Of a DNA stretch of 60,125 nt, positions 1 through 60,125 are shown piece by piece. A model generated the notes under the pieces. That model saw only the letters and a list, made by a program, of their open reading frames with translations. It made no database searches and had not been told where the DNA came from. This stretch comes from a virus. Where the stretch lies: positions 1 to 60,125 of the IMG/VR virus record IMGVR_UViG_3300032245_000758. One strand, written 5' to 3'. The position numbers and the translations under genes were made by a program. How positions within the stretch are numbered: the stretch's first letter is position 1; each line of letters opens with the position of its first letter.

Positions 1-1
1 A

Positions 2-112
2 AAAAAAAGAATAACTGATAAAATATTAGATTATCATCTTAAAAACAACGTGTCGGGAGTTACGCTTTGTAAATCGTGTCACAACAAATTACATCCCAGT
101 TTAAACTTTTGA
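2..112 (+). CDS. HNH homing endonuclease, C-terminal fragment (partial at left edge)
   Basis: An open frame enters from the left edge and stops at 110-112. The last residues read LCKSCHNKLHP, a CxxC followed by a histidine pair, which is the usual zinc/HNH ending of phage HNH endonucleases. Only about 36 codons are visible, so the catalytic histidine-asparagine core lies outside the window. It sits directly upstream of the tail module, a typical position for a free-standing homing endonuclease in T4-like phages. The family call rests on this tail motif alone. Confidence 0.6.
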   Translation, partial: KKRITDKILDYHLKNNVSGVTLCKSCHNKLHPSLNF

Positions 113-127
113 TATATTTATTAATAT

Positions 128-1045
128 ATGGATCTAGGCAAGAAAATATTCGTAATTTACCCAGGCAGATTTCATCCTTTTCATAAAGGTCATAAAGGTG
201 TATATAACTATCTAAGCACCAAATACGGGGGTAACGACGTTTATATAACAACGACGGATGTTGTTGAACCACCTAAATCCCCATTCACTTTCGAGGAAAA
301 AGTTAAAATGATGACACTAACGGGTGTTCCTCTTAACAAGATTTTAAAAGTAAAAAACAACTATAACTTACAAAGTTTAGTTAATCAAATTCCAATTGAC
401 ATCAACAGAGATAGTGTTATATTTGCGGTTAGTGAAAAAGACATGGCTGAAGATCCTAGATTTAGTAAGTTCACTAAAAAAGATGGATCTCCTGCTTATT
501 TACAGCCAATTCCCAAAAGACTAGATAAGCTGCAACCAGCAATTACACATGGTTATATAGATACAGTACCAACAACCGATTTTACTGTACTAGGTGCGCC
601 TGCTAGAAGTGCAAGTCAGTTAAGAGCACAATATGCTGGTTTAACCACTCAACAAAGAAAAGAATTTATCAAAGATTTATTTGGTAAATACGATGAATCT
701 GTATATAACATAATGAACACTAAATTGACTACTCCCACTCCAACCGCAGGTTTAACGGAAAAGCAAAAGAAGCTATTAAAGAAATTAATTGTTGGCGTAT
801 TAAAAGAAGATGAAGCTAAAATCAAAAGCATGAAGAAGTTGGCTGATATGGCTTTGTTTAAACAAAGACAGGCTGAAGAAGATGATGCCAATGAAAAGTT
901 AAAATCTGCTGAAGCTAAACAAGACACTGCTGCATCAGATGAAGATAAAAAGAGAGCCGACGACGATGTTAAAAAAGCTAAAGATATGGTAAAACGTGCT
1001 AATCTTATGACGCAAGCTGCAAAACATCAAGTACAATCAACTTAA
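128..1045 (+). CDS. Cytidylyltransferase-fold nucleotidyltransferase (NMNAT/PPAT-like)
   Basis: The N-terminus carries the HxGH superfamily signature (GRFHPFHKGH, residues about 13-22), which binds the NTP phosphates. A later GAPARSASQLR stretch (about 157-167) resembles the second, ISSTxxR-like nucleotide-binding motif. The first 195 residues look like one Rossmann-type nucleotidyltransferase domain. The remaining 110 are Lys/Glu/Ala-rich and probably a coiled coil. Related HxGH proteins occur in many marine T4-like phages, but the substrate (NMN, phosphopantetheine, glycerol-3-phosphate or a sugar phosphate) cannot be told from sequence. The ATG follows an AT-rich TATTTATTAATAT tract and no Shine-Dalgarno sequence is visible. 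It lies just before the tail genes, so it could be a virion protein or a metabolic enzyme. Confidence 0.7.
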   Translation: MDLGKKIFVIYPGRFHPFHKGHKGVYNYLSTKYGGNDVYITTTDVVEPPKSPFTFEEKVKMMTLTGVPLNKILKVKNNYNLQSLVNQIPIDINRDSVIFAVSEKDMAEDPRFSKFTKKDGSPAYLQPIPKRLDKLQPAITHGYIDTVPTTDFTVLGAPARSASQLRAQYAGLTTQQRKEFIKDLFGKYDESVYNIMNTKLTTPTPTAGLTEKQKKLLKKLIVGVLKEDEAKIKSMKKLADMALFKQRQAEEDDANEKLKSAEAKQDTAASDEDKKRADDDVKKAKDMVKRANLMTQAAKHQVQST

Positions 1046-1094
1046 ATATAATTACTAAAAAGTTATATAAAGTTCTATATATTGTTATAAAGTT

Positions 1095-1907
1095 ATGAGT
1101 GACGAAATTATAATTACACGCAATTCTGTACCAAAAGATACGCAACAAACTTCATATCCATCTGAACGAATTGACTTACCAAGTAAAGGTTATTTTTATT
1201 CAGATAGTGACCCACTAAGTTTGGGATACGTGGACATGAAAATGATGACTGCTAAAGAAGAAGACATTCTAACCAGTCAAAATTTAATTAAAAAAGGCGT
1301 TGTATTGGACAAGTTACTCGAAAGTTTGATTATCACTCCTAACGTCAATGTAGATAATCTGTTGTTATGTGATAAAAATGCTTTATTTGTTGCTGCGAGA
1401 CGATTGGCTTATGGCGACAATTATGGTCCTGTACAAATTAGATGTCAAAAGTGTTATGAAGAATCTAAACAAGTGGTTAATTTGGGAGATCTAAATGAAA
1501 AACCATACAACTTTGACAAAGTACAAAAAGGTAACAATCAATTTGAATTTCAGTTGCCATATTCCAAGAAAACCGTTGTTTTTAAACTATTGAATTCAAA
1601 AGACGAAACGGATATAGATTCTGAATTAAAAGCAACCGCAAAGTTTGTAAAATCAGGTGGTAGCACTGAAATTACTACACGATTGAAGAAAATGATAATT
1701 GCTATTGATGGTAAAACTGATAGAGCTACTATTAATAAATTTGTTGATAACGAATTGTTATCTAAAGATAGTATGGCTTTGAGAGCATACGCTCGTGAAA
1801 TAACTCCTGAATTAGATATGACTTTTAACTTTGTATGTTCAAGTTGCAGTCATGGAGAAAGGATGGATGTACCTATGACGGTACAGTTTTTTTGGCCTGA
1901 GTCTTGA
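1095..1907 (+). CDS. 26: Baseplate hub / tail assembly protein, T4 gp26-like
   Basis: The 270-residue protein matches the T4_baseplate (gp26-type) family as I know it: LPSKGYFY near residue 28, then a GYVDMKMMTAKEEDILTSQN block (44-63) and a GVVLDKLLESLI block. Two CxxC pairs (C117/C120 and C248/C251) may form a zinc site. It stands immediately before the tape measure gene, which is the position of tail assembly chaperones in long-tailed phages. Close to its stop is a run of seven T residues, followed by an ORF open in the +1 frame that has no ATG (next entry), suggesting that an extended form of about 339 residues is also made. No clear SD precedes the ATG; the leader is AT-rich. Confidence 0.75.
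   Translation: MSDEIIITRNSVPKDTQQTSYPSERIDLPSKGYFYSDSDPLSLGYVDMKMMTAKEEDILTSQNLIKKGVVLDKLLESLIITPNVNVDNLLLCDKNALFVAARRLAYGDNYGPVQIRCQKCYEESKQVVNLGDLNEKPYNFDKVQKGNNQFEFQLPYSKKTVVFKLLNSKDETDIDSELKATAKFVKSGGSTEITTRLKKMIIAIDGKTDRATINKFVDNELLSKDSMALRAYAREITPELDMTFNFVCSSCSHGERMDVPMTVQFFWPES
1887..1893 (+). promoter_or_regulatory. Candidate programmed frameshift site (T7 run) at the end of the gp26-like gene
   Basis: The zero-frame codons are TTT TTT TGG, five codons before the stop. Moving +1 (or -2) on the T run keeps Phe-tRNA pairing with UUU and enters the frame of the downstream ORF, which is open without a stop from here to 2112. The arrangement parallels the G/GT tail chaperones of lambda-like phages and the -2 shift of Mu. 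A homopolymer sequencing error would look the same. Confidence 0.5.
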
Positions 1908-2115
1908 GTATAGATTGCATCTCCACGAACAAATATTTCAGTTAAGTTACTTTTCCAACGGAGCGGTAAATGTAAATATTGCGTATAATCTACCGGTACA
2001 TTTACGTAATTTTTATTACAGTCAACTTGTTAAGTTAAAAGAACAAGAGAACAAGAGTTACGATCAAACTTCATCGAAACCACCTTCTAAGTCTAGAGTA
2101 GATAAACCATTCTAA
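1888..2115 (+). CDS. Frameshifted C-terminal extension of the gp26-like protein (GT-type chaperone tail)
   Basis: This reading frame is open from the T7 run at 1887-1893 through the gp26 stop to TAA at 2113-2115. It contains no ATG; the only isolated start is a TTG at 1915 with no ribosome binding site. The product reads as a small folded domain (HEQIFQLSYFSNG followed by YNLPVHLRNFYYSQLVKL) and then a charged, disordered end. The LPVHLRNFYY-type ending is, from memory, typical of small tail-chaperone domains that accompany tape measure proteins. Ribosomal frameshifting would fuse about 73 residues onto the first 266 of the gp26-like protein. Initiation at the TTG is the less likely alternative. 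Confidence 0.55.
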   Translation, partial: FFGLSLEYRLHLHEQIFQLSYFSNGAVNVNIAYNLPVHLRNFYYSQLVKLKEQENKSYDQTSSKPPSKSRVDKPF

Positions 2116-2124
2116 AATATAATA

Positions 2125-2140
2125 TATTTATATTTATATT
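2125..2140 (+). promoter_or_regulatory. AT-rich TATTTATA-type element before the tape measure gene (possible late promoter)
   Basis: The element reads TATTTATATTTATATT and ends 9 nt before the ATG. It closely matches a 16-base element found before two other genes (12231-12246 and 23079-23094). There is no TTGACA-like box upstream. A phage late promoter is the simplest reading, but simple AT-richness cannot be excluded. Confidence 0.3.
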
Positions 2141-2149
2141 ATATAATTT

Positions 2150-4576
2150 ATGGCTGATAATTTAACAACCACAGAGTTAGATTCAATGAAAAAATCGTTG
2201 GATCTTATGACTGATTTGTCAAAAAATTTACGTGGTGAGTTTATAAAAATTCGTAACACAACAAATCTTATAGGTGATGATTTTAAAAATATAGTTGAGA
2301 ATGCTAAAAATAATAAAAATATAACAGAGAAATATTTAGTAGCACAAAAAGCGTCTCAAGTATTGACTGAGAAAATAAACGAACTTAAATCTAAAAGTGG
2401 ATATCTTGACAATGTTAGTTTACAGTTTAAAAAAGATGAACTTGAATTACAAAAAAGAATAACTACCGCGCAGATAAGTAGATTATTAAGATCCAATGCT
2501 TTAGATGCTGCAGCAAAAAAAGAAGCAATAGACGCTTTAAAATTAAAGATGATATTGTCTGACACAGAATTAGATTTTCTGGATAAAAAAGCGGGAAAAA
2601 ACAACGGAGTAGTAGACTCATTAAATCAACAATTAATTCAAACGGAAGGAATATTAGAAAATATTCGTCTCACAGAAAGTGGGATGATTAATACTAATAG
2701 TGCGCTTAAAACTGTTACGAGTTCGTTTGGATTTTTACTTGGTAGATCGGGATTAATTGTAAAAGATCTTGGAAAACTAGGAGAATATCTTCAAAATGGA
2801 GTTACACCTGCCACGTTGATTGCTGATATAATTAAAATTGGTTATGAAAATTTTAAAGCATTTGATAAAGCAGCTGCATCTGTACGAGCAAATTTGGGAA
2901 TTTTGCCTGGCCAGGCTAACAAACTGGAAACAACTCTTAGGGATGTATCTATAGACATGATGCATCTTGGTGCAACATTTGACGATGTGGCCAAGTCTAT
3001 AACATCAATATCAAATACGTTTGGATCTTTAGTTGCTCGTGATGCTGATTTGTTAAAAACGACGACTGCATTTTCAAAACAGTTTGGTATAGCTGAAGAC
3101 ACATCGGTTAAGTTTTTAGAAACACTCGGTGGTATAGCCGGAAAATCTGCAAAATCTCAGTTAGCTATGACTGGATTTGCGCAAAAAATGGCACAAGCGT
3201 CTGGCGTTCCACTTGGAAAAATAATGGAAGATGTCGCTAACGCAAGTGATGATGTTAGAGTATACGTTGGTAATTCTGCTGTTTCAATGATCAAAGCAGC
3301 CGCCGCAGCTAGAATGATGGGCATTGATTTGAATAAAGCAGCAGCATCGGCAGAAAAATTACTACAGTTTGAAAGCAGTATTTCCTCTGAGTTAAAAGCT
3401 AGCGCTTTGTTGGGTCAAAACGTCAACTTTAATTATGCTCGTCAGTTAGCTTTTAATAAAGATATAATTGGGGCTAATAAAGAAATATTAAAGATATCTA
3501 AACAGGTCAATTTCAATCAGTTAAATCCAATTCAACAAAAAGCATTCGCCGATGCTGCTGGTAAGAGTGTAAGTGAATTGCAGTCGATGCTTCAACAAGA
3601 AAAGAATATTCAACTTGTTAAAAATGGTACTAACAAGGAAGCAAAAGCTGCATTAGCTGAATATGATCGATTGATGAAACTCAAGGACGAAGAGGCTAAA
3701 AAAGAAGGAGAAATAGCAGAAAAGCAAGCTATACAAGCAGCTAATCAAGCAAGAATGGAAAGATTGCAAAATGAGTTTAATAAGTTAATGAGTGAGTTAG
3801 CTAAACCTGTTATGGCAATATTGAATCCACTAGCAGATTTAGCGATTTTAGTATTGCCTAAAATAACAGAAGGGCTAAAACATTTTGGTGCTTTCTTAAA
3901 ACCAATAGGAAATGCTTTAATTATGTTGGCCGATAAAATGTCACTTCGATTTCTGTCTCCGTTATTAAAAGGAATTGGAATATTTTCAAGATTTTTAGGA
4001 CCATTGGGAATTATAGTAAATTTATTTTCGTTTGTTACATCGTTAATGAAAAGATGGGAAGAAACTCCCGATGGAATATTAGGGGGATTACAAGCTATAG
4101 GCGGTGCTTTATACGATACGTTATTAAAGCCATTCGTCGATGTATATGATTGGATAATGGATAAACTGGGTGGAAAATCTCCATCTGAAATAGGACTCTC
4201 TATAGTAAAAGGACTCGTTTCTGTGAGTGGAATGATACTGGATGCTTTAACTAGACCATTTATAAAAGGATATAATTTTATATCAAAGTATATTCCAGGC
4301 GCATCTGAATTGAAAATGCCTAGCGAAGTTTTATCTGATATAGCTGGGGACACAAAGAAGTCTAAAGAAACTATTAATGCATCCGCCGGGGAAAATAATT
4401 TGTTACAAACAATTCAGTCTGGAAATCAACAACTGGTAGCTAAAATGGACCAATTAATTGCTATGATGGCCAACGGGGGTATTGCTGTAAATCTTGATGG
4501 TCAAAGAATTAATGCTGCTTTATCTACATCGATGTTAAAATCTGGTGGATTTGGACAAGCAACAACAAGAGCTTAA
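2150..4576 (+). CDS. Tail tape measure protein (T4 gp29 position)
   Basis: The 808-residue protein has a long helical N-terminal half and then hydrophobic, Gly/Ala-rich segments (about residues 190-230 and 565-640, including GPLGIIVNLFSFVTSL). The C-terminus is glutamine-rich and low in complexity. This helical plus hydrophobic layout is characteristic of tape measure proteins. Its place directly after the gp26-like chaperone and before tube-cap-like and LysM baseplate genes supports the call. T4 gp29 has 590 residues. At roughly 1.5 angstrom per residue, a fully helical 808-residue ruler would give a tail of up to about 120 nm. Start at ATG 2150 after an AT-rich element; no SD. Confidence 0.75.
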   Translation: MADNLTTTELDSMKKSLDLMTDLSKNLRGEFIKIRNTTNLIGDDFKNIVENAKNNKNITEKYLVAQKASQVLTEKINELKSKSGYLDNVSLQFKKDELELQKRITTAQISRLLRSNALDAAAKKEAIDALKLKMILSDTELDFLDKKAGKNNGVVDSLNQQLIQTEGILENIRLTESGMINTNSALKTVTSSFGFLLGRSGLIVKDLGKLGEYLQNGVTPATLIADIIKIGYENFKAFDKAAASVRANLGILPGQANKLETTLRDVSIDMMHLGATFDDVAKSITSISNTFGSLVARDADLLKTTTAFSKQFGIAEDTSVKFLETLGGIAGKSAKSQLAMTGFAQKMAQASGVPLGKIMEDVANASDDVRVYVGNSAVSMIKAAAAARMMGIDLNKAAASAEKLLQFESSISSELKASALLGQNVNFNYARQLAFNKDIIGANKEILKISKQVNFNQLNPIQQKAFADAAGKSVSELQSMLQQEKNIQLVKNGTNKEAKAALAEYDRLMKLKDEEAKKEGEIAEKQAIQAANQARMERLQNEFNKLMSELAKPVMAILNPLADLAILVLPKITEGLKHFGAFLKPIGNALIMLADKMSLRFLSPLLKGIGIFSRFLGPLGIIVNLFSFVTSLMKRWEETPDGILGGLQAIGGALYDTLLKPFVDVYDWIMDKLGGKSPSEIGLSIVKGLVSVSGMILDALTRPFIKGYNFISKYIPGASELKMPSEVLSDIAGDTKKSKETINASAGENNLLQTIQSGNQQLVAKMDQLIAMMANGGIAVNLDGQRINAALSTSMLKSGGFGQATTRA

Positions 4577-4591
4577 TACTATTTATAATTA

Positions 4592-7132
4592 ATGGCAAAT
4601 AGTAACACATACGTTGAAGGATACGGTAATCAAGGTACCCAGCTCACCACATATGATAATATTCAGGGAGCCGGACTTAAATTACCAGCTCCAACTCAAG
4701 ATTTTATCAATATTAGAGCACCAGGCAAAATTGAAAGAATATTTACGACAACTGGTAACTCCAATGTGTTGTATAATCAAAACAAGCCACAAGATCTATA
4801 TCTAAAAGGACCACTTGCTAGTTCGATGTTTGTATACAAAAGTATCGAAGAAGGTCAAAGAAACAAAGTAACTACTGTATTTCAAGCATCTAGACAAGAT
4901 GGTACAAGAGTAAGAAAATTCTTGGGTAGTTCTGCTGGAACTCGTTTTATACTAAAGCAATTAGTGCTTCAAGGATTTCAACCATTTGACGAAACAAAAG
5001 TATACAATCCAGCTTCTCCAGTAATAGCTGCTCTTAGATTAGCTTCTTTTGGATTGGTAGATAGACCCACAAGACATCTTGATACCAGCAACATAGTTGG
5101 TGGATTATTAGGCGGAAGTGGATTAGGTTCCATAGCTAGAACAGTTGGTGGTTTATTTGGTGGAGGCGGTCCAGCTGTGCCATCTCCTCCAAGAAGTAGC
5201 GTAGCCAGTGGAGCAAGCGGTGGATTGGGGTTATCCACATTTACATCTTTATTGGGTGGAGCTGATAATTCGGATAGAGTAGTAGCTCCTCTCGCAAGAC
5301 CAGATGTACGTGACTTGTTAAGAGGTCAGACCGCTACAAATGCATATAATTCTCCAAGATATAGCAAATTGGTAAGTAGCGGGGGTGGCGGTTTCTTTAG
5401 TAAACTATTAGGAGCAGCTGGTAGTTTTCTACAAAACAATACCATAATAGGTGGTATTATTCCACCAAAACAACCGTGGAAAGCAAATTATCGTGCAGAT
5501 GAACAAACATATGATTTGTATCTAAACGCTGGCAAACTGTTTGATGATTCAAATGCTACTCCAACTAAAAGTGGTGGTATTTTGAGTGGTTTAAAAAATG
5601 CACTTGGCATAGGAACAAATAGAAAATTCACAGGATTAAGAGCAAATCAAAGATTTTATCATGGTAGCGTTAATCCATCGTCGATGCTTAGAAATGATAA
5701 ATACATTAAAACGTATGGCGATCAAACACAACAAAGTTCTGTTGGTATTGTTACATTCCAAGGAAAAACATCATATAACGAAGTAGAAGCTGTAGCAAGT
5801 AGTGATTTTCAAAAGCCAGGTAAAAACAATTTCGGTAATCCCATTACAGTTAACGGTAAAAGTACAGGCCAACTTAAGTATACAGATCTAGTTAACGCAG
5901 ATAGAAACACAGGTACATTTACAGAACAAAGTGATCAATTATTAAACTATAAAGTATTAATTGAAAATTCCAAGAATTTACCTGATACATTTAGTGATGA
6001 AACAAAGACCCCTACTAAGTTAATACTAGATAACTTGAATAAAGCAATAGAAAATATTGCTGGTACTCCTGCCAATAAATTATACGACGCATCTACATAC
6101 GATAGCAAGAAGAATGCCAAACCATTACAATTCGCTAAATATGGTGAAGAAGGCATTGGTATGGATTATCTTAAAGATGTAAAAACTAAATACACAGATA
6201 AATTTAGTACCGATCCAAATCAATTAAACTTTCCAACGAGACTTGGTAGAAAAGCTGGTAAAGATAGATTTATACAACCAACCCATAATGTTGATTATGT
6301 AAATTCTTTGGATGTATTGAACCAAGAGCAATTCGATAAACAATACGGAAAAGATTCTGATTATAAAGAATTCGGTCCAGATATCGTTAAGTTCTACTTC
6401 TACGATATTGTAAACGAGAAGTATATTCCATTTAGCGCAACTGTAAAAGGAATACAGGACACAAATAATGCTGAGTGGGAAACTATAGACTATCTAGGTC
6501 GTCCTGATAAACTCTACTACTATAAAGGATTTACCAGAGAAGTCAGCTTTACATTTACTGTTAATGCACATAGTATTAAAGAATTGATGCCTATGTGGAG
6601 TAGAATCAATTATCTAGTTAGCTTAACTAAGCCAGCAAATTATACTGAAATGACAGCTGGCGGATTCATGATACCACCAATGGTTCAACTAACACTAGGA
6701 GATTTTTATAAAAACCACTTTGTTGTAATTAAAAGTTGCAACGTAAACATACCAGATGATGCATCTTGGGAAACTATTCCTGAAAATATGAGTTCTCCAA
6801 ACGATCAATGGAGTTGGGGTACAAATAGAGCATATACGTGGGGAAGTACTGATAATCTTTTGAGTACTAGAGGAGATAAAGGTGACTCTAAAGGTAGATT
6901 TGCGCAAGTACCAAGAACAGCTGATATCAACATTCAAATGTCAATTCTTGAAAAAGATAGACCAAAAGCTGGTAGAGCTGCTTGGGGAAATGCTTACGTG
7001 CCTACTTTAAATCTCACAGAGATTGATGAGGGTACAACGGTCGTTGATAATTACAGTGGAAAATCATATACCGATCCTTCACAAAATACATTCTCGCAGA
7101 ATATTAGAACAGATGTAGATATTGTAAAATAA
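4592..7132 (+). CDS. Baseplate tail-tube cap-like structural protein (gp48/gp54-like)
   Basis: The 846-residue protein has a Gly-rich middle (about residues 165-290) that looks flexible. The C-terminal third carries a conserved-looking baseplate domain (VKFYFYDIVNEKYIPF, then EWETIDYLGRPDKLYYYKG, then a SITLGD-like LTLGDFYKNHF). Tail-tube-cap and tube-initiator proteins of T4-like phages and LysM-linked tail proteins show this WxxxxYxGRPD...VSFxFxV pattern. The position after the tape measure and before a LysM gene equals the 29-48-54 order of T4. The exact T4 counterpart (48 or 54) is uncertain, and it is much longer than either. The next gene starts 1 nt after its stop. Confidence 0.6.
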   Translation: MANSNTYVEGYGNQGTQLTTYDNIQGAGLKLPAPTQDFINIRAPGKIERIFTTTGNSNVLYNQNKPQDLYLKGPLASSMFVYKSIEEGQRNKVTTVFQASRQDGTRVRKFLGSSAGTRFILKQLVLQGFQPFDETKVYNPASPVIAALRLASFGLVDRPTRHLDTSNIVGGLLGGSGLGSIARTVGGLFGGGGPAVPSPPRSSVASGASGGLGLSTFTSLLGGADNSDRVVAPLARPDVRDLLRGQTATNAYNSPRYSKLVSSGGGGFFSKLLGAAGSFLQNNTIIGGIIPPKQPWKANYRADEQTYDLYLNAGKLFDDSNATPTKSGGILSGLKNALGIGTNRKFTGLRANQRFYHGSVNPSSMLRNDKYIKTYGDQTQQSSVGIVTFQGKTSYNEVEAVASSDFQKPGKNNFGNPITVNGKSTGQLKYTDLVNADRNTGTFTEQSDQLLNYKVLIENSKNLPDTFSDETKTPTKLILDNLNKAIENIAGTPANKLYDASTYDSKKNAKPLQFAKYGEEGIGMDYLKDVKTKYTDKFSTDPNQLNFPTRLGRKAGKDRFIQPTHNVDYVNSLDVLNQEQFDKQYGKDSDYKEFGPDIVKFYFYDIVNEKYIPFSATVKGIQDTNNAEWETIDYLGRPDKLYYYKGFTREVSFTFTVNAHSIKELMPMWSRINYLVSLTKPANYTEMTAGGFMIPPMVQLTLGDFYKNHFVVIKSCNVNIPDDASWETIPENMSSPNDQWSWGTNRAYTWGSTDNLLSTRGDKGDSKGRFAQVPRTADINIQMSILEKDRPKAGRAAWGNAYVPTLNLTEIDEGTTVVDNYSGKSYTDPSQNTFSQNIRTDVDIVK

Positions 7133-7133
7133 A

Positions 7134-7424
7134 ATGAGATATCAATTTACACCAATAGAAAAAAGATGGGATGGTAAAAATGTATATAAGACAACATATT
7201 ATCCACCCATTCCAGAATCATACGATGATTTTTACATTACTGCTAGCGAAACTGACTATTTAGATAGTATAGCGAAGAAGTACTATGGTGACGAAAATTT
7301 GTGGTGGATAATTGCAAAAGCTAATAAATTGTCTGGTTATCAACTATCTGTTGGCGTTAATAGACAATTAAGAATACCCGCAAATGTTTCTACTATACTA
7401 AATCAGCTGAAGAATTTAAATTAA
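7134..7424 (+). CDS. LysM-domain baseplate protein (gp53 / tail protein X-like)
   Basis: Of its 96 residues, the last 60 form one LysM-like fold: TDYLDSIAKKYYGDENLWW, then IIAKANKL and a closing LRIP. LysM domains of this kind occur in T4 gp53 and P2-type protein X, where they join baseplate parts instead of binding peptidoglycan. It starts 1 nt after the tube-cap-like gene and ends 4 nt before the large hub-like gene, so the three are almost certainly co-translated. It is much shorter than T4 gp53 (about 196 residues), so only the LysM portion is shared. Confidence 0.7.
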   Translation: MRYQFTPIEKRWDGKNVYKTTYYPPIPESYDDFYITASETDYLDSIAKKYYGDENLWWIIAKANKLSGYQLSVGVNRQLRIPANVSTILNQLKNLN

Positions 7425-7428
7425 TGTT

Positions 7429-10400
7429 ATGGCAACTAACGGAGAAATATTAGATACAGCGCCTTTGTGGTGGGAAATACAAAATATTCCCACAGAAGCA
7501 GTTAGAGAATTGAGAAGAAGAAACAACACCAATAATATTGGTATGAATATTCCCACTCCGTTTATTAACACAACATTTGACTTTGAAAAAAACTACAAGA
7601 ACTACAAAGGTCCAATGACTCCGTGGGCTAGAGTATTCAGTAATAGTACTGGCAAATCAATTAATGGAATGGTGCCTAGAAGTGCTTATCTAGATAAAAA
7701 CTATGTTCAGAAAGACTATAATGGTTTTATATTGAAAGGTGGAGATGGATTTTTTAATGCATTTGGATACGAACAAGACAAACCACTTAATCAAAAGATC
7801 GCAGTAATTGGTTACGAGGCAGATGGTACTCCTCATTATATTGACAACAAATACCGCACTCAGACTAATTTTGAAACAAAAAGGAATATTGATTTCCCAC
7901 AGAACAATCAAGTTTCTCCGATTATACCGCCGCCTGGATTAGTTAGTGTGAGTGTAAAACAAAGTAAAGAACTTTTGACTTATTCAAGTTTCAAGTTTAA
8001 ATGTTACGGAGTTGCACAACTTGAATATTTAACGCCTTTCTTTTTAACAGCAGGCATAAATGTATTTATAGAATTTGGATGGAATCTTTTTAATCAAAAG
8101 TCACTCATCGATTTAAACAATTTAAAAGAGTGTTGGGATTTAGTAAATAAACCACAGACTGCGTTAGACAGAGCAAACAAATCTAATGGTAATTATGGAT
8201 GTGTTAGTGGTATTATAACAAAATATTCATTTAATACAAATGATGGATTTGTGTATGACTGCAATGTAGATGTTATTTCTCGACAAGGAATGTTTGCGGG
8301 AATGAGAACTGATAACAATGCTAAAATAGCAACGACTACACCAGCAACAGCCAGTGATCAAAACAATGTAGAGTTTTTAGATCTAAGAACTTTTATACGT
8401 ACTTATTTGCCATCAATAAATGATGTAATGCGTGAAAGTCAAACGATTTCTGCGAATGTTAATAACAGTCAAGCTAATTTCTTGAATTATATAATCGATA
8501 AGATAAACATGATTCCTAAGAATAAAGTTACAAAAGATGCGTTGGCTAATGAAGAACAATTAGCAAAGAGCAAACAAAATGTGCAGACTGTGGTAACTAC
8601 AAAACTCGCTGGCAGTAACACAACTTTATTTTACGGAGGTAAACCTGAAGATAGAGTTTTTGCGGGTAGATTAGAAGAGTTTTATAGAGCTAAGAAGAAA
8701 CCAGATGGAAAATCTGATGTTATAGACTACGGCACCGTAAAACCTAATAATCAATCATATACGCAACTTTCGTTTGTTGACGATAAAACAGATTTTGACT
8801 CTAAAGATGGATCAACCGAAGTTTGGATGCAGCTGGATTTCGTGTTTGAATTGGTTAATTTGTTCATGGCAAATTCAAACACAAATCAATTCTTAGTAGA
8901 TATCAGCGATATAATCATTAGTGGTCATCCAAACTTAATCTCTTGTGATAAAAACGTTTTGATACCAAACCCAGTTTCTCCAAAGATAAATCGTGGATCT
9001 CCATATAAAAAGAATTCGCCCAATAGTGGATTCTTAAAAAATGATAACCAGGATCCATCAAACAATTCGTTTCTAAGACAATTGCAAGACATTACTGTGC
9101 CAAAAAATGATCAATTGGAACGATTATATAAAAAAGCGGTAGAAGAGGGAACACTGACGGAATTTTATAGAAACTTAACTCCAGAAAATAGTTTTTATTT
9201 TGCCGCAAATGCAGCTAAGAAAGCATTTAAAACGAGTGGTAGATATAGAGATAACATCGATAGTGTAATTAATTATCTTTATTATCATAGCGTAAACTCA
9301 AACAGAAATTATTCAGCTTCTTTTCCGTTTGCAGAAGATACGATTTTAACTAGAACAAACAACTTTGGACAATCTATTAATGTAAAATACAAAAAGTATT
9401 ATTATGGATATTTGAAAAATCTTTATATAAGTAAAACTAAGTTGATCGAAATTGTACAATCGTCTGACACCAAGAATTATAAACAGTTTATTAATGCGAT
9501 ATTAAACACATTAAATGAGGCCGTGGATAATTTTTGGAAATTTGATATTGTTGAAGGTAAAGATAAAAATGACAAATCAACTCTATCTATAATTGATAAA
9601 AACACTTCTAATTTCGATGAGTTGCGTGAAGTGTATATGTTTGAATTGGGCAGAACAAACAATGTCATTAGAAGCATAAATTTTGACGTTAGTTTAACTA
9701 ATGAACAGGCTATAAATGTAATGTTTGGTGGACAAAATTCTACTAATTTAAGAACAAAACTAACTGATCAAATAACGACTTCACAAACAAAAGATAAGTT
9801 AAATGCTACATTAAACGATTTAAATAATATTCCATTTTTGAAGTTTGTGGATAGAATGGACAAATACCAACTTGGGTTATTAGCAACACAACAAAGTGGA
9901 TCTATTGTAAGTGCGGATACATTGGTTCCAGGAGCATCTTCTGGTATAGAAGATGATAACAATGCAATTGCAGATCTCCAATCTTATGGATCCAAAGAAA
10001 AAAGCGGAGTGTTGTGTATCACAACAAAACAGGTGTCATCGAATTATATATCAGCTTTGAAAAATCTCAGTACGTCTTCTGCTACCGGAATTGGTCGTGC
10101 AGCGGCCGCCGCTCAAGGTGGAATTAACGCTAACCAAAAAGCACAAGACTTCGAAGACTTAATAGACGATAATATAAATCTTAAAAATCATAAGTTTTTA
10201 TGTTTACCTTCAGATATGAAAGGTAAATTGACTCAGATGATGAATGATGATGATTACAAAAACAACGGCGCAAAATATAGCGGTGTTGCTGATAACTTTA
10301 CGGTCACAATAAAATTTGACGGTATATTCTCATTTAGAAACTTACAGGTTTTTGCAATAAGTAATTTGCCAAAGCCATATGTACCTGGCAATATAATATT

Positions 10401-10509
10401 TCAAATACTTGAAGTGGATCATGAAATAAGTGGTGGTAAATGGGAAACCACTGTATCTGCTTTGGTTAGATGTATAGGGTCGTCAAAACTAGAATACATA
10501 ACAGTATGA
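7429..10509 (+). CDS. Large baseplate hub-like structural protein
   Basis: The 1026-residue protein shows a segment (about residues 165-215) with PPGLVSVSVKQ followed by AQLEYLTPFFLTAGINVFIE and FGWN. In my experience this pattern marks a hub/structural family common in large marine and gut myophages and possibly related to gp27. The rest is rich in Asn, Asp and Lys, with no enzymatic motif that I can see. It lies between the LysM gene and another small baseplate-like gene. The stop overlaps the next start (ATGA), so the two are coupled. No lysozyme domain of the gp5 type is recognisable. The function is inferred from context. Confidence 0.55.
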   Translation: MATNGEILDTAPLWWEIQNIPTEAVRELRRRNNTNNIGMNIPTPFINTTFDFEKNYKNYKGPMTPWARVFSNSTGKSINGMVPRSAYLDKNYVQKDYNGFILKGGDGFFNAFGYEQDKPLNQKIAVIGYEADGTPHYIDNKYRTQTNFETKRNIDFPQNNQVSPIIPPPGLVSVSVKQSKELLTYSSFKFKCYGVAQLEYLTPFFLTAGINVFIEFGWNLFNQKSLIDLNNLKECWDLVNKPQTALDRANKSNGNYGCVSGIITKYSFNTNDGFVYDCNVDVISRQGMFAGMRTDNNAKIATTTPATASDQNNVEFLDLRTFIRTYLPSINDVMRESQTISANVNNSQANFLNYIIDKINMIPKNKVTKDALANEEQLAKSKQNVQTVVTTKLAGSNTTLFYGGKPEDRVFAGRLEEFYRAKKKPDGKSDVIDYGTVKPNNQSYTQLSFVDDKTDFDSKDGSTEVWMQLDFVFELVNLFMANSNTNQFLVDISDIIISGHPNLISCDKNVLIPNPVSPKINRGSPYKKNSPNSGFLKNDNQDPSNNSFLRQLQDITVPKNDQLERLYKKAVEEGTLTEFYRNLTPENSFYFAANAAKKAFKTSGRYRDNIDSVINYLYYHSVNSNRNYSASFPFAEDTILTRTNNFGQSINVKYKKYYYGYLKNLYISKTKLIEIVQSSDTKNYKQFINAILNTLNEAVDNFWKFDIVEGKDKNDKSTLSIIDKNTSNFDELREVYMFELGRTNNVIRSINFDVSLTNEQAINVMFGGQNSTNLRTKLTDQITTSQTKDKLNATLNDLNNIPFLKFVDRMDKYQLGLLATQQSGSIVSADTLVPGASSGIEDDNNAIADLQSYGSKEKSGVLCITTKQVSSNYISALKNLSTSSATGIGRAAAAAQGGINANQKAQDFEDLIDDNINLKNHKFLCLPSDMKGKLTQMMNDDDYKNNGAKYSGVADNFTVTIKFDGIFSFRNLQVFAISNLPKPYVPGNIIFQILEVDHEISGGKWETTVSALVRCIGSSKLEYITV

Positions 10510-10892
10510 TATACGATACTCCAGATAGTGTTAAAAATATAGTAGGTTTAGGTGGTTTTGAATTTGCAAAACCATCGACTTATATTCCTACTATAACCAA
10601 CGATGATTATGATCGGGGATACATTGATAGATTCTTTGTAGCTAGAATTAATTACTTCGATATAATCGAAACGAGTTACAAAGAATATAATGTAGCCAAT
10701 ACATCTTATTTTATTAAAACAAAGATAGATTGGAAGATAACTGGTCCGGAATTCAATAAGTACATAGGCAAAACATTACAAGAAACCGGTGTAGTTAATT
10801 ACAACAATCTCAGAATTCGTGATGTTCAGATTTATATACCGAACATCGCAATTATACTAAATAATCCAAAGCAATTTTGGAGAGGTTTTTGA
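10506..10892 (+). CDS. Small baseplate/tail structural protein (unknown)
   Basis: The ATG at 10506 overlaps the preceding stop as ATGA. It is preferred over an upstream in-frame start at 10470, which would lie inside the previous gene. The 128-residue product has RGYIDRFFVARINYFDIIE in its first half and ends with NNPKQFWRGF. I associate this pattern with a small conserved protein near baseplate genes of T4-like phages, but I cannot name it. It closes the tail operon; a new promoter follows at once. Confidence 0.5.
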   Translation: MIYDTPDSVKNIVGLGGFEFAKPSTYIPTITNDDYDRGYIDRFFVARINYFDIIETSYKEYNVANTSYFIKTKIDWKITGPEFNKYIGKTLQETGVVNYNNLRIRDVQIYIPNIAIILNNPKQFWRGF

Positions 10893-10894
10893 CA

Positions 10895-10922
10895 TTGACT
10901 TTTGCCAAAAATGGTGTAAAGT
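10895..10922 (+). promoter_or_regulatory. Sigma70-like promoter for the family-A-polymerase-like gene
   Basis: TTGACT, 16 nt, TAAAGT. A second TTGACA box lies at 10889-10894. The -10 box ends exactly 6 nt before the GTG start at 10929, so transcription would begin at or within a base or two of the start codon (leaderless mRNA). Confidence 0.5.
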
Positions 10923-10928
10923 TAATTT

Positions 10929-12227
10929 GTGAAGTATAACTCAAAGATTTACGTAAAACTAATTGCTAAAGATAATAATTGTCATAATAAGAACAATTCT
11001 ATTATCGCTGCGTTTGTTTATGACTTTGAATCTGAAGACAAATACTATTACAATTTTTCCCATGGCGATGTAATGGTTGATTGTACTTTTGATAAATTCA
11101 AAGAAGAACTTGAATCAGGTAAGTATATCGTTTATGTAAACAATAAAAAGACTTATAAATATTGGTTGAATTGTAAGTTGGTTGATGTAAATTTATTCGG
11201 GTTTATCAACAACAATGAAACTCTTAAAGAATGTTCATCTTTTACAAAAGACTTTCTTGGTAGAAACTATCATAACATAAACAGTTTCAATTTAATAGTT
11301 CCATATGTTAATCATCAAGAATGTTTTGATGATGAAGTAGAAACAATTAAAGAGTTACACGAACAAGAAACAGATACATATTGTTTCAAGTTTTTCAATG
11401 ATATTATTACAGATACATTGTTTGAAGTTGAAAAGAATGGATTAAAAGTTAATGTGGATGTATTCAAACAACATTTTAAAGCTCGTACATATGATGGGTT
11501 TATATATACAAATTACAACATATACAATCCTACTGGAAGACCGAGTAATTCATATGATAGCATCAATTATGTAGCTCTAAAGAAAGATGATGGGTCCAGA
11601 AACAGTTTTGTGTCTAGGTATGGCAATGATGGTCATTTGATGATGATTGATTTTACAGGTTTCCATCCATACATCGTAGCTAACCTAATTGATTATAAAG
11701 TACCCGAGGAAGAAACCATTTATGAACATTTAGGTAAACAATATTTTGGGGTAGAAGAAGTTACATCTGAAATTATTGCTAAATCCAAGAAATTAACGAT
11801 GGTTAACTTGTATGGCCAAATATCATCTCAGTATTGTAATATACCATATTTTGCTAAAGTAGAATCTTTGAAGAATAAGTACTGGGAAACATTCCAAAAG
11901 AAAGGATATGTAACCACTCCTATTTATAAACGAAAAATTACAAATAAGCATATTGCGGATCCAAATAAGAACAAGTTATTTGCTTATATTATTCAAGCAG
12001 CTGAAACTGAACATGGAATTGATAGTTTGGGAAAATGTGTAAAGTTTATCAGTAACAAGAAAATTGTTCCTATATTGTATGTATATGATTCAATCGTATT
12101 TGACGTTCATAATGACGAAGATAGTCAAAACGTATTGGATTTGATTGATATATTTAAGAATAAACGTTTTAAAGTCAAGACTTATGTGGGAAATAATTAC
12201 AATGATTTGAAATTAGTCAACTTATAA
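10929..12227 (+). CDS. Family A DNA polymerase-like protein (palm/fingers, no active exonuclease)
   Basis: The C-terminal 230 residues follow the Pol I order of motifs: TGRPS (202-206), an R-x-x-FV pair (224-228), motif A with Asp241 (MMIDFTGFH), motif B on KKLTMVNLYG (287-296, matching K758 and Y766 of E. coli Pol I), a glutamine-helix (FAYIIQAAETEH) and motif C YVYDSIVFDV with Asp387. Both metal-binding aspartates are kept. Glu710 of the SQIE motif is His-like here, the HDE of motif C is YDS, and the O-helix arginine is not evident. The N-terminal 150 residues could be a decayed exonuclease domain. GTG start 6 nt after a promoter -10 box. The phage also has a family B polymerase, so this may be an accessory or repair polymerase, or catalytically altered. 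Confidence 0.65.
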   Translation: MKYNSKIYVKLIAKDNNCHNKNNSIIAAFVYDFESEDKYYYNFSHGDVMVDCTFDKFKEELESGKYIVYVNNKKTYKYWLNCKLVDVNLFGFINNNETLKECSSFTKDFLGRNYHNINSFNLIVPYVNHQECFDDEVETIKELHEQETDTYCFKFFNDIITDTLFEVEKNGLKVNVDVFKQHFKARTYDGFIYTNYNIYNPTGRPSNSYDSINYVALKKDDGSRNSFVSRYGNDGHLMMIDFTGFHPYIVANLIDYKVPEEETIYEHLGKQYFGVEEVTSEIIAKSKKLTMVNLYGQISSQYCNIPYFAKVESLKNKYWETFQKKGYVTTPIYKRKITNKHIADPNKNKLFAYIIQAAETEHGIDSLGKCVKFISNKKIVPILYVYDSIVFDVHNDEDSQNVLDLIDIFKNKRFKVKTYVGNNYNDLKLVNL

Positions 12228-12246
12228 ATATATTTATATGTATATT
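12223..12246 (+). promoter_or_regulatory. Late-promoter-like element (TATAAATA plus shared 16-mer)
   Basis: An exact TATAAATA (12223-12230), the T4 late-promoter -10 consensus, is followed directly by TATTTATATGTATATT. The latter occurs identically at 23079-23094. The gene start is 8 nt further on, after AAGAG. It probably drives late expression of the 719-residue protein. Confidence 0.4.
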
Positions 12247-12254
12247 TATAAGAG

Positions 12255-14414
12255 ATGAACTTTAAATCCCTAATTAACGATATTTGTTGTGATAGTCGTA
12301 TCAAGAATGGTACTTTTGATATGACCAATACAGACCATGTTTTTATTTTGCAAGAGTATCTTGAGAAGTATGGCAATGACATTAACACAATTGTAGATAA
12401 GACTGCTGTACTATTTGAAGCCGGTAGATTTCCAGAAAGACAAGCATATAACAAAGACGGAATACTTGTCACTTTTCCAAGCAAAGAATATCGTGATCGT
12501 GCTGTAAATAAAGGAACTCATTTTGCTGAGAATCCTAAAAAATCACAAGCAAATATTTTTACAGAACCCCCAGCCGATGTTCAATCGGATAAAGTCGCAT
12601 CAAAAGAAGACGAAAAAGATGTACAAGTTCCAATCGATCAAGCACTAGACCGCAAGATCGTTGATACTGATAAAGACGAAAGAACTCCCAAAGAAAAACA
12701 ACAAGATGCGGTTGCTATACAAAGTGTGTTAATAGGACAGACTCCACTTGTAAATTATAGCGTAGATGAAGCTAAGAAGTTTGGTTTCTATAAAAAAGGG
12801 CTAGAGTGGTTTGATACAAATGGAAACTTGATCGGAGAACAAGTATATGATGAAGCTTCAAAGAAGCCTGTTATTAAACCATCTGTAAAAGGATCTTCTG
12901 GCGTAAAGTATAGCAAAGAATATTTTAAAATAGCAAAAGATAATTTGTTTTACGAGCCAATAGCTGGTATGGATGATGCTGGTAAAACCATACCACCGGA
13001 ACTTTATTTTCAAAAAGTTTTTGAAACAACTAATTTTGATGCATTTAAATTTCCAAGAGGAAGAGATATACAGTTTACATTTAATGACTTCGACAAATAT
13101 CTATCCACAAACAATGTTAACTTAGTACCAGCTTCCACTTACGTTAAAATAAGAAGTTTGTCAGATGAGCGATTGGTACAATATAACAAGAACGATGTAC
13201 AAACTCTTGCGGTATTGTCTATGTTGTATAAAAAATATACAAATAAGTTTGTATCTAAAGCTAATAGTGATTTGGATAAATCTTGTCCCGCCAGACAAAT
13301 GGAAAACTATATCGGTGAGGAATTTAATAAATCCGGCGGATCAAAAAATGCAGTTGCTAAAAAAATTGCAGACAAGTTGAAAATCGGAAAATATAAAGAA
13401 ATTAGTGTTCCGGTTAAATCCGTTGAAATTTTGGGTACATCGGGATGTAATTTATCCGAGGAGTTTGCTGGTATATCAAAGATATCTAAAACCGATTTAA
13501 TCATCAATGGCAACATAAAATGTAGTGCGAAAAAAGCTGGTGGAGCACAAATCGCTTCGTCCCAACATAAGGAACTTACTACAGTAATGTCCGCAGTATT
13601 GAAAGACTTTCCAGAGATCAAAAACAAAATAGTAGCCAATATAACTGAGACGTTAGCACATTTAATGGAAAAGTCTTTTTATTATGAACACGCCGATATT
13701 ATTAATAAGAATCTAACTACATTATCGACCAGTACAGATTCAAAGAAAACTAAAGATGCTGTAAATAATTTGATTGGCTTGATTAAAAGTCCAGATGCAG
13801 TCAATGATATCAAAATAGAAGAAAAAGAAATGCATCAAATGTTGTCGGAATTAAATAAAATTTTCACCGAGGACAAATATAAAAAAGCATTGTTGAGAGA
13901 ATTTTCAACTGGAGAAAAAAGATTTGGCGCTGGTGAAAAATGTGTAGCCGATCATATTATGACTTGGGATTGTCAAGGTGATTGCTTGATTTACACAGTA
14001 GACGAATTTATAGATGATAACTATAATAAAATTAAATTTGGTGTTCGTGATAGAGGCAATGAACGCGGTGGATCATTAAGAATTGGAATTCTAAAAGAAG
14101 AATATGATGAAACTGATTATCTTTTATTGGAAAATCAAATCATAGAAGAAAGTTTAATGTCATTCATTAATAATTTAGGCGCGGAATTTAAGAACGTGAT
14201 TCAAAATAGTTTGGAGTTTGTGAAACATCTTTCTGCTTCAGCTAAGAGTGCTTTGAATGTATTTTATAATAAAGTAAGAGAGTTTTTCAAAAAAATGGTA
14301 ATTAAAATATCCATTGCTGTAAAACAAATTTTAGATAAAGGATTTGAACATTTTGCCAATTATTTTGACATGGAGCCAAAGATTGACGGTAAATTTGAAT
14401 TTGAAATACCATGA
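12255..14414 (+). CDS. Unknown 719-residue phage protein, possibly structural
   Basis: I do not recognise the family. The N-terminal 150 residues are charged and look flexible. The middle (about 380-440) holds a Gly/Ser/Lys-rich block with SKTDLIINGNIKCSAKKAGG and ASSQHKE. The spacing of the Asp and two Lys residues is reminiscent of nuclease-like or restriction-fold active sites, but it is too weak for a call. The C-terminal 90 residues are amphipathic helices. A TATAAATA element 25 nt upstream and AAGAG before the ATG suggest late expression. Its stop overlaps the next start (ATGA). Confidence 0.6.
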   Translation: MNFKSLINDICCDSRIKNGTFDMTNTDHVFILQEYLEKYGNDINTIVDKTAVLFEAGRFPERQAYNKDGILVTFPSKEYRDRAVNKGTHFAENPKKSQANIFTEPPADVQSDKVASKEDEKDVQVPIDQALDRKIVDTDKDERTPKEKQQDAVAIQSVLIGQTPLVNYSVDEAKKFGFYKKGLEWFDTNGNLIGEQVYDEASKKPVIKPSVKGSSGVKYSKEYFKIAKDNLFYEPIAGMDDAGKTIPPELYFQKVFETTNFDAFKFPRGRDIQFTFNDFDKYLSTNNVNLVPASTYVKIRSLSDERLVQYNKNDVQTLAVLSMLYKKYTNKFVSKANSDLDKSCPARQMENYIGEEFNKSGGSKNAVAKKIADKLKIGKYKEISVPVKSVEILGTSGCNLSEEFAGISKISKTDLIINGNIKCSAKKAGGAQIASSQHKELTTVMSAVLKDFPEIKNKIVANITETLAHLMEKSFYYEHADIINKNLTTLSTSTDSKKTKDAVNNLIGLIKSPDAVNDIKIEEKEMHQMLSELNKIFTEDKYKKALLREFSTGEKRFGAGEKCVADHIMTWDCQGDCLIYTVDEFIDDNYNKIKFGVRDRGNERGGSLRIGILKEEYDETDYLLLENQIIEESLMSFINNLGAEFKNVIQNSLEFVKHLSASAKSALNVFYNKVREFFKKMVIKISIAVKQILDKGFEHFANYFDMEPKIDGKFEFEIP

Positions 14415-14803
14415 TACAAAAACAATTACTTTGCACATTTTCAAATAGTGTAGAATACACAAATGTGTTGAAAGAAATACCTCAACAATATAAATTGATT
14501 GATAATAAGATCTTTATATTTGCTAATGAAAATAATCTGCGGGAATTGTATTTGACATTTAATGTTGAGAAAATTGATCGCAATAATCGTTATAAGGGTA
14601 CTATTAGTATTCATCGTAAGAAACAAACAAATACACTATATACGCTCAATGCAATGAATAAGTTGATTGCTGACGAAAACAATGGTGTGTTTGATAAGAA
14701 CTTTCAATTAAATTGGGAATTATATAAAAACAGTATTATATTAACCAACGAAATTGGTGTAAAAATAGTTCCATTAAAATTGTTTTCTATATCTGAAGTT
14801 TGA
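14411..14803 (+). CDS. Conserved-looking phage protein of unknown function
   Basis: The 130-residue product is not recognised. It is a mixed alpha/beta, soluble-looking protein with RYKGTISIHRKKQTNTLYTL in the middle and LNWELYKNSIILT near the end. No signal peptide, membrane segment or metal motif is visible. The ATG overlaps the stop of the 719-residue gene (ATGA), so the two are translationally coupled. It ends just before the promoter and leader of gene 32. It may be structural, like its partner, or a small regulator of the replication genes. Confidence 0.55.
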   Translation: MIQKQLLCTFSNSVEYTNVLKEIPQQYKLIDNKIFIFANENNLRELYLTFNVEKIDRNNRYKGTISIHRKKQTNTLYTLNAMNKLIADENNGVFDKNFQLNWELYKNSIILTNEIGVKIVPLKLFSISEV

Positions 14804-14812
14804 TATATATTT

Positions 14813-14841
14813 TTGACTTGATTTCAGTCGAAACATAGTGT
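14813..14841 (+). promoter_or_regulatory. Possible promoter of gene 32
   Basis: TTGACT, 17 nt, TAGTGT. The -35 box is good and the -10 box weak; TAGACT at 14841-14846 is an alternative with too long a spacer. It lies between the stop of the preceding gene and the structured leader of gene 32. Confidence 0.3.
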
Positions 14842-14865
14842 AGACTGATTTCAGGTTGGTTATGT

Positions 14866-14926
14866 AACGAGTCGAGTGATTCGTTGAAATAATTAACTAA
14901 TTAACAATTAATCAATTAAATAAATT
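14866..14926 (+). promoter_or_regulatory. Candidate autogenous translational operator of gene 32
   Basis: A hairpin (14866-14873 paired with 14878-14885, eight pairs including one G-U, GAGT loop) is followed by about 36 nt of repeated AATTAA units up to the ATG, with no Shine-Dalgarno sequence. In T4, gp32 represses its own mRNA by nucleating on a 5' pseudoknot and coating an unstructured A/U-rich tract over the start. The layout here is the same. Upstream, CAGTC (14825-14829) can pair with GACTG (14843-14847), and the ACATA in its loop can pair with TATGT (14861-14865 region), if that part is transcribed. Confidence 0.45.
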
Positions 14927-15760
14927 ATGGCATTAGACATTAGCAAGCTAAAGAGTCGTTTGAACTCTCTTTCAAACACAAATCAAAAATCCAACTTGAT
15001 TTGGAAGCCAAAGCCAGGCAAACAAGTGGTTCGTATCGTTCCTTACAAGTATGAACCTGATAATCCGTTTATCGAACTAAAGTTCCATTATAATATCAAC
15101 AACAAGACTTATCTATCTCCTGATAGCTTTGGTCGTCCAGATCCAATTGTTGAGTTTTCCAATCGTCTGAAGAAGACTGGTTCCAAGGAAGATTGGCAGA
15201 TGGGACGTAAGATGGAACCAAAGATGCGTACTTTTGCTCCTGTAATCGTTCGTGGTGAAGAGCATGAAGGCGTTAAGTTCTGGGGATTCGGAAAACAAGT
15301 TTATCAAGAACTACTTTCTATTATCAGTGATCCTGATTTCGGTGATATTACCGATCTAACCAATGGTCGTGATATCGTTGTTGAATTCAAGACTGCTGAG
15401 GGTGGTGCTAGTTTCCCAGAAACCAGCATTCGTGTTAAGCCAAATGTTAGTGTAGCTGTTGATCCAAAGAACAGTCAGTTGCTCGACGCTCTAAAGACCC
15501 AAGTTAATATCTTGGATCTATTCCCAGAACTATCCTATGAAGAACTCAAGGAAGTTATGGATAAGTGGTTGAATACTGATGCTGAAGCTACTGATGCAGC
15601 TGTTCCAACTACAACTGCTTCAACAGCCTCAGATGACGATGAACCTCCATTCACGGCACCTGCTAAAGCTGCAACCGCATCAGCATCTTCACCAACTGCT
15701 GCTAAAGCAAAGGGTAAAGACAGTGTAGAACAAGCATTTGATGACTTGTTTAACTCCTAA
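14927..15760 (+). CDS. 32: Single-stranded DNA-binding protein gp32
   Basis: The 277-residue protein has the gp32-type N-terminal basic start (MALDISKLKSRL) that serves cooperative binding. The OB-fold entry motif is KPKPGKQVVRIVPYKY (27-42). The C-terminal tail is low-complexity and Ala/Thr-rich, turning acidic before VEQAFDDLFNS, and would recruit replisome partners. Length is close to T4 gp32 (301). The zinc Cys/His cluster of T4 gp32 is not evident, as in several distant homologues. It is the first gene of the replication block, followed by a hairpin terminator and then uvsX. Arginine codons are almost all CGT. Confidence 0.85.
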   Translation: MALDISKLKSRLNSLSNTNQKSNLIWKPKPGKQVVRIVPYKYEPDNPFIELKFHYNINNKTYLSPDSFGRPDPIVEFSNRLKKTGSKEDWQMGRKMEPKMRTFAPVIVRGEEHEGVKFWGFGKQVYQELLSIISDPDFGDITDLTNGRDIVVEFKTAEGGASFPETSIRVKPNVSVAVDPKNSQLLDALKTQVNILDLFPELSYEELKEVMDKWLNTDAEATDAAVPTTTASTASDDDEPPFTAPAKAATASASSPTAAKAKGKDSVEQAFDDLFNS

Positions 15761-15771
15761 AAAATAAAAAT

Positions 15772-15805
15772 AAGCCGGTGGAGTTTTTATACCCCACCGG
15801 CTTTC
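15772..15805 (+). terminator. Hairpin terminator between gene 32 and uvsX
   Basis: A 10-bp G+C-rich stem (AAGCCGGTGG with CCACCGGCTT, 12-nt loop) is followed by only a short T stretch (TTTC). A-rich sequence on the 5' side could make it work on the other strand as well. It could limit read-through from the highly expressed gene 32. Confidence 0.7.
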
Positions 15806-15819
15806 TAGTTATATACGTT

Positions 15820-16962
15820 ATGGCAAAGAAAAGTGTTACAAAGGATACAACGGGTCAACGTGACGAGTTAATCGAAATGTTGGCGAATGAGCTTAACAAA
15901 GCAAACAAAGACGGTGGTAAAATTGCACATTTCCTAGACGAACAAGATAATCCTTCAGAAATTACTGATTGGATTAGTACTGGCTCTTCTATTTTGGATC
16001 TTGCAATTAGTAATCGTCCACACGGCGGTCTACCAGTTGGTAAGATGGTTGAATTCAACGGACTTGAAGGTACTGGTAAGAGTCTATTGTCGGCACACGT
16101 TGTCGCAGATACACAGAAGAAAGGTGGTGTCGCTGTAGTAATTGATACTGAAAACGCAGCTGCGCCTGAGTTCTGGAAGAGTCTCGGCGTAGACTTGTCT
16201 AAGCTATTGTATGTTCAATGTGAAACCGTTGAAGATATTTTCGCTCAGATGGAACGAATGATTGCTATTGTTCGTAAGAGCAATAAAGATCGTATTTTAA
16301 CAATTATTGTTGACTCTGTAGCAGCGGCATCTACCAAAGTAGAACTTGAAAGTGATCATGGTAAAGATGGTTATGCTACTGGTAAGTCGATTATTATCAG
16401 TAAAGCAATGCGTAAGATTACTACTATGATTGGTCGTCAGAAAGTACTTACTGTATTTACCAATCAGCTACGTCAGAATCTAAATGCTATGGCATTTGGT
16501 GACAAGTATGTAGTTAGTGGTGGTAAAGCACTTGCTTATCATTGTAGTGTTCGTGTTCGTTTGAATAATACTGGTAAACTTAAAAAAGGTGAAGAGATTA
16601 TTGGAAACGAATGTAAAGCGGTTGTTGTAAAGAATCGTATGGGTCCGCCACAACGTCAAGCTGCTTTTGATATTTATTTTGACTCTGGAATTGCAGATTA
16701 TGGTTCTTGGATCAAAGTATTGAAAGAAAACAACTTGGTAAAACAAGGTGGTGCTTATTACACTTATAAGAAGAACGATGGTAATGAATGGAAGTTCCAG
16801 TCCAAAGACTTCGTAACTACAATGCAAAGTGACAAAGAATTGAGTGAAGAAATTTACTTGAAGATTTGCGATGCTGTAATTATGAAGTACAAAGATCCTA
16901 ATAGTCAAATTATTGAGGATGCTGTCATAGATACAGAAGAAACTGCAGGTAACGAAGAATAA
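15820..16962 (+). CDS. uvsX: UvsX recombinase (RecA/RAD51 family)
   Basis: A strand-exchange ATPase for recombination-dependent replication and repair. Walker A is GLEGTGKS (81-88), Walker B is LTIIVDSVAAAS near 160-171, and a DNA-binding loop region follows TNQLRQNLNAMAFGDK. 380 residues, like T4 UvsX (391), with an acidic C-terminal end. An in-frame GTG at 15778 lies inside the terminator hairpin, so ATG 15820 is the real start. The rnh gene follows 4 nt after its stop. The order 32-uvsX-rnh-41 keeps core replication functions together. Confidence 0.9.
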   Translation: MAKKSVTKDTTGQRDELIEMLANELNKANKDGGKIAHFLDEQDNPSEITDWISTGSSILDLAISNRPHGGLPVGKMVEFNGLEGTGKSLLSAHVVADTQKKGGVAVVIDTENAAAPEFWKSLGVDLSKLLYVQCETVEDIFAQMERMIAIVRKSNKDRILTIIVDSVAAASTKVELESDHGKDGYATGKSIIISKAMRKITTMIGRQKVLTVFTNQLRQNLNAMAFGDKYVVSGGKALAYHCSVRVRLNNTGKLKKGEEIIGNECKAVVVKNRMGPPQRQAAFDIYFDSGIADYGSWIKVLKENNLVKQGGAYYTYKKNDGNEWKFQSKDFVTTMQSDKELSEEIYLKICDAVIMKYKDPNSQIIEDAVIDTEETAGNEE

Positions 16963-16966
16963 TAAC

Positions 16967-18034
16967 ATGAGTGGATTCAGTTCATCTGAAAAGAAAAAAC
17001 TGTTTTCCTTGTTTGAAAATATCAAGGAGGGTGTTGGAAATGACGGTCTCAAAAAGACTACCAATTCTGACATCCTCCTTGTTGATGGTCTTAATACTTA
17101 CATTCGTAGTTTTATGGCCATTCCTTCACTCAATGAGGACGGATTACACACTGGAGGTATTGCTGGTTTCTTAAAGAGCATTGGATATGCAATTAAGTTA
17201 CTTTCTCCCACCAGAGTTATTATTGTATTTGATGGCAAAGGTGGTAGTCAGAAACGCAGAAAGATTTATCCAGATTACAAAAACGGTAGAAAGACCGACA
17301 TTCGTCTTAACCGTAATTATGAAGAACTATCTTCTTCAAAGATTGAGTCTGTTAACTTTAAAAAAGAATTGATTCGCACTGTAAATTATTTAGATACATT
17401 GCCTGTAACAGTTATGGCAATTGATCAAATAGAAGCAGACGATACAATTGCTTATTTAGCTAAAGAAACTTTCAAAGACAGCAATGTAACAATTATGTCT
17501 ACAGACAAAGATTTTCTTCAATTAGCAAGTGACAAGATTAAAATCTGGAGTCCAACCAAGAAAAAAGTATTTGGTTGTAAAGAGATAGTAGATGAATATG
17601 GAATTACGTGTAACAACTTTATCTTTTATAGAATTATGGAAGGTGATGTTAGTGATAATATTCCTGGTTTGGATGGTGTTGGATTGAAAAGAGTGGTTAA
17701 AGCATTTCCGTTTTTATCAGATGGAAATCAAGCTTGTTTACAGCAAATTTATAACTACTCTGAAAATCATCGGGGAGAATATAAAATTTATGAAACTGTA
17801 TTGAGTAATAAACTATTGCTTGGTCGCAATTATGAATTGATGCAGTTACATAACACACAAATTCAATCTTTTACACAACTACGTGTAGAAGAAATAGTAA
17901 ATACTCCCGTTAGAAAAATTGATAAAATTAGTTTCTCAAAACTAATCACAGAGGATAAAATGTGGAATAACATTCCCAATTATCACATCTGGTTAAATGA
18001 GTGTTTCGGTAAATTAAATAGTTTCGTGGAATAA
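16967..18034 (+). CDS. rnh: RNase H / 5'-3' exonuclease (FEN-1 superfamily, T4 Rnh-like)
   Basis: Removes RNA primers and 5' flaps on the lagging strand. The 355 residues show the FEN acidic clusters: ILLVDGLNTYIRSF (36-49), VIIVFDGKGGSQKRR, IEADDTIAYLA and STDKDFLQL, then the helix-hairpin-helix MEGDVSDNIPGLDGVG. Length is near T4 Rnh (305) with a longer C-terminus. It begins 4 nt after uvsX and ends before the promoter of the helicase gene. Confidence 0.85.
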   Translation: MSGFSSSEKKKLFSLFENIKEGVGNDGLKKTTNSDILLVDGLNTYIRSFMAIPSLNEDGLHTGGIAGFLKSIGYAIKLLSPTRVIIVFDGKGGSQKRRKIYPDYKNGRKTDIRLNRNYEELSSSKIESVNFKKELIRTVNYLDTLPVTVMAIDQIEADDTIAYLAKETFKDSNVTIMSTDKDFLQLASDKIKIWSPTKKKVFGCKEIVDEYGITCNNFIFYRIMEGDVSDNIPGLDGVGLKRVVKAFPFLSDGNQACLQQIYNYSENHRGEYKIYETVLSNKLLLGRNYELMQLHNTQIQSFTQLRVEEIVNTPVRKIDKISFSKLITEDKMWNNIPNYHIWLNECFGKLNSFVE

Positions 18035-18039
18035 AAAAA

Positions 18040-18058
18040 CAACATCATTTAGATGTTG
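18040..18058. terminator. Small hairpin between rnh and gene 41
   Basis: A 7-bp stem CAACATC/GATGTTG with an ATTTA loop. On the + strand no T run follows. On the - strand it is followed by seven T residues, which would make it a terminator for antisense transcripts. Its 3' arm overlaps the -35 box of the next promoter. Confidence 0.4.
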
Positions 18059-18084
18059 AGCTTCTTCAAATTCAGTGGTATAGT
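18056..18084 (+). promoter_or_regulatory. Sigma70-like promoter of the gp41 helicase gene
   Basis: TTGAGC, 17 nt, TATAGT. The -10 box ends 11 nt before the ATG at 18096, leaving an mRNA leader of about four nt and no SD. Confidence 0.55.
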
Positions 18085-18095
18085 AGAGTTATCTT

Positions 18096-19478
18096 ATGGA
18101 AAACAAAAAAGCAATTGATTCGTTAACAAAATACGGCCGTGACTTCCAAATCAAGTGTATTTCATGCTTGATATCTGATCGTTCATTTATTGAACGTATT
18201 CATGATATTATTGAAGTAGACTTCTTTGAAAGTGATGCAAATAAGTGGGTGGTAAAAGAAAGTATTAAATATTTCAATGAATATAAAGATCTTCCAACAT
18301 TAACAGTATTTAAGATTAAAGTTGACGAAGTACAAGACGAACTTCTAAAACGAAGTATCGTAGACAATCTCAAATTGGTCTATCAGAAAGTTAGCGATAA
18401 CGATTTGAAGTTCGTTAAAGAACAGTTTTTGGAATTCTGCAAGAATCAAAAGCTAAAGAACGCTATCATTGAAAGTGCCGATCTATTGGCGCTTGGTCAA
18501 TACGAAAAGATTAAAAACGTAGTAGATCACGCAATGAAAGCTGGTATGGAACGTAATATCGGCCATGATTATTCCGAAGACGTTGAAAAGCGTATGAGTG
18601 TAATGAGTCGTAATTGTGTTAAAACCAATTGGACTGAAATTGATACAATTATGGATGGTGGTTTGGCTGCCGGTGAACTAGGTATTATTACAGCTTGTGC
18701 TGGTAGTGGTAAAAGTTGGGTACTGTCCAAGTTAGGTGCTGAAGCAATGAAGCAGGGTAAGAATGTAGTTCATTTCACTCTTGAGTTGAATGAAAACTAT
18801 GTGGGTCTACGTTATGATGCTTGTTTCACTGGAATTGATTTCCAAAACATTCGTAACAACGTTGATATCGTAAAGCAGAAGATTGCTGATGTTCCTGGTA
18901 AGTTGAAGATTAAATACTTCCCAATCAAGACAGTTAGTGCTTATAGTCTAAAAGCACATTGTGAACGATTGGCGGTACTTGGTACTAAAGTAGATATGAT
19001 TATTGTTGACTACGCTGATATTCTACGTCCATCTCAGAGTGAACGTAATAGTAACAGTTATAGTGAAGCTGGCGGTATCTATGAAGAACTACGTGGTGTA
19101 GCTGGCGAACTACAAGTTCCTATTTGGAGTGCTTCACAGAGCAATCGTGCTGCTATGGATGAAGATATCATTCAGGCCAATAACATCGCTGATAGTTATC
19201 GTAAGATTATGACTGCTGACTTCGTTATGTCGCTCAGTCGTAAAGTTAACGATAAACAGGCAAATACAGCACGTTTCCACGTAATTAAGAATCGTTTCGG
19301 ACCAGATGGTTTGACATTCCCAAGTAAGATGAATGCTGGTTGTGGTCACATTGAAATTTATGGAGAAAATAGCCGTGAGGGTATGAGTATTCTAAATGAA
19401 ATGATGGACGGAGAAAATCAAGTTAAAAAAGCACTAAAGTCCAAGTGGAACGTCCATAATAGTGATGACGAAGAATAA
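18096..19478 (+). CDS. 41: Replicative DNA helicase, gp41/DnaB family
   Basis: A hexameric 5'-3' helicase of the replisome. The RecA-like motor starts near residue 170: Walker A ACAGSGKS (200-207), an H1a/HFTLELNE motif, Walker B MIIVDYADIL (about 306-315), then a glutamine/serine sensor (PIWSASQSNRAA) and an arginine-finger region VIKNRFGPDG. The N-terminal 150 residues are helical, as in DnaB. 460 residues, matching T4 gp41 (475). A separate promoter precedes it. The T4 helicase loader gp59 and primase gp61 are not in this window. Confidence 0.88.
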   Translation: MENKKAIDSLTKYGRDFQIKCISCLISDRSFIERIHDIIEVDFFESDANKWVVKESIKYFNEYKDLPTLTVFKIKVDEVQDELLKRSIVDNLKLVYQKVSDNDLKFVKEQFLEFCKNQKLKNAIIESADLLALGQYEKIKNVVDHAMKAGMERNIGHDYSEDVEKRMSVMSRNCVKTNWTEIDTIMDGGLAAGELGIITACAGSGKSWVLSKLGAEAMKQGKNVVHFTLELNENYVGLRYDACFTGIDFQNIRNNVDIVKQKIADVPGKLKIKYFPIKTVSAYSLKAHCERLAVLGTKVDMIIVDYADILRPSQSERNSNSYSEAGGIYEELRGVAGELQVPIWSASQSNRAAMDEDIIQANNIADSYRKIMTADFVMSLSRKVNDKQANTARFHVIKNRFGPDGLTFPSKMNAGCGHIEIYGENSREGMSILNEMMDGENQVKKALKSKWNVHNSDDEE

Positions 19479-19548
19479 TTGATAGTATGTAACAAACAAA
19501 AAACGTACAAAAAAATTATTAAAAAAGTTATAATCTAAACACAAAATA

Positions 19549-19574
19549 GACTATCCTAGAGATAGTTATTTTTT
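19549..19574 (+). terminator. Hairpin terminator before nrdA
   Basis: A 7-bp stem (GACTATC with GATAGTT, one G-U pair, CTAGA loop) is followed by a T-rich stretch with six consecutive T residues. It ends transcription from gene 41. A TATAAT at 19529-19534 just upstream lacks a good -35 box. Confidence 0.5.
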
Positions 19575-19580
19575 ACCCAT

Positions 19581-21869
19581 ATGAATAAAGAAATTTTTAT
19601 AAAGAAACGAAATGGTAATGTCGAGAAATTCAACGCAGATAAAATCAATAAGATTTTGCAATGGGCTACTGAAGACATAAAAGGTGTTAGTTTTGAAGAA
19701 GTTGCAATGAATGCTCATCTATCGTTTTTCGATGGTATGACATCCAAAGATATCCACGCAATGTTGATTGAGGCTTCTGCAAATCTAATTACTGAAGATA
19801 AACCCAATTATCAATATGTAGCTTCACGTTTGTTGAACTATCAACTACGTAAGAATGTTTGGGGAGGCAAGAATCCTCCTAAACTATATGATATCGTAAA
19901 AGCTAATATTGATGCTTTGGTATATGATGATGAAATTCTAAACTGGTACTCTAAACAAGAGTTTGATAAACTAGACGAATTTCTACGCCATGATCGTGAT
20001 TTTAATTTCACATATGCTGGTATCAAACAGTTGTGTGATAAGTACATGGTCCAAAACCGTGTAACCAAACAGATTTATGAAACCCCACAGTTTGCTTATA
20101 TGCTTATCGCAATGACATTCTTTAAGGGTTATAAAGAAAATCGACTTGATTATATTAAGAAGGCTTACAACTACTTTAGTAAGCATAAGATTAATCTGCC
20201 AACCCCTATTATGGCGGGTGTAAGAACTCCGATGAAGAGTTATGCTAGTTGTTCACTATTCACTGTAGACGATGATCTTCGTAGTATTTTCAGTAACAAC
20301 AGTGCAGTGGGATTTGCTACCGCTAGTCGTTATGGTATTGGATTGAATCTATCCAGACTTCGTGCTACAAATGCTCCAATTCGTAACGGTGAAGTTGTAC
20401 ATACAGGTCCAATTCCATTTGCTAAAGCATTTGAGTCTACTGTAAAGAGTTGCCATCAAAACGGTATTCGTGGCGGCAGCGCAACTGTTAACTTTGCTTG
20501 GTTCCATTATGATATTCTAGATATTCTCGTATTGAAGAACAATCAGGGTACCGACGATAACCGAGTTCGTAAGTTAGATTATTGTGTTGGTTTGGATAAG
20601 CTAATCTTTGAACGTTTCTTGAAGAATCAAGACGTAACGTTATTTAGTTATCACGAATGTCCATCACTATGGAATACTTTTGGTATGGAAGGGTTCAAGG
20701 AGAAGTACGAAAAAGCAGAAGCTAACAAGAACATTAAGTTCAAGAAGAAAGTACCTGCTCGTGAATTGATGGGTCTATTGGCTAAAGAACGTCTTGAAAC
20801 AGGACGTATTTATACAATGTTCGTAGATCATGCTAATGAACATGGTAGTTGGTTGGATCAAGTAGATACAAGCAATCTATGTCTTGAAGTTAATCATCCA
20901 TTGATTCCAATTTATGATGTAAATGATCCAGATGGTGAAATTGGTGTTTGTGTCTTGGCAGCACTAAATTGGTTGGAGATCAAAGATGATGATGAAATGG
21001 AAAGTGTTTCTGACATTATTGTCAGAATGTTGGATGCTTTGATTGATCATCAAGAATATTTCGTACCAGCAGCAAAGAATTTTGCTACTAAACGTCGTAG
21101 TCTTGGTGTAGGTGTAAGTAATTTGGCCGCTCTATTGGCTAAAGAAGGTTTGAAGTATTGGGATAAAGATGCTCCTAACTTTGTTGCCAAGTGGATGGAA
21201 AAGACTAGTTACTATCTAATCAAAGCTAGTGTTGAAATGGCTAAAGAAGTGGGTAAGTGTGAGAAGTTTGATCGTACCAAGTTTAGTCAGGGAGTATTGC
21301 CAATTGATACTTATAAGAAAGATGTAGATGAGTTTATTACAGAGTCACTACATTGTGATTGGGAAACACTTCGTGAAGAAATTAAGAAGTATGGTATGAG
21401 ACACAGTACACTTACAGCTTGTATGCCTGTAGAATCTAGTAGTGTAATTCAGAGCAGTACCAATGGTATTGAACCACCACGTAGTGCTATTAGTTTCAAG
21501 GGAAGCAAGAGTAACATTTTGCCTGTGGTAGTTCCTAATATTGATAAGTACAAAGAAAATTATACTTTTGCTTTCGATATGCCAAGTAATGAAGGCTACT
21601 TGAAAGTAGCAGCTGCTATTCAAAAGTTTACAGACATGAGTATCAGTACAAACACGTACTATATTCCGTCACGTTATGAGAAGAATAAAGTGCCAGTTGA
21701 AGTTGTTATTAAAGACATCTTGTTGGCATACAAGTATGGATTGAAGAATCTATATTATGCTAATACTGATGACGGCGACAAACAGACCGCTATGGAAACA
21801 AAGTCTGTTGAGGCGAAACCAAAAGTACAAGAAGAATCTGGTTGTGCCAGTGGCGCTTGTGCTCTATAA
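19581..21869 (+). CDS. nrdA: Ribonucleoside-diphosphate reductase alpha subunit, class Ia
   Basis: Reduces NDPs to dNDPs with NrdB. The N-terminus is an ATP-cone-like domain (KKRNGNVEKFNADKI). The catalytic set is complete: Cys224 (SYASCSLF), Asn432-Cys434-Glu436 in SNLCLEVN, and Cys457 in GVCVLAALN. The C-terminal pair Cys755/Cys760 (CASGAC) is spaced as in E. coli NrdA for thioredoxin/glutaredoxin re-reduction. 762 residues equals the normal length. nrdB follows 11 nt after its stop with a strong AGGAGG. Arginines are nearly all CGT. It supplies dNTPs for phage replication. Confidence 0.95.
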   Translation: MNKEIFIKKRNGNVEKFNADKINKILQWATEDIKGVSFEEVAMNAHLSFFDGMTSKDIHAMLIEASANLITEDKPNYQYVASRLLNYQLRKNVWGGKNPPKLYDIVKANIDALVYDDEILNWYSKQEFDKLDEFLRHDRDFNFTYAGIKQLCDKYMVQNRVTKQIYETPQFAYMLIAMTFFKGYKENRLDYIKKAYNYFSKHKINLPTPIMAGVRTPMKSYASCSLFTVDDDLRSIFSNNSAVGFATASRYGIGLNLSRLRATNAPIRNGEVVHTGPIPFAKAFESTVKSCHQNGIRGGSATVNFAWFHYDILDILVLKNNQGTDDNRVRKLDYCVGLDKLIFERFLKNQDVTLFSYHECPSLWNTFGMEGFKEKYEKAEANKNIKFKKKVPARELMGLLAKERLETGRIYTMFVDHANEHGSWLDQVDTSNLCLEVNHPLIPIYDVNDPDGEIGVCVLAALNWLEIKDDDEMESVSDIIVRMLDALIDHQEYFVPAAKNFATKRRSLGVGVSNLAALLAKEGLKYWDKDAPNFVAKWMEKTSYYLIKASVEMAKEVGKCEKFDRTKFSQGVLPIDTYKKDVDEFITESLHCDWETLREEIKKYGMRHSTLTACMPVESSSVIQSSTNGIEPPRSAISFKGSKSNILPVVVPNIDKYKENYTFAFDMPSNEGYLKVAAAIQKFTDMSISTNTYYIPSRYEKNKVPVEVVIKDILLAYKYGLKNLYYANTDDGDKQTAMETKSVEAKPKVQEESGCASGACAL

Positions 21870-21880
21870 TAGGAGGATAT

Positions 21881-22939
21881 ATGAAGACAGTATTAAATAA
21901 GAAAAACATAGATCAGTTACGTAATCCAATGTTCTTGGGAGAAGATTTATCGCTACAACGATATGATCAGATCAAGTATCCTAAGTTTTACGAGTTGTAT
22001 GATCAGCAACTAAACTTCTTTTGGAGACCCCAAGAAGTATCATTGGTGAAAGACATTAGTGACTACAAGAATCTTTCACCAGAAGAACGATTTGTTTTTG
22101 ATAGTAATCTCAAGTTTCAAACTATGACTGATAGTATGTTGAGTCGTAGTATTCACGAACTAATGAAACACGTTACCAATAGTGAATTGGAAATTTGTAT
22201 GAACTCTTGGAGTTTTTTTGAAACTATTCACAGTAACAGTTATACATACATTCTAAACAATGTTTATCCAGATGCTACCAAGTTTTTTGATAGTGTCTTA
22301 GAAGACGAAGAAATTGTGAAACGTGCTAAAGCTATTAGTAAGAAGTATGACGAACTATTGGCGCCATCAAATGACGTTAAACAGCAGTTATTTGACGCGG
22401 TACTAGCAACTCAAATTACCGAGGGGTTGATTTTCTATGTATCATTTGCTTGTAGTTTCTACTTTGGATATCGTGGAAAGATGGAGGGTAATAGTAAGAT
22501 TATTAAGTTTATCAGTAGAGATGAAAATCTACACGTAGCTATTACCCAGAACATTATGAAGAACTGGATTAATAATCCAGATGAAGGATTCCAAGATATT
22601 GTTAAGAAAAACGAAGACAAGATCTATGCTGCTTATGAAATGGCAGTAAATGCAGAAAAAGATTGGGCGGATTATCTATTTAGTAAAGGTAATCTAGTTG
22701 GTTTGACTAGTGAAAGTCTCAAACACTATGTAGAATGGTTGGCAAACAATCGTTTATCTAGTATGGGATACAAGAAACTATATCCTACAGCTAAGACAAA
22801 TCCATTGGCTGGATGGTTGGATAGTTACTACGATAGTAAGAAGTTACAGGTAGCCCCCCAAGAAACTGAATTGAGCAGTTACGTTAAAGGTGTAGATAAT
22901 ACCATTAGCGAGGGAGCGTTTGATGACTTCAAACTATAA
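21881..22939 (+). CDS. nrdB: Ribonucleoside-diphosphate reductase beta subunit
   Basis: Carries the di-iron tyrosyl radical for NrdA. Visible ligands are Asp84, Glu114 and His117 (FFETIHSNSY), and a later ENLH at the second Glu/His pair. The radical tyrosine is Tyr121. The start at 21881 is fixed by AGGAGG five nt upstream; an earlier in-frame ATG lies inside nrdA. 352 residues, a little shorter than E. coli NrdB (376). A strong terminator follows. Confidence 0.94.
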   Translation: MKTVLNKKNIDQLRNPMFLGEDLSLQRYDQIKYPKFYELYDQQLNFFWRPQEVSLVKDISDYKNLSPEERFVFDSNLKFQTMTDSMLSRSIHELMKHVTNSELEICMNSWSFFETIHSNSYTYILNNVYPDATKFFDSVLEDEEIVKRAKAISKKYDELLAPSNDVKQQLFDAVLATQITEGLIFYVSFACSFYFGYRGKMEGNSKIIKFISRDENLHVAITQNIMKNWINNPDEGFQDIVKKNEDKIYAAYEMAVNAEKDWADYLFSKGNLVGLTSESLKHYVEWLANNRLSSMGYKKLYPTAKTNPLAGWLDSYYDSKKLQVAPQETELSSYVKGVDNTISEGAFDDFKL

Positions 22940-22964
22940 TTACAATCTAAATAATTAAAAATGT

Positions 22965-22995
22965 AACGGGTACTTTAAACAGTATCCGTTTTTTA
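22965..22995 (+). terminator. Rho-independent terminator after nrdB
   Basis: A 10-bp stem (22965-22974 with 22981-22990, one G-U pair) with a 6-nt loop is followed by five T residues. It closes the replication/nrd block. Confidence 0.8.
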
Positions 22996-23078
22996 TTATA
23001 TTTATATTCACCTCTATTATTATAGGTCATATTGAAGCATTAGATGATAAAAAAGATTAATAATTAACTACCCACTAC

Positions 23079-23094
23079 TATTTATATGTATATT
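23079..23094 (+). promoter_or_regulatory. Second copy of the TATTTATATGTATATT element
   Basis: This 16-mer is identical to 12231-12246 and ends 3 nt before ATG 23098. A possible ATG at 23086 lies inside it, which favours 23098 as the start if the element is a promoter. The extended form ACTATTTATA is also found at 4578-4587, before the tube-cap-like gene. Confidence 0.35.
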
Positions 23095-23097
23095 AAT

Positions 23098-23730
23098 ATG
23101 AAGTCTTCCAAACAATTAGTCAATAAACTCGTAAAAGAAACACTAGAACAAAAGTATACCAACGCTTCTGCTTCATGGAGTGATTTAATTGATGAATTAT
23201 CTAAAGAAATCAAGAAACCAATTGAACTAGATGATGCTGGTAACTACAATGTATGTGATTGTGAACCACATCATATTAGTATTAGACCAATTGTACACGG
23301 TATTTGTGACGTACAAGCATTTAAAGACTATAGTGATAGAACCAAGAAACTCTTCATGAAGTTTGATGATGTAAAGAAGTTTGTAAAAGACTATCTATCA
23401 TCCAAAGATTTGAACTATGTGGATGGTGCTTTAACTAAATCAGTAGATAACAGTAAAGATAAACAAGGTGGTCCATCAGCTGATAAAGAAGAAAATATGG
23501 AACATATGGTTGACTTTAAAGACAACTATAAACCAATTAAAAATATTAAAGCTGAACCAATGAATAAAGAAATCGATAACCCAACTGAACCGATGCAAGT
23601 TGTCGATAAATTTGTTAAATCATCTGAATATAAGAGTGTTAATCCAAAATACACACCTCCTACTTTGCCAAAAGCTCTACAAAAATTGGTTGTTAAATAT
23701 ACCAAGGGCGGTAAAGCCAAAAAGAAGTAA
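23098..23730 (+). CDS. Unknown phage protein, lysine-rich C-terminus
   Basis: I do not recognise this 210-residue protein (214 if started at ATG 23086). It opens with a helical KSSKQLVNKLVKETLEQ. A cysteine/histidine cluster follows (CDCEPHHISIRP, then HGICD), which may hold a metal. The second half is acidic and then basic, ending KYTKGGKAKKK, and looks disordered. The AT-rich late-type element upstream suggests late expression and perhaps a virion or DNA-binding role. It stands alone between the nrdB terminator and a sigma70-like promoter. Confidence 0.55.
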   Translation: MKSSKQLVNKLVKETLEQKYTNASASWSDLIDELSKEIKKPIELDDAGNYNVCDCEPHHISIRPIVHGICDVQAFKDYSDRTKKLFMKFDDVKKFVKDYLSSKDLNYVDGALTKSVDNSKDKQGGPSADKEENMEHMVDFKDNYKPIKNIKAEPMNKEIDNPTEPMQVVDKFVKSSEYKSVNPKYTPPTLPKALQKLVVKYTKGGKAKKK

Positions 23731-23759
23731 TTGACATTTTCTGAATTTTGATATACTAT
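23731..23759 (+). promoter_or_regulatory. Sigma70-like promoter for the exported His-tailed protein
   Basis: TTGACA, then TACTAT at 17 nt or TATACT at 15 nt. It begins directly after the stop of the upstream gene. AAAGGA then serves as the SD for ATG 23787. Confidence 0.6.
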
Positions 23760-23786
23760 AAAAGTATATCTAAAAAAAGGATACAT

Positions 23787-24110
23787 ATGAAGAAATTAAT
23801 TACTATCGCAGCATTGAGTGCAACTCTAGCTTCTCAAACATTTGCTGGTGATAGAGAATGGGCAACGGTTGGTAAAGTTTTAACCGGCGTTGTAGTAATT
23901 GAGGCAGTTGGAAGAATTGTTAATCCCCCAACACAAGTTGTATATGTACAACCACAGCCTGTGGTTTATGCACAACCAGTAGTAGTACAACCTCAACCAG
24001 TTGTTTATTATCAACCTGCTCCTGTTGTATATTATCAACCACAACCAGCAGTAGTAGTATATGGTGGATGGGGTCGTCCGATACATCACTATCATCATCA
24101 CCATCATTAA
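23787..24110 (+). CDS. Exported Pro/Tyr/Gln-repeat protein with natural C-terminal His run
   Basis: ATG 23787 follows AAAGGA; an upstream in-frame start (23748) would lie in the promoter and is rejected. The first 20 residues are a classical signal peptide (basic MKK, hydrophobic core, cleavage after SQTFA). The mature part has a short hydrophobic segment (VLTGVVVIEAVGRIV), then repeats of the type V-V-Y-x-Q-P over about 40 residues. It ends with an HHYHHHHH tail, a likely metal-binding end. Its own promoter and terminator make it a monocistronic moron-like unit. It probably acts in the periplasm or at the host cell surface; function unknown. Confidence 0.7.
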   Translation: MKKLITIAALSATLASQTFAGDREWATVGKVLTGVVVIEAVGRIVNPPTQVVYVQPQPVVYAQPVVVQPQPVVYYQPAPVVYYQPQPAVVVYGGWGRPIHHYHHHHH

Positions 24111-24133
24111 TAATATAATTTAAATAAAACCCT

Positions 24134-24162
24134 AAACCACCGTAACTGGTGGTTTTTTTATT
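24134..24162 (+). terminator. Rho-independent terminator
   Basis: An 8-bp stem AAACCACC/GGTGGTTT with a GTAACT loop is followed by T-rich sequence. It ends the transcript of the exported protein. Confidence 0.8.
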
Positions 24163-24169
24163 TTTGGGG

Positions 24170-24197
24170 TTGACTTCTTATAAGTTCATGGTAAGAT
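24170..24197 (+). promoter_or_regulatory. Sigma70-like promoter of the MoxR/VWA operon
   Basis: TTGACT, 16 nt, TAAGAT, preceded by TGG just before the -10 box, as at 31530-31558. The leader to ATG 24220 is about 17 nt. Confidence 0.6.
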
Positions 24198-24219
24198 GGT
24201 TTTACGGTAAGAAACACAT

Positions 24220-25191
24220 ATGAAAAATAAAAACTCACTAAATCTGGTTACTGACAAGGACTTCAATATCAAGTCATATTTGGACACTTGTGTTAACCTA
24301 CGCCCCAGTTCATTGATCATGGATGATCTGAAGTGGAAGTATATGGTACGTAGTGCTATTCGTGGCAAGAACATTCTGCTTCTTGGTCCAACTGGTTGCG
24401 GCAAGACTCTTGCTGCTCAAACGGTAGCTAAAGCTATTGGTCGTGAAGATAACTTCTTCTATTTTAATTTGGGTGCTACTCAAGATGCTCGTAGTGCTTT
24501 GATTGGTAATACGCATTTTGATAAAAAGACTGGTACTCTATTCAAGGAGTCATCTTTTATTAAAGCTATTCGTACTCCCAACGCAATTATTCTTCTTGAC
24601 GAAATTTCTCGTAGTCATCACGATGGTGTTAATATTCTAATGACGGTTCTTGATGATCTACAACGTTATCTTCGTTTGGATGAAAAGGAAGACAGTGAAG
24701 TTGTAAAGGTAGCTGATGGTGTTACATTTATTGCTACTGCTAACGTTGGTAACGAATATACCGCTACCCGTGTAATGGATCGTGCTTTATTGTCACGGTT
24801 TCCAGTTAAGATTGAGGTTACCCCACTTGACAAAGATAGTGAGTACAATCTTCTTAAGAATCGATTCAATCTGAATTCAGATGGTCAGCTTGAAACTCTA
24901 AAGGCTATTTGTGAAATTGCCGATCATACCCGTAAGCAAGTAAAGCAGGATGATAGCAAGCTTACTAATTTTATTCCAACACGTAGTACAGTTGAAATTG
25001 CTGAACTAATTGTTGACGGATTTAATTTACTTGAAATCGCAGAGACTACCATCTATCCTAACTTCAGCGATGATGGTGGCGTTGACAGTGAACGAACCTA
25101 TGTTCGTCAGTTGGTACAAAAGTATGTAAAAGTTGAATCAAAGGATAAGCTGTTTAATGATCCACTAAAGAGTGATCAGCCTCCTTTCTAA
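24220..25191 (+). CDS. MoxR-type AAA+ ATPase
   Basis: The 323-residue ATPase has Walker A GPTGCGKT (56-63), Walker B IILLDEISR (about 121-129), a sensor 1 asparagine in VTFIATANVG and an arginine-finger RALLSRFP. This is the MoxR/CbbQ layout. MoxR ATPases work with VWA-domain partners as chaperones that insert metals or remodel target complexes. The next gene, 25 nt downstream, encodes such a VWA protein, so the pair is very likely one machine. Codon use (CGT arginine) fits the early/replication set. The target is unknown. The same pair has been seen in other large T4-like phages, to my recollection without an assigned function. Confidence 0.82.
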   Translation: MKNKNSLNLVTDKDFNIKSYLDTCVNLRPSSLIMDDLKWKYMVRSAIRGKNILLLGPTGCGKTLAAQTVAKAIGREDNFFYFNLGATQDARSALIGNTHFDKKTGTLFKESSFIKAIRTPNAIILLDEISRSHHDGVNILMTVLDDLQRYLRLDEKEDSEVVKVADGVTFIATANVGNEYTATRVMDRALLSRFPVKIEVTPLDKDSEYNLLKNRFNLNSDGQLETLKAICEIADHTRKQVKQDDSKLTNFIPTRSTVEIAELIVDGFNLLEIAETTIYPNFSDDGGVDSERTYVRQLVQKYVKVESKDKLFNDPLKSDQPPF

Positions 25192-25216
25192 GTTAAACTA
25201 TTAAAAACAAATTATT

Positions 25217-27289
25217 ATGAGTAACTACAGTGACTTCTGGTTGAAGGACAACAATTATGATTGGGATTGGGAAGATGAACTTGATGCGGCTATTGAGGAA
25301 GAAAATGGTCTAGATGCAGATTTTGCTGCTGAAGATCGACTTTCTGACAATACAGCCCGATTGATTCGTTTGTCATCGGCTCGTCGCGCTGTTGCTAACT
25401 ATGTTAGTATTCTGACCAATCAGAATGTACCTGTAGTATTCAATGATAGTTCGGTGAATTGTACTGATGGTAAGGTGGTCTATATCAGTAGCGATATTAC
25501 CAAGAAAGATAATTTTGATGTGGCTGTCGGACTAGCCTTACATGAAGGCAGTCACATCAAATATTCTGATTTTGAAATGTTTAAGACTGTATGGATGAAT
25601 GTCCCACGGGAAATTTATGGATATAGTGAAAAACTAAACATTTCAAAAGATGAAGTGGGTAAGATTTGTCAGACTATTCTAAATTATGTAGAAGATCGGT
25701 ATATTGACTATACGGTACATTCTAATGCTCCTGGTTATCGTGGATACTACGATGCTTTGTATGATGAATACTTTAATAACAAAGTAATCTCAGATGCTTT
25801 GACTAGCGATCTGTATCGTACACTAAGCATTGAGTCATACATGTTTCGTATTATTAATCTTACAAACCCAGATACTTCTTTGAAAGCGTTGCCTGGATTG
25901 TATGATATTGCTAGAGAACTTGATCTATCAAATATCAAGCGTTTGACCACTCCAAAAGATAGGTTGAATGTCGCTTACAATATTGCTGAGATTGTGTTTA
26001 AGAATATTAACGAACATAAAAACGAAGATAAATCGTCTGAAAAAGGTGAGGGTTTATCAGCTGATTCTGGTATTGGTGCGCCTTCTGATAATTCAGATCA
26101 ATCTAATACAAATGCTGATGTTGCAGATATTCTTGGAGGCACTGAATCAACTGTAACACCTGATAATAAAGATGTTACTGCTGATATTGGTAAAGATGAT
26201 AATCTCAGCAAGTCTAAGAAGACCAAGATTGTTAAGTCTTTTGAAAAGCAAAAAGATTTTCTTGCTGGTAAACTCAAGAAGAAGAAAGTGACTAAGCGTG
26301 AAAAAGATTTGCTTGATATTCTTGAAAAGAGTCAGATTGATCTTGTGCCTGTAGCTCAAGAAGAGCTTAAGTCAAAAGGAATGATTGGAAATGTTGAGTG
26401 TATCTTTGTTAAGAACATGACCAAAGAATTGCTTTTGTCTGAGGAATTTCCAATGACGATTGGCAAAAACAATCAACAAGCTTATTCTGATTATCAAAAG
26501 AATGTTGACGCTGGTATTGTATTGGGTACTAAGCTAGGTCGCCGTCTACAAATTCGTAATGAAATTAATGTTGATAAGTTTACCCGTCGTAATTTGGGTA
26601 AGATTGACAAGCGTTTAATGCACGAACTTGGATTTGATACTGATACCAACATCTTTTATAATACTTTTACTACAAAGTATAAGAAAGTTAACTTCCATAT
26701 TAGTGTGGATGCTAGCGCAAGTATGCGGGGTAAAAAGTGGAATCGTACAATTAAACTGTGTGTTGCTCTAGCAAAAGCTACATCTATGATTGATAACGTT
26801 GAGGTTACTATTAGTTTTAGAACGTCAAGTGGTCACAATCCGTATATTGCAATTGCTTATGATTCGCGTGTAGATAAGTTTTCTAAGATTAAAAATCTAT
26901 TTGCTTATCTAGCACCAACTAATACAACTCCTGAAGGATTGTGTTTTGAGGCACTAATGCGATATTTGCCTAAAGCTAGTACCAATACAAATAGTTACTT
27001 TGTTAATATTAGCGACGGTGAACCAGCATTTATTTATACTGCTCCAGGCGGTGTTCATTTTCATTATCAAGGCACGGATGGTTGTAATCATACACGTAAA
27101 CAGGTAAACAAAATTCGTGAAAGTGGTTATAATGTCATTTCATACTTCGTATCTGAATATGATTGTGATGCATATCGCGATAATTTTAAAATTATGTATG
27201 GCAAAGATGCTAATTTCATCAATATAGAAAACCTAAATCAGATTGTTAGTACCATTAATTCAAAGATGATGGATGCTATTGACATATAA
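25217..27289 (+). CDS. VWA-domain partner of MoxR with embedded HExxH motif
   Basis: A 690-residue protein. Residues 109-113 read HEGSH within VGLALHEGSHIKYSDF, an HExxH zinc-metallopeptidase-type signature. The region 275-350 is acidic and low-complexity. A VWA domain starts near 490 with a MIDAS motif DASAS (498-502) and continues to a TPEGLCFEAL threonine site and SDGEP. This resembles CobT-like metal-chelatase partners and MoxR-associated VWA proteins. It forms an operon with the MoxR ATPase. The role could be ATP-driven remodelling or proteolysis of a host or phage complex; not known. Confidence 0.78.
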   Translation: MSNYSDFWLKDNNYDWDWEDELDAAIEEENGLDADFAAEDRLSDNTARLIRLSSARRAVANYVSILTNQNVPVVFNDSSVNCTDGKVVYISSDITKKDNFDVAVGLALHEGSHIKYSDFEMFKTVWMNVPREIYGYSEKLNISKDEVGKICQTILNYVEDRYIDYTVHSNAPGYRGYYDALYDEYFNNKVISDALTSDLYRTLSIESYMFRIINLTNPDTSLKALPGLYDIARELDLSNIKRLTTPKDRLNVAYNIAEIVFKNINEHKNEDKSSEKGEGLSADSGIGAPSDNSDQSNTNADVADILGGTESTVTPDNKDVTADIGKDDNLSKSKKTKIVKSFEKQKDFLAGKLKKKKVTKREKDLLDILEKSQIDLVPVAQEELKSKGMIGNVECIFVKNMTKELLLSEEFPMTIGKNNQQAYSDYQKNVDAGIVLGTKLGRRLQIRNEINVDKFTRRNLGKIDKRLMHELGFDTDTNIFYNTFTTKYKKVNFHISVDASASMRGKKWNRTIKLCVALAKATSMIDNVEVTISFRTSSGHNPYIAIAYDSRVDKFSKIKNLFAYLAPTNTTPEGLCFEALMRYLPKASTNTNSYFVNISDGEPAFIYTAPGGVHFHYQGTDGCNHTRKQVNKIRESGYNVISYFVSEYDCDAYRDNFKIMYGKDANFINIENLNQIVSTINSKMMDAIDI

Positions 27290-27306
27290 TATAAACGTGT
27301 TATAAT
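27279..27306 (+). promoter_or_regulatory. Consensus sigma70-like promoter
   Basis: TTGACA, 16 nt, TATAAT, both boxes perfect. The -35 box overlaps the last codons of the VWA gene. It drives the winged-helix-like gene at 27358, whose start has an AAGAAAGGA ribosome binding site. Confidence 0.75.
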
Positions 27307-27357
27307 ATAAGAACGTTAGAATTTATCACATAACAAACAAACAAGAAAGGATAAAAT

Positions 27358-27741
27358 ATGAAAAAGACAGACCGAAAGAATAAGACAAACCTAACAGTAA
27401 CATGGCCTTCAAATATCTTTACTATTAAAGAGTTGAATGCTCAGAATCCAGAGTTCGTAGAGATTACACTACGAGTTCGTATGAAGAAAGCAATGGAGAG
27501 TGGAGAAATCACTGACATTGGAGTACTTCATAATGGTAAGGGTAGGCCTACATTAGTATTTGTATATGGTACTCCTACAGCTGAACATATTGCAGAAGCT
27601 AAGAGCCGTCAAGTAATTCTGAAAAACGCTTCTTCTGTTAATGTTATTAAAATTACTAATACACCAGCTATGGTTGATATCTTTGATAGGAAGTCAGCTG
27701 AGACAAACATCAATGTACAGAACAATGTAGTGGGTGCTTAA
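27358..27741 (+). CDS. Small winged-helix-like DNA-binding protein (predicted)
   Basis: The 127-residue basic protein contains FTIKELNAQNPEFVEITLRV, then a helix (RMKKAMESGEI) and a turn with GKGRPTLVFVYG. This order (helix, recognition helix, Gly-Arg-Pro wing) looks like a winged helix-turn-helix. The first 12 residues are very basic. A perfect promoter and a strong SD suggest abundant early expression, and a terminator follows, so it is a single-gene unit. A role as an early transcription modulator is plausible but inferred only. Confidence 0.6.
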   Translation: MKKTDRKNKTNLTVTWPSNIFTIKELNAQNPEFVEITLRVRMKKAMESGEITDIGVLHNGKGRPTLVFVYGTPTAEHIAEAKSRQVILKNASSVNVIKITNTPAMVDIFDRKSAETNINVQNNVVGA

Positions 27742-27744
27742 TAA

Positions 27745-27984
27745 TTAAGGAACGTATGACCAAAGCGGATTGTATTTAAGCAATCCGCTTTTTTCTTTTG
27801 TATAATAATTGATGATAGCTTTTGGAGCTTTTTCTTTTATTGTGCGTATGTATGCTGAGGTCATATTCCAACTGCCATGATAAAGTGGTTCATCCATTTC
27901 ACTATCTAAAATTAAAAATTTAGTGGATGATATTTCAAATATGTAAAACGTTTTATCTTTTAGATTGAGTTTTTTAAATGCCAT
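27745..27984 (-). CDS. Possible small antisense-strand gene, unknown
   Basis: A 79-residue frame occupies the gap between two + strand genes. The composition is protein-like (KDKTFYIFEISSTKFLILD and later NYYTKEKSGLLKYNPLW), but no family is recognised. No SD precedes it. Its last codons run through the terminator hairpin at 27762-27791, and the + strand promoter at 27965-27992 overlaps its 5' end. TATAAT at -9 to -15 on the minus strand could start a leaderless mRNA. Evidence is evenly balanced. Confidence 0.4.
   Translation of the reverse strand: MAFKKLNLKDKTFYIFEISSTKFLILDSEMDEPLYHGSWNMTSAYIRTIKEKAPKAIINYYTKEKSGLLKYNPLWSYVP
27762..27795 (+). terminator. Strong rho-independent terminator
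   Basis: A perfect 11-bp stem AAAGCGGATTG/CAATCCGCTTT with an 8-nt loop, followed by TTTCTTTT. It ends the winged-helix-like transcript. Confidence 0.85.
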
Positions 27985-27992
27985 GGTATACT
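27965..27992 (+). promoter_or_regulatory. Sigma70-like promoter of the DUF4338-like gene
   Basis: TTGAGT, 16 nt, TATACT. The -10 box ends 10 nt before ATG 28003, so the mRNA leader would be only a few nt; no SD. Confidence 0.5.
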
Positions 27993-28002
27993 AATTATAA
28001 AT

Positions 28003-29187
28003 ATGGATGCATTACAAGAATATTTTGGAATTGAGGCTTTTGACTTTGAGACAAACAAAAAGAAATTAGTTGACAATCTCAATTTTCTGAAAGCCATGTC
28101 TGTAGAAGAACAGACTTTTTATAAGAAATGGCAAGAAGTTCAGTCGTTTAAAGGATCATCAGGTAAGTTAAATGAAGTAAAAGCCAAGATTTGGACTCCC
28201 ACTGATTTTAATGATGAACAATTGACGATTAAAGAAATAGAAAATTGTAATCCAACGTTGATTCATGTTGACTCTAAAAGAGACAATGAAGACTGGACAT
28301 TAATTCGTATTTTTGGTCACACAATGTCATTTGACCAAACGCCGGGTAGATTTTTAAAGTTTCTTGTGACGGATGGTAATAAAGATAATCCTCGTTATAT
28401 TGGTGCAATTAGTGTATCCAGTGATGTAATTGCCATTAGTGATCGTGATACGTATCTGGGTTGGACATCGGATAATAAGATTAAAGATAAGAAACTAGCT
28501 CATAGTGCTATTGGTAGTTGTATTATGAGTACTCAACCTATTGGTTATAATTTCTTGGGTGGTAAATTGGTAGCTGCTATGATTACTACTAATACTGTGC
28601 GAGAATTATGGAAAAAGTTATATAGCCAAACTCTCGTGGGTATGACAACTACAAGTTTGTATGGTAGTTATAGTATGTATAACAGTTTAAAATGGTGGCA
28701 CAAGTGTGGAAGTAGTGCTGGTAAGATTGCTATTAAACCAGATGAAGACATTTATAAAGTTTGGCATGAATGGGTAAAAGATAATTGTTCTGAAAAGTAT
28801 GATGCAGCAATGACGCAACGTGAAGGTGTATCTGGTCCTGTAACGGGAGCTAAATCACGTGTACTGAGTATGATTTTTAGTAAATGTGGTATTAAACAAA
28901 GTAACTATCAACATGGATATGAACGTGGGGTATATTATAGTTGTTTTTATGAAAATACCAAAGATTATTTACAGAATAAGATCAATGATGACAAATTGAT
29001 CATGAAAGATTTGTATAAACGTGATACTCAAGCTGTTTGTGAATGGTGGAAACCAAAAGCTATAGAACGTTACAAAAAGCTAAAGAGTGAGAATAATTTA
29101 AAGACCAATGTACACTTTTACAATAATATGATTGGAATGTCATATGAAGAAGCTAAAAGTGTGTATTTTAAAGAAGTTGGAAGATAG
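28003..29187 (+). CDS. DUF4338 / DruA-like protein
   Basis: The 394-residue protein holds, in order, FGHTMSFDQTPGRFLKFLV, RYIGAISVSSDV, a strongly conserved-looking RDTYLGWTSDNKI, FLGGKLVAAMI and VGMTTTSLYGSYSMYN, then KWWHKCGSSAGKI. From memory this matches the DUF4338 core (Y-x-G, RD-x-x-IGW, LASK, ETF-x-x-YG-x-x-Y, G-T-x-GR) found in DruA of the Druantia anti-phage system and in many phage proteins of unknown function. The C-terminal 120 residues are an added helical, basic region. It has its own promoter and near-leaderless start. Possible roles are counter-defence, superinfection exclusion or DNA modification; all are inference. Confidence 0.6.
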   Translation: MDALQEYFGIEAFDFETNKKKLVDNLNFLKAMSVEEQTFYKKWQEVQSFKGSSGKLNEVKAKIWTPTDFNDEQLTIKEIENCNPTLIHVDSKRDNEDWTLIRIFGHTMSFDQTPGRFLKFLVTDGNKDNPRYIGAISVSSDVIAISDRDTYLGWTSDNKIKDKKLAHSAIGSCIMSTQPIGYNFLGGKLVAAMITTNTVRELWKKLYSQTLVGMTTTSLYGSYSMYNSLKWWHKCGSSAGKIAIKPDEDIYKVWHEWVKDNCSEKYDAAMTQREGVSGPVTGAKSRVLSMIFSKCGIKQSNYQHGYERGVYYSCFYENTKDYLQNKINDDKLIMKDLYKRDTQAVCEWWKPKAIERYKKLKSENNLKTNVHFYNNMIGMSYEEAKSVYFKEVGR

Positions 29188-29228
29188 TTGTTATAATTAA
29201 TACCCGTGGTTAATATATATAGTTAACT

Positions 29229-30572
29229 ATGGGATTTACTTATATAGATACATTGACGGGATCGTTGGATGCTGATAATAAACCAGCTATTAAAATGGAT
29301 ATTCCAATTGGAAATGATTCATCAGCTGCTGGAACCAAATACTTCGAACTTCAGCGTTATAAAAATCCAATATTCTATATTACAAAAGAAGGAGCTGTAT
29401 TTGCTTCACAGTTCACTGGAAGTGTTAAAGGTACATCTACAACCGCTTCGTTTTTAGCGCAAACGGCACAAAACACAACAAGACAAGTAGCTTATTATGA
29501 TGGCACTGGACTAAAAAGTGCTACTGGATTATTTTTTGATAATAATTTAGGATCTGTTAAATATTTGAGTCTTTCTTCCTCACTGCCTCGTAACTTTATA
29601 ACAGTTGGTAGTAGAGGAGCTGGCTCCGGTATAAATTCGTTTAATCAAGCTGGAATTCAATTTACCAATTTTAATGATAATAAAATATATCCAAATATCG
29701 ATCAATGGTCGTTATTTAACAGTGTCAGTGGCAGTTTGACATTTGCGGCTCCTATAGGATCATATCAATTTTCTTCATCTACCGTAGTAGCTAAATCATC
29801 TGCGTCTGAAGTATATGGTATGGTTCAAATCAGAAACGGTTTTTATTTTTGGCCATATATGGCCTCAGTTGCAACTGCCAGAGATGGAGCAATTGGCATT
29901 GGAGTACAACCACCGACTCAACCAACTGGATCGTTTAATAAATATTTAAGAGCTAAACTACACATAAACATGTATAGTGGTAGTGGCGAAGGACCATGGA
30001 CTCCAAACGCAACTGTAGAACATAGATCTACCGCTATATTGGTTAATTATGGATCTGGTAGTGCTAATACGGGTTTAACTACCAATTTCTATGTATCGGC
30101 AAGTGGAAACACTTACATGAGAGGAAACTTACAGATTGGCGGCACAATAAGTAAAGGCGGTGGTAGTTTTGATATTGAACACCCAGATCCATCTAAAGAA
30201 ATGGGATGGATATTGAGACATAGTTTCGTAGAATCTCCAACTAGAGGCGATAACATTTATAGATACACTGTAATTACCACACAAGAAAATCTACAAGCTA
30301 CGATTATTTTGCCTGATTATTTTAAATATTTAAATGAAGATACTCAGATATGGGTTAACCCATCTAACTGTTTTGGTATTGGGTATGGATCTGTAAATGA
30401 AGAATTAACTCAAGTTACCATTACTACAAATATTGCTGGTAATTATAATGTACTTTTAATTGGTACCAGAAAAGATAAATTAGCTAAAGATTATTGGGAT
30501 AGTAAAGGAACAGAATATTTTGATCCTAAAAATATAAGATTTCAAAATCGTGACAAAAACGAAGAGTCTTGA
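29229..30572 (+). CDS. Tail fibre-like / adhesin structural protein
   Basis: A 447-residue Gly/Ser/Thr-rich beta protein with no signal peptide. The C-terminal part carries GGGSFDIEHPDPSKEMGWILRHSFVESP. This is close to the SFKIDHPxDP..K.L.HSFVESP ending of many fibre and adhesin proteins, where it precedes trimerisation or self-chaperoning regions. The repeated short beta segments before it fit a fibre shaft. AGA is the main arginine codon, as in other structural genes. It lies away from the tail module among early genes, so it may be a receptor-binding module that moves independently. The ATG follows an AT-rich stretch; no SD. Confidence 0.65.
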   Translation: MGFTYIDTLTGSLDADNKPAIKMDIPIGNDSSAAGTKYFELQRYKNPIFYITKEGAVFASQFTGSVKGTSTTASFLAQTAQNTTRQVAYYDGTGLKSATGLFFDNNLGSVKYLSLSSSLPRNFITVGSRGAGSGINSFNQAGIQFTNFNDNKIYPNIDQWSLFNSVSGSLTFAAPIGSYQFSSSTVVAKSSASEVYGMVQIRNGFYFWPYMASVATARDGAIGIGVQPPTQPTGSFNKYLRAKLHINMYSGSGEGPWTPNATVEHRSTAILVNYGSGSANTGLTTNFYVSASGNTYMRGNLQIGGTISKGGGSFDIEHPDPSKEMGWILRHSFVESPTRGDNIYRYTVITTQENLQATIILPDYFKYLNEDTQIWVNPSNCFGIGYGSVNEELTQVTITTNIAGNYNVLLIGTRKDKLAKDYWDSKGTEYFDPKNIRFQNRDKNEES

Positions 30573-30597
30573 CATAATATAAAAAGTGTGGTATAAA
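30569..30597 (+). promoter_or_regulatory. Sigma70-like promoter of uvsE (leaderless)
   Basis: TTGACA, 17 nt, TATAAA. The -35 box starts at the stop codon of the fibre-like gene and the -10 box ends 6 nt before ATG 30604. This is the same spacing as at 10929 and at the minus-strand gene starting at 57386. Confidence 0.7.
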
Positions 30598-30603
30598 CAG
30601 AGA

Positions 30604-31518
30604 ATGACAAAATCTCTCTGTTGCATTTCACTCAAACTCCAAGAGCAAAAAATCCGAGCTTCAACAATGACGAAGACTCGGTTTCTTGCATTAGAACGTA
30701 AAACTGCGGAAAAAACTGTAGCGGATCGTACACTAAACAATGTATATGTGACACGTAAGACATTGGAGTACTGTGCTTTACACAAATGGAACTATCGTGT
30801 TAGTAGTGGTATGATGCCTTTGGAAACTCTTCCAGAAGCAAATCTTTCAATCGAAACTACATACAATTATTCAAAAATTAAACAAGAGTTTGATTTGTGT
30901 GCGTCTGTTATCAAGAAAAACAATATTCGATGCAGCACACATCCAGATCAATTTGTTGTGCCAGCTAGTGCAAATCAAGCAGTTGTCAAAAAATCCATCA
31001 TCGAATTGGAGGCTCATGGAAAAATGATGGATGCTATGGGTTTACCACAGACATATGAAGCTCCTATCAATATCCATATGAACTGTTATAAAGGTGATCT
31101 AAATGATATCGCATTGCGTTTTATTGATGTATATAACAGCATTTCTCCAAATGTGAGGGGTAGACTAGTACTGGAGAACGAAGATAAACCTAATAGCTGG
31201 AATGTTAAACAGTTGTATGACTTGATTTATTCTAAAACTGGTATTCCTATTACGTATGACAATCTTCATCATCGTTGTAACCCAGGCAATTTATCTGCTA
31301 AAGATGCTATGAAACTAGCTATGTCTACGTGGGGTAGTTATCGTCCTCTATTTCACTTTAGTGATAATGATCTAACAAATAAAAATCCACGAGCGCATGG
31401 AGACTATGTTCGTAGTATTCCACCCGAATATGTTGATATGGACGGCGCAGATTATGAATTTGAGTTCAAAGCTAAAGACTATGCTCTTGAACGATTTGAA
31501 AAAGAATTTAAAATTTGA
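30604..31518 (+). CDS. uvsE: UV damage endonuclease UvsE/UVDE
   Basis: The 304-residue protein is a TIM-barrel UV-damage endonuclease that nicks 5' of photoproducts. Visible metal-site motifs are NNIRCSTHPDQFVV (about 101-114), NIHMNCYKGD, a glutamate in GRLVLENEDKPNSW, TYDNLHHRCNPG and HFSDND. These match the UVDE family order, and length is normal. An upstream in-frame GTG at 30586 is inside the promoter, so ATG 30604 is chosen; it is 6 nt from the -10 box, with no SD. It complements UvsX in DNA repair, useful for a sunlight-exposed phage. Confidence 0.85.
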   Translation: MTKSLCCISLKLQEQKIRASTMTKTRFLALERKTAEKTVADRTLNNVYVTRKTLEYCALHKWNYRVSSGMMPLETLPEANLSIETTYNYSKIKQEFDLCASVIKKNNIRCSTHPDQFVVPASANQAVVKKSIIELEAHGKMMDAMGLPQTYEAPINIHMNCYKGDLNDIALRFIDVYNSISPNVRGRLVLENEDKPNSWNVKQLYDLIYSKTGIPITYDNLHHRCNPGNLSAKDAMKLAMSTWGSYRPLFHFSDNDLTNKNPRAHGDYVRSIPPEYVDMDGADYEFEFKAKDYALERFEKEFKI

Positions 31519-31529
31519 TCAAAAAGTTA

Positions 31530-31558
31530 TTGACGGATTAGTGATTAGATGGTAAGAT
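31530..31558 (+). promoter_or_regulatory. Sigma70-like promoter
   Basis: TTGACG, 17 nt, TAAGAT, with TGG just before the -10 box. The leader to ATG 31625 is about 60 nt of A-rich sequence and contains AAGAAAG as the SD. Confidence 0.65.
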
Positions 31559-31624
31559 AAATTTAAGTTAGTGATGAAACTAACGAAACAAAAAACAAAC
31601 AAAAAAAGAAAGTAAAAAAATAAT

Positions 31625-31834
31625 ATGTATACTCGTACAAATGCTCGTAACAAGACTAACTTCGTAGGCCATAACACTTCCGGTGTTGAGATTTATCTCT
31701 CTACTCCAGTCGCCAAGGCTAAGAAGGCCTCACGTTTGACTCTACGTGCTGGTAAGACCCGTGTTGATCTAACTGGTCGTCAGATCAAGGCTCTACGTGA
31801 TGTCTTGAGTGCTGGATTCAAGAGCAATGCTTGA
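31625..31834 (+). CDS. Small basic protein, unknown
   Basis: The 69-residue product is strongly basic (RLTLRAGKTRVDLTGRQIKA in its second half) with CGT as the only common arginine codon, which suggests high early expression. A beta-strand then helix layout is likely, and nucleic-acid binding would fit the charge, but no family is recognised. It has its own promoter and SD, and two hairpins follow its stop. Confidence 0.65.
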   Translation: MYTRTNARNKTNFVGHNTSGVEIYLSTPVAKAKKASRLTLRAGKTRVDLTGRQIKALRDVLSAGFKSNA

Positions 31835-31846
31835 TTTTTGATGATG

Positions 31847-31881
31847 GAGTCCATATAAAAAATATATATTTATATGGACTC
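31847..31881 (+). repeat. Perfect 13-bp inverted repeat covering the next start codon
   Basis: 31847-31859 pairs perfectly with 31869-31881 (9-nt loop). The ATG at 31874 and its upstream region lie in the 3' arm, so in RNA the start would be hidden. No SD is visible. Together with the terminator-like hairpin 25 nt downstream it looks like a deliberate RNA control element. Confidence 0.6.
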
Positions 31882-32125
31882 TGTATCACATAATCACACA
31901 ATGTTATGGCTGCTAGTAGTACTAGCAGCCATTTTTTCGTTTATAGGACTGTTTATATCTTATAAAATATTAAAGAAATTCGATGAATTTCAAATTGCAA
32001 CTTATGAAGCGTTGGAATTAATGAACAACGAACGAGTTAAAGTATTAAAAGAAATTGAAAATTTGCACAGACGTAGTAGAATATTAAGTAATGAAACAAA
32101 AGAAAACAAAAGAAACAGAGAATAA
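31874..32125 (+). CDS. Small single-pass membrane protein with coiled coil
   Basis: The 83-residue product has one strong transmembrane segment (residues about 10-33, MLWLLVVLAAIFSFIGLFIS), then a charged helix (YEALELMNNERVKVLKEIEN) and a basic end. It could be a holin, spanin partner or inner-membrane regulator; the sequence does not decide. Oddly, the codons for the membrane segment form a perfect hairpin plus T run (31906-31937), and the start codon is inside another hairpin. It overlaps the next gene by 35 nt. Confidence 0.55.
   Translation: MDSVSHNHTMLWLLVVLAAIFSFIGLFISYKILKKFDEFQIATYEALELMNNERVKVLKEIENLHRRSRILSNETKENKRNRE
31906..31937 (+). terminator. Intragenic terminator-like hairpin
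   Basis: An 11-bp perfect stem (31906-31916 with 31922-31932), a TAGTA loop, and a run of six T residues. It lies within the first third of the small membrane protein gene. It would end transcripts from the 31530 promoter or act as an attenuator for the genes downstream. Confidence 0.7.
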
Positions 32126-32564
32126 AGTTCGTGGATTGTTTGATCATGTAAATCATATTCGGGAAGTTAAAAATCCAGGATATTATCAAACGTTGTCAGA
32201 TGCTGAACGAAACTCTTTCAACAAATATATGTTACTACGTGTGTTGAGTATGGATTCTGATATCATTGAAGAAATGGCATTTGTTTCCAAATACTTCCAG
32301 AACATTCCAAATGAACAGTTTTATAAATTATTGATTGAAGTTGTTCCAAAAGGAAGAAAGTTTTCTAAATATATTAAAAAGACGGCTGGTAATGTAAATG
32401 AAAATATTCTCACTTGTATATGTGATAAATTTAAAATCGGTCAGAAAGACGCAGTAGATTATTACAACGTTTTTATGACGGATGAAAATGGAACTAAAGA
32501 GTTGGTAACTTTAATTGAAAGTTTTGGTTTTTCAGAAAAAGAAGTAGAAAAAATGTTTTCATAA
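32091..32564 (+). CDS. Sliding-clamp loader small subunit, gp62-like (probable)
   Basis: The 157-residue protein contains LFDHVNHIRE at the N-terminus, FNKYMLLRVLSMDSD in the middle and EVVPKGRKFSKYIKK, then a helix with a DYYNVF end. This order (LFDFLN, Y-M-x-x-R-x-LS, P-K-x-R-x-FxK-W/Y-x-K) recalls the phage clamp-loader A subunit (gp62) of T4-like phages. T4 gp62 has 187 residues. Its AAA+ partner gp44 is not in the window. It overlaps the membrane-protein gene by 35 nt and is followed by the dNMP kinase gene after 1 nt. Confidence 0.6.
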   Translation: MKQKKTKETENKVRGLFDHVNHIREVKNPGYYQTLSDAERNSFNKYMLLRVLSMDSDIIEEMAFVSKYFQNIPNEQFYKLLIEVVPKGRKFSKYIKKTAGNVNENILTCICDKFKIGQKDAVDYYNVFMTDENGTKELVTLIESFGFSEKEVEKMFS

Positions 32565-32565
32565 T

Positions 32566-33207
32566 ATGACTATAATTGGAATATCAGGATATGCTCGTAG
32601 TGGCAAAGATCTTTTTACATCTGTTGCACAAAAGATTCTAAAAGAACACAACATTAAATCGGAAAAGTTTGCGCTTGCTTATGAACTCAAAAACGATTTA
32701 AAGTCTTTAATTAAAAATAAAGTAGGTATTGATGTATTTACAGATGATACCCAAGAGAAATCTATAATCAGACCACTGTTGGTTGCTTATGGAGATGTAA
32801 TGCGAAAGACCAGTGAAGGTAAATACTGGACTGGTAAAATAGAAAATAGAATTGCTAATTCAAAAGCAAATGTAGTGTTTATAACAGACATTCGATATGA
32901 TGTATATCCAGAGGATGAATGTACTTGGTTACAAAACAAACAATGTGGAAAATTAATTCATATAACTAAATTTAAACAAGGACCTGTACCAACAGGCAAA
33001 AGATTTAGTAAAAATAAGATCGTTAAGATCTATGATGCAGCTCCCAATGATCACGAACTATTAAACAATCCAAAAGTAAAAGCAAAAGCAGATTGTGCTT
33101 TTGAATGGGAGGATTGTAGTGATAAACTTAATGGAACTTCGTTGGAAGATCATCCGTATATTAGAGAAAAAGTAATCGAAGCTTTAAAAGCAATTAACGT
33201 AATTTAA
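32566..33207 (+). CDS. Deoxynucleoside monophosphate kinase-like P-loop kinase (T4 gp1-like)
   Basis: A 213-residue kinase with a P-loop GYARSGKD (7-14), a helical lid and an internal VVFITDIRYDVYPED (Walker-B-like/substrate site). Phage dNMP kinases of the gp1 type use this fold to phosphorylate dNMPs for dNTP pools, complementing NrdAB and the dUTPase. AAA-type or CoaE-like kinases are alternatives. It starts 1 nt after the clamp-loader gene. Its last 14 nt overlap the convergent gene at 33194, and its terminator lies inside that gene. Confidence 0.7.
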   Translation: MTIIGISGYARSGKDLFTSVAQKILKEHNIKSEKFALAYELKNDLKSLIKNKVGIDVFTDDTQEKSIIRPLLVAYGDVMRKTSEGKYWTGKIENRIANSKANVVFITDIRYDVYPEDECTWLQNKQCGKLIHITKFKQGPVPTGKRFSKNKIVKIYDAAPNDHELLNNPKVKAKADCAFEWEDCSDKLNGTSLEDHPYIREKVIEALKAINVI

Positions 33208-33475
33208 TTGTCTTTATTATATGACTACCGCCGTATGAGAAAGTTATTTCACTATCGGCGGTTTTTGTTTTAAAGTAGTCGGCTAACTCAGAAGCATGTG
33301 AAGACACAAAATTTATATATAATGTGTTACATTCCTCTTGCTTCTGAGTTTTTCTTTGTTTTTGACAACTACAAATTTTACTTAATCCGGCTAAACATTC
33401 TCTTAATCTATCGATTGAAGATACATTGTCATTTCCTATTAACTGAATGAGAGATTGATAACTTCCTATAATCAT
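33194..33475 (-). CDS. Unknown 93-residue protein, last gene of the leftward cluster
   Basis: No family is recognised. The protein is soluble-looking with a CSCQKQRKTQKQEEC segment, a Cys/Lys/Gln-rich turn that might bind metal. Its ATG overlaps the stop of the preceding membrane-protein gene (4 nt), so it belongs to the same operon. Its 3' end overlaps the convergent dNMP kinase gene, and it spans the kinase terminator hairpin. Confidence 0.55.
   Translation of the reverse strand: MIIGSYQSLIQLIGNDNVSSIDRLRECLAGLSKICSCQKQRKTQKQEECNTLYINFVSSHASELADYFKTKTADSEITFSYGGSHIIKTIKLR
33227..33266 (+). terminator. Terminator of the clamp-loader/dNMP-kinase transcript, inside a convergent gene
   Basis: Stem ACCGCCG/CGGCGGT (33227-33233 with 33256-33262), a 22-nt partly self-paired loop, then TTTT. 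It works on the + strand while its sequence codes for the end of the 93-residue protein on the other strand. Confidence 0.6.
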
Positions 33476-33849
33476 AACAATTTTCTTATAATCAAATAAA
33501 GTGTTAATGAATAAATATAATTTATTGGTAATAATAATAAAGATGTTAATTGATTATAATTCGATATATAAGTTAATAAATTTACTCCAATTAAAGTTGA
33601 CCAAAAACATAGACAGATAGGACAACTTAATAATTTGGTTAGATATCCTGGATATTGTTCATATAAAAAATTTGGATAACTACACATAACGTCTACTTCT
33701 AATTTATATTTTTCGAATTCATAAATCTTAAGTATGGATCTTAGATTGAATAATTTGGCAATTGTATTAACAATATCACTTTCAAACCAAACTACCATCA
33801 TGAAAGTGATGTAAAATACAACAGATATATTAAGATCGGTTAAGTTCAT
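33472..33849 (-). CDS. Small membrane protein with CPxCxxFW motif (DUF1360-like)
   Basis: The 125-residue protein has about three hydrophobic segments (near residues 8-22, 70-90 and 97-120) and a LLSCPICLCFWSTL motif. Small membrane proteins with a membrane-embedded C-P/x-x-C-x-x-F-W motif (DUF1360 type) occur in phages and bacteria with unknown function. It overlaps its neighbours by 4 nt at each end. In a glycan operon it could hold a transferase complex at the membrane, but that is inference. Confidence 0.6.
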   Translation of the reverse strand: MNLTDLNISVVFYITFMMVVWFESDIVNTIAKLFNLRSILKIYEFEKYKLEVDVMCSYPNFLYEQYPGYLTKLLSCPICLCFWSTLIGVNLLTYISNYNQLTSLLLLPINYIYSLTLYLIIRKLL

Positions 33850-35048
33850 ATTAGTTTATTTTTGTACCAGTTATCGTTAATATTTACTAAATTAGTATTG
33901 TAATTGTTTAACTTATTAATTTTAAGTTTAAATATGTCAAACTCTAATTCTCCTACAATGCCACTGTCTTCTAACATTAATTGTAACATATTAAAGAACT
34001 CAAAACTTTGATTATTTAATTTTACAGCATCAAATTCGACGATAATGTCATTTGTTTTTTGATCTTCGTATCTTTTTAGTTTCTTGGTTAGATCAAACTT
34101 TGTATTTTTTTGTTCAACTGATATATAACGGTCATATGATACATCGGTATAGATAGAATCGCACCATGGTTCCAATAACATCAATTTATATTCATCGCAA
34201 TTGCGTACTACAAATCCAACATTATATCTGTTTGGAACAATAGGTTTCATTGTATCATTGTGTTTAACAAAATGTCCCCATTTACGAATGAAGTTTCTCG
34301 CACTACGATTGTTTTGTTCCAACCATTCATTGCTTTCTTTGCCTACGGTAGTTAAAGTGGGATTATATCTACTTCCTCTACAGGTCATATGATATACACA
34401 TCCTTCCCATGTTTGTACAAACTTATATCCTTTTAATAGGAATCGGTTAAAGATATCACTGTCTTCTTTGCTTTGAGGAGCATAAAGATCATCGTGACCA
34501 CCAATTGATTGGAAATCACTCTTGTAAAGAGCCCAAGGCGCAAAGATTCCTTCTGTGGTTTTATCTTTTCTGGTCAAACGGGTATCATTGAACCATTTCA
34601 ATAATCCAGCTTCATTAAACTCTTCTGGCTCTGTGCCAAATGCTTGTACGATTTTCTCTGGACCTGGAGGATGTAGAGGTGGTTCAATGCGAGTTAGACT
34701 GACGATTGTGCCTGGTTGAATATACTTCTCTACATATTTATCGAAGTTAGGACATGCGTACATATCAGCGTGGTAGATCATTACCACATCGTTGGTTGCA
34801 ACTTCGTTTACAAGACGATCATATAGAATTGTGTGGCCCAATCGGGTTGGGCCGTCGTTGCGGATGAATTTGAAGTGTGGATCTTTTTGAGCTGTTTCTT
34901 TACACCATTCAAGTGTACCGTCATTACTAAAGTCGTCTGCAACACAGATTTCATGTTCTTTATGACTTAGGTTTTTACGAATAGCTTCGTAACTCCATTT
35001 AAGATATTTTAGATTGTTTCTGCTTGGTTGGATAAAACTAATTTTCAT
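33846..35048 (-). CDS. GT2-family glycosyltransferase with C-terminal extension
   Basis: The 400-residue enzyme has a GT-A domain in its first 270 residues: an ISFIQPSRN start, the nucleotide-sugar site EICVADDFSNDGTLEW (33-48), the DxD-like MIYHADMYACPNF and a YAPQSKEDSDIFNRFLLKG acceptor segment with a catalytic-base-type ED. The last 130 residues are an added domain without a recognisable motif. Stop and start overlap the next gene by 4 nt. Confidence 0.8.
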   Translation of the reverse strand: MKISFIQPSRNNLKYLKWSYEAIRKNLSHKEHEICVADDFSNDGTLEWCKETAQKDPHFKFIRNDGPTRLGHTILYDRLVNEVATNDVVMIYHADMYACPNFDKYVEKYIQPGTIVSLTRIEPPLHPPGPEKIVQAFGTEPEEFNEAGLLKWFNDTRLTRKDKTTEGIFAPWALYKSDFQSIGGHDDLYAPQSKEDSDIFNRFLLKGYKFVQTWEGCVYHMTCRGSRYNPTLTTVGKESNEWLEQNNRSARNFIRKWGHFVKHNDTMKPIVPNRYNVGFVVRNCDEYKLMLLEPWCDSIYTDVSYDRYISVEQKNTKFDLTKKLKRYEDQKTNDIIVEFDAVKLNNQSFEFFNMLQLMLEDSGIVGELEFDIFKLKINKLNNYNTNLVNINDNWYKNKLI

Positions 35049-35067
35049 GATAATATATATTTACTTT

Positions 35068-35826
35068 TTACGTGTACAAATAATTATAAGTTCGTTCCAT
35101 CCAATAACTAAAATTTCTATCATTGGGTGGTATAGCATTAAAATGATATACCCATCCGTTATTCAAAAAATGAAGTTCGTCGGTAAACCAACTATGATTG
35201 GGTATATGAAGAAGACTTTTTCTAAACAGATCTTGTAAATTGTAACATTCTGATAGATAGTTGATTTCAAACTTATTTTGTTGAATCAAATAGTTTATGA
35301 TGGTTTGATCTGTACCAGCTTTAATTTCTTTGGTAAGAGTATTTATTGTATCTATATTTTGTAAATAAAAACTCTTTATGGTATCGTAAATGTGTTTGAC
35401 ATTCTTATTACCAATAACAAATCCGCCATTTACATATTTCCACGTTGGAACAATGTCTTCGCTGGGAAACAGACGTTTCCACTCTCTTATACTTCTATTT
35501 GTCCATTCATAACAACCATTATTTAATACGGCTGAGAATTTATTATCGGTTTCGTTAAAGAAGTTTGGGCAATTTGGATGCACAATCGTATCAGCGTCAA
35601 TCATTAACACTTGATCATAATCTATGTTATTATGTTCTAATATATCTAGAACCCACCATCTTTGTAATGTAATCTTGAATACAGATGGATCCATAATAGG
35701 ATCGTTCCATTCGATTAACTTAGCATTATTTTTATCACACCAATGTTTCCAACTTTTGATACTATAATGGTACGGATTACTTCGTCCATTTTTTAAATCT
35801 ATATTTGGAACGAATACTACATTCAT
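35068..35826 (-). CDS. GT34/GT8-like glycosyltransferase
   Basis: The 252-residue GT-A enzyme has SIKSWKHWCDKNNAKLIEW near residue 23, the metal/nucleotide-sugar DxD in DQVLMIDADTIVHPNCPNFF (about 72-91), and YVNGGFVIGNK followed by a GTDQTIINYL helix. This is the galactosyltransferase GMA12/MNN10-like pattern. It has two divergent paralogues in this block, at 39239 and 38584, so local duplication is likely. It ends 20 nt before the next gene. Confidence 0.75.
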   Translation of the reverse strand: MNVVFVPNIDLKNGRSNPYHYSIKSWKHWCDKNNAKLIEWNDPIMDPSVFKITLQRWWVLDILEHNNIDYDQVLMIDADTIVHPNCPNFFNETDNKFSAVLNNGCYEWTNRSIREWKRLFPSEDIVPTWKYVNGGFVIGNKNVKHIYDTIKSFYLQNIDTINTLTKEIKAGTDQTIINYLIQQNKFEINYLSECYNLQDLFRKSLLHIPNHSWFTDELHFLNNGWVYHFNAIPPNDRNFSYWMERTYNYLYT

Positions 35827-35827
35827 A

Positions 35828-36676
35828 TTATTTTTTATCAGAAACAGCTGATTTAGACTTTTCCCAATCTTTGTTTTTTCTTATTGATAAATTTCTATCC
35901 CAAGCTGATTTTAAAACAACTGGCTCTATATCGTTGTTTTCAAATGTTTTGATGAATGCATTGATATCTTTAGGAAAACAAGTACCGCCAAATCCAAAAT
36001 CACCGTCGTGACCAGGCACTTGATAGTGACTAATACCAATTCTACCATCAGACATAACTCCGCCTAGGATAGAATCCCAATTTAATCCCATTTTATTTAT
36101 TAAGAGATACATTTCGTTGAAGAAAGAAACTTTTGTTGCAAAGAAACAATTTGCAAAGTACTTTACAAATTCAGATTCGTTGCTAGTCATTACGTGACAT
36201 TTTACTCCTGGGAATCGTTCTTCGTATATGTTCTGTACAACCGATACTCCGTTATCAACAGTGCCACCAACGATATTTCTACTTGGGGTGATAAAATCGA
36301 TACTTGCTGTACGAGCAGTTAGAAATTCGGGAGAATGTATAATTTTTAGTGGATTGAATTTCTTACACAGACTTTCTGTGGTTCCAATAGGAACAGTAGA
36401 TTTTATAACAAAGATGGTACTTGGATTGTATGTTTCGGTAATGACTGTATTGAAAAAGTCGGTTATATAAGAAAGATCGCAGTCAAGACTATCTTTAAAC
36501 ATAGGTGTGGGTAAACACACAAAAACTACATCTTGTTTTATAACTTCATTAAATGTATGTGTACTTTTTGCTGGATTTACATCATATATCATTACGTCAT
36601 GATAATGATTCAATCCTCTTGAAATTGCTCCTCCGACAAAACCATTTCCAACGATTCCTATTTTAAATTTGTTCAT
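35828..36676 (-). CDS. UDP-sugar 6-dehydrogenase (UGDH-like), C-terminally short
   Basis: Oxidises a nucleotide hexose to its uronic acid with NAD. The Rossmann motif is IGIVGNGFVGGA (6-17); KSTVPIGTT, a PEFLTARTA glutamate site and the catalytic cysteine motif GFGGTCFPKDI (about 229-239) are all present. At 282 residues it ends soon after the central helix. The C-terminal domain that holds the UDP-sugar in the usual 390-450 residue enzymes is largely missing. It overlaps its upstream neighbour by 14 nt. It would supply a uronic acid for the transferases here, if the short form is active. Confidence 0.78.
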   Translation of the reverse strand: MNKFKIGIVGNGFVGGAISRGLNHYHDVMIYDVNPAKSTHTFNEVIKQDVVFVCLPTPMFKDSLDCDLSYITDFFNTVITETYNPSTIFVIKSTVPIGTTESLCKKFNPLKIIHSPEFLTARTASIDFITPSRNIVGGTVDNGVSVVQNIYEERFPGVKCHVMTSNESEFVKYFANCFFATKVSFFNEMYLLINKMGLNWDSILGGVMSDGRIGISHYQVPGHDGDFGFGGTCFPKDINAFIKTFENNDIEPVVLKSAWDRNLSIRKNKDWEKSKSAVSDKK

Positions 36677-37604
36677 AAATTATATTCCAATTTTGCAACC
36701 AGACATTCTCTGCGTAGAATATCTTATAATTATCCTTTGCCGTTTGTGAACAATAATTATAAAATTCATTGTCGTCTCGTATCCTAACTGAGAGACTATT
36801 TGCCAATTCCACATCTCCAATTTCGACTGACAATTGTGGATGCAATGTCTGTTGTGTATCTAGTCCTTTATATCCAATACATGGTATACCCAAATAAGCA
36901 CAATTGAGAGCGAATGTACCAGCCGCATGTGTACGCATCAAGTGTATACCCACATTAAAATTGGCAAGTGCTTGTATCCATTCATTCCATATCATATATG
37001 GCAAGTGATGCAAGCTAGGAAATTGATCTTCGTTTTCTATCTTGCGACCCATACTAGGAATAAAGATGGGTTTATTAAAGTTTTGCGCTACAAAGTAACT
37101 GTCTATACCACCATACCAGCTACAGAAATTACCGCCTATGATAGGCATTTGGTTGTTTTGACGGCGTACATCTTTAATAGTATCTTCAATCATTAAAGAT
37201 TGTAGATTAAATGTGGGTTTCTTAAATATACCTTTGAAGTAGGGAATATCACTCTTATTGTGAACCAACAAGAAATCCATCTCACTTAAAAAGTTAAAAT
37301 AATTAACTTGATCTGCGTATTTATAGTCTTGATAATACCAAGCTGGTCCTTCTTGCATTACTGCTAATTTTTTACCAATAGATTTAGAAATATTTAATAT
37401 CTGGTTTGTATTAATTATCTCTAATTTCTTTGGTAGGATTATAATAGCTAGATCATATGTAGGTACTTTATTTTTACAGATATAATCAAAAGATAAATGA
37501 TCTGCGTTTAATGAAATTTGCCAAGCAAATTCGGTACGACAGTTTAGGAAGTTACGAGGTATCTTGCCAATATGACCATTTTGACTGATAAAACAAATAT
37601 TCAT
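36663..37604 (-). CDS. GT-B-like glycosyltransferase
   Basis: The 313-residue protein starts MNICFISQNGHIGKIPRNF (Rossmann entry). Its second half reads as the nucleotide-sugar domain: VGIHLMRTHAAGTFALNCA with YLGIPCIGYKG, the usual G-x-P-C-I/V turn of family-1/4 type donor sites. It overlaps the neighbour on each side (14 and 4 nt). The donor and acceptor are unknown. Confidence 0.65.
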   Translation of the reverse strand: MNICFISQNGHIGKIPRNFLNCRTEFAWQISLNADHLSFDYICKNKVPTYDLAIIILPKKLEIINTNQILNISKSIGKKLAVMQEGPAWYYQDYKYADQVNYFNFLSEMDFLLVHNKSDIPYFKGIFKKPTFNLQSLMIEDTIKDVRRQNNQMPIIGGNFCSWYGGIDSYFVAQNFNKPIFIPSMGRKIENEDQFPSLHHLPYMIWNEWIQALANFNVGIHLMRTHAAGTFALNCAYLGIPCIGYKGLDTQQTLHPQLSVEIGDVELANSLSVRIRDDNEFYNYCSQTAKDNYKIFYAENVWLQNWNIIYEQI

Positions 37605-38587
37605 AGGTTTTTCTTAAAATCTTCGTAAGTATAAAATCTTCCGCTATTATTAAAAAGAGTGGTTAGATTGTGTTGAGACATTTGTTTGAATACTTGCCAC
37701 CAGTCTCCTTTTTCTTTTCCACAGAATCCTCTTGGGTTATTTTCATTATCAATATACATGCGTTTATTAGGATGTCTACGAGCATGTACTTTTAAAACAT
37801 TCTTAAATATTATTTGTATATACTTATCACCTAATATCTTTTGGGCCATTAAAGATAGACTTTCATCATCATTGTGTATAAAACAAGGTGGTATATTTAC
37901 TCCACTTTTAATCAAATCCGATGTTAATACCAAACACGATCCGTCTAATTTTGGATAGTTGATGGTTTGAATGTTAATTTCTTGTATTTCAGAGTTAATC
38001 GTGTTCATTTGATCAATGGACATACACGACTTAGCTTGATTGATATTATCAACATCTTTATCGTTATAAATGTGGTTTATAAATTTAGGATGAACCGTAA
38101 CATCCCAACTATTATCCCACATTTTTCTATCAGCAAAACATGCTATAAATCTATATATCCCTTGATTTCTTACTACCGGCGTTAATTGTTCTAATGATAT
38201 AATAGCTTCTTTGGGAAACAAACTATCCGTTTCACCCCAAATTACATAATCAACTTTTTCGCAATATTTTGTGTTGAATTCTCTTCTATAATTTGTTTGG
38301 GTATAAAACTTATCATCGTCATTTACTATTTTATAATGGACATTTGGCAATTCTTTCAGTCTAAACAGTTCGTTCTCAAACCTATCAGTTAAATCATCTT
38401 TGGATGTTTTTGATGTATCTACTTTTTCAAAGAATTGTGATGTGTTGAATACAAAATCCAAATATACGTTTTCTTTGTTGTCAACCGTGGACAAAAGATT
38501 TAACAATCCACTGATATAATCACTGAACATTTCAATTTCATAAAACATCACGTGGATGCCAATTGCGTATTTATAATTTATATTCAT
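37601..38587 (-). CDS. GT-A-like glycosyltransferase
   Basis: The 328-residue protein has a nucleotide-sugar site with KVDYVIWGETDSLFPKEAI near residue 112 (ETD in the DxD position), then an internal segment DGSCLVLTSDLIKSGVNIPP with a downstream IHNDDESLSL acid pair, as in GT2-type enzymes. N-terminal similarity to GT2 is weak. Starts and stops overlap its neighbours by 4 nt. It is one of the more divergent transferases in the cluster. Confidence 0.6.
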   Translation of the reverse strand: MNINYKYAIGIHVMFYEIEMFSDYISGLLNLLSTVDNKENVYLDFVFNTSQFFEKVDTSKTSKDDLTDRFENELFRLKELPNVHYKIVNDDDKFYTQTNYRREFNTKYCEKVDYVIWGETDSLFPKEAIISLEQLTPVVRNQGIYRFIACFADRKMWDNSWDVTVHPKFINHIYNDKDVDNINQAKSCMSIDQMNTINSEIQEINIQTINYPKLDGSCLVLTSDLIKSGVNIPPCFIHNDDESLSLMAQKILGDKYIQIIFKNVLKVHARRHPNKRMYIDNENNPRGFCGKEKGDWWQVFKQMSQHNLTTLFNNSGRFYTYEDFKKNL

Positions 38588-39246
38588 AAAAATGTAGAGG
38601 CGATTGACATCAAATCTGGATTTAATTCGAAATTAAAAATTTTGCCGAACTTTGAAAGATTGGAGTCAATTGGTATCTCTTTTCTATTCATATCTATCAT
38701 ATTATATACATACGGTAATTTATTATATTCCCCATCGAAGAAAAAATTCTGTGGAATAAATTTAAGATCTAATTTGTTAATCAAGTTTTGATAGTTCTCT
38801 TCTAAGAAATTTAGAATCTGATCGAAGATTTGTTCATGTGATTTGTTAACAACAAATACACTTAAATCAAAGAATCTCGAAAAGTCTACTTTTTTATTAT
38901 TAAACACGTGCTCTTGATATAATTCTATATTGGTTAACAAGTAACTAAAATCAGAATCCCATTCTGCAAATGTGAGTTTATTGTCGCTTAAATCAAAAAT
39001 ATTCTCTGTGTTCTTATTTACAAGCGTTGTGTCTCGTACTAAACAGATGTTGTCGAAACTCACATCACTATTTTTCAATAATTTGAATATATAGAAAATT
39101 TGATTTATTCTATCGAATGTTGGATTAACAATATCGGTTAAACAGATCAATTTTAAACTGTGTAATTCACAATACTTTTTCCAAGAGTCATATGACAACT
39201 GATTTAGTTGTTTTCCGGATTGATATAGAATAACGAAATTATTCAT
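38584..39246 (-). CDS. Divergent GT-A-like paralogue
   Basis: The 220-residue protein shares its layout with the 39239 and 35068 products: a SYDSWKKYCELHSLKLICL entry (about 19-37), a DNICLVRDTTLVNKN site where the DxD is RDT, and FVVNKSHEQIFDQIL. The loss of one acidic residue suggests a changed metal use or loss of activity. It overlaps both neighbours. Confidence 0.55.
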   Translation of the reverse strand: MNNFVILYQSGKQLNQLSYDSWKKYCELHSLKLICLTDIVNPTFDRINQIFYIFKLLKNSDVSFDNICLVRDTTLVNKNTENIFDLSDNKLTFAEWDSDFSYLLTNIELYQEHVFNNKKVDFSRFFDLSVFVVNKSHEQIFDQILNFLEENYQNLINKLDLKFIPQNFFFDGEYNKLPYVYNMIDMNRKEIPIDSNLSKFGKIFNFELNPDLMSIASTFL

Positions 39247-40036
39247 AGTTTTGTTTTACTAAGTCCCATGTTTGTTTCATTAATTGGGTACGAGTGGCTC
39301 CTCTATCAGAGAATCCAGAAAATATCCAAACGTTTAAATATTTGATAAAGAATGGTGTTTTATCATTTGTATGAGAATTTCCAGTTAATAAGTTACGTCT
39401 CCACAAGTGATTTACGCCGTGAGATATAGGAAACACTTTTGTATCTATTTTATTTATTTGTATAAAGTAGTTTAGGACTGGTTGATCTCGACCACGTTTT
39501 ACCAATTTGTCTTCGTGATTTAATATAGATTCGTGGTTATCAAAGTAGAACTTTTTCAAATCATCAAACATCGGTTTATGATTTTTATTAAATAAAACAA
39601 AACCAGCTAGAAAATGTTTGGTGTAATCAAATTCGAATCCGTTAAAAAGATCTTTATATCCGTTTATACTTTCGTATACCCACTTCATATTTTCGTTTCC
39701 CAATATTCCACATAACTTACTTTCGGATTCATCGAAGAAATTAGGAGCATTCCATTTTACCATGATAGATGCATCAACTGCTAATATTTGATCAAAATCT
39801 CCTACTTTGTTTTTTACAAAATCGAAAATATCTAACCAACGTTGCCAATTGATTTTGTATTTGAGTTGGTCATCATAGGTAGTAACATCATAGTGTACAA
39901 AAATAACATCGTTTTTCTCACACCAATATTGCCAAGATTTTTTGCTATATTCCATCCAAGAAAAATCGTCATAACGATACTTTTCTTTTACGACATCACT
40001 ACCTTTTACTCCACACCAAAACAATACGTTTTTCAT
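39239..40036 (-). CDS. GT34/GT8-like glycosyltransferase paralogue
   Basis: ATG 40036 overlaps the upstream stop (ATGA) and is preferred over an in-frame start seven codons earlier. The 265-residue product has SKKSWQYWCEKNDVIFVHYD, an INWQRWLDIFDF helix, the metal site ILAVDASIMVKWNAPNFFDE (DAS in place of DAD) and a GRDQPVLNYFI helix. It is clearly related to the 35068 enzyme. The changed metal motif may alter the donor sugar or reduce activity. Confidence 0.65.
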   Translation of the reverse strand: MKNVLFWCGVKGSDVVKEKYRYDDFSWMEYSKKSWQYWCEKNDVIFVHYDVTTYDDQLKYKINWQRWLDIFDFVKNKVGDFDQILAVDASIMVKWNAPNFFDESESKLCGILGNENMKWVYESINGYKDLFNGFEFDYTKHFLAGFVLFNKNHKPMFDDLKKFYFDNHESILNHEDKLVKRGRDQPVLNYFIQINKIDTKVFPISHGVNHLWRRNLLTGNSHTNDKTPFFIKYLNVWIFSGFSDRGATRTQLMKQTWDLVKQNYE

Positions 40037-41595
40037 TTTATAAAATACTCTTTCCAATAGTTGTAGGTTTTATAATCACTTGGGGTACCCCAGCAAATAT
40101 AATGTTCTACTTCAAATACTTTTACATTTAATCCGTGTTTGATATTTTGATTAATAACATCATCGACATAAAATTCACCATTAGTTCTTATATTAGAATC
40201 ATAGTTCTCTTTTAATCCGTCGATAAAATACTTGGCTTTTCTAAAAAACATTGTACCAATGATAGCATGGGTTTGTAAAGGATTATCGTAGATAAACTTT
40301 TTACACGAAACGTGTTTGATGTTATTGTTTTCATCGACATCCAACCAAGAATACATATTAGGATTAACTTTACTCGTTTGATTGTTTCTAAATGACCATA
40401 CAATTACATCAACTGTTGGATCATCGATTAATCGTTGATATTCGTTTGAATCGTAATAAACACCATTGTCACACGCTGAAATTAAAATTGGGTTTTCTAA
40501 TTCAATATTGAAGTGATTAATAGCTAATTCACATGTGCATGCTTGTCCTTCGGTAGTTTTATCTATTGATAAAACAGATGTGTTTTTATAATGTTGTTTA
40601 AGTGTAGTGTCTAATTTAAACTCATCCACGTGTTCTTTTAAACACACAAACGTATTATTGTCACAACTTGGTAGGCAATCAACTGCTTGCACAACCATTG
40701 GTAACCCATCTACGTCTATAAGAGGCTTTGGTAATTTAAAACCTTCCATTGAAAACCTACTTCCTCTGCCAGCCATCGGAAGTACTAGGGTAGTATTTGG
40801 TTGGTTAATAATCTCTAATTTATTGGTTTTAAGTTTTTTAAAATAAGATGACCATGATTTATATATCTCCAAATCGTATGGAGTTCCCCATTGCAACATT
40901 TTATCGATTTCAAATATATTTGTACGCAATCCATCTTTAACCAATAGATTATATACTAAACTTATATAAAACTCACCTTTTAGATCATTTCCAGATTCCA
41001 ACAATTGTTTAAAGTATTTTTTTACCAAGTTACCACTTTTAAAGTAATATGTTCCATTTGAAGCATATTCATTCATTTTATTGTTGGTAAACGGCTCTTT
41101 TTCTTTGATTTGAACCAATACTTTATTCTCTTCTTTACAGAAAGCATAGTTATCGCTTCCTAACATATGTGGATGGAATCCTGTGTAACACGGAATTGAG
41201 CCGTCAAAATTGCCGATGTGAATTTCTTCTAAGAATTTATCAAAATTCCATACTGTACCATAATCACAATAGGTTATTATTGTTTCTTTGGAGTCATCGA
41301 TATGATCAAAGATCTGTGATACTGTGTAAACAGGACCTTTTTTGTGATTAGGAATAGAGTAGATTTTACAATTTGGCACAATTGATTCTAATACGGATCT
41401 CATATTAGTTTCTCTTAGATGTGGTTCATTACAAATGAATGTTATATCAGTAACTCCTGGGAATAGATCGACTACGTGTTTAATAATAGGGTGTCCATCT
41501 ACTTCAATTAGTGGTTTTGGGTCTTTGTATCCAGCCTCAATGAATCGTTTGCCAATTCCTGACATTGGGATGATAAGTTGAATATTGTCTTTCAT
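40033..41595 (-). CDS. Tandem sugar-phosphate nucleotidyltransferase (two fused domains)
   Basis: The 520-residue protein is two NTP-transferase domains in a row. Each begins with the phosphate-binding loop (PMSGIGKRF at about 10-18, PMAGRGSRF at about 276-284) followed by KDPKPLIEVDG or KLPKPLIDVDG. Each ends with a WGTP-x-D-x-x-x-Y-x-x-W-x-x-YF signature. Such enzymes charge a sugar-1-phosphate with a nucleotide (RmlA/GlmU type). A single-chain tandem duplication is unusual. The two could make different nucleotide sugars or form an internal dimer. It lies with HAD phosphatase, aldolase and GDPD-like genes, which suggests one activation pathway. Confidence 0.78.
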   Translation of the reverse strand: MKDNIQLIIPMSGIGKRFIEAGYKDPKPLIEVDGHPIIKHVVDLFPGVTDITFICNEPHLRETNMRSVLESIVPNCKIYSIPNHKKGPVYTVSQIFDHIDDSKETIITYCDYGTVWNFDKFLEEIHIGNFDGSIPCYTGFHPHMLGSDNYAFCKEENKVLVQIKEKEPFTNNKMNEYASNGTYYFKSGNLVKKYFKQLLESGNDLKGEFYISLVYNLLVKDGLRTNIFEIDKMLQWGTPYDLEIYKSWSSYFKKLKTNKLEIINQPNTTLVLPMAGRGSRFSMEGFKLPKPLIDVDGLPMVVQAVDCLPSCDNNTFVCLKEHVDEFKLDTTLKQHYKNTSVLSIDKTTEGQACTCELAINHFNIELENPILISACDNGVYYDSNEYQRLIDDPTVDVIVWSFRNNQTSKVNPNMYSWLDVDENNNIKHVSCKKFIYDNPLQTHAIIGTMFFRKAKYFIDGLKENYDSNIRTNGEFYVDDVINQNIKHGLNVKVFEVEHYICWGTPSDYKTYNYWKEYFIK

Positions 41596-41596
41596 T

Positions 41597-42073
41597 TTAA
41601 TATAAACCTTTATTCTTAAGAGAAAATTTACACAAATCTACATAATCGGTACATACAGCGTAGACAATCTTATCATTAAACTTTAATACTGATTCCTCGT
41701 CTAAAAGAGGAATGATACAGTTTTCATCTAATTTAAGACTCAAATCGTGTACCCAAAAATGATTTGTGCTTGTTATAATATATGAGTCCTGCGAATGACA
41801 AAAATACTTTATATCACGATTTAATTTTTTTAATTCAATAGCTGCGTCTAAGTTTTTACAATGATACCAAATATCGTTTATTCTATTTATAATCCACATT
41901 TTATCAATTTTATAATCGGGTGTATCGTGTCCGAGCCAAAACTCTCCGTTTATATATCGTATATCTACTTCAACTTCATATCCACTTCCTATAGCTGAAT
42001 CAATATAAGATGGCCTATTTTCTTTATTTGGTACAATTCCTTTTAAATTTCCACGGTGTGATATAATTTTCAT
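41597..42073 (-). CDS. GDPD-like phosphodiesterase, short form
   Basis: The 158-residue protein begins KIISHRGN and has ENRPSYIDSAI, then GYEVEVDIRYINGEFWLGHD. This matches the HRG..EN..AF and E-x-D-V/I...HD signature of glycerophosphodiester phosphodiesterases. It is much shorter than the usual 240-350 residues, so part of the barrel is absent. It could process a glycerol-phosphate intermediate in the glycan. Overlaps the next gene by 4 nt. Confidence 0.65.
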   Translation of the reverse strand: MKIISHRGNLKGIVPNKENRPSYIDSAIGSGYEVEVDIRYINGEFWLGHDTPDYKIDKMWIINRINDIWYHCKNLDAAIELKKLNRDIKYFCHSQDSYIITSTNHFWVHDLSLKLDENCIIPLLDEESVLKFNDKIVYAVCTDYVDLCKFSLKNKGLY

Positions 42074-42366
42074 AACTTTTCAATTGGTATTGTTTTATCA
42101 TCTATGAATAAATCATAATACGGTTTATCAACTCGTAACTCATTATATTTTGCTCCCCACGAATCTAATTGATGTTTGGTCAAAACATACCAATTTATTT
42201 GTTTTCGACTTCCTCTCGCTGTCCAGTACACAATAGTATTGCCTTCTTCATATAACTTGTTTATCTTTTCTATGTTTTCTTTTATTGGAGTAGAATTTGC
42301 ATAATTTCTATCTTCAGAAGTAGTACAAATTGTTTCGTCAATATCAACGTAAATTATTTTGCCCAT
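42070..42366 (-). CDS. HAD-superfamily phosphatase, capsule-type
   Basis: The 98-residue protein has the HAD nucleophile motif YVDIDETIC (6-14), motif II in IVYWTARG and a terminal DLFIDDKTIP (motif IV). It lacks a cap domain. Small HADs like this sit in capsule and LPS clusters, where they dephosphorylate sugar phosphates. It lies between the aldolase and GDPD-like genes, overlapping both. Confidence 0.72.
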   Translation of the reverse strand: MGKIIYVDIDETICTTSEDRNYANSTPIKENIEKINKLYEEGNTIVYWTARGSRKQINWYVLTKHQLDSWGAKYNELRVDKPYYDLFIDDKTIPIEKL

Positions 42367-43034
42367 AAATTATTTCTATAAATTTCGTTTCTGTCCGTTT
42401 TTACTTGTTCAACTTTATCATTTGAAATAAATGTGCATTGTCCAAGTGATTTTGATCCAACAAATATCTCAGCGGACTTTTCACACATTTCAGTAGCAAT
42501 TAAACATTCCTTGGTTGAAGATCCTACACAGATTATGCCGTGATTAACTAAAAGAATCAACTTTGGCAAATATCCATTATCTTGTATAAATTCTTCAACT
42601 GATGTTTCTACGTTTTTACAAAGTTCTATGCCTGGATGTGCATATGGCACAATGCATGATTTTTCTCCGTTAAAAACGACTTGATCTGGAAACATTCTTT
42701 TATTAGCAAACTCTGATATTAATTCTGAATTACTACATAAAATCTTGAGAGTATTTGTTGGGTGTGTATGTGCTACGAAATTAACTCTTGGTTTTTGTAA
42801 GAGAAATGAATGGAATCCAGTTTCTATGCTTGGTTTTTTGTTAAAGTTGTTTAACTGTTTACCATTAAAATCACATTTAACTAAATCGTCAGACGATAAA
42901 TGTTTTAATGTAGTACCACTCGCCTTTATTACAAATCCATCATCAAGTTTTTCAGAAACATTTCCCTCTGCGCCAACAACATAATTTTTAAGACACGATC
43001 CAAGTATTAATAAATCGTCATTTGAATTTTGCAT
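42354..43034 (-). CDS. Class II (zinc) aldolase/epimerase-like enzyme
   Basis: The 226-residue enzyme follows the fuculose/ribulose-phosphate aldolase pattern: GAEGNVSEKL near residue 22, the IKASGTTLKHL phosphate loop, the zinc site FVAHTHPTN and a second histidine in LLVNHGIICVG. It would cleave or epimerise a sugar phosphate, perhaps making a short polyol or ketose precursor together with the HAD and NTP-transferase genes next to it. The substrate is not predictable. Confidence 0.75.
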   Translation of the reverse strand: MQNSNDDLLILGSCLKNYVVGAEGNVSEKLDDGFVIKASGTTLKHLSSDDLVKCDFNGKQLNNFNKKPSIETGFHSFLLQKPRVNFVAHTHPTNTLKILCSNSELISEFANKRMFPDQVVFNGEKSCIVPYAHPGIELCKNVETSVEEFIQDNGYLPKLILLVNHGIICVGSSTKECLIATEMCEKSAEIFVGSKSLGQCTFISNDKVEQVKTDRNEIYRNNLWAK

Positions 43035-43055
43035 AACAAGTTTAGATTATTTTAA

Positions 43056-43841
43056 TCAGACAACAATAGTCCAATTGTCTAATAACACGGGTTCTAATTT
43101 CAACTCATGTTTGTAATAAGTATCTTTGAGCAAACCACCCCATCTTTCTTTTCGTATAAATGGGTAAATATATATTTTTATATTTTTAAATATTCCATAT
43201 CGCGCGTCTAATATATAACAAAACGATGCCCATACAGAATCTACAAAATGCATCTCTTTGGCATGTTCTAAAATTTTTATCATATTAAACATATCCAAAG
43301 CTTTTCCGTTTAAGTCTATATACTTTGTAGATTCATGTTTTTCAAAATTTATAGCTGAATCTCCTAAGTGGTTATCATGGTATAATACATAATCGGATCC
43401 GTGTTCCGCAATAAACTTTTCGTAAAATATATTCTCATTAATAACATCACGTTCAATATTGAAAAAGTTAATTTTATTAATATAATCTATACCATAACAA
43501 ATATAATATTTTTTATTAAAATGAATGGCGGGCGACGAAGACATAAATGCGTTTTTATATTGGTCGTTTCTATTTGCGTCCAACTTACCATGCAATAAAT
43601 AATCGTAAATGTCTGGGTCGAATTTATTGTAAAAATCTTTTGACACCTTGGTTGTCGCCAGAGGATCGTAAATTTTAGTTATATTTTTTTTATTTTTTAA
43701 ATAAAATTCAAAAATTGGTTTTGCTTCGGGCCTTAGTATTACTGTTATATGATCGTATTTTGATAAATAATAATCGATCATGGATAAGTGATTTACTAAA
43801 TCAGTCCATGATTGATAAAAAAATAAAAGACCTTGTTTCAT
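43056..43841 (-). CDS. Unknown glycan-cluster protein (paralogue of 44624 gene)
   Basis: The 261-residue protein is not assigned to a family. Its end (EPVLLDNWTIVV) and a preceding segment (HFVDSVWASFCYIL) resemble the end of the 44624 product (PILENWKFIIEE), so the two are probably distant paralogues of a heptosyl- or GT9-like type. YVLYHDNHLGDSAINF may be the start of the donor domain. The AT content is high even for this window. Confidence 0.5.
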   Translation of the reverse strand: MKQGLLFFYQSWTDLVNHLSMIDYYLSKYDHITVILRPEAKPIFEFYLKNKKNITKIYDPLATTKVSKDFYNKFDPDIYDYLLHGKLDANRNDQYKNAFMSSSPAIHFNKKYYICYGIDYINKINFFNIERDVINENIFYEKFIAEHGSDYVLYHDNHLGDSAINFEKHESTKYIDLNGKALDMFNMIKILEHAKEMHFVDSVWASFCYILDARYGIFKNIKIYIYPFIRKERWGGLLKDTYYKHELKLEPVLLDNWTIVV

Positions 43842-43853
43842 TAAAAATACATA

Positions 43854-44621
43854 TCACCCAACTACGCCGTCATAAAATTTTTTGTTTGTATTATTTAAAG
43901 TCAATGACTCTATTATTTTATTATATTCTGGTATGAGTTTTGTATCCAATCCATTATTTGACCTGGGTAATAGTTTTCCTTTGTGAGTGATATGAATAAA
44001 TTGAAAAAAAGACAAACAACTAAACCATCCACATTTTATAGGATTATCAGAGTAAAGTTTATAAATTTTATATTTAAGACAGTGTTTCATCACAGATTCA
44101 TTTTCAATCGTTCTATATGTCTCATTTTTAAAATTCTCCATTATTTCCAATAATACACTCAATTTCCAGATAGAAGGGTTTACATTGTATATGTAATTGT
44201 TTATATTTCTCTGCGCTCGTAATTCAACCTTTAAATCATTAAATTCAATTGATAATCTGTCTTTATTATATAGATCCCAACTATGTCTACATTGTAAGTC
44301 TATCCTATCGATTGAATGTTCGGTCATATAGTTTTTTACATGACTGATATATGAGTCGTCTTTTTTAACAACTATGTCGATGTCATGGATAAAAAGAATA
44401 TATTCGTTTTTTAAACATTTCAATGATAGAACTCTGCTTGCATAAGGCAGCGAATCGTCATAAAAAATAACTTGATTATATTTACAATATAAATGATCTA
44501 AATTTTTGTCAGATTTGTTTATCAGTAAAATTTTATCCGTGTACTCTAACGCTTGTGTCTGTACAGAAAGTATATCTAAATAATCTGTGTGTGAATAAAC
44601 CACATATGTTAACTCATTCAT
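43854..44621 (-). CDS. GT-A-like glycosyltransferase, divergent
   Basis: The 255-residue protein starts NELTYVVYSHTDYLD and carries a metal-type site YILFIHDIDIVVKKDDSY (DID as the DxD) near residue 95. The remaining sequence is consistent with a single GT-A domain, but other GT motifs are weak. Spacing to both neighbours is small (2-12 nt). Confidence 0.6.
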   Translation of the reverse strand: MNELTYVVYSHTDYLDILSVQTQALEYTDKILLINKSDKNLDHLYCKYNQVIFYDDSLPYASRVLSLKCLKNEYILFIHDIDIVVKKDDSYISHVKNYMTEHSIDRIDLQCRHSWDLYNKDRLSIEFNDLKVELRAQRNINNYIYNVNPSIWKLSVLLEIMENFKNETYRTIENESVMKHCLKYKIYKLYSDNPIKCGWFSCLSFFQFIHITHKGKLLPRSNNGLDTKLIPEYNKIIESLTLNNTNKKFYDGVVG

Positions 44622-44623
44622 AA

Positions 44624-45550
44624 TTAAAAATATTTTTTAAGATCGGATTCTTCAATTATAAATTTCCAATTTTCTAATATTGGATCTGCCATCATTTTCC
44701 ACGCGGAATCAAAATTAACATTCTTTGCCCATTTCCAATCTCTATTGCGCAACCAAATGTGGAAATATATGTTTTTGTTATAATTAAATATATTTTTATA
44801 CTGAGCGTGATAAAAAAAGTTAACGTTGTTATTTTCTATAAAATGAATTTCCTCTGCTCCCTCCAGTAAATGAATTAATAATCCAACGCATGGGGATTGA
44901 TCGCTTATGTTTATAATTGGATATTTATTTTTTATAAAATTTTTGATTTTATTATTGGATGTATATTTCCAAGCTGTTATTGGATCGTTTATTATGTTAT
45001 ATTTTGAATCTTCCGGTATATTGAATTTTTCAAATAATTGTTTTTTTAATAATTTTTCTTTTTCTATATTTCTACTGTAGTGAAAATAATCCATTCTAAC
45101 TTTATTATTTAATCCTAACAATTTATAATATATAACGTGATTTATATCCACATTTTCATTTGGAAATACAGAGTTGGGTTTAGTTGTTAAAGATTCATGT
45201 ATATCAAAATGATTATATAACGGGTTTCTATAGTCAAAATAGTGAGTGATTTTTGGATTAGATATATATCTGTTTGGCATCAGTCTTGTGTCACAAACAT
45301 GATATTCACCTATTTGACCTTCGTTAATATAACCCAATGATCTTTTTGTAGTATTAATAAAAATTCTTACGTTGTATAAAGGATCATTGGAGAAATATTC
45401 CGAATAATATCTGAGAAAGTTTCCTTCGTCTATATTAAAATAGACAGACTCATAATAATTAAGTAGGTAGTAAAGTAAACTTATTACTGATAGACAGTCT
45501 CCATATGCATAAGCTGGAGGTATTAATATTATTTTTTTATACATATACAC
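44624..45550 (-). CDS. Unknown protein, possible GT-B transferase
   Basis: The 308-residue protein opens with KKIILIPPAYAYGDCLSVIS, a heptosyltransferase-like beginning. Near residue 225 it shows SDQSPCVGLLIHLLEGAEEI followed by FIENN, similar in place to the donor-site segment of GT9-type enzymes. Its last part matches the 43056 product. It is Asn/Tyr/Ile-rich and very AT-rich. The call is tentative. Confidence 0.5.
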   Translation of the reverse strand: MYMYKKIILIPPAYAYGDCLSVISLLYYLLNYYESVYFNIDEGNFLRYYSEYFSNDPLYNVRIFINTTKRSLGYINEGQIGEYHVCDTRLMPNRYISNPKITHYFDYRNPLYNHFDIHESLTTKPNSVFPNENVDINHVIYYKLLGLNNKVRMDYFHYSRNIEKEKLLKKQLFEKFNIPEDSKYNIINDPITAWKYTSNNKIKNFIKNKYPIINISDQSPCVGLLIHLLEGAEEIHFIENNNVNFFYHAQYKNIFNYNKNIYFHIWLRNRDWKWAKNVNFDSAWKMMADPILENWKFIIEESDLKKYF

Positions 45551-45551
45551 G

Positions 45552-46184
45552 TTAGTGATTTATATATTTAAAAATTGAAATAATATAAAACGATGGATCT
45601 AGAATCATTTTATTTACTAATTCAAATTTAATATTATATTTCTCTTGTATATCACGATGGGCTTTACTTTGTCCATTTTCATATTCACTTTTGTTATTCA
45701 TCAAAAATGAACCCCAATCGTCATATATTATGATCGATCCATTACACAATAAATTGTTTTTTAAAACAAATTCCCAAACCTCCAATGTGGATGTGTATAT
45801 ATCACAATCCATATGTAAAATTCCTATTTTTTTATTATCGAATTTTGTTACTAAAGAATCGGTTAGTGTTTCAGAAAACCACCCATCAATGATATAGGCA
45901 TCTTTTTTGTTAAGAAGTTCGGGATTAATATTTCCATTACATGAAAATTTTCCAGTCTTCCAAGGTGAATGTAAATCATTTTTTTCGACAGGCAACCCAA
46001 CGAATGAATCAAACCCAAAAAAATTTCTATCAAGATTGTAGTTTTTATACAAATTATAAAACTCTAGAAAAGATTCACCTTTATGTACGCCGAATTCTAA
46101 AAATAATTTATCTCGTAAAAAGTCTGAGTTTTTGGATACTAGTTCGTTTCTCAGTGACGTTTTGATTCTATTGTAAACATTCAT
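45552..46184 (-). CDS. TylF/MycF-type SAM-dependent O-methyltransferase
   Basis: The 210-residue enzyme shows FLEFGVHKGESF (SAM loop), FFGFDSFVGLP, GWFSETLTD, and the metal-site segment ILHMDCDIYTSTLEVW with a downstream IIIYDDWGS. This is the full TylF-like macrocin/mycinamicin methyltransferase signature. Such enzymes methylate sugar hydroxyls, so it probably caps or decorates the glycan. It is encoded 2 nt after the fusion protein. Confidence 0.78.
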   Translation of the reverse strand: MNVYNRIKTSLRNELVSKNSDFLRDKLFLEFGVHKGESFLEFYNLYKNYNLDRNFFGFDSFVGLPVEKNDLHSPWKTGKFSCNGNINPELLNKKDAYIIDGWFSETLTDSLVTKFDNKKIGILHMDCDIYTSTLEVWEFVLKNNLLCNGSIIIYDDWGSFLMNNKSEYENGQSKAHRDIQEKYNIKFELVNKMILDPSFYIISIFKYINH

Positions 46185-46185
46185 A

Positions 46186-47613
46186 TTAACATTGTGATTT
46201 TAAATTAAGTATTATGTAAAATATATAATTGTAATATTTTACATAATTTTCTTCAGGGATTCCAAAATTCCATCGTTCACAGTATACGTATCTATTGAAC
46301 GATATAATCTTAAATTTTTCATTTGTTTTAAATTCATATGGAATGTTGTACTTTGAAAAAGATGAAAGTATATTTTCAACTGAGTGTTTTTTGTTAATGA
46401 GAATATTAAGACCCAATGACATATCTTCTTTTTCAAAAAAGTTTACAACTATATCTGAATTATCTTTTTGTGGAGCTATATATTTTTTATAGTCGTTTTT
46501 TCTATCAGATATTTGTTTAATTACTTTCTCTTCTGTATATCCTCTTGTTTTCACATCTCTTTCTAATTTCCACTTTGTTTTTAGAGATTCATCGGGATCC
46601 ATATATATTGAGAAATTATATATATGACCAGCATCTCCATATAAACTGTGCAATCCACACACTATAATATTATCTGCATTTTCTATTTTTTCTGGTTGTT
46701 TAAATTTGCCTGTGTTATGATCATAATCCACTTGAAATATAGAATTACCTATTTTTAGATTAAAAACATCCTCTTGCATTTTAGATACGAAATTTGCATC
46801 AGGATTCAAATGTGTATATGTTTTCCAGTTTTCACTGTGTCTTTCCCATTTATGGTATCTGTCACATTCTAATAAAATTGAATTTGAAAAGTATTTTTTA
46901 AGTAAATTTCCGAGTGTAGTTTTTCCAGAACCAGAGTCACCACATATAGCAAATACATTACACATAGATAATATTACTTCGTATTCTATATCATCCTCTA
47001 CGTAATCCAGTTTATTTTCGTTCAAATGGTAAAATAATACTGTTTCAGAGACAAAGCCATGTAACTTAACTAAATCGTTTAAATTTTTATATAAATCAAA
47101 ATATTTGTCCATTAACTCCGATGACCCATAGGCTATTATATCGCACAAATATGGGTCATTTATACTTTGTAGTTTGGTTTTATCTAAAACCGTATTTTTT
47201 GGTATATGGATTTTATCTAAATCACAATCGAAATTTATGAGTTGAAGATTTACATCTGGTCTTATTTTGATTACAATGTCATATTTTCCGTGTAATTCTT
47301 CGTTTAATTTTTTAATAAAATTGAGTTTATAAAATTTAAACCATGTATTATACAAGCAATTTTCTTTTGAATTGTTCGAAAATATTAAATTATTTTCTTC
47401 TAATATAACTTTTGGTGACAATTCGGATTCTATGGATTTTATAATATCAGACAAATCGTTGGGATTTAAATACTTATCTTCTAAAGATTCATTTTTTGTT
47501 ATGTGGATATAAACGTCTGTTGATTTGAAATTGTCAATAATAAACTTTTTAATATTAGGTAGATTTAACTTAATAGTTCGTAAATATCCAGATATTAATA
47601 AAGCGGCTTTCAT
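46186..47613 (-). CDS. Glycosyltransferase-like domain fused to a uridine-kinase-like P-loop kinase
   Basis: ATG 47613 overlaps the upstream stop (TAATG) and begins MKAALLISGYLRTI, a GT-like start; an in-frame start 13 codons earlier is less likely. The first 215 residues contain YDIVIKIRPDVNLQLINFD, typical of a GT-A-like family. Residues 225-232 are a Walker A (GDSGSGKT), followed by ECDRYHKWERHSENW and VCGLHSLYGD, the pattern of uridine kinase/phosphoribulokinases. At 475 residues it is a clear two-domain fusion. The kinase might phosphorylate the sugar or acceptor that the first domain uses. Confidence 0.68.
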   Translation of the reverse strand: MKAALLISGYLRTIKLNLPNIKKFIIDNFKSTDVYIHITKNESLEDKYLNPNDLSDIIKSIESELSPKVILEENNLIFSNNSKENCLYNTWFKFYKLNFIKKLNEELHGKYDIVIKIRPDVNLQLINFDCDLDKIHIPKNTVLDKTKLQSINDPYLCDIIAYGSSELMDKYFDLYKNLNDLVKLHGFVSETVLFYHLNENKLDYVEDDIEYEVILSMCNVFAICGDSGSGKTTLGNLLKKYFSNSILLECDRYHKWERHSENWKTYTHLNPDANFVSKMQEDVFNLKIGNSIFQVDYDHNTGKFKQPEKIENADNIIVCGLHSLYGDAGHIYNFSIYMDPDESLKTKWKLERDVKTRGYTEEKVIKQISDRKNDYKKYIAPQKDNSDIVVNFFEKEDMSLGLNILINKKHSVENILSSFSKYNIPYEFKTNEKFKIISFNRYVYCERWNFGIPEENYVKYYNYIFYIILNLKSQC

Positions 47614-48839
47614 TATATTATATTTTTTAATGTTTCTAAATTTAGACTCCAACTACAATTTAATCCATTATCTAATTTTTTACATTTTTCTTTTTTCAAT
47701 AATATGGTTTTGTATGTTATACTCGCATTCCATCCTGTTATTTTTTCATCGGAGTATTTAACTAATACGTCGTCATTCAAAACTTCTTCTATTTCTCCAA
47801 CCACATTTTCTGATTGTACTCGCATAAATTGTTTAAACTCATTTGATTCCGTGTGTTTTGTGTCCAGAAAGTAATAAGTATTTACTTTGTTCAAGCTGTA
47901 AGTAAATCTATAATTTACATCCAAAAATGTGGGTGATACTAATGTTATCAATTTACACAGTGGTTTACTAAACAATACATTAACAATTCCACCTCCAATT
48001 GCGCCTACAATTGATTCCGCATTATTAAATAACAATATTTTATCGACAGTGGATAATTTTTCTGTGAATATCTCCTCATATCCTTGTGATTTTAACAAAT
48101 CAACCAGTTCATTTTCATTTTCACACTTTCTTCTGGTCGTATAATTTGTACCTATATTTGAAAAGTCGTTATGAATCCACGTTCTTCTTGATATGTAAAA
48201 TTTCTTTGGAAATTGTTTTTCGATCTTTAACTCTTTTACATTTTCTACAATTTCTTTATATAAATCGTAGATTTCTTCTCTAGGTTGTTGTTTTGGATCG
48301 GGTCCGTATGTATAAGTCGATGATATATAAACATGAGAATATACGGTGTCTTTATTTAATATAACTATATCCGATGAATCGATTTTCAATATCTCAAGAA
48401 ATTCGGTTACAAATTTATAAAATTTATCGCCGTGAGAATAATACATTAAAAGTTTAAGATTTTTAGTTATGCTTTTTAATTTTTTATATGAAATCAGATA
48501 TGGTAATGTGTCGTATATAAAGTGATAATAATTATCCGTATTATAAATGAAGTAAAAAACGGGATCGTTATACGTCTCAGATGTATTTCCCACTTTATAA
48601 TCTATTTTATCCGTACTATTAATGTTTCGTAAAGACATCGTTGACTCTTCAAGTGGTTGATAAAATGTATTATCTAATTTTGAATATAATACTAAATTTG
48701 GATAATATAGAGATGATCCTGTAAAAACAACATCATTTAAAACATGAATATTAATTTCATCAAAATCATCAGATTTAGGAAATATTTCGAATTTGTGATT
48801 GCCATTATCTGAAGTATTAAGATTTTTTATAGGTTTCAT
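47613..48839 (-). CDS. GT61-family (DUF563) glycosyltransferase
   Basis: The 408-residue protein has NTDNYYHFIYDTLPYL (about 99-114), KKFYISRRTW and a late GAIGGGIVNVLFSKP. These are the H-W/F-x-x-x-D, SR and GA..G..N-x-x-F motifs of the GT61 (DUF563) family known from xylosyl/arabinosyl transferases and capsule clusters. N- and C-terminal extensions of about 80 and 90 residues have no recognised motif. Its stop overlaps the start of the fusion gene, and its start overlaps the CgeB-like gene. Confidence 0.75.
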   Translation of the reverse strand: MKPIKNLNTSDNGNHKFEIFPKSDDFDEINIHVLNDVVFTGSSLYYPNLVLYSKLDNTFYQPLEESTMSLRNINSTDKIDYKVGNTSETYNDPVFYFIYNTDNYYHFIYDTLPYLISYKKLKSITKNLKLLMYYSHGDKFYKFVTEFLEILKIDSSDIVILNKDTVYSHVYISSTYTYGPDPKQQPREEIYDLYKEIVENVKELKIEKQFPKKFYISRRTWIHNDFSNIGTNYTTRRKCENENELVDLLKSQGYEEIFTEKLSTVDKILLFNNAESIVGAIGGGIVNVLFSKPLCKLITLVSPTFLDVNYRFTYSLNKVNTYYFLDTKHTESNEFKQFMRVQSENVVGEIEEVLNDDVLVKYSDEKITGWNASITYKTILLKKEKCKKLDNGLNCSWSLNLETLKNII

Positions 48840-49726
48840 AGTATTTTGTTAAATATGTATTCCACTCTACTTTCGGATGTATGATGTTTTATTATGTTTT
48901 GATAAGAATTTTCTATAATATCATACAATTTATTTTTGTTATTTAGATAATAAACAAGCTTGTTTTTTAATTCGTCTGTTGAATCCCACGAAACATAATG
49001 TACTCCGTCTTCTAAATTGGGTAATATGATATTGTATTTTTGAGCAAACAAGCAGGATTTATTTGCCATTATTTGCCACATTCTGGCATTGCATTCTCCT
49101 CCTCCAAACGCATCAACACTAATAAATGATTTTTTAATCGTGGTAAAGTAATCACTAACATTCTCAGTTTTTATATTAAAATTAAGAGATTTGAGTTGAT
49201 TGCATACTTCTACAGATTGTTTTCTTAGACCTGTTTCTAATTGACCATATGAACAAAATACGTCTATTTCTTTATTGTAAAAATTATTATTAAAATATGA
49301 ATCTAATGTTGCAAATGGAAGTGGTATTATTCCTTGATCAACATGTTCTTTCAAACATTCTCTTTTAAAGTAATATCTTGATTTTGATTTAAAAGTTGGA
49401 TCTAGTTGTTCATTTGTTTTTCCACGAAATCCTGTGTAATTATACTCACTGCCATCGATGTAAATCGTTTTATTCCAACCATTTACTTTATCAATCAAAT
49501 AAAACTTTGGTTCTTTAATTCCGTTAAATTTGGATTTACCCCAAATCGCAAATATATAATCACAGTTTTTTGAATGATAGATAAATTCATCGTCGCTGAT
49601 TATATTATCTGCGCCGTTACCTTCATCTGTATAATAAATTTCATGTTTTGTTTTCTTTAATCCTTCTATTATAGATGTCGCCAAATAATCTTCTTTTTTA
49701 CACGGATTGATTACTAATATTTTCAT
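48836..49726 (-). CDS. CgeB-like GT-B glycosyltransferase
   Basis: The 296-residue protein ends with the family 1_2 (CgeB) donor domain: SVDAFGGGECNARMWQIMAN, then a YNIILPNLEDGVHYVSWDS line and a helix with a final ESRVEYIFNKIL. The N-terminus (KILVINPCKKEDYLATSII) is a Rossmann start. It overlaps neighbours by 4 nt on each side. Confidence 0.7.
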   Translation of the reverse strand: MKILVINPCKKEDYLATSIIEGLKKTKHEIYYTDEGNGADNIISDDEFIYHSKNCDYIFAIWGKSKFNGIKEPKFYLIDKVNGWNKTIYIDGSEYNYTGFRGKTNEQLDPTFKSKSRYYFKRECLKEHVDQGIIPLPFATLDSYFNNNFYNKEIDVFCSYGQLETGLRKQSVEVCNQLKSLNFNIKTENVSDYFTTIKKSFISVDAFGGGECNARMWQIMANKSCLFAQKYNIILPNLEDGVHYVSWDSTDELKNKLVYYLNNKNKLYDIIENSYQNIIKHHTSESRVEYIFNKIL

Positions 49727-50409
49727 TTTTTTGACAGAAGTTTTTTCGCTTTTTTCCAGCCTCTTTGTTTATTATGATCAATCCAACAGAAATTGACAAT
49801 TTTGCATATGGCTCCTTTTTCACAATTTTCAATAAATTGTCCTTCTTGGCCACCCCATACGCCATCTCCACCATTATGTTTATTATTTTTATTAAAATAA
49901 CAGTAGTCATTAAACTTGAATTTATGATAGTGTTCTTTGGTAAATGCAAACATAAATCCTCCCATATTGTTGGTTAATTGGATACCTTCTCTGGGACTGG
50001 TACCATACTGTGTATTTACTAATACTCCGTTTGTTAAAGGTCCATATATAATATTCACACTTTCTGGATCACGTTCTATATAATTTATGAATTTATTTAC
50101 AGTGTGATTAAAAACGAGATCATCATTCGTATTCACTATAATATCACATTCATCTGTTATAGCGTTATATATTCCTTGATTCCAGGCGCCTGTTATACCT
50201 TCAACCGTTTGATCATTTATTTTGTAATATTTAACATTTGAATATCCCATTATATTCGATTGATGTTGACTTCCATTATCAATTACATAAATGGTTTTAT
50301 CATATTTAACAAATTCATTAATAGAATTTACTAACTTTTTTATAAATTCATCGCCATTGGGTCTTAGTTCATCAGACCAATGCATTGCTACACATATTCC
50401 GATTTTCAT
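49723..50409 (-). CDS. GT2-family glycosyltransferase (rhamnosyl/galactosyl type)
   Basis: The 228-residue enzyme has IYVIDNGSQHQSN, AWNQGIYNAITDECDIIVNT followed by the metal motif NDDLVFN (about 95-101), and MGGFMFAFTKEHYHKF. Small GT2 enzymes that add a sugar to a growing chain look like this. It overlaps its neighbours by 4 nt. Confidence 0.78.
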   Translation of the reverse strand: MKIGICVAMHWSDELRPNGDEFIKKLVNSINEFVKYDKTIYVIDNGSQHQSNIMGYSNVKYYKINDQTVEGITGAWNQGIYNAITDECDIIVNTNDDLVFNHTVNKFINYIERDPESVNIIYGPLTNGVLVNTQYGTSPREGIQLTNNMGGFMFAFTKEHYHKFKFNDYCYFNKNNKHNGGDGVWGGQEGQFIENCEKGAICKIVNFCWIDHNKQRGWKKAKKLLSKK

Positions 50410-51416
50410 TCAACTGTGATGCCTTTCATATTTTTAAATAGATCGTAGTAATGTAGAACTAATTTATATAAATCGTATACTTCCATATATTTACGTCTCA
50501 TATTTTCTACATAAAATGATTGTAAGTTATTGAAGTCTGAAATAACATAATCTATCTTTTCGTTGAGATCTGAAAAATCATGTTTACATGGCACATAGGT
50601 TTCGTATGGAACATACAAGTTGGGAACAGTTTCCAAATGAGACATGTCAGGCTTTATTAAAACAGATCCAAACATCGTGGCTTCTAAATCTCTGGGTGCT
50701 ATTTCTCCAAATCCAAATGGCGCTAATATGATTTTAGAATTTGACATTCTATTATAATATTCATCAATAGGTATTCGAATTCCATTTTCCAATTTAGTAA
50801 CATTAAATTTGTCAGACAAATTATCAAATACATTTTGTCTAAATCTATTATAATAGATTGCTTGATTCAACCCATGTTCAAATACATCTTTATGTGGATA
50901 CATGAACATAGCAGATACATCAAAATGTTTATTGTTATTGTAATTTAACCACTGCGGTTGTATAGTAGATAACCAATTAAATCCAGATAGTTTGATTCTA
51001 TCCATGATATCTAAATTAGGTATACTATATTCGCCTACACCCCAGTACAAACGACCATTAGCGTATTTATTAATATATTCACTTCTATTTGTATATAATG
51101 TTGGTTTTAATAAATAAATCGCTTTTGACTGTTCAAATACTTCATAGGAACCTATCAATGTAGCAGCATCTTGACCATCAAATAGAAAATATGGTTCCTT
51201 GACAGTTTCTAAAAATTTCAAACCAGATGATACTGATTCTGATAAAGACAATTTTTTATTGACGAAACTTGCATGTCCGACAAAAGCGAAATCCGCCGGA
51301 CCATCTGTTACAAATTCTATACCAATTTCTTTGAATATATGTCTTGCAAATAGAAGAGGTCGAAATGTAGTTTCATTTCGATGTTTATCAAGTTCATATA
51401 TTTTTATTTTAATCAT
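50406..51416 (-). CDS. GT-B-like / exostosin-type glycosyltransferase
   Basis: The 336-residue protein has a C-terminal donor-type segment ILAPFGFGEIAPRDLEATMF followed by GSVLIKPDMSHL. This is the E-x-x-x-R-x-x-E-A pattern seen in exostosin and GT-B enzymes. The N-terminus carries FRPLLFARHIFKEIGIEF and a FDGQDAATL segment. The start is preceded by a 36-nt gap, a rare loose joint in the operon. Confidence 0.68.
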   Translation of the reverse strand: MIKIKIYELDKHRNETTFRPLLFARHIFKEIGIEFVTDGPADFAFVGHASFVNKKLSLSESVSSGLKFLETVKEPYFLFDGQDAATLIGSYEVFEQSKAIYLLKPTLYTNRSEYINKYANGRLYWGVGEYSIPNLDIMDRIKLSGFNWLSTIQPQWLNYNNNKHFDVSAMFMYPHKDVFEHGLNQAIYYNRFRQNVFDNLSDKFNVTKLENGIRIPIDEYYNRMSNSKIILAPFGFGEIAPRDLEATMFGSVLIKPDMSHLETVPNLYVPYETYVPCKHDFSDLNEKIDYVISDFNNLQSFYVENMRRKYMEVYDLYKLVLHYYDLFKNMKGITVE

Positions 51417-51452
51417 TTAATTTATCTTAAAATCTTTTACATTAAGACGATT

Positions 51453-52013
51453 TTATACTTCTATACAAATAAGTCCTTCATAATCAAATAATTGACGGGT
51501 AAAAGTAGATGCTGGTGGGTGACCAATATACCGGACTACTTTAATCTTTTCGTATGTGATTAGATCATTAATTGCTTGTTTTATTTCTGGAAATGCCCCG
51601 TAGTCATCATAAATAAAGTACTTTTTGTCGTTCGACTTAAATTGTAATGATCGAATTGTATCATTGATAACCGCATCATATGTGTGTTCGGCATCAATTA
51701 AAAAAACATCTCCATAGTCCAATGGCAATGTTGTATTATATACGTCTTGTGCGTAAAATCTAACATTTGGTCTATCACTATTAAAATTTTGTGCCAACTC
51801 AACGCTTTCTAAATTAAATCCTACTACTTCTTTAAAAAGATAACTTAGAATTTTTGTTGTATATCCAATATTACTTCCAATTTCTAGACATGTTTTATTT
51901 TTGAATTCTTCTTTATTAAAGAATTCAAACAATTCACGTTTAAACTTATGGCTTGTAGTAGTTTTATGCTGGAATTTGTCAGGTATATTTTTTAAAAGTT
52001 CGTCGATAGTCAT
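51453..52013 (-). CDS. Class I SAM-dependent methyltransferase
   Basis: The 186-residue enzyme shows the SAM-binding motif TCLEIGSNIGYTT (about 40-52), VVGFNLESVELA and GDVFLIDAEHTYDAVINDT, then YFIYDDYG. The D-A-E-H-x-Y-D stretch is typical of FkbM/TylF-like sugar methyltransferases. It lies in the glycan operon and probably methylates the sugar chain. It is distinct from the 45552 enzyme. Confidence 0.75.
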   Translation of the reverse strand: MTIDELLKNIPDKFQHKTTTSHKFKRELFEFFNKEEFKNKTCLEIGSNIGYTTKILSYLFKEVVGFNLESVELAQNFNSDRPNVRFYAQDVYNTTLPLDYGDVFLIDAEHTYDAVINDTIRSLQFKSNDKKYFIYDDYGAFPEIKQAINDLITYEKIKVVRYIGHPPASTFTRQLFDYEGLICIEV

Positions 52014-52014
52014 A

Positions 52015-52662
52015 TTATTTAACGGAATATCCTTGGTTTTCTTCCTGAGTAAACATTTTATTATAGTTTAAATTTGTCTGTCTCTGTTTTTCTATAGTCT
52101 TTTCGTGAATAATAGCAATGTCTTTTTGTGGAGGAATAAATACATATGATTTATATCCCTCTACTTTTTCGTGTAATCTACGCTCGTAACGAATGTGTGA
52201 TTTATTACGATATAATCTGGATTGATAGTCTGGAAAATTAATCATACCATCATATAACCTCCAACCCCACGCTTGTACGTCTTCATTTGTCACACCGAGA
52301 AAGTAATTTAGTCTTGGTAGCCAAATTACTTCATTGTTTTCATTTGATTGTAATATAGCATCTATATTTTCAATCAATATATCTGTAGGCAATTCATCGC
52401 CATCTAATTGAAATATCCAGTCACCTTTACACAAACCGATCCCATAGTTTTTGTGTGCGCCATAGTTTTTATCTAGTTTGTGTTGTTGGAAATTTACCGA
52501 GTTTTTAAACTTTTGTATAATTTCAACAGTGGTTGGATTATCCGAATAATCATCAAGAAGAACAATTTCATGGTTATGCTTTTTGTAATTAGACAACTTA
52601 GACAGTAAATTTTCTAAACTATCTGTCTCGTTGTGACTTGTTACTAAGTATGACAAAAACAT
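52015..52662 (-). CDS. GT2-family glycosyltransferase (WaaE-like)
   Basis: The 215-residue enzyme begins LSYLVTSHNETDSLENLL, has EIVLLDDYSDNPT, NYGAHKNYGIGLCKGDWIFQ, and the metal motif LDGDELP (about 87-93). The line SRLYRNKSHIRYERRLHEKV with the RLHE end is characteristic of WaaE/KdtX-type LPS core glucosyltransferases. 2 nt separate it from the methyltransferase. Confidence 0.82.
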   Translation of the reverse strand: MFLSYLVTSHNETDSLENLLSKLSNYKKHNHEIVLLDDYSDNPTTVEIIQKFKNSVNFQQHKLDKNYGAHKNYGIGLCKGDWIFQLDGDELPTDILIENIDAILQSNENNEVIWLPRLNYFLGVTNEDVQAWGWRLYDGMINFPDYQSRLYRNKSHIRYERRLHEKVEGYKSYVFIPPQKDIAIIHEKTIEKQRQTNLNYNKMFTQEENQGYSVK

Positions 52663-52663
52663 A

Positions 52664-54004
52664 TTAACTCACTTTCAATTTTGGCAATGATAATTTGGTT
52701 TCAAATGTTTGGTTGGTATTAACTGGTTTTAATTTAGGTAATACGAATTGATTTTCTACGGCAAACTGAGGAACATATTGTTCTAAAATTGACCACAATT
52801 TTTTGTCCATCTCAGTCATACTGAATTTTTCTGTGTTTTCTTTACGTAGTAATTCTGCATTTTTTGTAAACTTATCACTCTTACGAGCAAAATACACTTG
52901 TTTCATTCTATCTTCAGCGAGTGAATATGAAACTTTAAACCACTTACTCTCTTTAATAATCCATTGATTAACTGATTTTTTATCTACTTCTACCAAATTT
53001 CCAGGCAATAGATTAGCTAAACTTGGATTTAGATAGTCTAAATGTCCGCTCCAATTAGATACCAAAAGAGGTTTGCCACTTAGTGTAGCTAGTAGAAGAG
53101 GATGTCCATAACCTTCACCATGTGTAAATGAAATGTGCGCAATGACTTTTTCATGATTCAATAATGCATTCATTTCTGGCTCGGTTAATTCCCCGTGTAA
53201 CAAATATACATTAGGAGCATTTTCACCAATTTCTTCACGTACTTTTTTAATCTTAGATAGAGTTTCAAATCTATCTACGGTTGAGTATGATGCTCCGCCG
53301 CTCTTTATAATCAAACATGGTCGATCATTTTGAGATTGATTCTTAAACGCATTACAAAACGTTTTTATTAAATTGCCAATGTCTTTACGATCATTATATA
53401 ACCCACCATGAGTCCATTGACCGATAAATAGAAATGCTGATGATTCTTTGATATTCGATAGAGCGCTTTCTACAGATTCAAGTTTTTCATCTGTTTTCTT
53501 AAATACATTAGTATCTGCTCCCCAGAAACAAACTTCAATTGGCTTTTCAACTTGGACCGGAACTTGTTGACCATTTTCAAGTTGTTTTGCTAATTTGATT
53601 TCGTTGAATGTTTTCTTCACGTGATTAGATAACCCAATCGTAAGATTCATTCTATTTACACCTTCTACCCAGCTACCAGGTGGAATTGTTGTTTCAATAC
53701 CAGCTGTCATACCAATATTGTATTTACCAACCGGCTGAAATTCTTCTGGAATGGTTAGTTGAATAAATATATCAGGCTGTTTATCCAACGCGCCATTGAT
53801 GATTTTTGAGGCTAGTGTTCTGTCTTCTGGATCAGTCAACTCTTCTAGAAATCGTTTGCTTTGACAATTACCCCATCTAGCTGGTGCAATTTTAACATCG
53901 TATTTATCATAACGAATGACGCTTTTTGCTACTGCTGTAGCCCAATCGCCATATCCGCTGCGGTTAAATACCGGACCTGAAATTAAACATAGTGGTTTGC
54001 TCAT
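52664..54004 (-). CDS. GT4-like glycosyltransferase
   Basis: The 446-residue GT-B enzyme begins with PLCLISGPVFNRSGYGDWAT (glycine-rich acceptor domain). It has PAGIETT-like GMTAGIETTIPPGSW, a SNHVKKTF segment, and the donor region VIAHISFTHGEGYGHPLLLA with TLSGKPLLVSNWSGHLDYL. The HGEGYGxPLLEA-like motif is that of family 4. Codon use (many CTA/GGT choices) is closer to the replication genes than the AT-rich middle of the cluster. Confidence 0.78.
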   Translation of the reverse strand: MSKPLCLISGPVFNRSGYGDWATAVAKSVIRYDKYDVKIAPARWGNCQSKRFLEELTDPEDRTLASKIINGALDKQPDIFIQLTIPEEFQPVGKYNIGMTAGIETTIPPGSWVEGVNRMNLTIGLSNHVKKTFNEIKLAKQLENGQQVPVQVEKPIEVCFWGADTNVFKKTDEKLESVESALSNIKESSAFLFIGQWTHGGLYNDRKDIGNLIKTFCNAFKNQSQNDRPCLIIKSGGASYSTVDRFETLSKIKKVREEIGENAPNVYLLHGELTEPEMNALLNHEKVIAHISFTHGEGYGHPLLLATLSGKPLLVSNWSGHLDYLNPSLANLLPGNLVEVDKKSVNQWIIKESKWFKVSYSLAEDRMKQVYFARKSDKFTKNAELLRKENTEKFSMTEMDKKLWSILEQYVPQFAVENQFVLPKLKPVNTNQTFETKLSLPKLKVS

Positions 54005-54005
54005 A

Positions 54006-54725
54006 TTATTGATTAAATTGTTTTGTATCTCTTTCTTGTACTAATTGTGTATATTTTTTTGTTGGTGTGGGTACTCCCCCTAAACTATTGTATAATGCTT
54101 CCATATGACTCATTTGAACTTGAGCTACTTCTGCTTTTTCTCCTTTTTTAATATCGGTACTACCAAATCCACCTTCGCCTCGATTTGTAGAATCTAGTTC
54201 ATTTACCAATTCAAATTTTACATTTTCAACTTTTGTTACCTTGAGTTGACATACTTTATCACCTTTTTTATAAAGTTTTTCAATATTTGGTTTACCCGAT
54301 ACATACGTGTATAATGGAGAACCATCATTGGATAGATGTGGGTATAGATTATAATCTTCTGGTTGCCAAATATACTTAAAACGAAGCAATACTTCGCCAC
54401 GATAATCAGCATCAATCAGTCCAATACTATTAGCTAGTACCAAATTGTATTTACTAACACTACTACGAGGAAATGCTAGAATATCATAATCCAAATCAGT
54501 ATAACCAAAACTACTAAACTCTCGTTCTTTTTGTACAGCTAGTTTAAGATTGGTTTTATATTGAATATAGTCAATACGATTGTATGTACCATTCTCATAT
54601 AGTTCACCAACAATCTCTGGATCACTCGTAACAACTACATCGAAACCAGTAGCACGATCAGTACCTTTCTTTGGTAGATTTTCTACATCTTGATAATCTT
54701 CGTTTTTTAATACTTGAATCTTCAT
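54006..54725 (-). CDS. dut: dUTPase (trimeric, Dut family)
   Basis: All five dUTPase motifs are visible in the 239-residue protein: motif 1 GTDRATGFDVV, motif 2 PRSSVSKYN, motif 3 IGLIDADYRGEV, motif 4 KKGDKVCQL and motif 5 RGEGGFGSTD. It hydrolyses dUTP to dUMP, protecting DNA and feeding dTMP synthesis, as expected beside NrdAB. It is longer than the usual 150 residues, with inserts after motif 1 and between motifs 3 and 4. It sits between two glycosyltransferases, overlapping the upstream one by 4 nt, an odd place for a nucleotide enzyme. Confidence 0.88.
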   Translation of the reverse strand: MKIQVLKNEDYQDVENLPKKGTDRATGFDVVVTSDPEIVGELYENGTYNRIDYIQYKTNLKLAVQKEREFSSFGYTDLDYDILAFPRSSVSKYNLVLANSIGLIDADYRGEVLLRFKYIWQPEDYNLYPHLSNDGSPLYTYVSGKPNIEKLYKKGDKVCQLKVTKVENVKFELVNELDSTNRGEGGFGSTDIKKGEKAEVAQVQMSHMEALYNSLGGVPTPTKKYTQLVQERDTKQFNQ

Positions 54726-55687
54726 TGAATCGTTTGTTTAATAGCTTCTAGATTTACAGTATGCAAATCAAACCCTAACTTATCATTAGGTAATGATTTA
54801 ATATCATAACCAACTTCGGTGAAGATGTCAAATGGTTTAACTGGGGTAAAATTAGTTAGTGTGTAATCCATTGCTTTAATAAATTGATCACACATGTTTA
54901 AACTATTAATACCGCCTTCATTCATTGCCCATCTACGACCTTCTAATCCGTATTGTTCGCGTTTTTCACTGCCAACTAAGTACCAATAAGCAATAGCATC
55001 TGCAATATCTGTATAGTTGGTTAGATCATCCATGATATATGGAGTGGGAGGACTTCCTTGTAGATTTTGAACTTTGGTCCAGATTGGTTTAGCCCATACA
55101 CCATGTTTCTTATAACGACCTGTACTATTAGTACCAAATTCCAGATTAAATTCAACGGGTTTTCCTTCATCTGTAACGATTCCTAGTTGATCTTGTAAAC
55201 CACCTGTAACTGTAGCAATAACTGGAGTGCCGCACATAATAGCTTCAGCAATACTCAAACCAAAACCTTCATTAGAACTGACATTCGCAACCACATCAGC
55301 TAAATTATAGAATGATACCATTTCTTCTGGACTTCTACGAGATTCGTCCAATACTACTTTGTATTCTGGACAAATAGCTTGTACAGTAGCTACTAGATCT
55401 GTCCCTGCTTCACATACTTTATCTGTATGCATAATCAATGCACATTTCTTAGCTTGTTCTTGATCAATAGAAGAACAGAATGATTTAAATGCCATGATTA
55501 AATTGGCTGGATGTTTACGATGTGCATTTCTGCTGTTAAATGCTACAATAAAATTATATTCCCCATCTCCCAATAGATTTTTCTTTAACTTATTAACTGA
55601 AGAATCACCTTTTGGTAATGGTTTAAATTCATTGTTATTAATACCGTGAGGTACATAGTGTAATAGATGTTTTCCTTTTACTGGCAT
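54722..55687 (-). CDS. GT4 glycosyltransferase, donor (C-terminal) half
   Basis: The 321-residue protein lacks the usual N-terminal acceptor domain. It starts with a YVPHGINNNEF line and carries the donor-site motif SSNEGFGLSIAEAIMCGTPVI. It corresponds to the C-terminal part of a normal GT4 enzyme; the N-terminal half is the 55689 gene. The start ATG is 1 nt after that gene's stop, and AAGGAG lies 10 nt upstream inside it, so it has its own ribosome binding site. Confidence 0.75.
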   Translation of the reverse strand: MPVKGKHLLHYVPHGINNNEFKPLPKGDSSVNKLKKNLLGDGEYNFIVAFNSRNAHRKHPANLIMAFKSFCSSIDQEQAKKCALIMHTDKVCEAGTDLVATVQAICPEYKVVLDESRRSPEEMVSFYNLADVVANVSSNEGFGLSIAEAIMCGTPVIATVTGGLQDQLGIVTDEGKPVEFNLEFGTNSTGRYKKHGVWAKPIWTKVQNLQGSPPTPYIMDDLTNYTDIADAIAYWYLVGSEKREQYGLEGRRWAMNEGGINSLNMCDQFIKAMDYTLTNFTPVKPFDIFTEVGYDIKSLPNDKLGFDLHTVNLEAIKQTIQ

Positions 55688-55688
55688 A

Positions 55689-56240
55689 TTAAATGTTCTC
55701 CTTAATTAAATTTCCGTTAGTGTCAAAGTCTCCATAGATACTGGTACAGTTTTCTGGTCCAAGTACCCATTTATTGATATTATCCGTTTGTTTACTAATA
55801 GCAAACAAAGCATCACAACTCTTGTAGAATGGTTTATTCCACATTGGATATGGTAGATCATCCCAAATATCAAGATATGTTAGAGGAATCTTGCTTCGGA
55901 TTTGATGTTCGATGTTATACAACCATCCCCAGAAACGAGGATCTGTGAAGTGCATAATTGCGTCGGGTTTTTCTATAGCCATGATCTGATAAAGAATTTC
56001 TTCATCTCCATAACCATCGACAGGATATAATCTCAGATAGTTATCATTTCTACCATTGAGTTTATCGCATGCGTCTTTCATGTCTACAACTTTACCTGCT
56101 TCTGGGTGTTTAATAGCACCAGCAATTTGAACCCAATCATAATGATGAAGAGTGCCTAATACGAGTTCTCGACTCATTGTAGCTACACCACTATGCATTC
56201 TTAGATCATCACTTAATAATAATATCTTTTTCTTTTTCAT
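55689..56240 (-). CDS. GT4 glycosyltransferase, acceptor (N-terminal) half
   Basis: The 183-residue protein is a single Rossmann half: ILLLSDDLRMHSGVATMSRE (acceptor glycine loop), DAIMHFTDPRFWGW and PLTYLDIWDDLPYP, then DALFAISKQTDN. It ends at the linker where a GT-B protein would enter its donor half, which is supplied by the next gene in another frame. It overlaps the RHH gene by 4 nt. The pair may work as a two-subunit enzyme. Confidence 0.72.
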   Translation of the reverse strand: MKKKKILLLSDDLRMHSGVATMSRELVLGTLHHYDWVQIAGAIKHPEAGKVVDMKDACDKLNGRNDNYLRLYPVDGYGDEEILYQIMAIEKPDAIMHFTDPRFWGWLYNIEHQIRSKIPLTYLDIWDDLPYPMWNKPFYKSCDALFAISKQTDNINKWVLGPENCTSIYGDFDTNGNLIKENI

Positions 56241-56452
56241 TTAGATTCCTTTGATAATGAAAATGGAGCATTAAAACTTAACTTTTGAACGATACTTTCA
56301 CTAATTTCAGATTGAAATTTAATATCAGATAGATATTTTTCTAAACACTTATTTGCAAAGTCTTGAAAAGATATCTTACCTCTTATATTCAGTTCTTTAA
56401 ACTGATTATATAATTCTTGATTAAGTTTTACTGTTGTAACAAATTGATCCAT
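56237..56452 (-). CDS. Ribbon-helix-helix-like regulator (predicted)
   Basis: The 71-residue protein begins FVTTVKLNQELYNQFKELN (a beta strand, then the first helix), then GKISFQDFANKCLEKYL (second helix), the order of Arc/CopG-type ribbon-helix-helix DNA-binding proteins. The last 25 residues are polar. It is the first gene downstream of a near-palindrome at 56455-56484 and is coupled to the glycosyltransferase genes by a 4-nt overlap, so autoregulation of the leftward operon is a fair inference. Confidence 0.6.
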   Translation of the reverse strand: MDQFVTTVKLNQELYNQFKELNIRGKISFQDFANKCLEKYLSDIKFQSEISESIVQKLSFNAPFSLSKESK

Positions 56453-56454
56453 AA

Positions 56455-56484
56455 CATATGTACATATATAGATATATACATATG
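56455..56484 (-). promoter_or_regulatory. Candidate operator of the RHH protein
   Basis: An inverted repeat CATATGTA (56455-56462) and TACATATG (56477-56484) flanks an AT-rich, partly symmetric 14-nt centre. It ends 2 nt from the start codon of the RHH gene. RHH proteins often bind such repeats next to their own start. Simple AT symmetry is the alternative. Confidence 0.4.
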
Positions 56485-56495
56485 TGAGATATTAA

Positions 56496-57386
56496 TTATA
56501 ATTTAGTAGCTTTGCCATCACATGTTTTTTTATAATGAGTACAATACTTGCAGTTCTTTTTACCATTACCTGGCACTTTTATATATTGATTTGACTCATT
56601 ATAACTTCCATCCGGAGTAAATCCATAATCAAGAAACTCAACAAATGACTTGATCGATTCTTTGATAATAACCGGACCAGCTGCTGGTTTAAATATTTGA
56701 ATTCTGCTTTGGGGGAAAGATGCCTTTTCGTATAGTTTTCTTTTAACAATAAAGAACTCAACTTCAATATTATTGAGAGGAACATTAAACTTTTTACTAT
56801 AAACGCTCTTGTATAGATGTAATTGTGCAAGTTTACTTACATCTTCTTTCATATAACTGTTCCATCCACTACTAGATGTCTTGAAGTCGATGATACGATA
56901 ATATTCTTTATTTCTTTCTTTTAGAACGATATCAATAAACCCAACAAATTCTACGTTATTCTTAATTGGAATTTCCAATGGGATTTCGATGCCTACCAAT
57001 TCATAGTCTTTGGTTGGGAAATATTTCAATCTATTGGCCGATTTACAGAAAGTGTCGATAATGTCATTTCCATCAAAAATGAAGTCGGTAAATTCCTCTT
57101 CTTTTACATCTTTTACTTTTTTGATTTCTTCGTTGAATTTATCAAGAAACAACTTCTTTACATCCAAAGAATCAGCAACACTTACGCCTTCTTTATAGAG
57201 AGAGGTAAGGTATGTTTGAAATGCATGATGAATTGCTGTTCCAAACGTGGTATTGATGTTATCATCTTTAACTCGTAGATTTTTAACATAATCCAAATAC
57301 CATTTATGTGGGCATTTCAAAAATGTAGAATATTGGCTAAAGCTGACTCGTTTCTTTTTTATTTCTTTAATTTCTTCAATTGACAT
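56496..57386 (-). CDS. Cas4/AddB-like PD-(D/E)XK nuclease with Fe-S cysteines
   Basis: The 296-residue nuclease has the RecB-family set His53 (GTAIHHAF), Asp152 (FVGFIDIV) and Asp167-x-Lys169 (IIDFKTSS). Cys25 (KCPHKWY) and Cys279, Cys282 and Cys289 (CKYCTHYKKTC) match the four-cysteine iron-sulphur cluster of Cas4, AddB and Dna2-type nucleases. Such enzymes trim 5' ends at breaks and could work with UvsX. No CRISPR array or other Cas gene is near. Its promoter lies 6 nt from the ATG. It precedes the RHH gene by 43 nt and probably shares its transcript. Confidence 0.8.
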   Translation of the reverse strand: MSIEEIKEIKKKRVSFSQYSTFLKCPHKWYLDYVKNLRVKDDNINTTFGTAIHHAFQTYLTSLYKEGVSVADSLDVKKLFLDKFNEEIKKVKDVKEEEFTDFIFDGNDIIDTFCKSANRLKYFPTKDYELVGIEIPLEIPIKNNVEFVGFIDIVLKERNKEYYRIIDFKTSSSGWNSYMKEDVSKLAQLHLYKSVYSKKFNVPLNNIEVEFFIVKRKLYEKASFPQSRIQIFKPAAGPVIIKESIKSFVEFLDYGFTPDGSYNESNQYIKVPGNGKKNCKYCTHYKKTCDGKATKL

Positions 57387-57392
57387 TCTATC

Positions 57393-57420
57393 ATCTTAAT
57401 GTATAATTAATAAAAGTCAA
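57393..57420 (-). promoter_or_regulatory. Sigma70-like promoter of the Cas4-like gene and leftward cluster
   Basis: On the minus strand: TTGACT, 16 nt, TAAGAT. The -10 box ends 6 nt before the start codon at 57386, again implying a leaderless mRNA. It is the only clear promoter found for the leftward block. Confidence 0.6.
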
Positions 57421-57443
57421 TCTATAAAAACTATATATTGTAT

Positions 57444-58175
57444 ATGAAGAAATTTCTAACTATTCTATTGACAGTACTTAATCTACACGCTAATGATCTT
57501 TTTGTTTATGATACAAATGGACAAGTAGAATTAACCGAGGTAATTAATAACAAACTAAACATATTGCCTACTGCGGTTGGTAAAACCTATACTATAACTA
57601 ACAGTCTCAATATCAATACCACAAACTCCAGTGTATCATATATAGTACCATATCGTATTGCAGTGTTTCATAAAGAAAACACATCTACATACTTCAATCA
57701 AACAAGTACTGAGTATGTAAATGATTTTAAATTACCTGAAGTGGTTAAAGTCAAAGATGCAATGTTTAACTTTACTGTAAATGGGGAGTTGTATTGTGTC
57801 AGTGAGAGCACCAATGTAAATACTCTACTTACTTCACTGTGTAGTGTAGCGTTTGGCCAATCTACATTCTTTGTTAAATCTAACGAAAAATTTACACACT
57901 TGTATGTAGTTAGTGGTACAGTAACAGCGTTGGATAACAAATCAAAGAAGAAGAAAGAATTAAAATCTGGAGACTATTTGGTAGTTACCCCACAGGTTGT
58001 CATGAATGCTAGAGAAGCCAGTGTTACCAAGTTGGGTAATAGTTTTAGTGTTAAAGAAGTAGAAGATGAGGAAAAAGAAGTACATTCTAAAGAATTAAAT
58101 GTGCTTAAGTCTAAATTGGACAACACACTATTTGTCAATTACGGTCAAAATATTTTTGGTTTTAAATTAAAATGA
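57444..58175 (+). CDS. Exported protein with FecR-like domain
   Basis: ATG 57444 is used instead of a TTG at 57438. The first 17 residues (KKFLTILLTVLNLHA) form a signal peptide with cleavage near AND. The mature protein is beta-rich and includes THLYVVSGTVTALDNKSKKK followed by ELKSGDYLVVTPQ. This is the FecR/cupin-like pattern in which a strand, a basic turn and SGD.L are conserved. Phage-borne FecR-like proteins exist; their function is unknown. A C-terminal charged helix (EVEDEEKEVHSKEL) follows. With the 23787 gene it makes two exported proteins in this window. Confidence 0.62.
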   Translation: MKKFLTILLTVLNLHANDLFVYDTNGQVELTEVINNKLNILPTAVGKTYTITNSLNINTTNSSVSYIVPYRIAVFHKENTSTYFNQTSTEYVNDFKLPEVVKVKDAMFNFTVNGELYCVSESTNVNTLLTSLCSVAFGQSTFFVKSNEKFTHLYVVSGTVTALDNKSKKKKELKSGDYLVVTPQVVMNAREASVTKLGNSFSVKEVEDEEKEVHSKELNVLKSKLDNTLFVNYGQNIFGFKLK

Positions 58176-58399
58176 AATTAGATCATCTACAATCTCTTAC
58201 AGAAGACGAATTATCCATGTTGTGGTATTGTGTTAATAAAATTAACCCTCCAGTACTTGCTGGCGTTGAATTGGAACCATCATTATTTGTTACGATTAAA
58301 CATAAAACTCTGATGAATAGACTGTTATCGTGTGCTCAATATGTCAAAGATGAACATCGTGAAGTTTATGCTGGACTTGTGAATAAGTTGAAGGTATAA
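58172..58399 (+). CDS. Small helical protein, unknown
   Basis: The 75-residue product overlaps the exported protein gene by ATGA. It is helical and soluble-looking (HLQSLTEDELSMLWYCVNKI, later HREVYAGLVNKLKV), with no membrane segment or metal motif. It is not recognised. Its coupling to the exported gene suggests related timing, nothing more. Confidence 0.55.
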   Translation: MKLDHLQSLTEDELSMLWYCVNKINPPVLAGVELEPSLFVTIKHKTLMNRLLSCAQYVKDEHREVYAGLVNKLKV

Positions 58400-58453
58400 T
58401 AGAAAATATTCAGTCGTTTTATGTTCCGTTGCAATATATATTAATATAGTTAT

Positions 58454-58609
58454 ATGGGAAGAAAAAAACTTAATAGAACTGAAAATGAATTGCGAGAACA
58501 AAAACGAATTCGGGACAAAAAATATTACACTCGACATAAATCAAAAATTTTGCAAAAAAGAATGCAACGATATTGGAAAAATGTGGATAAAAAATTGTCC
58601 AATCTGTGA
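58454..58609 (+). CDS. Basic N-terminal piece of the homing endonuclease (frame-disrupted)
   Basis: The 51-residue frame starts MGRKKLNRTENELREQKRIR and continues KKYYTRHKSKILQKR, a very basic helical lead-in typical of phage homing endonucleases. It stops at 58607-58609. At the A6 run 58589-58594 a +1 change would join it to the next gene's CPIC zinc finger, giving one continuous protein of about 258 residues. So this is probably the true N-terminus of the 58485 gene, interrupted by an indel or read by frameshifting. Confidence 0.5.
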   Translation: MGRKKLNRTENELREQKRIRDKKYYTRHKSKILQKRMQRYWKNVDKKLSNL

Positions 58610-59231
58610 TGTAAAACAGTCTTATAAAAGCAAAAGGTCTTTTTGGAATGCAAATAAATTAAATTCCATTTGTAGATCTTGTAAAAATAAAGGAACGAAT
58701 AATCCTTTTTACGGAAAAAAACATACAACTGAACATAAAAATAAACTATCCGTTATTCAAAAAACAGAAGGATCTTTTAGATACAAACAGTTCGGCGGTA
58801 ATCCTAAAAAAATAGATAAAATTTGTAAAAAGTGTAGTTTTAAATTTAAAACCGTTTATTCAAATAAAAGTGTATATTGTTGTTACAAGTGCGCATTAAA
58901 AGATAATTTTGGTTTTATTTTTAACAAAATGACAAAACCTGAAATTGAAGTTGAAAAATATTTAAAAGATTCTAATATAGAATATAAATATAATTATGAA
59001 TTATGTGGTAAGTTATATGATTTTTATATACCATCTACTAATACTTTAATTGAAGTTGATGGAGTTTATTGGCACGGTAAAAATAAAAAATTAAATGAAT
59101 TAAATAAAACTCAGTTGAAAAATCATAAAAACGACAAAATAAAAACTAGACTTGCGAAGAAACACGGTTATAATTTAATTAGAATCTGGGAAGATGAGGT
59201 AAAAAATGTATCAAAATATATACGTAGATAA
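58485..59231 (+). CDS. Vsr/DUF559-type homing endonuclease with NUMOD3-like motif
   Basis: The frame is open from an ATG at 58485, but the first 36 residues look like out-of-frame read-through of the basic ORF at 58454. The domain order is zinc-ribbon CPICD...CRSCKNKG, a NUMOD3-like NPFYGKKHTTEHKNKLS, a second zinc-ribbon (CKKCSFKFKT...CCYKC), and a nuclease domain with IEVDGVYWHGK and a YNLIRIWEDEV end. The last part matches the Vsr/DUF559 fold used by EDxHD homing endonucleases. It abuts the polymerase gene, overlapping its start by 26 nt, a typical landing site beside a conserved target. Confidence 0.72.
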   Translation: MNCENKNEFGTKNITLDINQKFCKKECNDIGKMWIKNCPICDVKQSYKSKRSFWNANKLNSICRSCKNKGTNNPFYGKKHTTEHKNKLSVIQKTEGSFRYKQFGGNPKKIDKICKKCSFKFKTVYSNKSVYCCYKCALKDNFGFIFNKMTKPEIEVEKYLKDSNIEYKYNYELCGKLYDFYIPSTNTLIEVDGVYWHGKNKKLNELNKTQLKNHKNDKIKTRLAKKHGYNLIRIWEDEVKNVSKYIRR

Positions 59232-60125
59232 AAAAAATAATATTATTCACCTGTGGGACGACGGTAAAACCGGAAATTCTAGATACGTAACCGTTCCTTA
59301 TCGTCCATATGCTTATCGCAAACGTGAAGGCGGAATGTATCGTAGTATTTATGGCGATGAATTGGAGAAAGTGTATAAATTCAATCCAAAAGATCCATCA
59401 CTATTTGAAAGTGACGTTCCAGCAGAAACTCGTATTTTAATCGATGCTTATGAAGATAGTGATGAACCATCTGAGGGTCATCGTATTGTTTATCTGGATA
59501 TCGAAGTTAGTACTGAAGGTGGTTTTCCAAATGTAGAAGAAGCTGATAAAGAAATCACAGCTATTGCTATCTATGATAGTGTAACATCGAAATATACCGC
59601 ATTCATTCTTGATAAAGAATATAAACTAAAAGACTTTTCTAAAGACAACGTAGAAGTTCTAAGTTTTACTGAAGAAGATAGTTTGTTGATGCATTTTCTA
59701 ACCAAGTGGGAAGAAATTCAACCAACTATTAGTACTGGATGGAACAGTGATAACTTCGACATGCCATATCTGTTTCGTCGTATGAAAAATATTGTTGGTC
59801 CAAACAATGCAAAACGTTTGAGTCCAATTCAAGTTGCTTATGTCAATGACTGGAATAAGAAAGTCATTGTAGCTGGAGTAACACATTTGGATTATATGAC
59901 TCTTTACAAGAAGCTCAATATCAAACAAGAGGCAAGTTATGCTCTTGGAGCTATTGGTAAAAAGATCGTGGGTATGGAGAAGATTACCTATAAAGGCAGT
60001 TTGGATGATTTGTACAAAGCTGATATTCAGAAGTATATCGAATATAACTTGAACGACGTACAAATCATTGTTGCTTTGGAGAAGAAGTTACAGTTTATTG
60101 AATTAGCTAGGGCTATTTGTCATAA
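59206..60125 (+). CDS. 43: DNA polymerase gp43, family B, 5' part (runs off window)
   Basis: ATG 59206 has GAGGT 5 nt upstream. The visible 306 residues are the N-terminal and 3'-5' exonuclease domains. Exo I is YLDIEVS (D98, E100), Exo II is GWNSDNFDMPYL (N180, D185) and Exo III is YIEYNLNDV (Y280, D284). The proofreading site is therefore intact. The palm and fingers lie beyond the window. The start overlaps the end of the homing endonuclease gene. CGT arginine codons match the replication set. The full gene would be expected to reach about 850-900 residues, as in T4. Confidence 0.93.
   Translation, partial: MYQNIYVDKKNNIIHLWDDGKTGNSRYVTVPYRPYAYRKREGGMYRSIYGDELEKVYKFNPKDPSLFESDVPAETRILIDAYEDSDEPSEGHRIVYLDIEVSTEGGFPNVEEADKEITAIAIYDSVTSKYTAFILDKEYKLKDFSKDNVEVLSFTEEDSLLMHFLTKWEEIQPTISTGWNSDNFDMPYLFRRMKNIVGPNNAKRLSPIQVAYVNDWNKKVIVAGVTHLDYMTLYKKLNIKQEASYALGAIGKKIVGMEKITYKGSLDDLYKADIQKYIEYNLNDVQIIVALEKKLQFIELARAICH

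Follow-up and report, generated by a model that had tools for sequence, protein, structure and literature searches.

A single gene of a T4-type phage very probably encodes both a short (TAC-N) and a long (TAC-NC) tail assembly chaperone by means of a programmed +1 ribosomal frameshift, in the manner of the lambda G/GT pair. This assessment is drawn from the sequence of the gene, from its relatives and from the wider protein family to which it belongs. In lambda, gpG and gpGT are produced by -1 frameshifting; chaperone shifts of -1, -2 or +1 are found in different tailed phages, and the G-T shift was described in a 2016 review as widely conserved except in T4 (PMC5009743).

The overlapping reading frames and their surroundings

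The window, that is the whole stretch of DNA analysed, corresponds to a complete IMG/VR record of 60,125 bases. The features relevant to the frameshift are collected in the table below. The zero-frame protein matches Pfam PF12322 (T4_baseplate) with 46.2 bits for a gathering cut-off of 24.5; the match covers residues 45-267 and reaches the last position of the profile. The same protein matches phrog_150 (baseplate hub) with an E value of 2.1e-12. The 3' end of the gene reads TTT TTT TGG CCT GAG TCT TGA, starting with a run of seven Ts (1887-1893). From 1882 onwards the +1 frame remains open, past the zero-frame stop, until it is closed by a stop at 2113-2115, with no ATG in between. A previous sequence-only reading had described the frame following the gp26-like gene as open through the stop, devoid of ATG and joined at a T7 run placed five codons ahead of that stop, and the sequence agrees on all these points. 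Among the plus-strand genes listed in the window, this stop is the only one located inside another frame that is open for at least 40 codons without ATG, and the probability of 69 open codons occurring by chance is about 4.5e-4. The gene stands directly upstream of the tape measure gene, whose product matches the 'tail tape measure protein' of Flavobacterium phage immuto (BLASTP, E 2e-15) and the protein found at the equivalent place in Mel-JY01 (E 3e-27).

Table. Features of the chaperone locus and of the adjoining gene, in window coordinates
Feature	Position	Strand	Basis
gp26-like short tail assembly chaperone (TAC-N), zero frame, 270 aa, C-terminus ...VQFFWPES	1095..1907	+	PF12322, phrog_150
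Putative slip site TTT TTT TGG	1887..1895	+	kept across 153 relative loci
Zero-frame stop TGA, five codons past the second TTT	1905..1907	+	sequence
+1-frame C-terminal extension (TAC-C, T-like), 73 aa plus TAA, three predicted helices	1894..2115	+	alignment, pN/pS, AlphaFold2
Tape measure protein gene, 808 aa	2150..4576	+	BLASTP

Several genes located elsewhere in the window were also recorded. A phage-encoded DruA-like protein (PF14236, E 3.5e-21; 28003-29187, plus strand) is related to a component of the Druantia defence system. A UV endonuclease UvdE (PF03851, E 1.8e-41; 30586-31518, plus strand) adjoins replication and ribonucleotide reductase genes. On the minus strand, a long block (33472-57386) displays glycosyltransferases of families 2 and 61 together with a MobA-like/IspD nucleotidyltransferase and a uridine-kinase-like protein; it looks like a polysaccharide island, which is unusual for a T4-type phage.

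Conservation of the layout and direction of the probable shift

Relatives were collected from IMG/VR in two scans. The first, performed with the upstream protein, retrieved 77 relatives, and the same +1-frame peptide follows the gene in all 73 whose gene end is available. The second, performed with the extension, retrieved 568 relatives; in the best 80 of these 568, the extension lies in the +1 frame in all but one. The slip site is present in 153 loci, as TTT TTT TGG (140), TTC TTT TGG (8) or TTT TTT TAC (5), and all of them have the extension in the +1 frame. These loci represent 88 distinct 160-base contexts and, since some contigs are common to both scans, about 140 distinct contigs. The +1 layout is also observed in seven named or catalogued phages: Mel-JY01, immuto, RM378, LIS04, SP-15, GXN1 and LR756508. 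The site of immuto reads TTT CTT TGG. For LR756508, GXN1, SP-15 and LIS04, the most distant of the seven, the slip codon is a different one and can be placed with less certainty. The sequence-only reading had proposed to examine the conservation of the run and of the out-of-frame ORF among relatives; the slip site and this ORF are retained across the 153 loci. That reading had also named six Ts, or relatives with one uninterrupted ORF, as observations speaking against a frameshift; both were looked for, and the damaged copy L156 is the only one in which the gene is continuous.

This copy (about 1300-2010) is the sole relative with an in-frame extension, and together with the error-prone nature of homopolymers it is what could suggest a sequencing or assembly error, the true gene being a single continuous ORF with six Ts. 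The N part of L156 nevertheless contains a second one-base frame change, so that the copy looks damaged or misassembled. The same frame relation is found in the 153 loci and in the named phages, with or without a homopolymer. As all complete relatives examined, apart from L156, have this layout, the overlap is neither due to chance nor to a homopolymer error, and the probability left to such an error is negligible. The variants TTC TTT TGG and TTT CTT TGG, which shorten the T run, argue against this explanation and equally against slippage of the RNA polymerase. In the latter case, a fraction of the transcripts would have six or eight Us, sparing the ribosome any shift, which would suit the location of the T7 run exactly at the junction. 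Seven Ts are however short for efficient transcriptional slippage, and the out-of-frame layout is kept with only four (TTCTTTTGG) or three (TTTCTTTGG) Ts, making polymerase slippage very unlikely.

The same variants bear on the direction of the ribosomal shift. A slip of two bases backwards, as known in phage Mu (PMC5009743), would give the same two products with one extra Phe, and the corresponding re-pairing is as perfect on the T7 sequence as that of a +1 slip. The -2 pairing is however mismatched for TTC TTT TGG (8 loci, L050 among them) and for TTT CTT TGG of immuto, so that Mu-type re-pairing is not possible in all members. A +1 slip is favoured over -2 because these variants break the -2 pairing and keep UUU-U or CUU-U; the -2 slip is accordingly considered improbable. 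The sequence-only reading had left the direction as +1/-2: its +1 part is favoured over its -2 part, the variants keeping the +1 pairing. A +1 P-site slip from UUU to UUU would fit the site in every close relative. Among 38 divergent representatives (mutually less than 80% alike), the second Phe codon of the site ends in T in all 38 and the first in 92%, for a value of 81% TTT among Phe codons elsewhere in the genes. The bias at the second codon is modest alone, yet it sits where the putative mechanism would need it.

Classical stimulators were searched for in the window and in the same 38 representatives. No stable downstream RNA structure was found (z +1.35 in the window, mean z -0.53 in the representatives), and neither was a nearby Shine-Dalgarno stimulator, an SD-like 4-mer being present within 20 nt in 2 of the 38. 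SD-like words occurring at -40 to -21 in 34 of the 38 were rejected as stimulators, being too distant and coinciding with conserved Glu-Arg codons.

Strong purifying selection acts on the out-of-frame part, and it does so in the +1 frame only. The pN/pS values of the extension in four groups of relatives are 0.10, 0.19, 0.31 and 0.36 in the +1 frame and range from 0.87 to 6.0 in the other two frames; the lowest +1 value, 0.095, is accompanied by ratios exceeding 1.3 for the other two frames. The alignment of the extension (26 members) displays 9 invariant columns. For structure prediction, the N part and the extension were folded separately and not as a fusion; the AlphaFold2 model of the extension has three helices (pLDDT 82.8). 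No significant match was obtained with this model using Foldseek, and sequence searches of the PDB returned chance-level matches only.

A selected peptide of this kind could also be the product of a separate small gene, translated by ribosomes that re-initiate at a start other than ATG, for example the TTG at 1915, and the database annotations indeed give small separate ORFs at this place. This TTG is not conserved however, and a survey of start codons among the relatives identified no conserved initiation site and none with a Shine-Dalgarno sequence. In many relatives, the first ATG, GTG or TTG comes no earlier than position +79, well inside the conserved domain, and the conserved FFGL motif begins upstream of any start codon. 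In addition, the T4 counterpart of the extension is part of gp51. Independent initiation is thus a highly improbable origin of the extension. The peptide had been viewed in the sequence-only reading as a folded chaperone domain, forming a GT-type tail joined to a gp26-like protein by a programmed frameshift just before the tape measure gene; this proposal is well supported by the conserved site and peptide, the purifying selection and the lack of an alternative start.

The proposed +1 frameshift can be summarized as follows. Positions 1095-2115 would constitute one gene with two products. The majority of ribosomes would read the zero frame to its stop and release the short gp26-like TAC-N. A minority would slip one base forward at UUU UUU UGG, the P-site tRNA-Phe moving from UUU 1890-1892 to UUU 1891-1893, with GGC 1894-1896 presumably decoded next. 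The shifted ribosomes would run to 2115 and produce TAC-NC (339 aa), whose C-terminal extension is predicted to be helical. On the model of lambda gpG/gpGT, the tape measure protein would be coated by both forms, and tube subunits would be recruited through the extension. We infer from comparative data that the shift takes place, and likewise how often it does so, at which precise step slipping happens and what the two forms bind. The predicted junction peptide of the window is MDVPMTVQFFGLSLEYR (2031.98 Da) for the +1 product and MDVPMTVQFFFGLSLEYR (2179.05 Da) for the -2 product; the peptide predicted for the product without shift is MDVPMTVQFFWPES (1712.76 Da).

Probable frameshift direction across the gp26/gp51 family

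The 3' end of the gene was read in annotated phages from across PF12322. An extension in the -1 frame is present in the cyanophages S-RIM8, P-SSM2, S-SRM01 and Syn19, in Methylophilales phage Melnitz-1, PhiW-14, a KVP40-like phage, ZPAH1, PA5oct, PBECO4, Phosso, Atu_ph07, CM1 and XacN1, and in two Ackermannviridae. The site in these members is mostly TTTTTTC; an extension in the -1 frame after TTTTTTC is not what the lineage of the window displays. T4, for its part, has 26 and 51 as two separate genes. The complete genomes of Mel-JY01 and immuto each contain the gene at one place only (tblastn) and, as judged from these two genomes, the lineage does not use the two-gene solution of T4.

Profile comparisons relate the three arrangements. 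The N parts of the +1 and -1 groups match each other with a probability of 98.0 (E 2.5e-13), the +1 extension matches the -1 extension of cyanophages and KVP40 with 84.4 (E 7e-6), and the -1 extension matches the C-terminus of gp51 with 96.8 (E 2.8e-10). The +1 extension alone gives no significant match to gp51 in such comparisons; the full +1 fusion gives a weak but collinear one (53.8, E 1.3e-4). The +1 extension would thus be linked to gp51 through the -1 group. The model of the N part (pLDDT 84.7) matches predicted T4-type hub proteins in BFVD, including the hub subunit of SP-15 (E 2.9e-19); its Foldseek match to the HK97 chaperone 2OB9 is insignificant (E 4.6, TM (target) 0.48).

Annotations of the -1 members deserve a comment. 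The small -1 piece is named 'gp51' or 'hub assembly catalyst' in the records of P-SSM2 and S-RIM8. In three Kyanoviridae loci (L089, L090 and L091, about 1900-2080), ORFs labeled 'gp51', 'baseplate hub assembly catalyst' or hypothetical correspond to the -1-frame extension and not to a full gp51. In the jumbo phages XacN1 (L084) and CM1 (L100), the zero-frame protein continues for at least 10 codons beyond the slip site, so that the two-frame overlap is longer than elsewhere.

In a tree of 45 proteins, the +1 and -1 labels are strongly clustered and the starred branches force at least two changes of direction. The +1 phages of Firmicutes are placed apart from the main +1 clade. Monophyly of the +1 phages is not rejected (p-AU 0.284), and the deep branching order is unsure because of long branches. 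If one base were lost in the interval from the T run to the extension, a -1 layout would become a +1 layout; one further one-base change would yield a continuous gene. Since single-base changes suffice, a change of direction needs little. By a slight preference, the history retained here is that a whole lineage of T4-type phages makes its long chaperone by shifting +1 at a bare UUU UUU UGG without a classical stimulator, that +1 and -1 were switched at the Phe-Phe point within one homologous gene family, and that T4 lost the shift in favor of two genes. Vladimirov et al. reportedly concluded that frameshifting is kept by several T4-like groups, whereas the T4 group relies on its genes 26 and 51.

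The T4-like chaperone genes were identified by Vladimirov, Gautam and Davidson (Virology 2022), according to the papers citing them (PMC10885494, PMC12846349), and some T4-like phages contain a short gene and a longer fusion gene (PMC10885494). A frameshift of T4-type gp26 had been regarded as undescribed in the sequence-only reading; this does not stand, as poly-T frameshift signals in T4-like TAC-N genes are credited to Vladimirov et al. in a citing paper (PMC12846349). In the literature consulted, where that work is represented by its citing papers, neither a lineage-wide +1 version nor a change of direction at one homologous site was found; these two aspects may be new.

Comparison with known systems

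One gene family would display three decoding strategies (-1 shift, +1 shift and two genes) at one homologous point and is a clean case for the study of how frameshift direction evolves. The analysis lends support to the idea that the short and long tape-measure chaperones of T4 are gp26 and gp51, two proteins that had long been listed as hub chaperones with an unclear function (PMC3004832). Annotations call for correction as well: in many cyanophages and their relatives, the small 'gp51' or hypothetical ORFs behind gp26 are extensions and not genes.

The window has in common with the gp26/gp51 family an N part ending in Phe-Phe, a short and a long form, and a homologous C-terminal extension. 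T4 differs in that its two forms originate from the separate genes 26 and 51, and the cyanophage, KVP40-like, Ackermannviridae and jumbo-phage members differ by their -1 frame, whereas the window has its extension in the +1 frame at TTTTTTTGG. The likeness to lambda gpG/gpGT lies in an out-of-frame overlapping extension directly before the tape measure gene and in a slippery site close to the end of the first ORF; lambda shifts by -1, and the resemblance observed is one of layout. Access to the +1 frame of a tail chaperone gene is likewise gained in the archaeal virus HSTV-2 and in phage Mu, by +1 or -2 shifts (PMC5009743), with different protein families and sites. Finally, the bacterial prfB (RF2) site CUU UGA resembles the present one by a forward P-site slip onto UUU, proposed for the latter, immuto having CTT TGG; unlike prfB, the window has neither an in-frame A-site stop nor a Shine-Dalgarno sequence just upstream.

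Follow-up and report, generated by a model that had tools for sequence, protein, structure and literature searches.

A divPolA1-type family A DNA polymerase homologue with a histidine at the steric-gate position, encoded in a phage that also carries a family B polymerase

In the main text of Yutin et al. (2024, PMC11348598), divPolA1 is described from 14 phages of 155 to 190 kb, immuto among them, as a protein with a truncated thumb, an inactivated exonuclease and a conserved palm that probably keeps polymerase activity. It sits beside a regular family A, B or C polymerase, and a part in replication was suggested. The same text sets apart divPolA2 of the barbaviruses, a divergent phage PolA that likewise accompanies a regular PolB and has no normal thumb, but that carries an unrelated globular domain at its N terminus and lies among variable neighbouring genes. 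In the literature searched, the terms divPolA1 and divPolA2 occurred only in this paper and its preprint.

Here we analyzed a stretch of 60,125 nt, IMG/VR record IMGVR_UViG_3300032245_000758 (the window), whose last open reading frame (ORF) is unfinished at the window end. It encodes a 432-residue protein that resembles divPolA1, as presented in the main text of PMC11348598, in its full-length homology to immuto gene 1 (tblastn E = 3e-38 over 96% of the query), truncated thumb and conserved palm, and perhaps in an inactivated exonuclease domain, and its gene lies upstream of the same replication genes with a regular polymerase elsewhere. The immuto homology, the regular polymerase, the downstream genes, the palm residues and the truncated thumb were all found here when fully tested, and the window protein is almost certainly a divPolA1 member. 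It differs from the immuto protein in sequence (~28% identity) and in residing in a PolB phage, and from the published outline of divPolA2 in that its N-terminal region was matched by alignment to that of the Pol I exonuclease. An earlier sequence-only reading had called a polymerase I-like gene unexpected in a phage carrying gp43; given that the divPolA1 group was published in 2024 (PMC11348598), this was too strong. The protein and the large fragment of Pol I (Klenow, Bst) have the fold, domain order, TGR, motifs A, B and C and the Q helix in common, but the protein lacks the thumb, its gate Glu is replaced by His and HDE by YD[S/A], and its phage encodes the 5'-3' exonuclease as a separate gene.

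Table 1. Positions of the polymerase gene, its motifs and neighbouring or related genes in the window
Feature	Position	Strand	Remarks
divPolA1-type family A DNA polymerase homologue	10929..12227	+	432 aa, GTG start
N-terminal domain in place of Pol I 3'-5' exonuclease	10944..11378	+	residues ~6-150; VIA alignment
Missing-thumb site	11451..11516	+	residues ~175-196; ~4 residues vs 94 in Klenow
T202-G203-R204	11532..11540	+	motif in 432-aa protein
Motif A, D241-F-T-G-F-H246	11649..11666	+	His at steric-gate position; Klenow alignment register
Motif B / O helix, K287...Y295-G296	11787..11816	+	Klenow alignment register
Glutamine helix, Q356...E359-T360	11994..12008	+	motif in 432-aa protein
Motif C, Y386-D387-S388	12084..12092	+	replaces HDE; Klenow alignment register
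719-aa ORF between divPolA1 and companion gene	12255..14414	+	phrog_22045, E 5e-6, no known function
Companion gene	14411..14803	+	~130 aa, no known family; conserved between divPolA1 and SSB
gp32-like single-strand DNA binding protein (SSB)	14927..15760	+	Pfam gp32, 4.4e-14
UvsX/RecA-type recombinase	15778..16962	+	Pfam RecA, 1.5e-53
5'-3' exonuclease, Pol I N-terminal type	16967..18034	+	Pfam 5_3_exonuc_N, 4.9e-31
DnaB-type replicative helicase	18096..19478	+	Pfam DnaB_C, 1.4e-22; phrog_19, 1e-78
Family B DNA polymerase (gp43-like), N-terminal part	59206..60125	+	ATG 59206; cut by window end

Fold, domains and gene start

An AlphaFold2 model of the protein, built from 62 sequences, was confident (pLDDT 94.6, pTM 0.90). 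Its top PDB match by Foldseek was Klenow (1kfd, E = 6.9e-19), and VIA-align superposed it on a 580-residue chain of Bst Pol I with Z = 28.2 and an rmsd of 3.1 over 404 of 432 residues (model range 1-428). The family profile retrieved Klenow at E = 8e-11, and of the 62 family members, 40 matched Pfam DNA_pol_A (PF00476) at E ≤ 0.001, the strongest at 1.5e-15. The window protein alone scored 16.8 bits against DNA_pol_A (E = 0.0035), under the gathering cut-off of 34.3, and its phmmer search of the PDB gave chance flagellar matches only, so profiles were required to reach Klenow. The relationship to Pol I proposed in the sequence-only reading was thus borne out by both profile and structure prediction. 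Because the alignment with the large fragment of Pol I spans the full length of the model, however, the protein is not palm-only, as that reading had it: an N-terminal domain, palm and fingers are all present, and the thumb alone is absent.

The position of the deletion is apparent from the profile alignment, in which profile positions 152-186 correspond to Klenow chain 201-235 and positions 191-412 to 330-584. Chain 236-329 faces ~4 residues, and we take these 94 Klenow residues without a counterpart to be the thumb. Conservation was assessed in 113 representatives, obtained by clustering at 85% identity from 222 hits (153 distinct sequences of at least 330 aa). Conserved positions in the N-terminal domain are H19, H45, K73, K74 and D86. 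Within residues 1-169, the columns that are acidic in at least 70 of the 113 (47, 86, 100, 131 and 168) lie off the places to which we mapped Klenow D355, E357 and D424 by eye; by this mapping, which leaves out D501, the exonuclease catalytic acids have apparently been lost. None of the canonical Pol I features thumb, motif A Glu and HDE motif is present in the window protein.

An in-frame TAA at 10923-10925 lies upstream of the GTG, so the ORF has no earlier start; position 10895, from which the gene had been drawn, marks only a promoter-like TTGACT hexamer. The promoter-like site at 10895-10922 has 9 of 12 matches, and a scan of 9 kb found 54 comparable sites against 46.2 ± 5.8 in shuffled sequence. 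A Shine-Dalgarno-like motif is missing from 51 of the 55 window ORFs of at least 120 aa, and its absence before the polymerase gene therefore says little. Given that the site count is near that of the shuffles and the absence of Shine-Dalgarno-like motifs is general, the dedicated leaderless promoter proposed earlier is unsupported. The next gene is, as had been stated, a 719-residue ORF, which occupies a slot of variable length between the polymerase and the ~130-aa gene.

Spread, conserved residues and selection

Relatives of the window protein were found well beyond the published 14 phages of 155-190 kb (PMC11348598, main text), and they include a 484-kb record and at least 563 IMG/VR stretches that were confirmed in a profile search, the best 80 of which were kept. 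Among annotated phages, tblastn matched seven records. Four belong to Flavobacterium phage immuto and are annotated as "DNA polymerase family A"; in Microcystis phage Mel-JY01 the match is annotated as hypothetical, and the other two records are the 484-kb LR756508 and a fragment of 5.6 kb. Five metagenome-assembled (MAG) contigs matched when bacteria and archaea were searched with one genome per species; three of them are named Flavobacteriales, Winogradskyella or Flavobacteriaceae, and these may be phage contigs. Group members also gave weak tblastn matches (23-26% identity) to DNA polymerases of Staphylococcus phages MR003, Terranova and others and of Roseobacter phage CRP-3, a possible link of divPolA1 to ordinary phage PolA.

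All of the Pol I motifs listed in the sequence-only reading are present in the expected order from T202 to D387, including the replacement of HDE by YDS and the altered motif A glutamate (Table 1). R204, N213, D241, H246, K287, Q356, E359, Y384, Y386 and D387 are identical in all 113 representatives, and Y295 is found in 111. Since the patterns used in the IMG/VR profile scan contained the FH of motif A and YxYD of motif C, the invariance of these two motifs was partly selected. Nevertheless, H246 and Y386 were each present in 45 of the 45 representatives that were reached solely via companion or UvsX patterns, with no motif A or C pattern.

Comparison of the window protein with its nearest relative, L001, gave a dN/dS of 0.046 at a dS of 0.21; six other pairs gave 0.034-0.097, but at saturated dS values of 1.4-3.5. 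Given this ratio and the invariance of the catalytic residues, both Asp, Lys287, Arg204 and Gln356 among them, the gene is under strong purifying selection and is not the decaying relic that had been envisaged. Because the ratio is accompanied by 40 IMG/VR loci with best-segment identities of 56-98%, the observation goes beyond chance.

Replication neighbourhood, main polymerase and proposed role

Downstream of the polymerase gene, SSB, UvsX and the 5'-3' exonuclease were present in all ten nonwindow representatives with at least 7 kb of downstream sequence, and DnaB was present in nine. The order SSB-UvsX-exonuclease-DnaB was kept in each of the 31 representatives that show all four genes. 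The exonucleases of the window, Mel-JY01 and immuto carry Pol I-type 5'-nuclease domains, so one cluster here holds separate genes for polymerase and 5' nuclease, two parts that bacterial Pol I joins in a single protein. In contigs G001 (7814-8743) and G002, a homing-endonuclease-like ORF lies between UvsX and the exonuclease; it is 26% identical to a NUMOD3/Vsr-type homing-endonuclease-like ORF at 58485-59231 (+) of the window, immediately upstream of gp43. Elsewhere in the window, at 24220-27289, a MoxR-like AAA ATPase is followed by a 690-aa ORF, both more than 95% identical in G002; the 690-aa ORF had no Pfam or PHROG match, and its C-terminal half resembles a VWA domain. A minus-strand block of ~24 kb extends from 33472 to 57386 (-), and of three ORFs scanned in it, one was GtrB-type glycosyl transfer-like and two fell in families without known function.

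The ORF at 59206 matched DNA_pol_B_exo1 (E = 2e-23, scanned from 59230) and, by phmmer, the PolB of Mel-JY01 (4e-70). The phage therefore does carry gp43, at least in part, and the pairing of a family A-like polymerase with a family B replicase stands as first read. PF00136 had no match in the window, which holds the exonuclease part of the PolB gene only, or in any of the five contigs G001-G005 (53-134 kb), which are fragments. A regular polymerase was identified elsewhere in the immuto (PolA, 778 aa), Mel-JY01 (PolB) and LR756508 (PolB) genomes and, as PolB, in six of eight further long contigs; the other two are fragments, and family C (PF07733) had no match in the eight. The PolB matches of LR756508.1 fall in two ORFs of ~1017 and 621 aa (260623-266900), possibly reflecting an intein or intron.

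A DnaG-like primase (PF13155) was detected in six of seven records, three of the six matches at E ~0.003, the exception being the 60-kb window fragment; two of eight further contigs also had one (E ≤ 0.01). The PF13155 ORFs are mutually homologous (33-41% identity between lineages), two bear a primase or primase-like annotation, and that of G001 passes the Pfam DnaG zinc-ribbon cut-off. Because a dedicated primase is present in these six records, no further primer maker is needed, and we rejected the idea that divPolA1 is a necessary primase substitute.

divPolA1 is probably an active polymerase. The best explanation of the locus, to which we give a little less than even weight, is an accessory gap-filling divPolA1 that works with a separate 5'-3' exonuclease. 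The phage carries a divergent family A polymerase beyond its main replicase, with a deleted thumb, a polymerase site that is probably active and a former proofreading domain that has probably lost its activity and now acts as a scaffold. Such a protein may perform short, distributive synthesis, as in gap filling, RNA-primer replacement or the extension of recombination intermediates, together with the Pol I-type 5'-3' exonuclease, SSB and UvsX of the same cluster, and the two halves of bacterial Pol I would have been rebuilt as separate phage proteins. Gap filling is the one role from the sequence-only reading that we retain, as a tentative inference, and divPolA1 may likewise act together with the exonuclease or with the ~130-aa product.

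Several considerations weigh against this explanation. Without a thumb, a polymerase may hold primer-template too loosely to act alone, and divPolA1 retains neither the Glu of motif A nor the His and Glu of motif C of true Pol I. Gaps could be closed by the polymerase I of the host and by the phage replicase, and the conserved neighbourhood also fits initiation, helicase loading or recombination. Moreover, a second polymerase was missing from all five of G001-G005 and from the two of eight other contigs mentioned above, albeit all of these are fragments.

The companion protein, the gate histidine and alternative readings

The first alternative concerns the ~130-aa companion: divPolA1 would supply the polymerase to a two-part enzyme, and the companion would either take the place of the thumb or confer processivity. 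Of the 65 representatives examined, 56 show SSB, and 55 of these have the companion gene between it and divPolA1; the exception is L147. In the reverse test, for which 84 loci were scanned, divPolA1 was present in every one of the 40 companion loci whose upstream sequence reached 5.5 kb or more. The pair is kept where the RecA-like gene differs (L041, which is immuto, L144 and L157, at 19-22% identity to the window UvsX) and whether the main polymerase belongs to family A or B. Across 40 companion sequences, six residues (R69, K70, N74, Y77, N80 and N83) never vary. Against this, the companion model, although confident (pLDDT 92.5), gave no informative structural match, its best Foldseek hit in the PDB having E = 0.15 and none reaching E ≤ 0.001; searches of Pfam yielded single chance matches but no family, and in PHROGs 1 of 40 members matched, to phrog_22857, which has no description. 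A UvsX-based search for relatives without polymerase or companion covered 72 loci, 34 with at least 9 kb upstream; some of their contigs recur from another of the searches made here. Of these 34, 32 hold both genes and two hold the companion with an upstream stretch too short for divPolA1; none clearly lacks either gene, and none lacks both. Since no relative has clearly lost one of the two, joint inheritance remains an explanation of the pairing, which is perhaps mere descent within one clade. We consider the two-part enzyme unlikely.

The gate histidine suggests a second alternative, namely, relaxed sugar selection that lets divPolA1 use ribonucleotides and make or extend RNA or mixed primers. 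H246 pairs with Klenow Glu710 in the profile-to-sequence alignment and, as noted above, is invariant both among the 113 representatives and among the 45 reached independently of motifs A and C. Glu710 is presented in a preprint (PMC13228545) as the steric gate of family A against ribonucleotides. In immuto, Glu stands at this position of the full-length PolA, albeit in a weak single-sequence hhalign alignment (E = 0.18). Neither "steric" nor "histidine" occurs in the main text of PMC11348598. A bulky His may still exclude the 2'-OH, however, and the DnaG-like primase is in place in six of the seven records searched, making this reading rather improbable. We rate equally low the combination of the two alternatives, a two-subunit family A polymerase in which the companion serves as the thumb and the His gate alters sugar selection.

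A translesion or error-prone polymerase would fit the lack of conserved acids at the exonuclease sites placed by eye, the reduced DNA-binding surface, both compatible with low fidelity, and the proximity to UvsX, but the fixed place of the gene in a replication cluster speaks against it, and we regard it as improbable. A noncatalytic relic or structural factor, such as a helicase loader or scaffold, is just as improbable, for the loss of the thumb, the probably dead exonuclease and the subthreshold Pfam score of the window protein are countered by the invariant polymerase core and the low dN/dS.

Relative to the main text of PMC11348598, the new points are how widely the group occurs, the invariance of its His gate, the selection on the gene and the companion. 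These data suggest that divPolA1 occurs far beyond 14 phages, is strongly selected, has an unusual gate residue throughout and is linked to a small protein. Small thumbless polymerases with altered selectivity would be of interest to enzymologists, and a natural His-gate family A enzyme with its companion now offers concrete tests of activity and sugar selection. If the two-subunit His-gate enzyme proved true, it would suit RNA-primer extension or replacement beside any family A, B or C replicase.

What the first reader, a model, noticed from the sequence alone, without database searches (positions are those of the whole stretch)
33194..57386. Thirty-gene leftward glycan-building cluster in a T4-like phage
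From 57386 down to 33194 every gene is on the minus strand. Most join by 4-nt overlaps or gaps of 1-3 nt, and a single clear promoter stands at the head. The content covers nucleotide-sugar synthesis (UGDH-like, tandem NTP-transferase), sugar-phosphate enzymes (HAD, class II aldolase, GDPD-like), about fifteen transferases of GT2, GT4, GT34-like, GT61 and CgeB types, and two methyltransferases. No flippase, polymerase or ligase is seen. I infer a soluble, stepwise pathway that decorates virion proteins, DNA or host surface sugars. I do not know of a characterised T4-like locus with this gene set. The regulator, nuclease and dUTPase at its head tie it to the phage programme.
Basis: partly seen in the sequence, partly recalled or inferred. 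Interest (0 to 1): 0.85.

Follow-up and report, generated by a model that had tools for sequence, protein, structure and literature searches.

The report
Swappable sugar-building gene island in phages
A large T4-like phage carries a 24-kb block of soluble sugar-making and sugar-attaching enzymes at a fixed genome site whose middle part is swapped between related phages; such clusters are known in marine cyanophages, but the swapping and the loss of the membrane parts seen in bacterial relatives help narrow down what they do.

Summary
In detail: 30 intact minus-strand ORFs fill 33194-57386. The block is a hypervariable glycan island at a fixed site in a lineage of large T4-like phages, between a dNMP-kinase-like gene and DNA polymerase B. 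Across 24 related records its ends (g30-g24; g3-g1) are largely conserved and its middle is replaced; in 20 measurable islands it runs from 9.7 to 24.2 kb. An 11-kb piece of the window (g8-g20) is 84-99.6% identical in DNA (median 96%) to two relatives whose other genes are about 80% identical, with edges at gene junctions: a recent cassette exchange. The cassette's kinase, aldolase and tandem nucleotidyltransferase recur in cyanophages and in bacterial loci. The bacterial kinase is fused to a membrane domain (49 of 51), the viral one is not (0 of 23), and no island ORF is multi-pass. Genes are under purifying selection. Most likely role: a soluble pathway that builds a short oligosaccharide in the cytoplasm and attaches it to virion protein. 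The acceptor is not shown: host surface glycan is a close rival, DNA a weaker one. Precedents exist (P-SSM2, S-SM2, S-SSM7, Bellamy), so this is a new variant of a known kind.

The parts
33194..57386 (-). whole glycan island, 30 ORFs (g1 at the low end to g30 at the high end)
   Evidence: same site in 23 related records
38584..49726 (-). exchanged cassette g8-g20 (about 11.1 kb), shared with IMG/VR records G002 and G026; edges at the g7/g8 and g20/g21 junctions
   Evidence: per-gene identity; sliding identity 0.78 to 0.95 at about 49.7 kb and 0.945 to 0.83 at about 38.5 kb
33194..33475 (-). g1, conserved tail-end gene, no family at E<=0.001
   Evidence: 24 of 24 islands
33472..33849 (-). g2, small protein with 1-3 predicted membrane segments in the 23 relatives; window copy falls below the cut-off
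   Evidence: 24 of 24 islands
33846..35048 (-). g3, GT2 glycosyltransferase, conserved
   Evidence: Pfam PF00535; (22 of 24)
35068..35826 (-). g4, GT-A-like family with DAD motif (same family as g8, g9)
   Evidence: motif only
35828..36676 (-). g5, nucleotide-sugar dehydrogenase-like; GGTCFPKD motif present, C-terminal UDP-binding part absent
   Evidence: 19 of 24 islands
36663..37604 (-). g6, GT-B glycosyltransferase by predicted fold
   Evidence: (pLDDT 91.4), (best Z 23.3, rmsd 3.3, 289 aligned); 21 of 24 islands
37601..38587 (-). g7, GT-A (SpsA-like) glycosyltransferase by predicted fold
   Evidence: pLDDT 85.0; best Z 16.4, rmsd 3.4, 215 aligned; 19 of 24 islands
38584..39246 (-). g8, member of the g4/g9 family
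39239..40057 (-). g9, member of the g4 family, DAS in place of DAD
40033..41595 (-). g10, tandem nucleotidyltransferase (two NTP-transferase domains)
   Evidence: relatives in 35 viral and 69 bacterial loci
   Evidence: weak homology to a protein of the bacterial loci
42070..42366 (-). g12, small HAD-type phosphatase related to EcbF/BcbF (below NCBIfam's cut-off; PHROG calls the family phosphoheptose isomerase)
42354..43034 (-). g13, class II aldolase
43056..45550 (-). g14, g15, g16, unassigned; presumed transferases
   Evidence: no family
45552..46184 (-). g17, TylF-type methyltransferase
46186..47652 (-). g18, unassigned soluble N-terminal domain fused to a phosphoribulokinase/uridine-kinase domain
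47613..48839 (-). g19, GT61
48836..49726 (-). g20, Glyco_trans_1_2 glycosyltransferase
49723..50409 (-). g21, GT2
50406..51416 (-). g22, unassigned
51453..52013 (-). g23, methyltransferase-like, below Pfam cut-off
52015..52662 (-). g24, GT2, conserved
   Evidence: 22 of 24
52664..54004 (-). g25, glycosyltransferase (PHROG), conserved anchor
   Evidence: phrog_2170; (24 of 24)
54006..54725 (-). g26, dUTPase
54722..55687 (-). g27, C-terminal half of a split GT4-type enzyme
55689..56240 (-). g28, N-terminal half of the same split enzyme
   Evidence: fused to the g27 part in 7 relatives
56237..56452 (-). g29, small protein, no family
56496..57386 (-). g30, PD-(D/E)XK nuclease, first gene of the block
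57387..57437 (.). 51-nt divergent gap with a leftward TTGAC element present in 17 of 19 islands; a rightward 12/12 consensus promoter spans 57380-57407
32566..33207 (+). dNMP-kinase-like gene, convergent flank, overlaps g1 by 14 nt
57438..58175 (+). conserved divergent flanking gene (weak cupin hit)
59206..60125 (+). start of DNA polymerase B, cut by the end of the record

Best explanation
The block is a glycan-building island of a large T4-like phage, held at a fixed site between a dNMP-kinase-like gene and DNA polymerase B. A conserved set (split GT4 g28+g27, g25, g24, g6, g3, usually with g5 and g7) most likely builds and attaches the inner part of a glycan. The replaceable middle supplies the outer sugars. 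In this window the middle is an 11-kb cassette (g8-g20) recently exchanged with another phage lineage; its kinase, class II aldolase, HAD phosphatase, tandem nucleotidyltransferase and g11 are proposed to make one unusual nucleotide-activated sugar or polyol. The enzymes are soluble, so the glycan is made in the cytoplasm, most likely on virion protein during assembly. Different phages would then carry different glycan coats. Shown here: island, fixed site, conserved ends, exchange, purifying selection, lack of multi-pass membrane proteins, glycosyltransferase folds of g6 and g7. Inferred: core versus outer roles, the sugar product, the virion as acceptor, the benefit.
For: Fixed site with conserved ends and changing middle in 24 records: 557 ORFs fall into 109 families, 10 in 20 or more islands and 48 in one only. 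Exchange: 13 cassette genes have median 96.0% DNA and 88.6% fourfold-site identity to G002, against 80.3% and 53.3% for 31 other genes; no homologue of g10-g19 was found in G006 or G024. dN/dS to G002 between 0.015 and 0.267 in 29 of 30 genes. No ORF with four or more membrane segments among 537 island ORFs, none with two among 464 ORFs around g10 in 35 viral loci (two of them in G002 and G026), against 138 of 714 with four or more in 69 bacterial loci. The bacterial kinase ORF has four or more membrane segments in 49 of 51, the viral one has none in 23 of 23. GtrA in 33 of 69 bacterial and 0 of 35 viral loci. Predicted folds of g6 and g7 are GT-B and GT-A.
Against: No acceptor was identified. 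The island lies in the replication region, not beside known tail or capsid genes, which would also suit DNA modification. Soluble transferases can also work on host lipid A-core at the membrane face (recalled), so solubility does not exclude the host surface; g2 is a small membrane protein. No chemistry of the cassette is shown; the ketose or polyol reading rests on family names. g9 lacks a canonical DxD. The record is incomplete and the host unknown. Synonymous sites are near saturation outside the cassette, so dN/dS there is approximate. Only 21 of the 35 viral g10 proteins are distinct at 95% identity.
Confidence: 0.47

Rival explanations
1. The island remodels the host surface during infection (LPS core or other envelope glycan) to block superinfection or grazing; soluble transferases work at the inner face of the membrane and host machinery exports the product.
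For: This is the reading offered for the cyanophage and pelagimyophage clusters (PMC2984593 and PMC7029224, passages read). The cassette's kinase, aldolase and NTP-transferase have homologues in bacterial loci rich in polytopic membrane proteins, presumably surface-glycan loci. g2 could tie enzymes to the membrane. Cassette variability would fit competition between phages.
Against: No polytopic protein in 24 islands and no GtrA in 35 viral g10 loci, whereas 55 of 69 bacterial loci have at least one polytopic ORF near g10. The kinase is membrane-fused in 49 of 51 bacterial loci and in 0 of 23 viral ones.
Confidence: 0.33
2. The island decorates the phage's own DNA with sugars, as in T4 or RB69.
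For: It lies beside DNA polymerase B, dNMP-kinase-like, dUTPase, RNR and helicase genes. RB69 has a sugar module beside its polymerase (PMC6024577, passages read). T4 AGT is among the fold matches of g6. A 2024 paper on virus transferases that put diverse glycans on DNA is cited in PMC12619734 (title seen in its reference list).
Against: Thymidylate-synthase-family proteins were found in 3 of 12 records; the two read keep the Asn of true TS (the meaning of that residue is recalled), so no dCMP hydroxymethylase was seen. No QueC in 12 records. Tet/JBP and HMUDK searches found nothing, but their controls were silent too. So many variable transferases seem more than known DNA glycans need (judgement).
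Confidence: 0.15
3. The cluster is non-functional filler DNA for headful packaging.
For: Raised as a possibility for the cyanophage clusters (PMC3037559, passage read). Island length varies from 9.7 to 24.2 kb.
Against: All 30 ORFs intact; dN/dS well below 1; motifs kept in many alleles, e.g. HGEGxGHP of g25 in 24 of 24 and GGxCxPKD of g5 in 18 of 19, though other crude motif tests were low.
Confidence: 0.03
4. The block is a misassembled piece of a bacterial capsule locus.
For: Lower GC (0.26-0.33) than the plus-strand part (0.31-0.37).
Against: The same flanks and gene order recur in many metagenome records, and the head of the island recurs in Microcystis phage Mel-JY01 and Flavobacterium phage immuto.
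Confidence: 0.01

Closest known systems
LPS-type gene clusters of T4-like cyanophages (S-SM2, Bellamy; P-SSM2 and S-SSM7 from the literature)
   Same: Long same-strand cluster of nucleotide-sugar enzymes and transferases in a T4-like phage; relatives of g10 (46-48% identity over 99%), g19, g13, g12 and g11 in one neighbourhood; near nrdAB in Bellamy.
   Different: Different phage lineage; different conserved end genes (g30-g24, g3-g1); no psbA in 12 records; here the exchange of a cassette is visible directly.
Microcystis phage Mel-JY01 and Flavobacterium phage vB_FspM_immuto
   Same: Same head of the island: nuclease, GT4 (split in Mel-JY01, fused in immuto), g25 and g24 homologues, in the same order.
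   Different: Shorter glycan regions with other middle genes; protein identity 41% for g25 and 35% for g24.
Bacterial loci with kinase, HAD, aldolase, tandem NTP-transferase and GT2 genes (Bacteroidota, Lysobacter, Prochlorococcus and others)
   Same: g10, g13 and the g18 kinase domain are homologous and clustered.
   Different: Bacterial loci carry GtrA (33 of 69), a membrane-fused kinase (49 of 51) and other polytopic proteins; the phage has none of these, uses a different small HAD, and its g11 is only distantly related to the bacterial counterpart.
Chlorovirus PBCV-1 capsid glycan pathway
   Same: Works alike in outline: virus-encoded transferases make a conserved glycan core without the host's usual glycosylation organelles (PMC7826918, abstract read; variable outer sugars are recalled).
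   Different: Eukaryotic virus, unrelated genes; target proven there (major capsid protein), not here.
Pelagimyophage host-recognition cluster
   Same: Hypervariable island with glycosyltransferases in T4-like aquatic phages (PMC7029224, passages read).
   Different: Lies among structural genes with tail fibres; the present island lies between dNMP kinase and PolB.

Membership tests
T4-like (Gp23-type) tailed phages | Gp23-type major capsid protein | tested here: inconclusive
   Pfam Gp23 in 1 of 12 records, the 303.6-kb relative G030 (E 5e-72); not in the window, which is probably a fragment
T4-like (Gp23-type) tailed phages | family-B polymerase, DnaB-type helicase, NrdA/NrdB, baseplate genes | tested here: met
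LPS-type clusters of T4-like cyanophages | contiguous cluster of nucleotide-sugar enzymes and transferases in a T4-like phage | tested here: met
   homologous genes in S-SM2 and Bellamy
LPS-type clusters of T4-like cyanophages | carried by a cyanophage (psbA used as marker) | tested here: inconclusive
   0 of 12 records; all may be fragments
Gtr-type seroconversion loci (gtrABC; features recalled) | GtrA flippase and polytopic Gtr transferase | tested here: not met
   no ORF with four or more membrane segments in 24 islands; GtrA 0 of 35 in viral loci around g10; no GtrA Pfam hit in g1-g30
Wzx/Wzy or ABC polysaccharide loci (features recalled) | polytopic flippase, polymerase or transporter | tested here: not met
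   by hydropathy rule
T4-type DNA glucosylation | dCMP hydroxymethylase supplying hmC | tested here: inconclusive
   3 of 12 records have a TS-family protein; the two read keep the TS-type Asn; records may be incomplete
T4-type DNA glucosylation | AGT or BGT glucosyltransferase | not tested
   families not searched by name; fold similarity of g6 to AGT is general GT-B
UDP-glucose dehydrogenase (g5) | NAD-binding and central domains with catalytic Cys motif | tested here: met
UDP-glucose dehydrogenase (g5) | C-terminal UDP-binding domain | tested here: not met
   282 aa; best stretch ends at position 298 of 413 of TIGR03026; no C-terminal Pfam domain
Bacterial kinase-aldolase-tandem NTP-transferase loci | tandem NTP-transferase, class II aldolase and PRK-type kinase clustered | tested here: met
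Bacterial kinase-aldolase-tandem NTP-transferase loci | membrane components (GtrA; membrane domain on the kinase) | tested here: not met
Moraphages (PMC12619734) | HSP70-type chaperone reported in part of the lineage | tested here: inconclusive
   0 of 12 records; marker phylogeny not run

The most novel reading that the evidence does not exclude
This is a phage glycotype-switching locus, the viral counterpart of an O-antigen locus: conserved end genes build a core glycan on the virion, and whole outer-sugar cassettes, taken from bacterial loci and stripped of their membrane parts, are swapped between phages by recombination at gene junctions, so that sister phages wear different sugar coats.
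Probability: 0.33. Interest if true: 0.8.

Novelty: new variant of a known kind. Interest (0 to 1): 0.52.

Why it matters
A 2010 comparison of cyanophage genomes left open whether such clusters work or are filler DNA (PMC3037559, passage read). The comparison here argues for function: purifying selection, a fixed site, and exchange of a whole cassette. It also narrows how they work: in the stretches examined, viral relatives of a bacterial pathway lack its membrane parts, down to the membrane domain of the kinase. If the acceptor is the virion, phages would carry interchangeable glycan coats, which would bear on host range, recognition and defence. Phages with related genes and named hosts are on record (immuto, Mel-JY01, S-SM2, Bellamy), so the question can be tested directly.

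Tried and rejected
Misassembly of a host locus: rejected by synteny. Filler DNA: disfavoured by dN/dS. Near DNA match in named phages: none for 33000-57500. T4 late promoter TATAAATA: 19 matches against 14.3 expected, 11 of 100 shuffles reach 19, so nothing learned. tRNAs: none in the window or in seven loci. psbA: 0 of 12. HSP70 as a link to moraphages: 0 of 12. First genome scan with g10 alone found no relative; the profile found 69 loci. Relation of g12 to the bacterial HAD: only 16 columns aligned, probability 3.5%. Relation of g11 to the bacterial counterpart: 88% probability over 89 columns in local mode, 59% in global mode. Sequence search of solved structures with the g7 profile: none; with the g4/g9 profile only weak GT8/glycogenin hits, best E 0.2. 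Motif regexes are my own and crude; low ones were g21 3 of 9, g27 5 of 24, g9 3 of 18. Families of g14-g16, g22 and the g18 N-part remained unsettled.

Limits: the viral scans use short patterns from one protein and find close relatives only, so 34 loci is a lower bound. Of these 34 loci, 23 records were used for the islands; 11 were left out because an anchor was missing, because they were short or distant, or because of a near duplicate. Four of the 24 islands are cut at one end. The 35 viral g10 loci include G002 and G026 and hold 21 distinct g10 proteins at 95% identity; the 69 bacterial ones hold 64. In one search one partly covered gene (16%) was dropped for G002 and the genes were treated as independent. 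Membrane segments were called by a simple hydropathy rule (19-residue mean of 1.8 or more). More distant g10 hits (32-36%) occur in islands G018 and G019 but did not join the g10 family. G handles carry no completeness value. Statements about the literature rest only, in an open-access library. The original 2005 P-SSM2 paper was not held; it is cited through. The gtr and Wzx/Wzy systems, the role of the TS Asn, lipid A-core enzymology and the 'GDPD' label are recalled.

Full report
Observation. The window is one complete IMG/VR record of 60,125 bp, probably a fragment of a phage genome. Thirty open reading frames without stops lie on the minus strand from 33194 to 57386; I number them g1 (low end) to g30 (high end). 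Of 29 junctions, 10 overlap by 4 nt and 9 have gaps of 1-2 nt; the rest are 5 longer overlaps and 5 gaps of 12-43 nt. GC skew changes sign over the block at 3-kb resolution. Pfam recognises 14 of 30 genes at E<=0.001. The block is framed by a convergent dNMP-kinase-like gene (32566-33207) and by two divergent genes (57438-58399), followed by a homing-endonuclease-like gene and DNA polymerase B. The plus-strand part holds baseplate genes, an exonuclease, a DnaB-type helicase and NrdA/NrdB. A 303.6-kb relative (G030) encodes a Gp23 capsid protein (1 of 12 records). T4-like in the broad sense is therefore fair.

Promoter. Around the 51-nt divergent gap the only 12/12 consensus site (57380-57407) points to the right. 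On the leftward strand a TTGAC element is present in 17 of 19 aligned islands, but the -10 is weak and ends a few bases from the g30 start.

Related islands. A scan with g25 found 34 viral loci, 43-87% identical. In most of these, as far as the fetched stretch reaches, the order p58172, p57438 (divergent), g30-g29-g28-g27-g26-g25-g24 recurs in whole or large part. Of 32 records searched, 26 have a match to g3 and 25 to the dNMP-kinase-like gene. I took 23 records with the island (and loci) and compared them with the window. Island length, measurable in 20 of 24, runs from 9,696 bp (G016) to 24,217 bp (G026). The window has 24,179 bp. The 557 ORFs fall into 109 families; 10 occur in 20 or more islands (g1, g2, g3, g6, g24, g25, g26, g27, g28, g30) and 48 in one only. 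g10, g12-g16 and g18-g20 occur in 3 of 24.

Cassette exchange. Against G002, the 13 genes g8-g20 have a median DNA identity of 96.0% (84.0-99.6) and fourfold-site identity of 88.6%, whereas 31 other genes have 80.3% and 53.3% (Mann-Whitney p 7.5e-7 and 3.3e-5, with genes treated as independent). G026 gives the same picture. Sliding identity jumps from 0.78 to 0.95 at the g21/g20 junction and falls from 0.945 to 0.83 at the g8/g7 junction. Within the block g12 and g13 are lower (84%), so the cassette is itself a mosaic. G006 and G024, which in most genes outside the island are as close to the window as G002 or closer, have no detected g10-g19; inside the island g4, g5 and g21-g24 are closer in G002. 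This is best read as recent transfer of about 11 kb with edges at gene borders. A second likely exchange affects gene 25217-27289, 97% identical in DNA to G006.

Selection. dN/dS between window and G002 is 0.015-0.267 in 29 of 30 genes; the value for g4 could not be computed because synonymous sites are saturated. This argues against filler DNA, a possibility left open for the cyanophage clusters (PMC3037559, passage).

The cassette pathway. g10 has two NTP-transferase domains; glycine-rich motifs and a Lys after them are invariant in both halves of the 19 aligned sequences. Relatives of g10 occur in 35 viral loci, commonly in the order g18-g13-g12-g11-g10: kinase 23 of 35, aldolase 23 of 35, small HAD 25 of 35, GT2 13 of 35, g11 25 of 35. 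The named cyanophages S-SM2 and Bellamy carry relatives of g10, g19, g13, g12 and g11 together. A profile of g10 found 69 bacterial loci. There the kinase domain is present in 51, a HAD in 51, the aldolase in 61, GtrA in 33, a GT2 in 61 and a protein resembling g11 in 53 of 69. g11 and that bacterial protein align with 88% probability over 89 columns; no library names either. The bacterial kinase ORF has four or more predicted membrane segments in 49 of 51 loci; the viral one has none in 23 of 23, being joined to another domain found in 23 viral loci and 1 bacterial locus. Family names suggest ketose or polyol phosphate chemistry ending in a nucleotide-activated product; the product is inference.

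No polytopic membrane proteins. With a simple hydropathy rule, 24 of 537 island ORFs show one or more membrane segments (23 are g2) and none shows four or more; in the 35 viral g10 loci it is 2 of 464 with one and none with two; in the bacterial loci 138 of 714 have four or more. Within 6.8 kb of g10 the bacterial figure is 113 of 584, with 55 of 69 loci having at least one. The clusters of Bellamy, S-SM2, immuto and Mel-JY01 show one single-segment hit in 75 ORFs. The window's own g2 falls below the cut-off.

Transferases without families. g6 (pLDDT 91.4) has a GT-B fold: best Z 23.3, rmsd 3.3, 289 aligned. g7 (pLDDT 85.0) has a GT-A fold: best Z 16.4, rmsd 3.4, 215 aligned. Folds do not name the acceptor: protein, teichoic-acid, small-molecule and DNA transferases appear in the lists.

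Split enzyme. g28 and g27 are two parts of one GT4-type enzyme: separate in 25 loci, fused in 7, and not decidable in 4 cut loci, of 36 examined. In L032 an endonuclease-like ORF lies between the halves.

What it does. The parts describe a soluble pathway with a conserved inner set and exchangeable outer sets. I rank the acceptor as virion protein (0.47), host surface (0.33), DNA (0.15), with filler and artefact small. Against DNA: TS-family proteins in two relatives have the TS-type Asn and QueC is absent from 12 records, but the records may be incomplete and the Tet/JBP and HMUDK searches had silent controls. Against the host surface: lack of membrane partners; but soluble transferases suffice for LPS core (recalled), and this reading is offered in the literature for similar clusters (PMC2984593, PMC7029224, passages). 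A conserved glycan core made by virus-encoded enzymes is known on chlorovirus capsids (PMC7826918, abstract). A paper on large, mostly freshwater phages lists four glycosyltransferases among core genes (PMC12619734, passages and part of one section); whether that lineage is this one was not settled.

Novelty. Glycan clusters in T4-like phages are known, and this is a further case. What differs is the lineage, the fixed anchors, directly visible cassette exchange, the lack of polytopic membrane proteins relative to bacterial kin, and the split GT4.

Noticed in passing
window 54722-56240 (g27, g28); L027, L030, L031, L033, L034, L035, L037: A GT4-type glycosyltransferase naturally split into N- and C-part genes in 25 of 36 loci and fused in 7.
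   Followed up: partly
L032:7605-8300: Endonuclease-like ORF (weak DUF559 and PvuRts1I-like hits) between the two halves of the split GT4; possible homing endonuclease.
   Followed up: partly
L023:7986-8405: ORF with a weak T4 gp19 tail-tube-like hit between the two GT4 halves.
   Followed up: no
window 58485-59231: NUMOD3/Vsr-like, probably homing endonuclease gene just before DNA polymerase B; not found in the fetched parts of G002, G026, G006 or G024 but 96-98% identical copies at this place in L006 and L010.
   Followed up: partly
window 25217-27289: 690-aa gene without a PHROG or Pfam hit, 97% identical in DNA to G006 while its neighbours are 73-93%: a second exchanged segment.
   Followed up: no
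window 54006-54725 (g26): dUTPase inside the glycan block; relatives G014-G016 and G030 carry a version only 31-34% identical at the same place.
   Followed up: no
window 57438-58175: Conserved divergent gene whose relatives begin with a signal-peptide-like stretch (my reading) and that has a weak cupin hit.
   Followed up: no
window 33472-33849 (g2): Small probable membrane protein with a CPIC stretch, in 24 of 24 islands, and apart from one single-segment ORF in G020 the only island gene with predicted membrane segments.
   Followed up: partly
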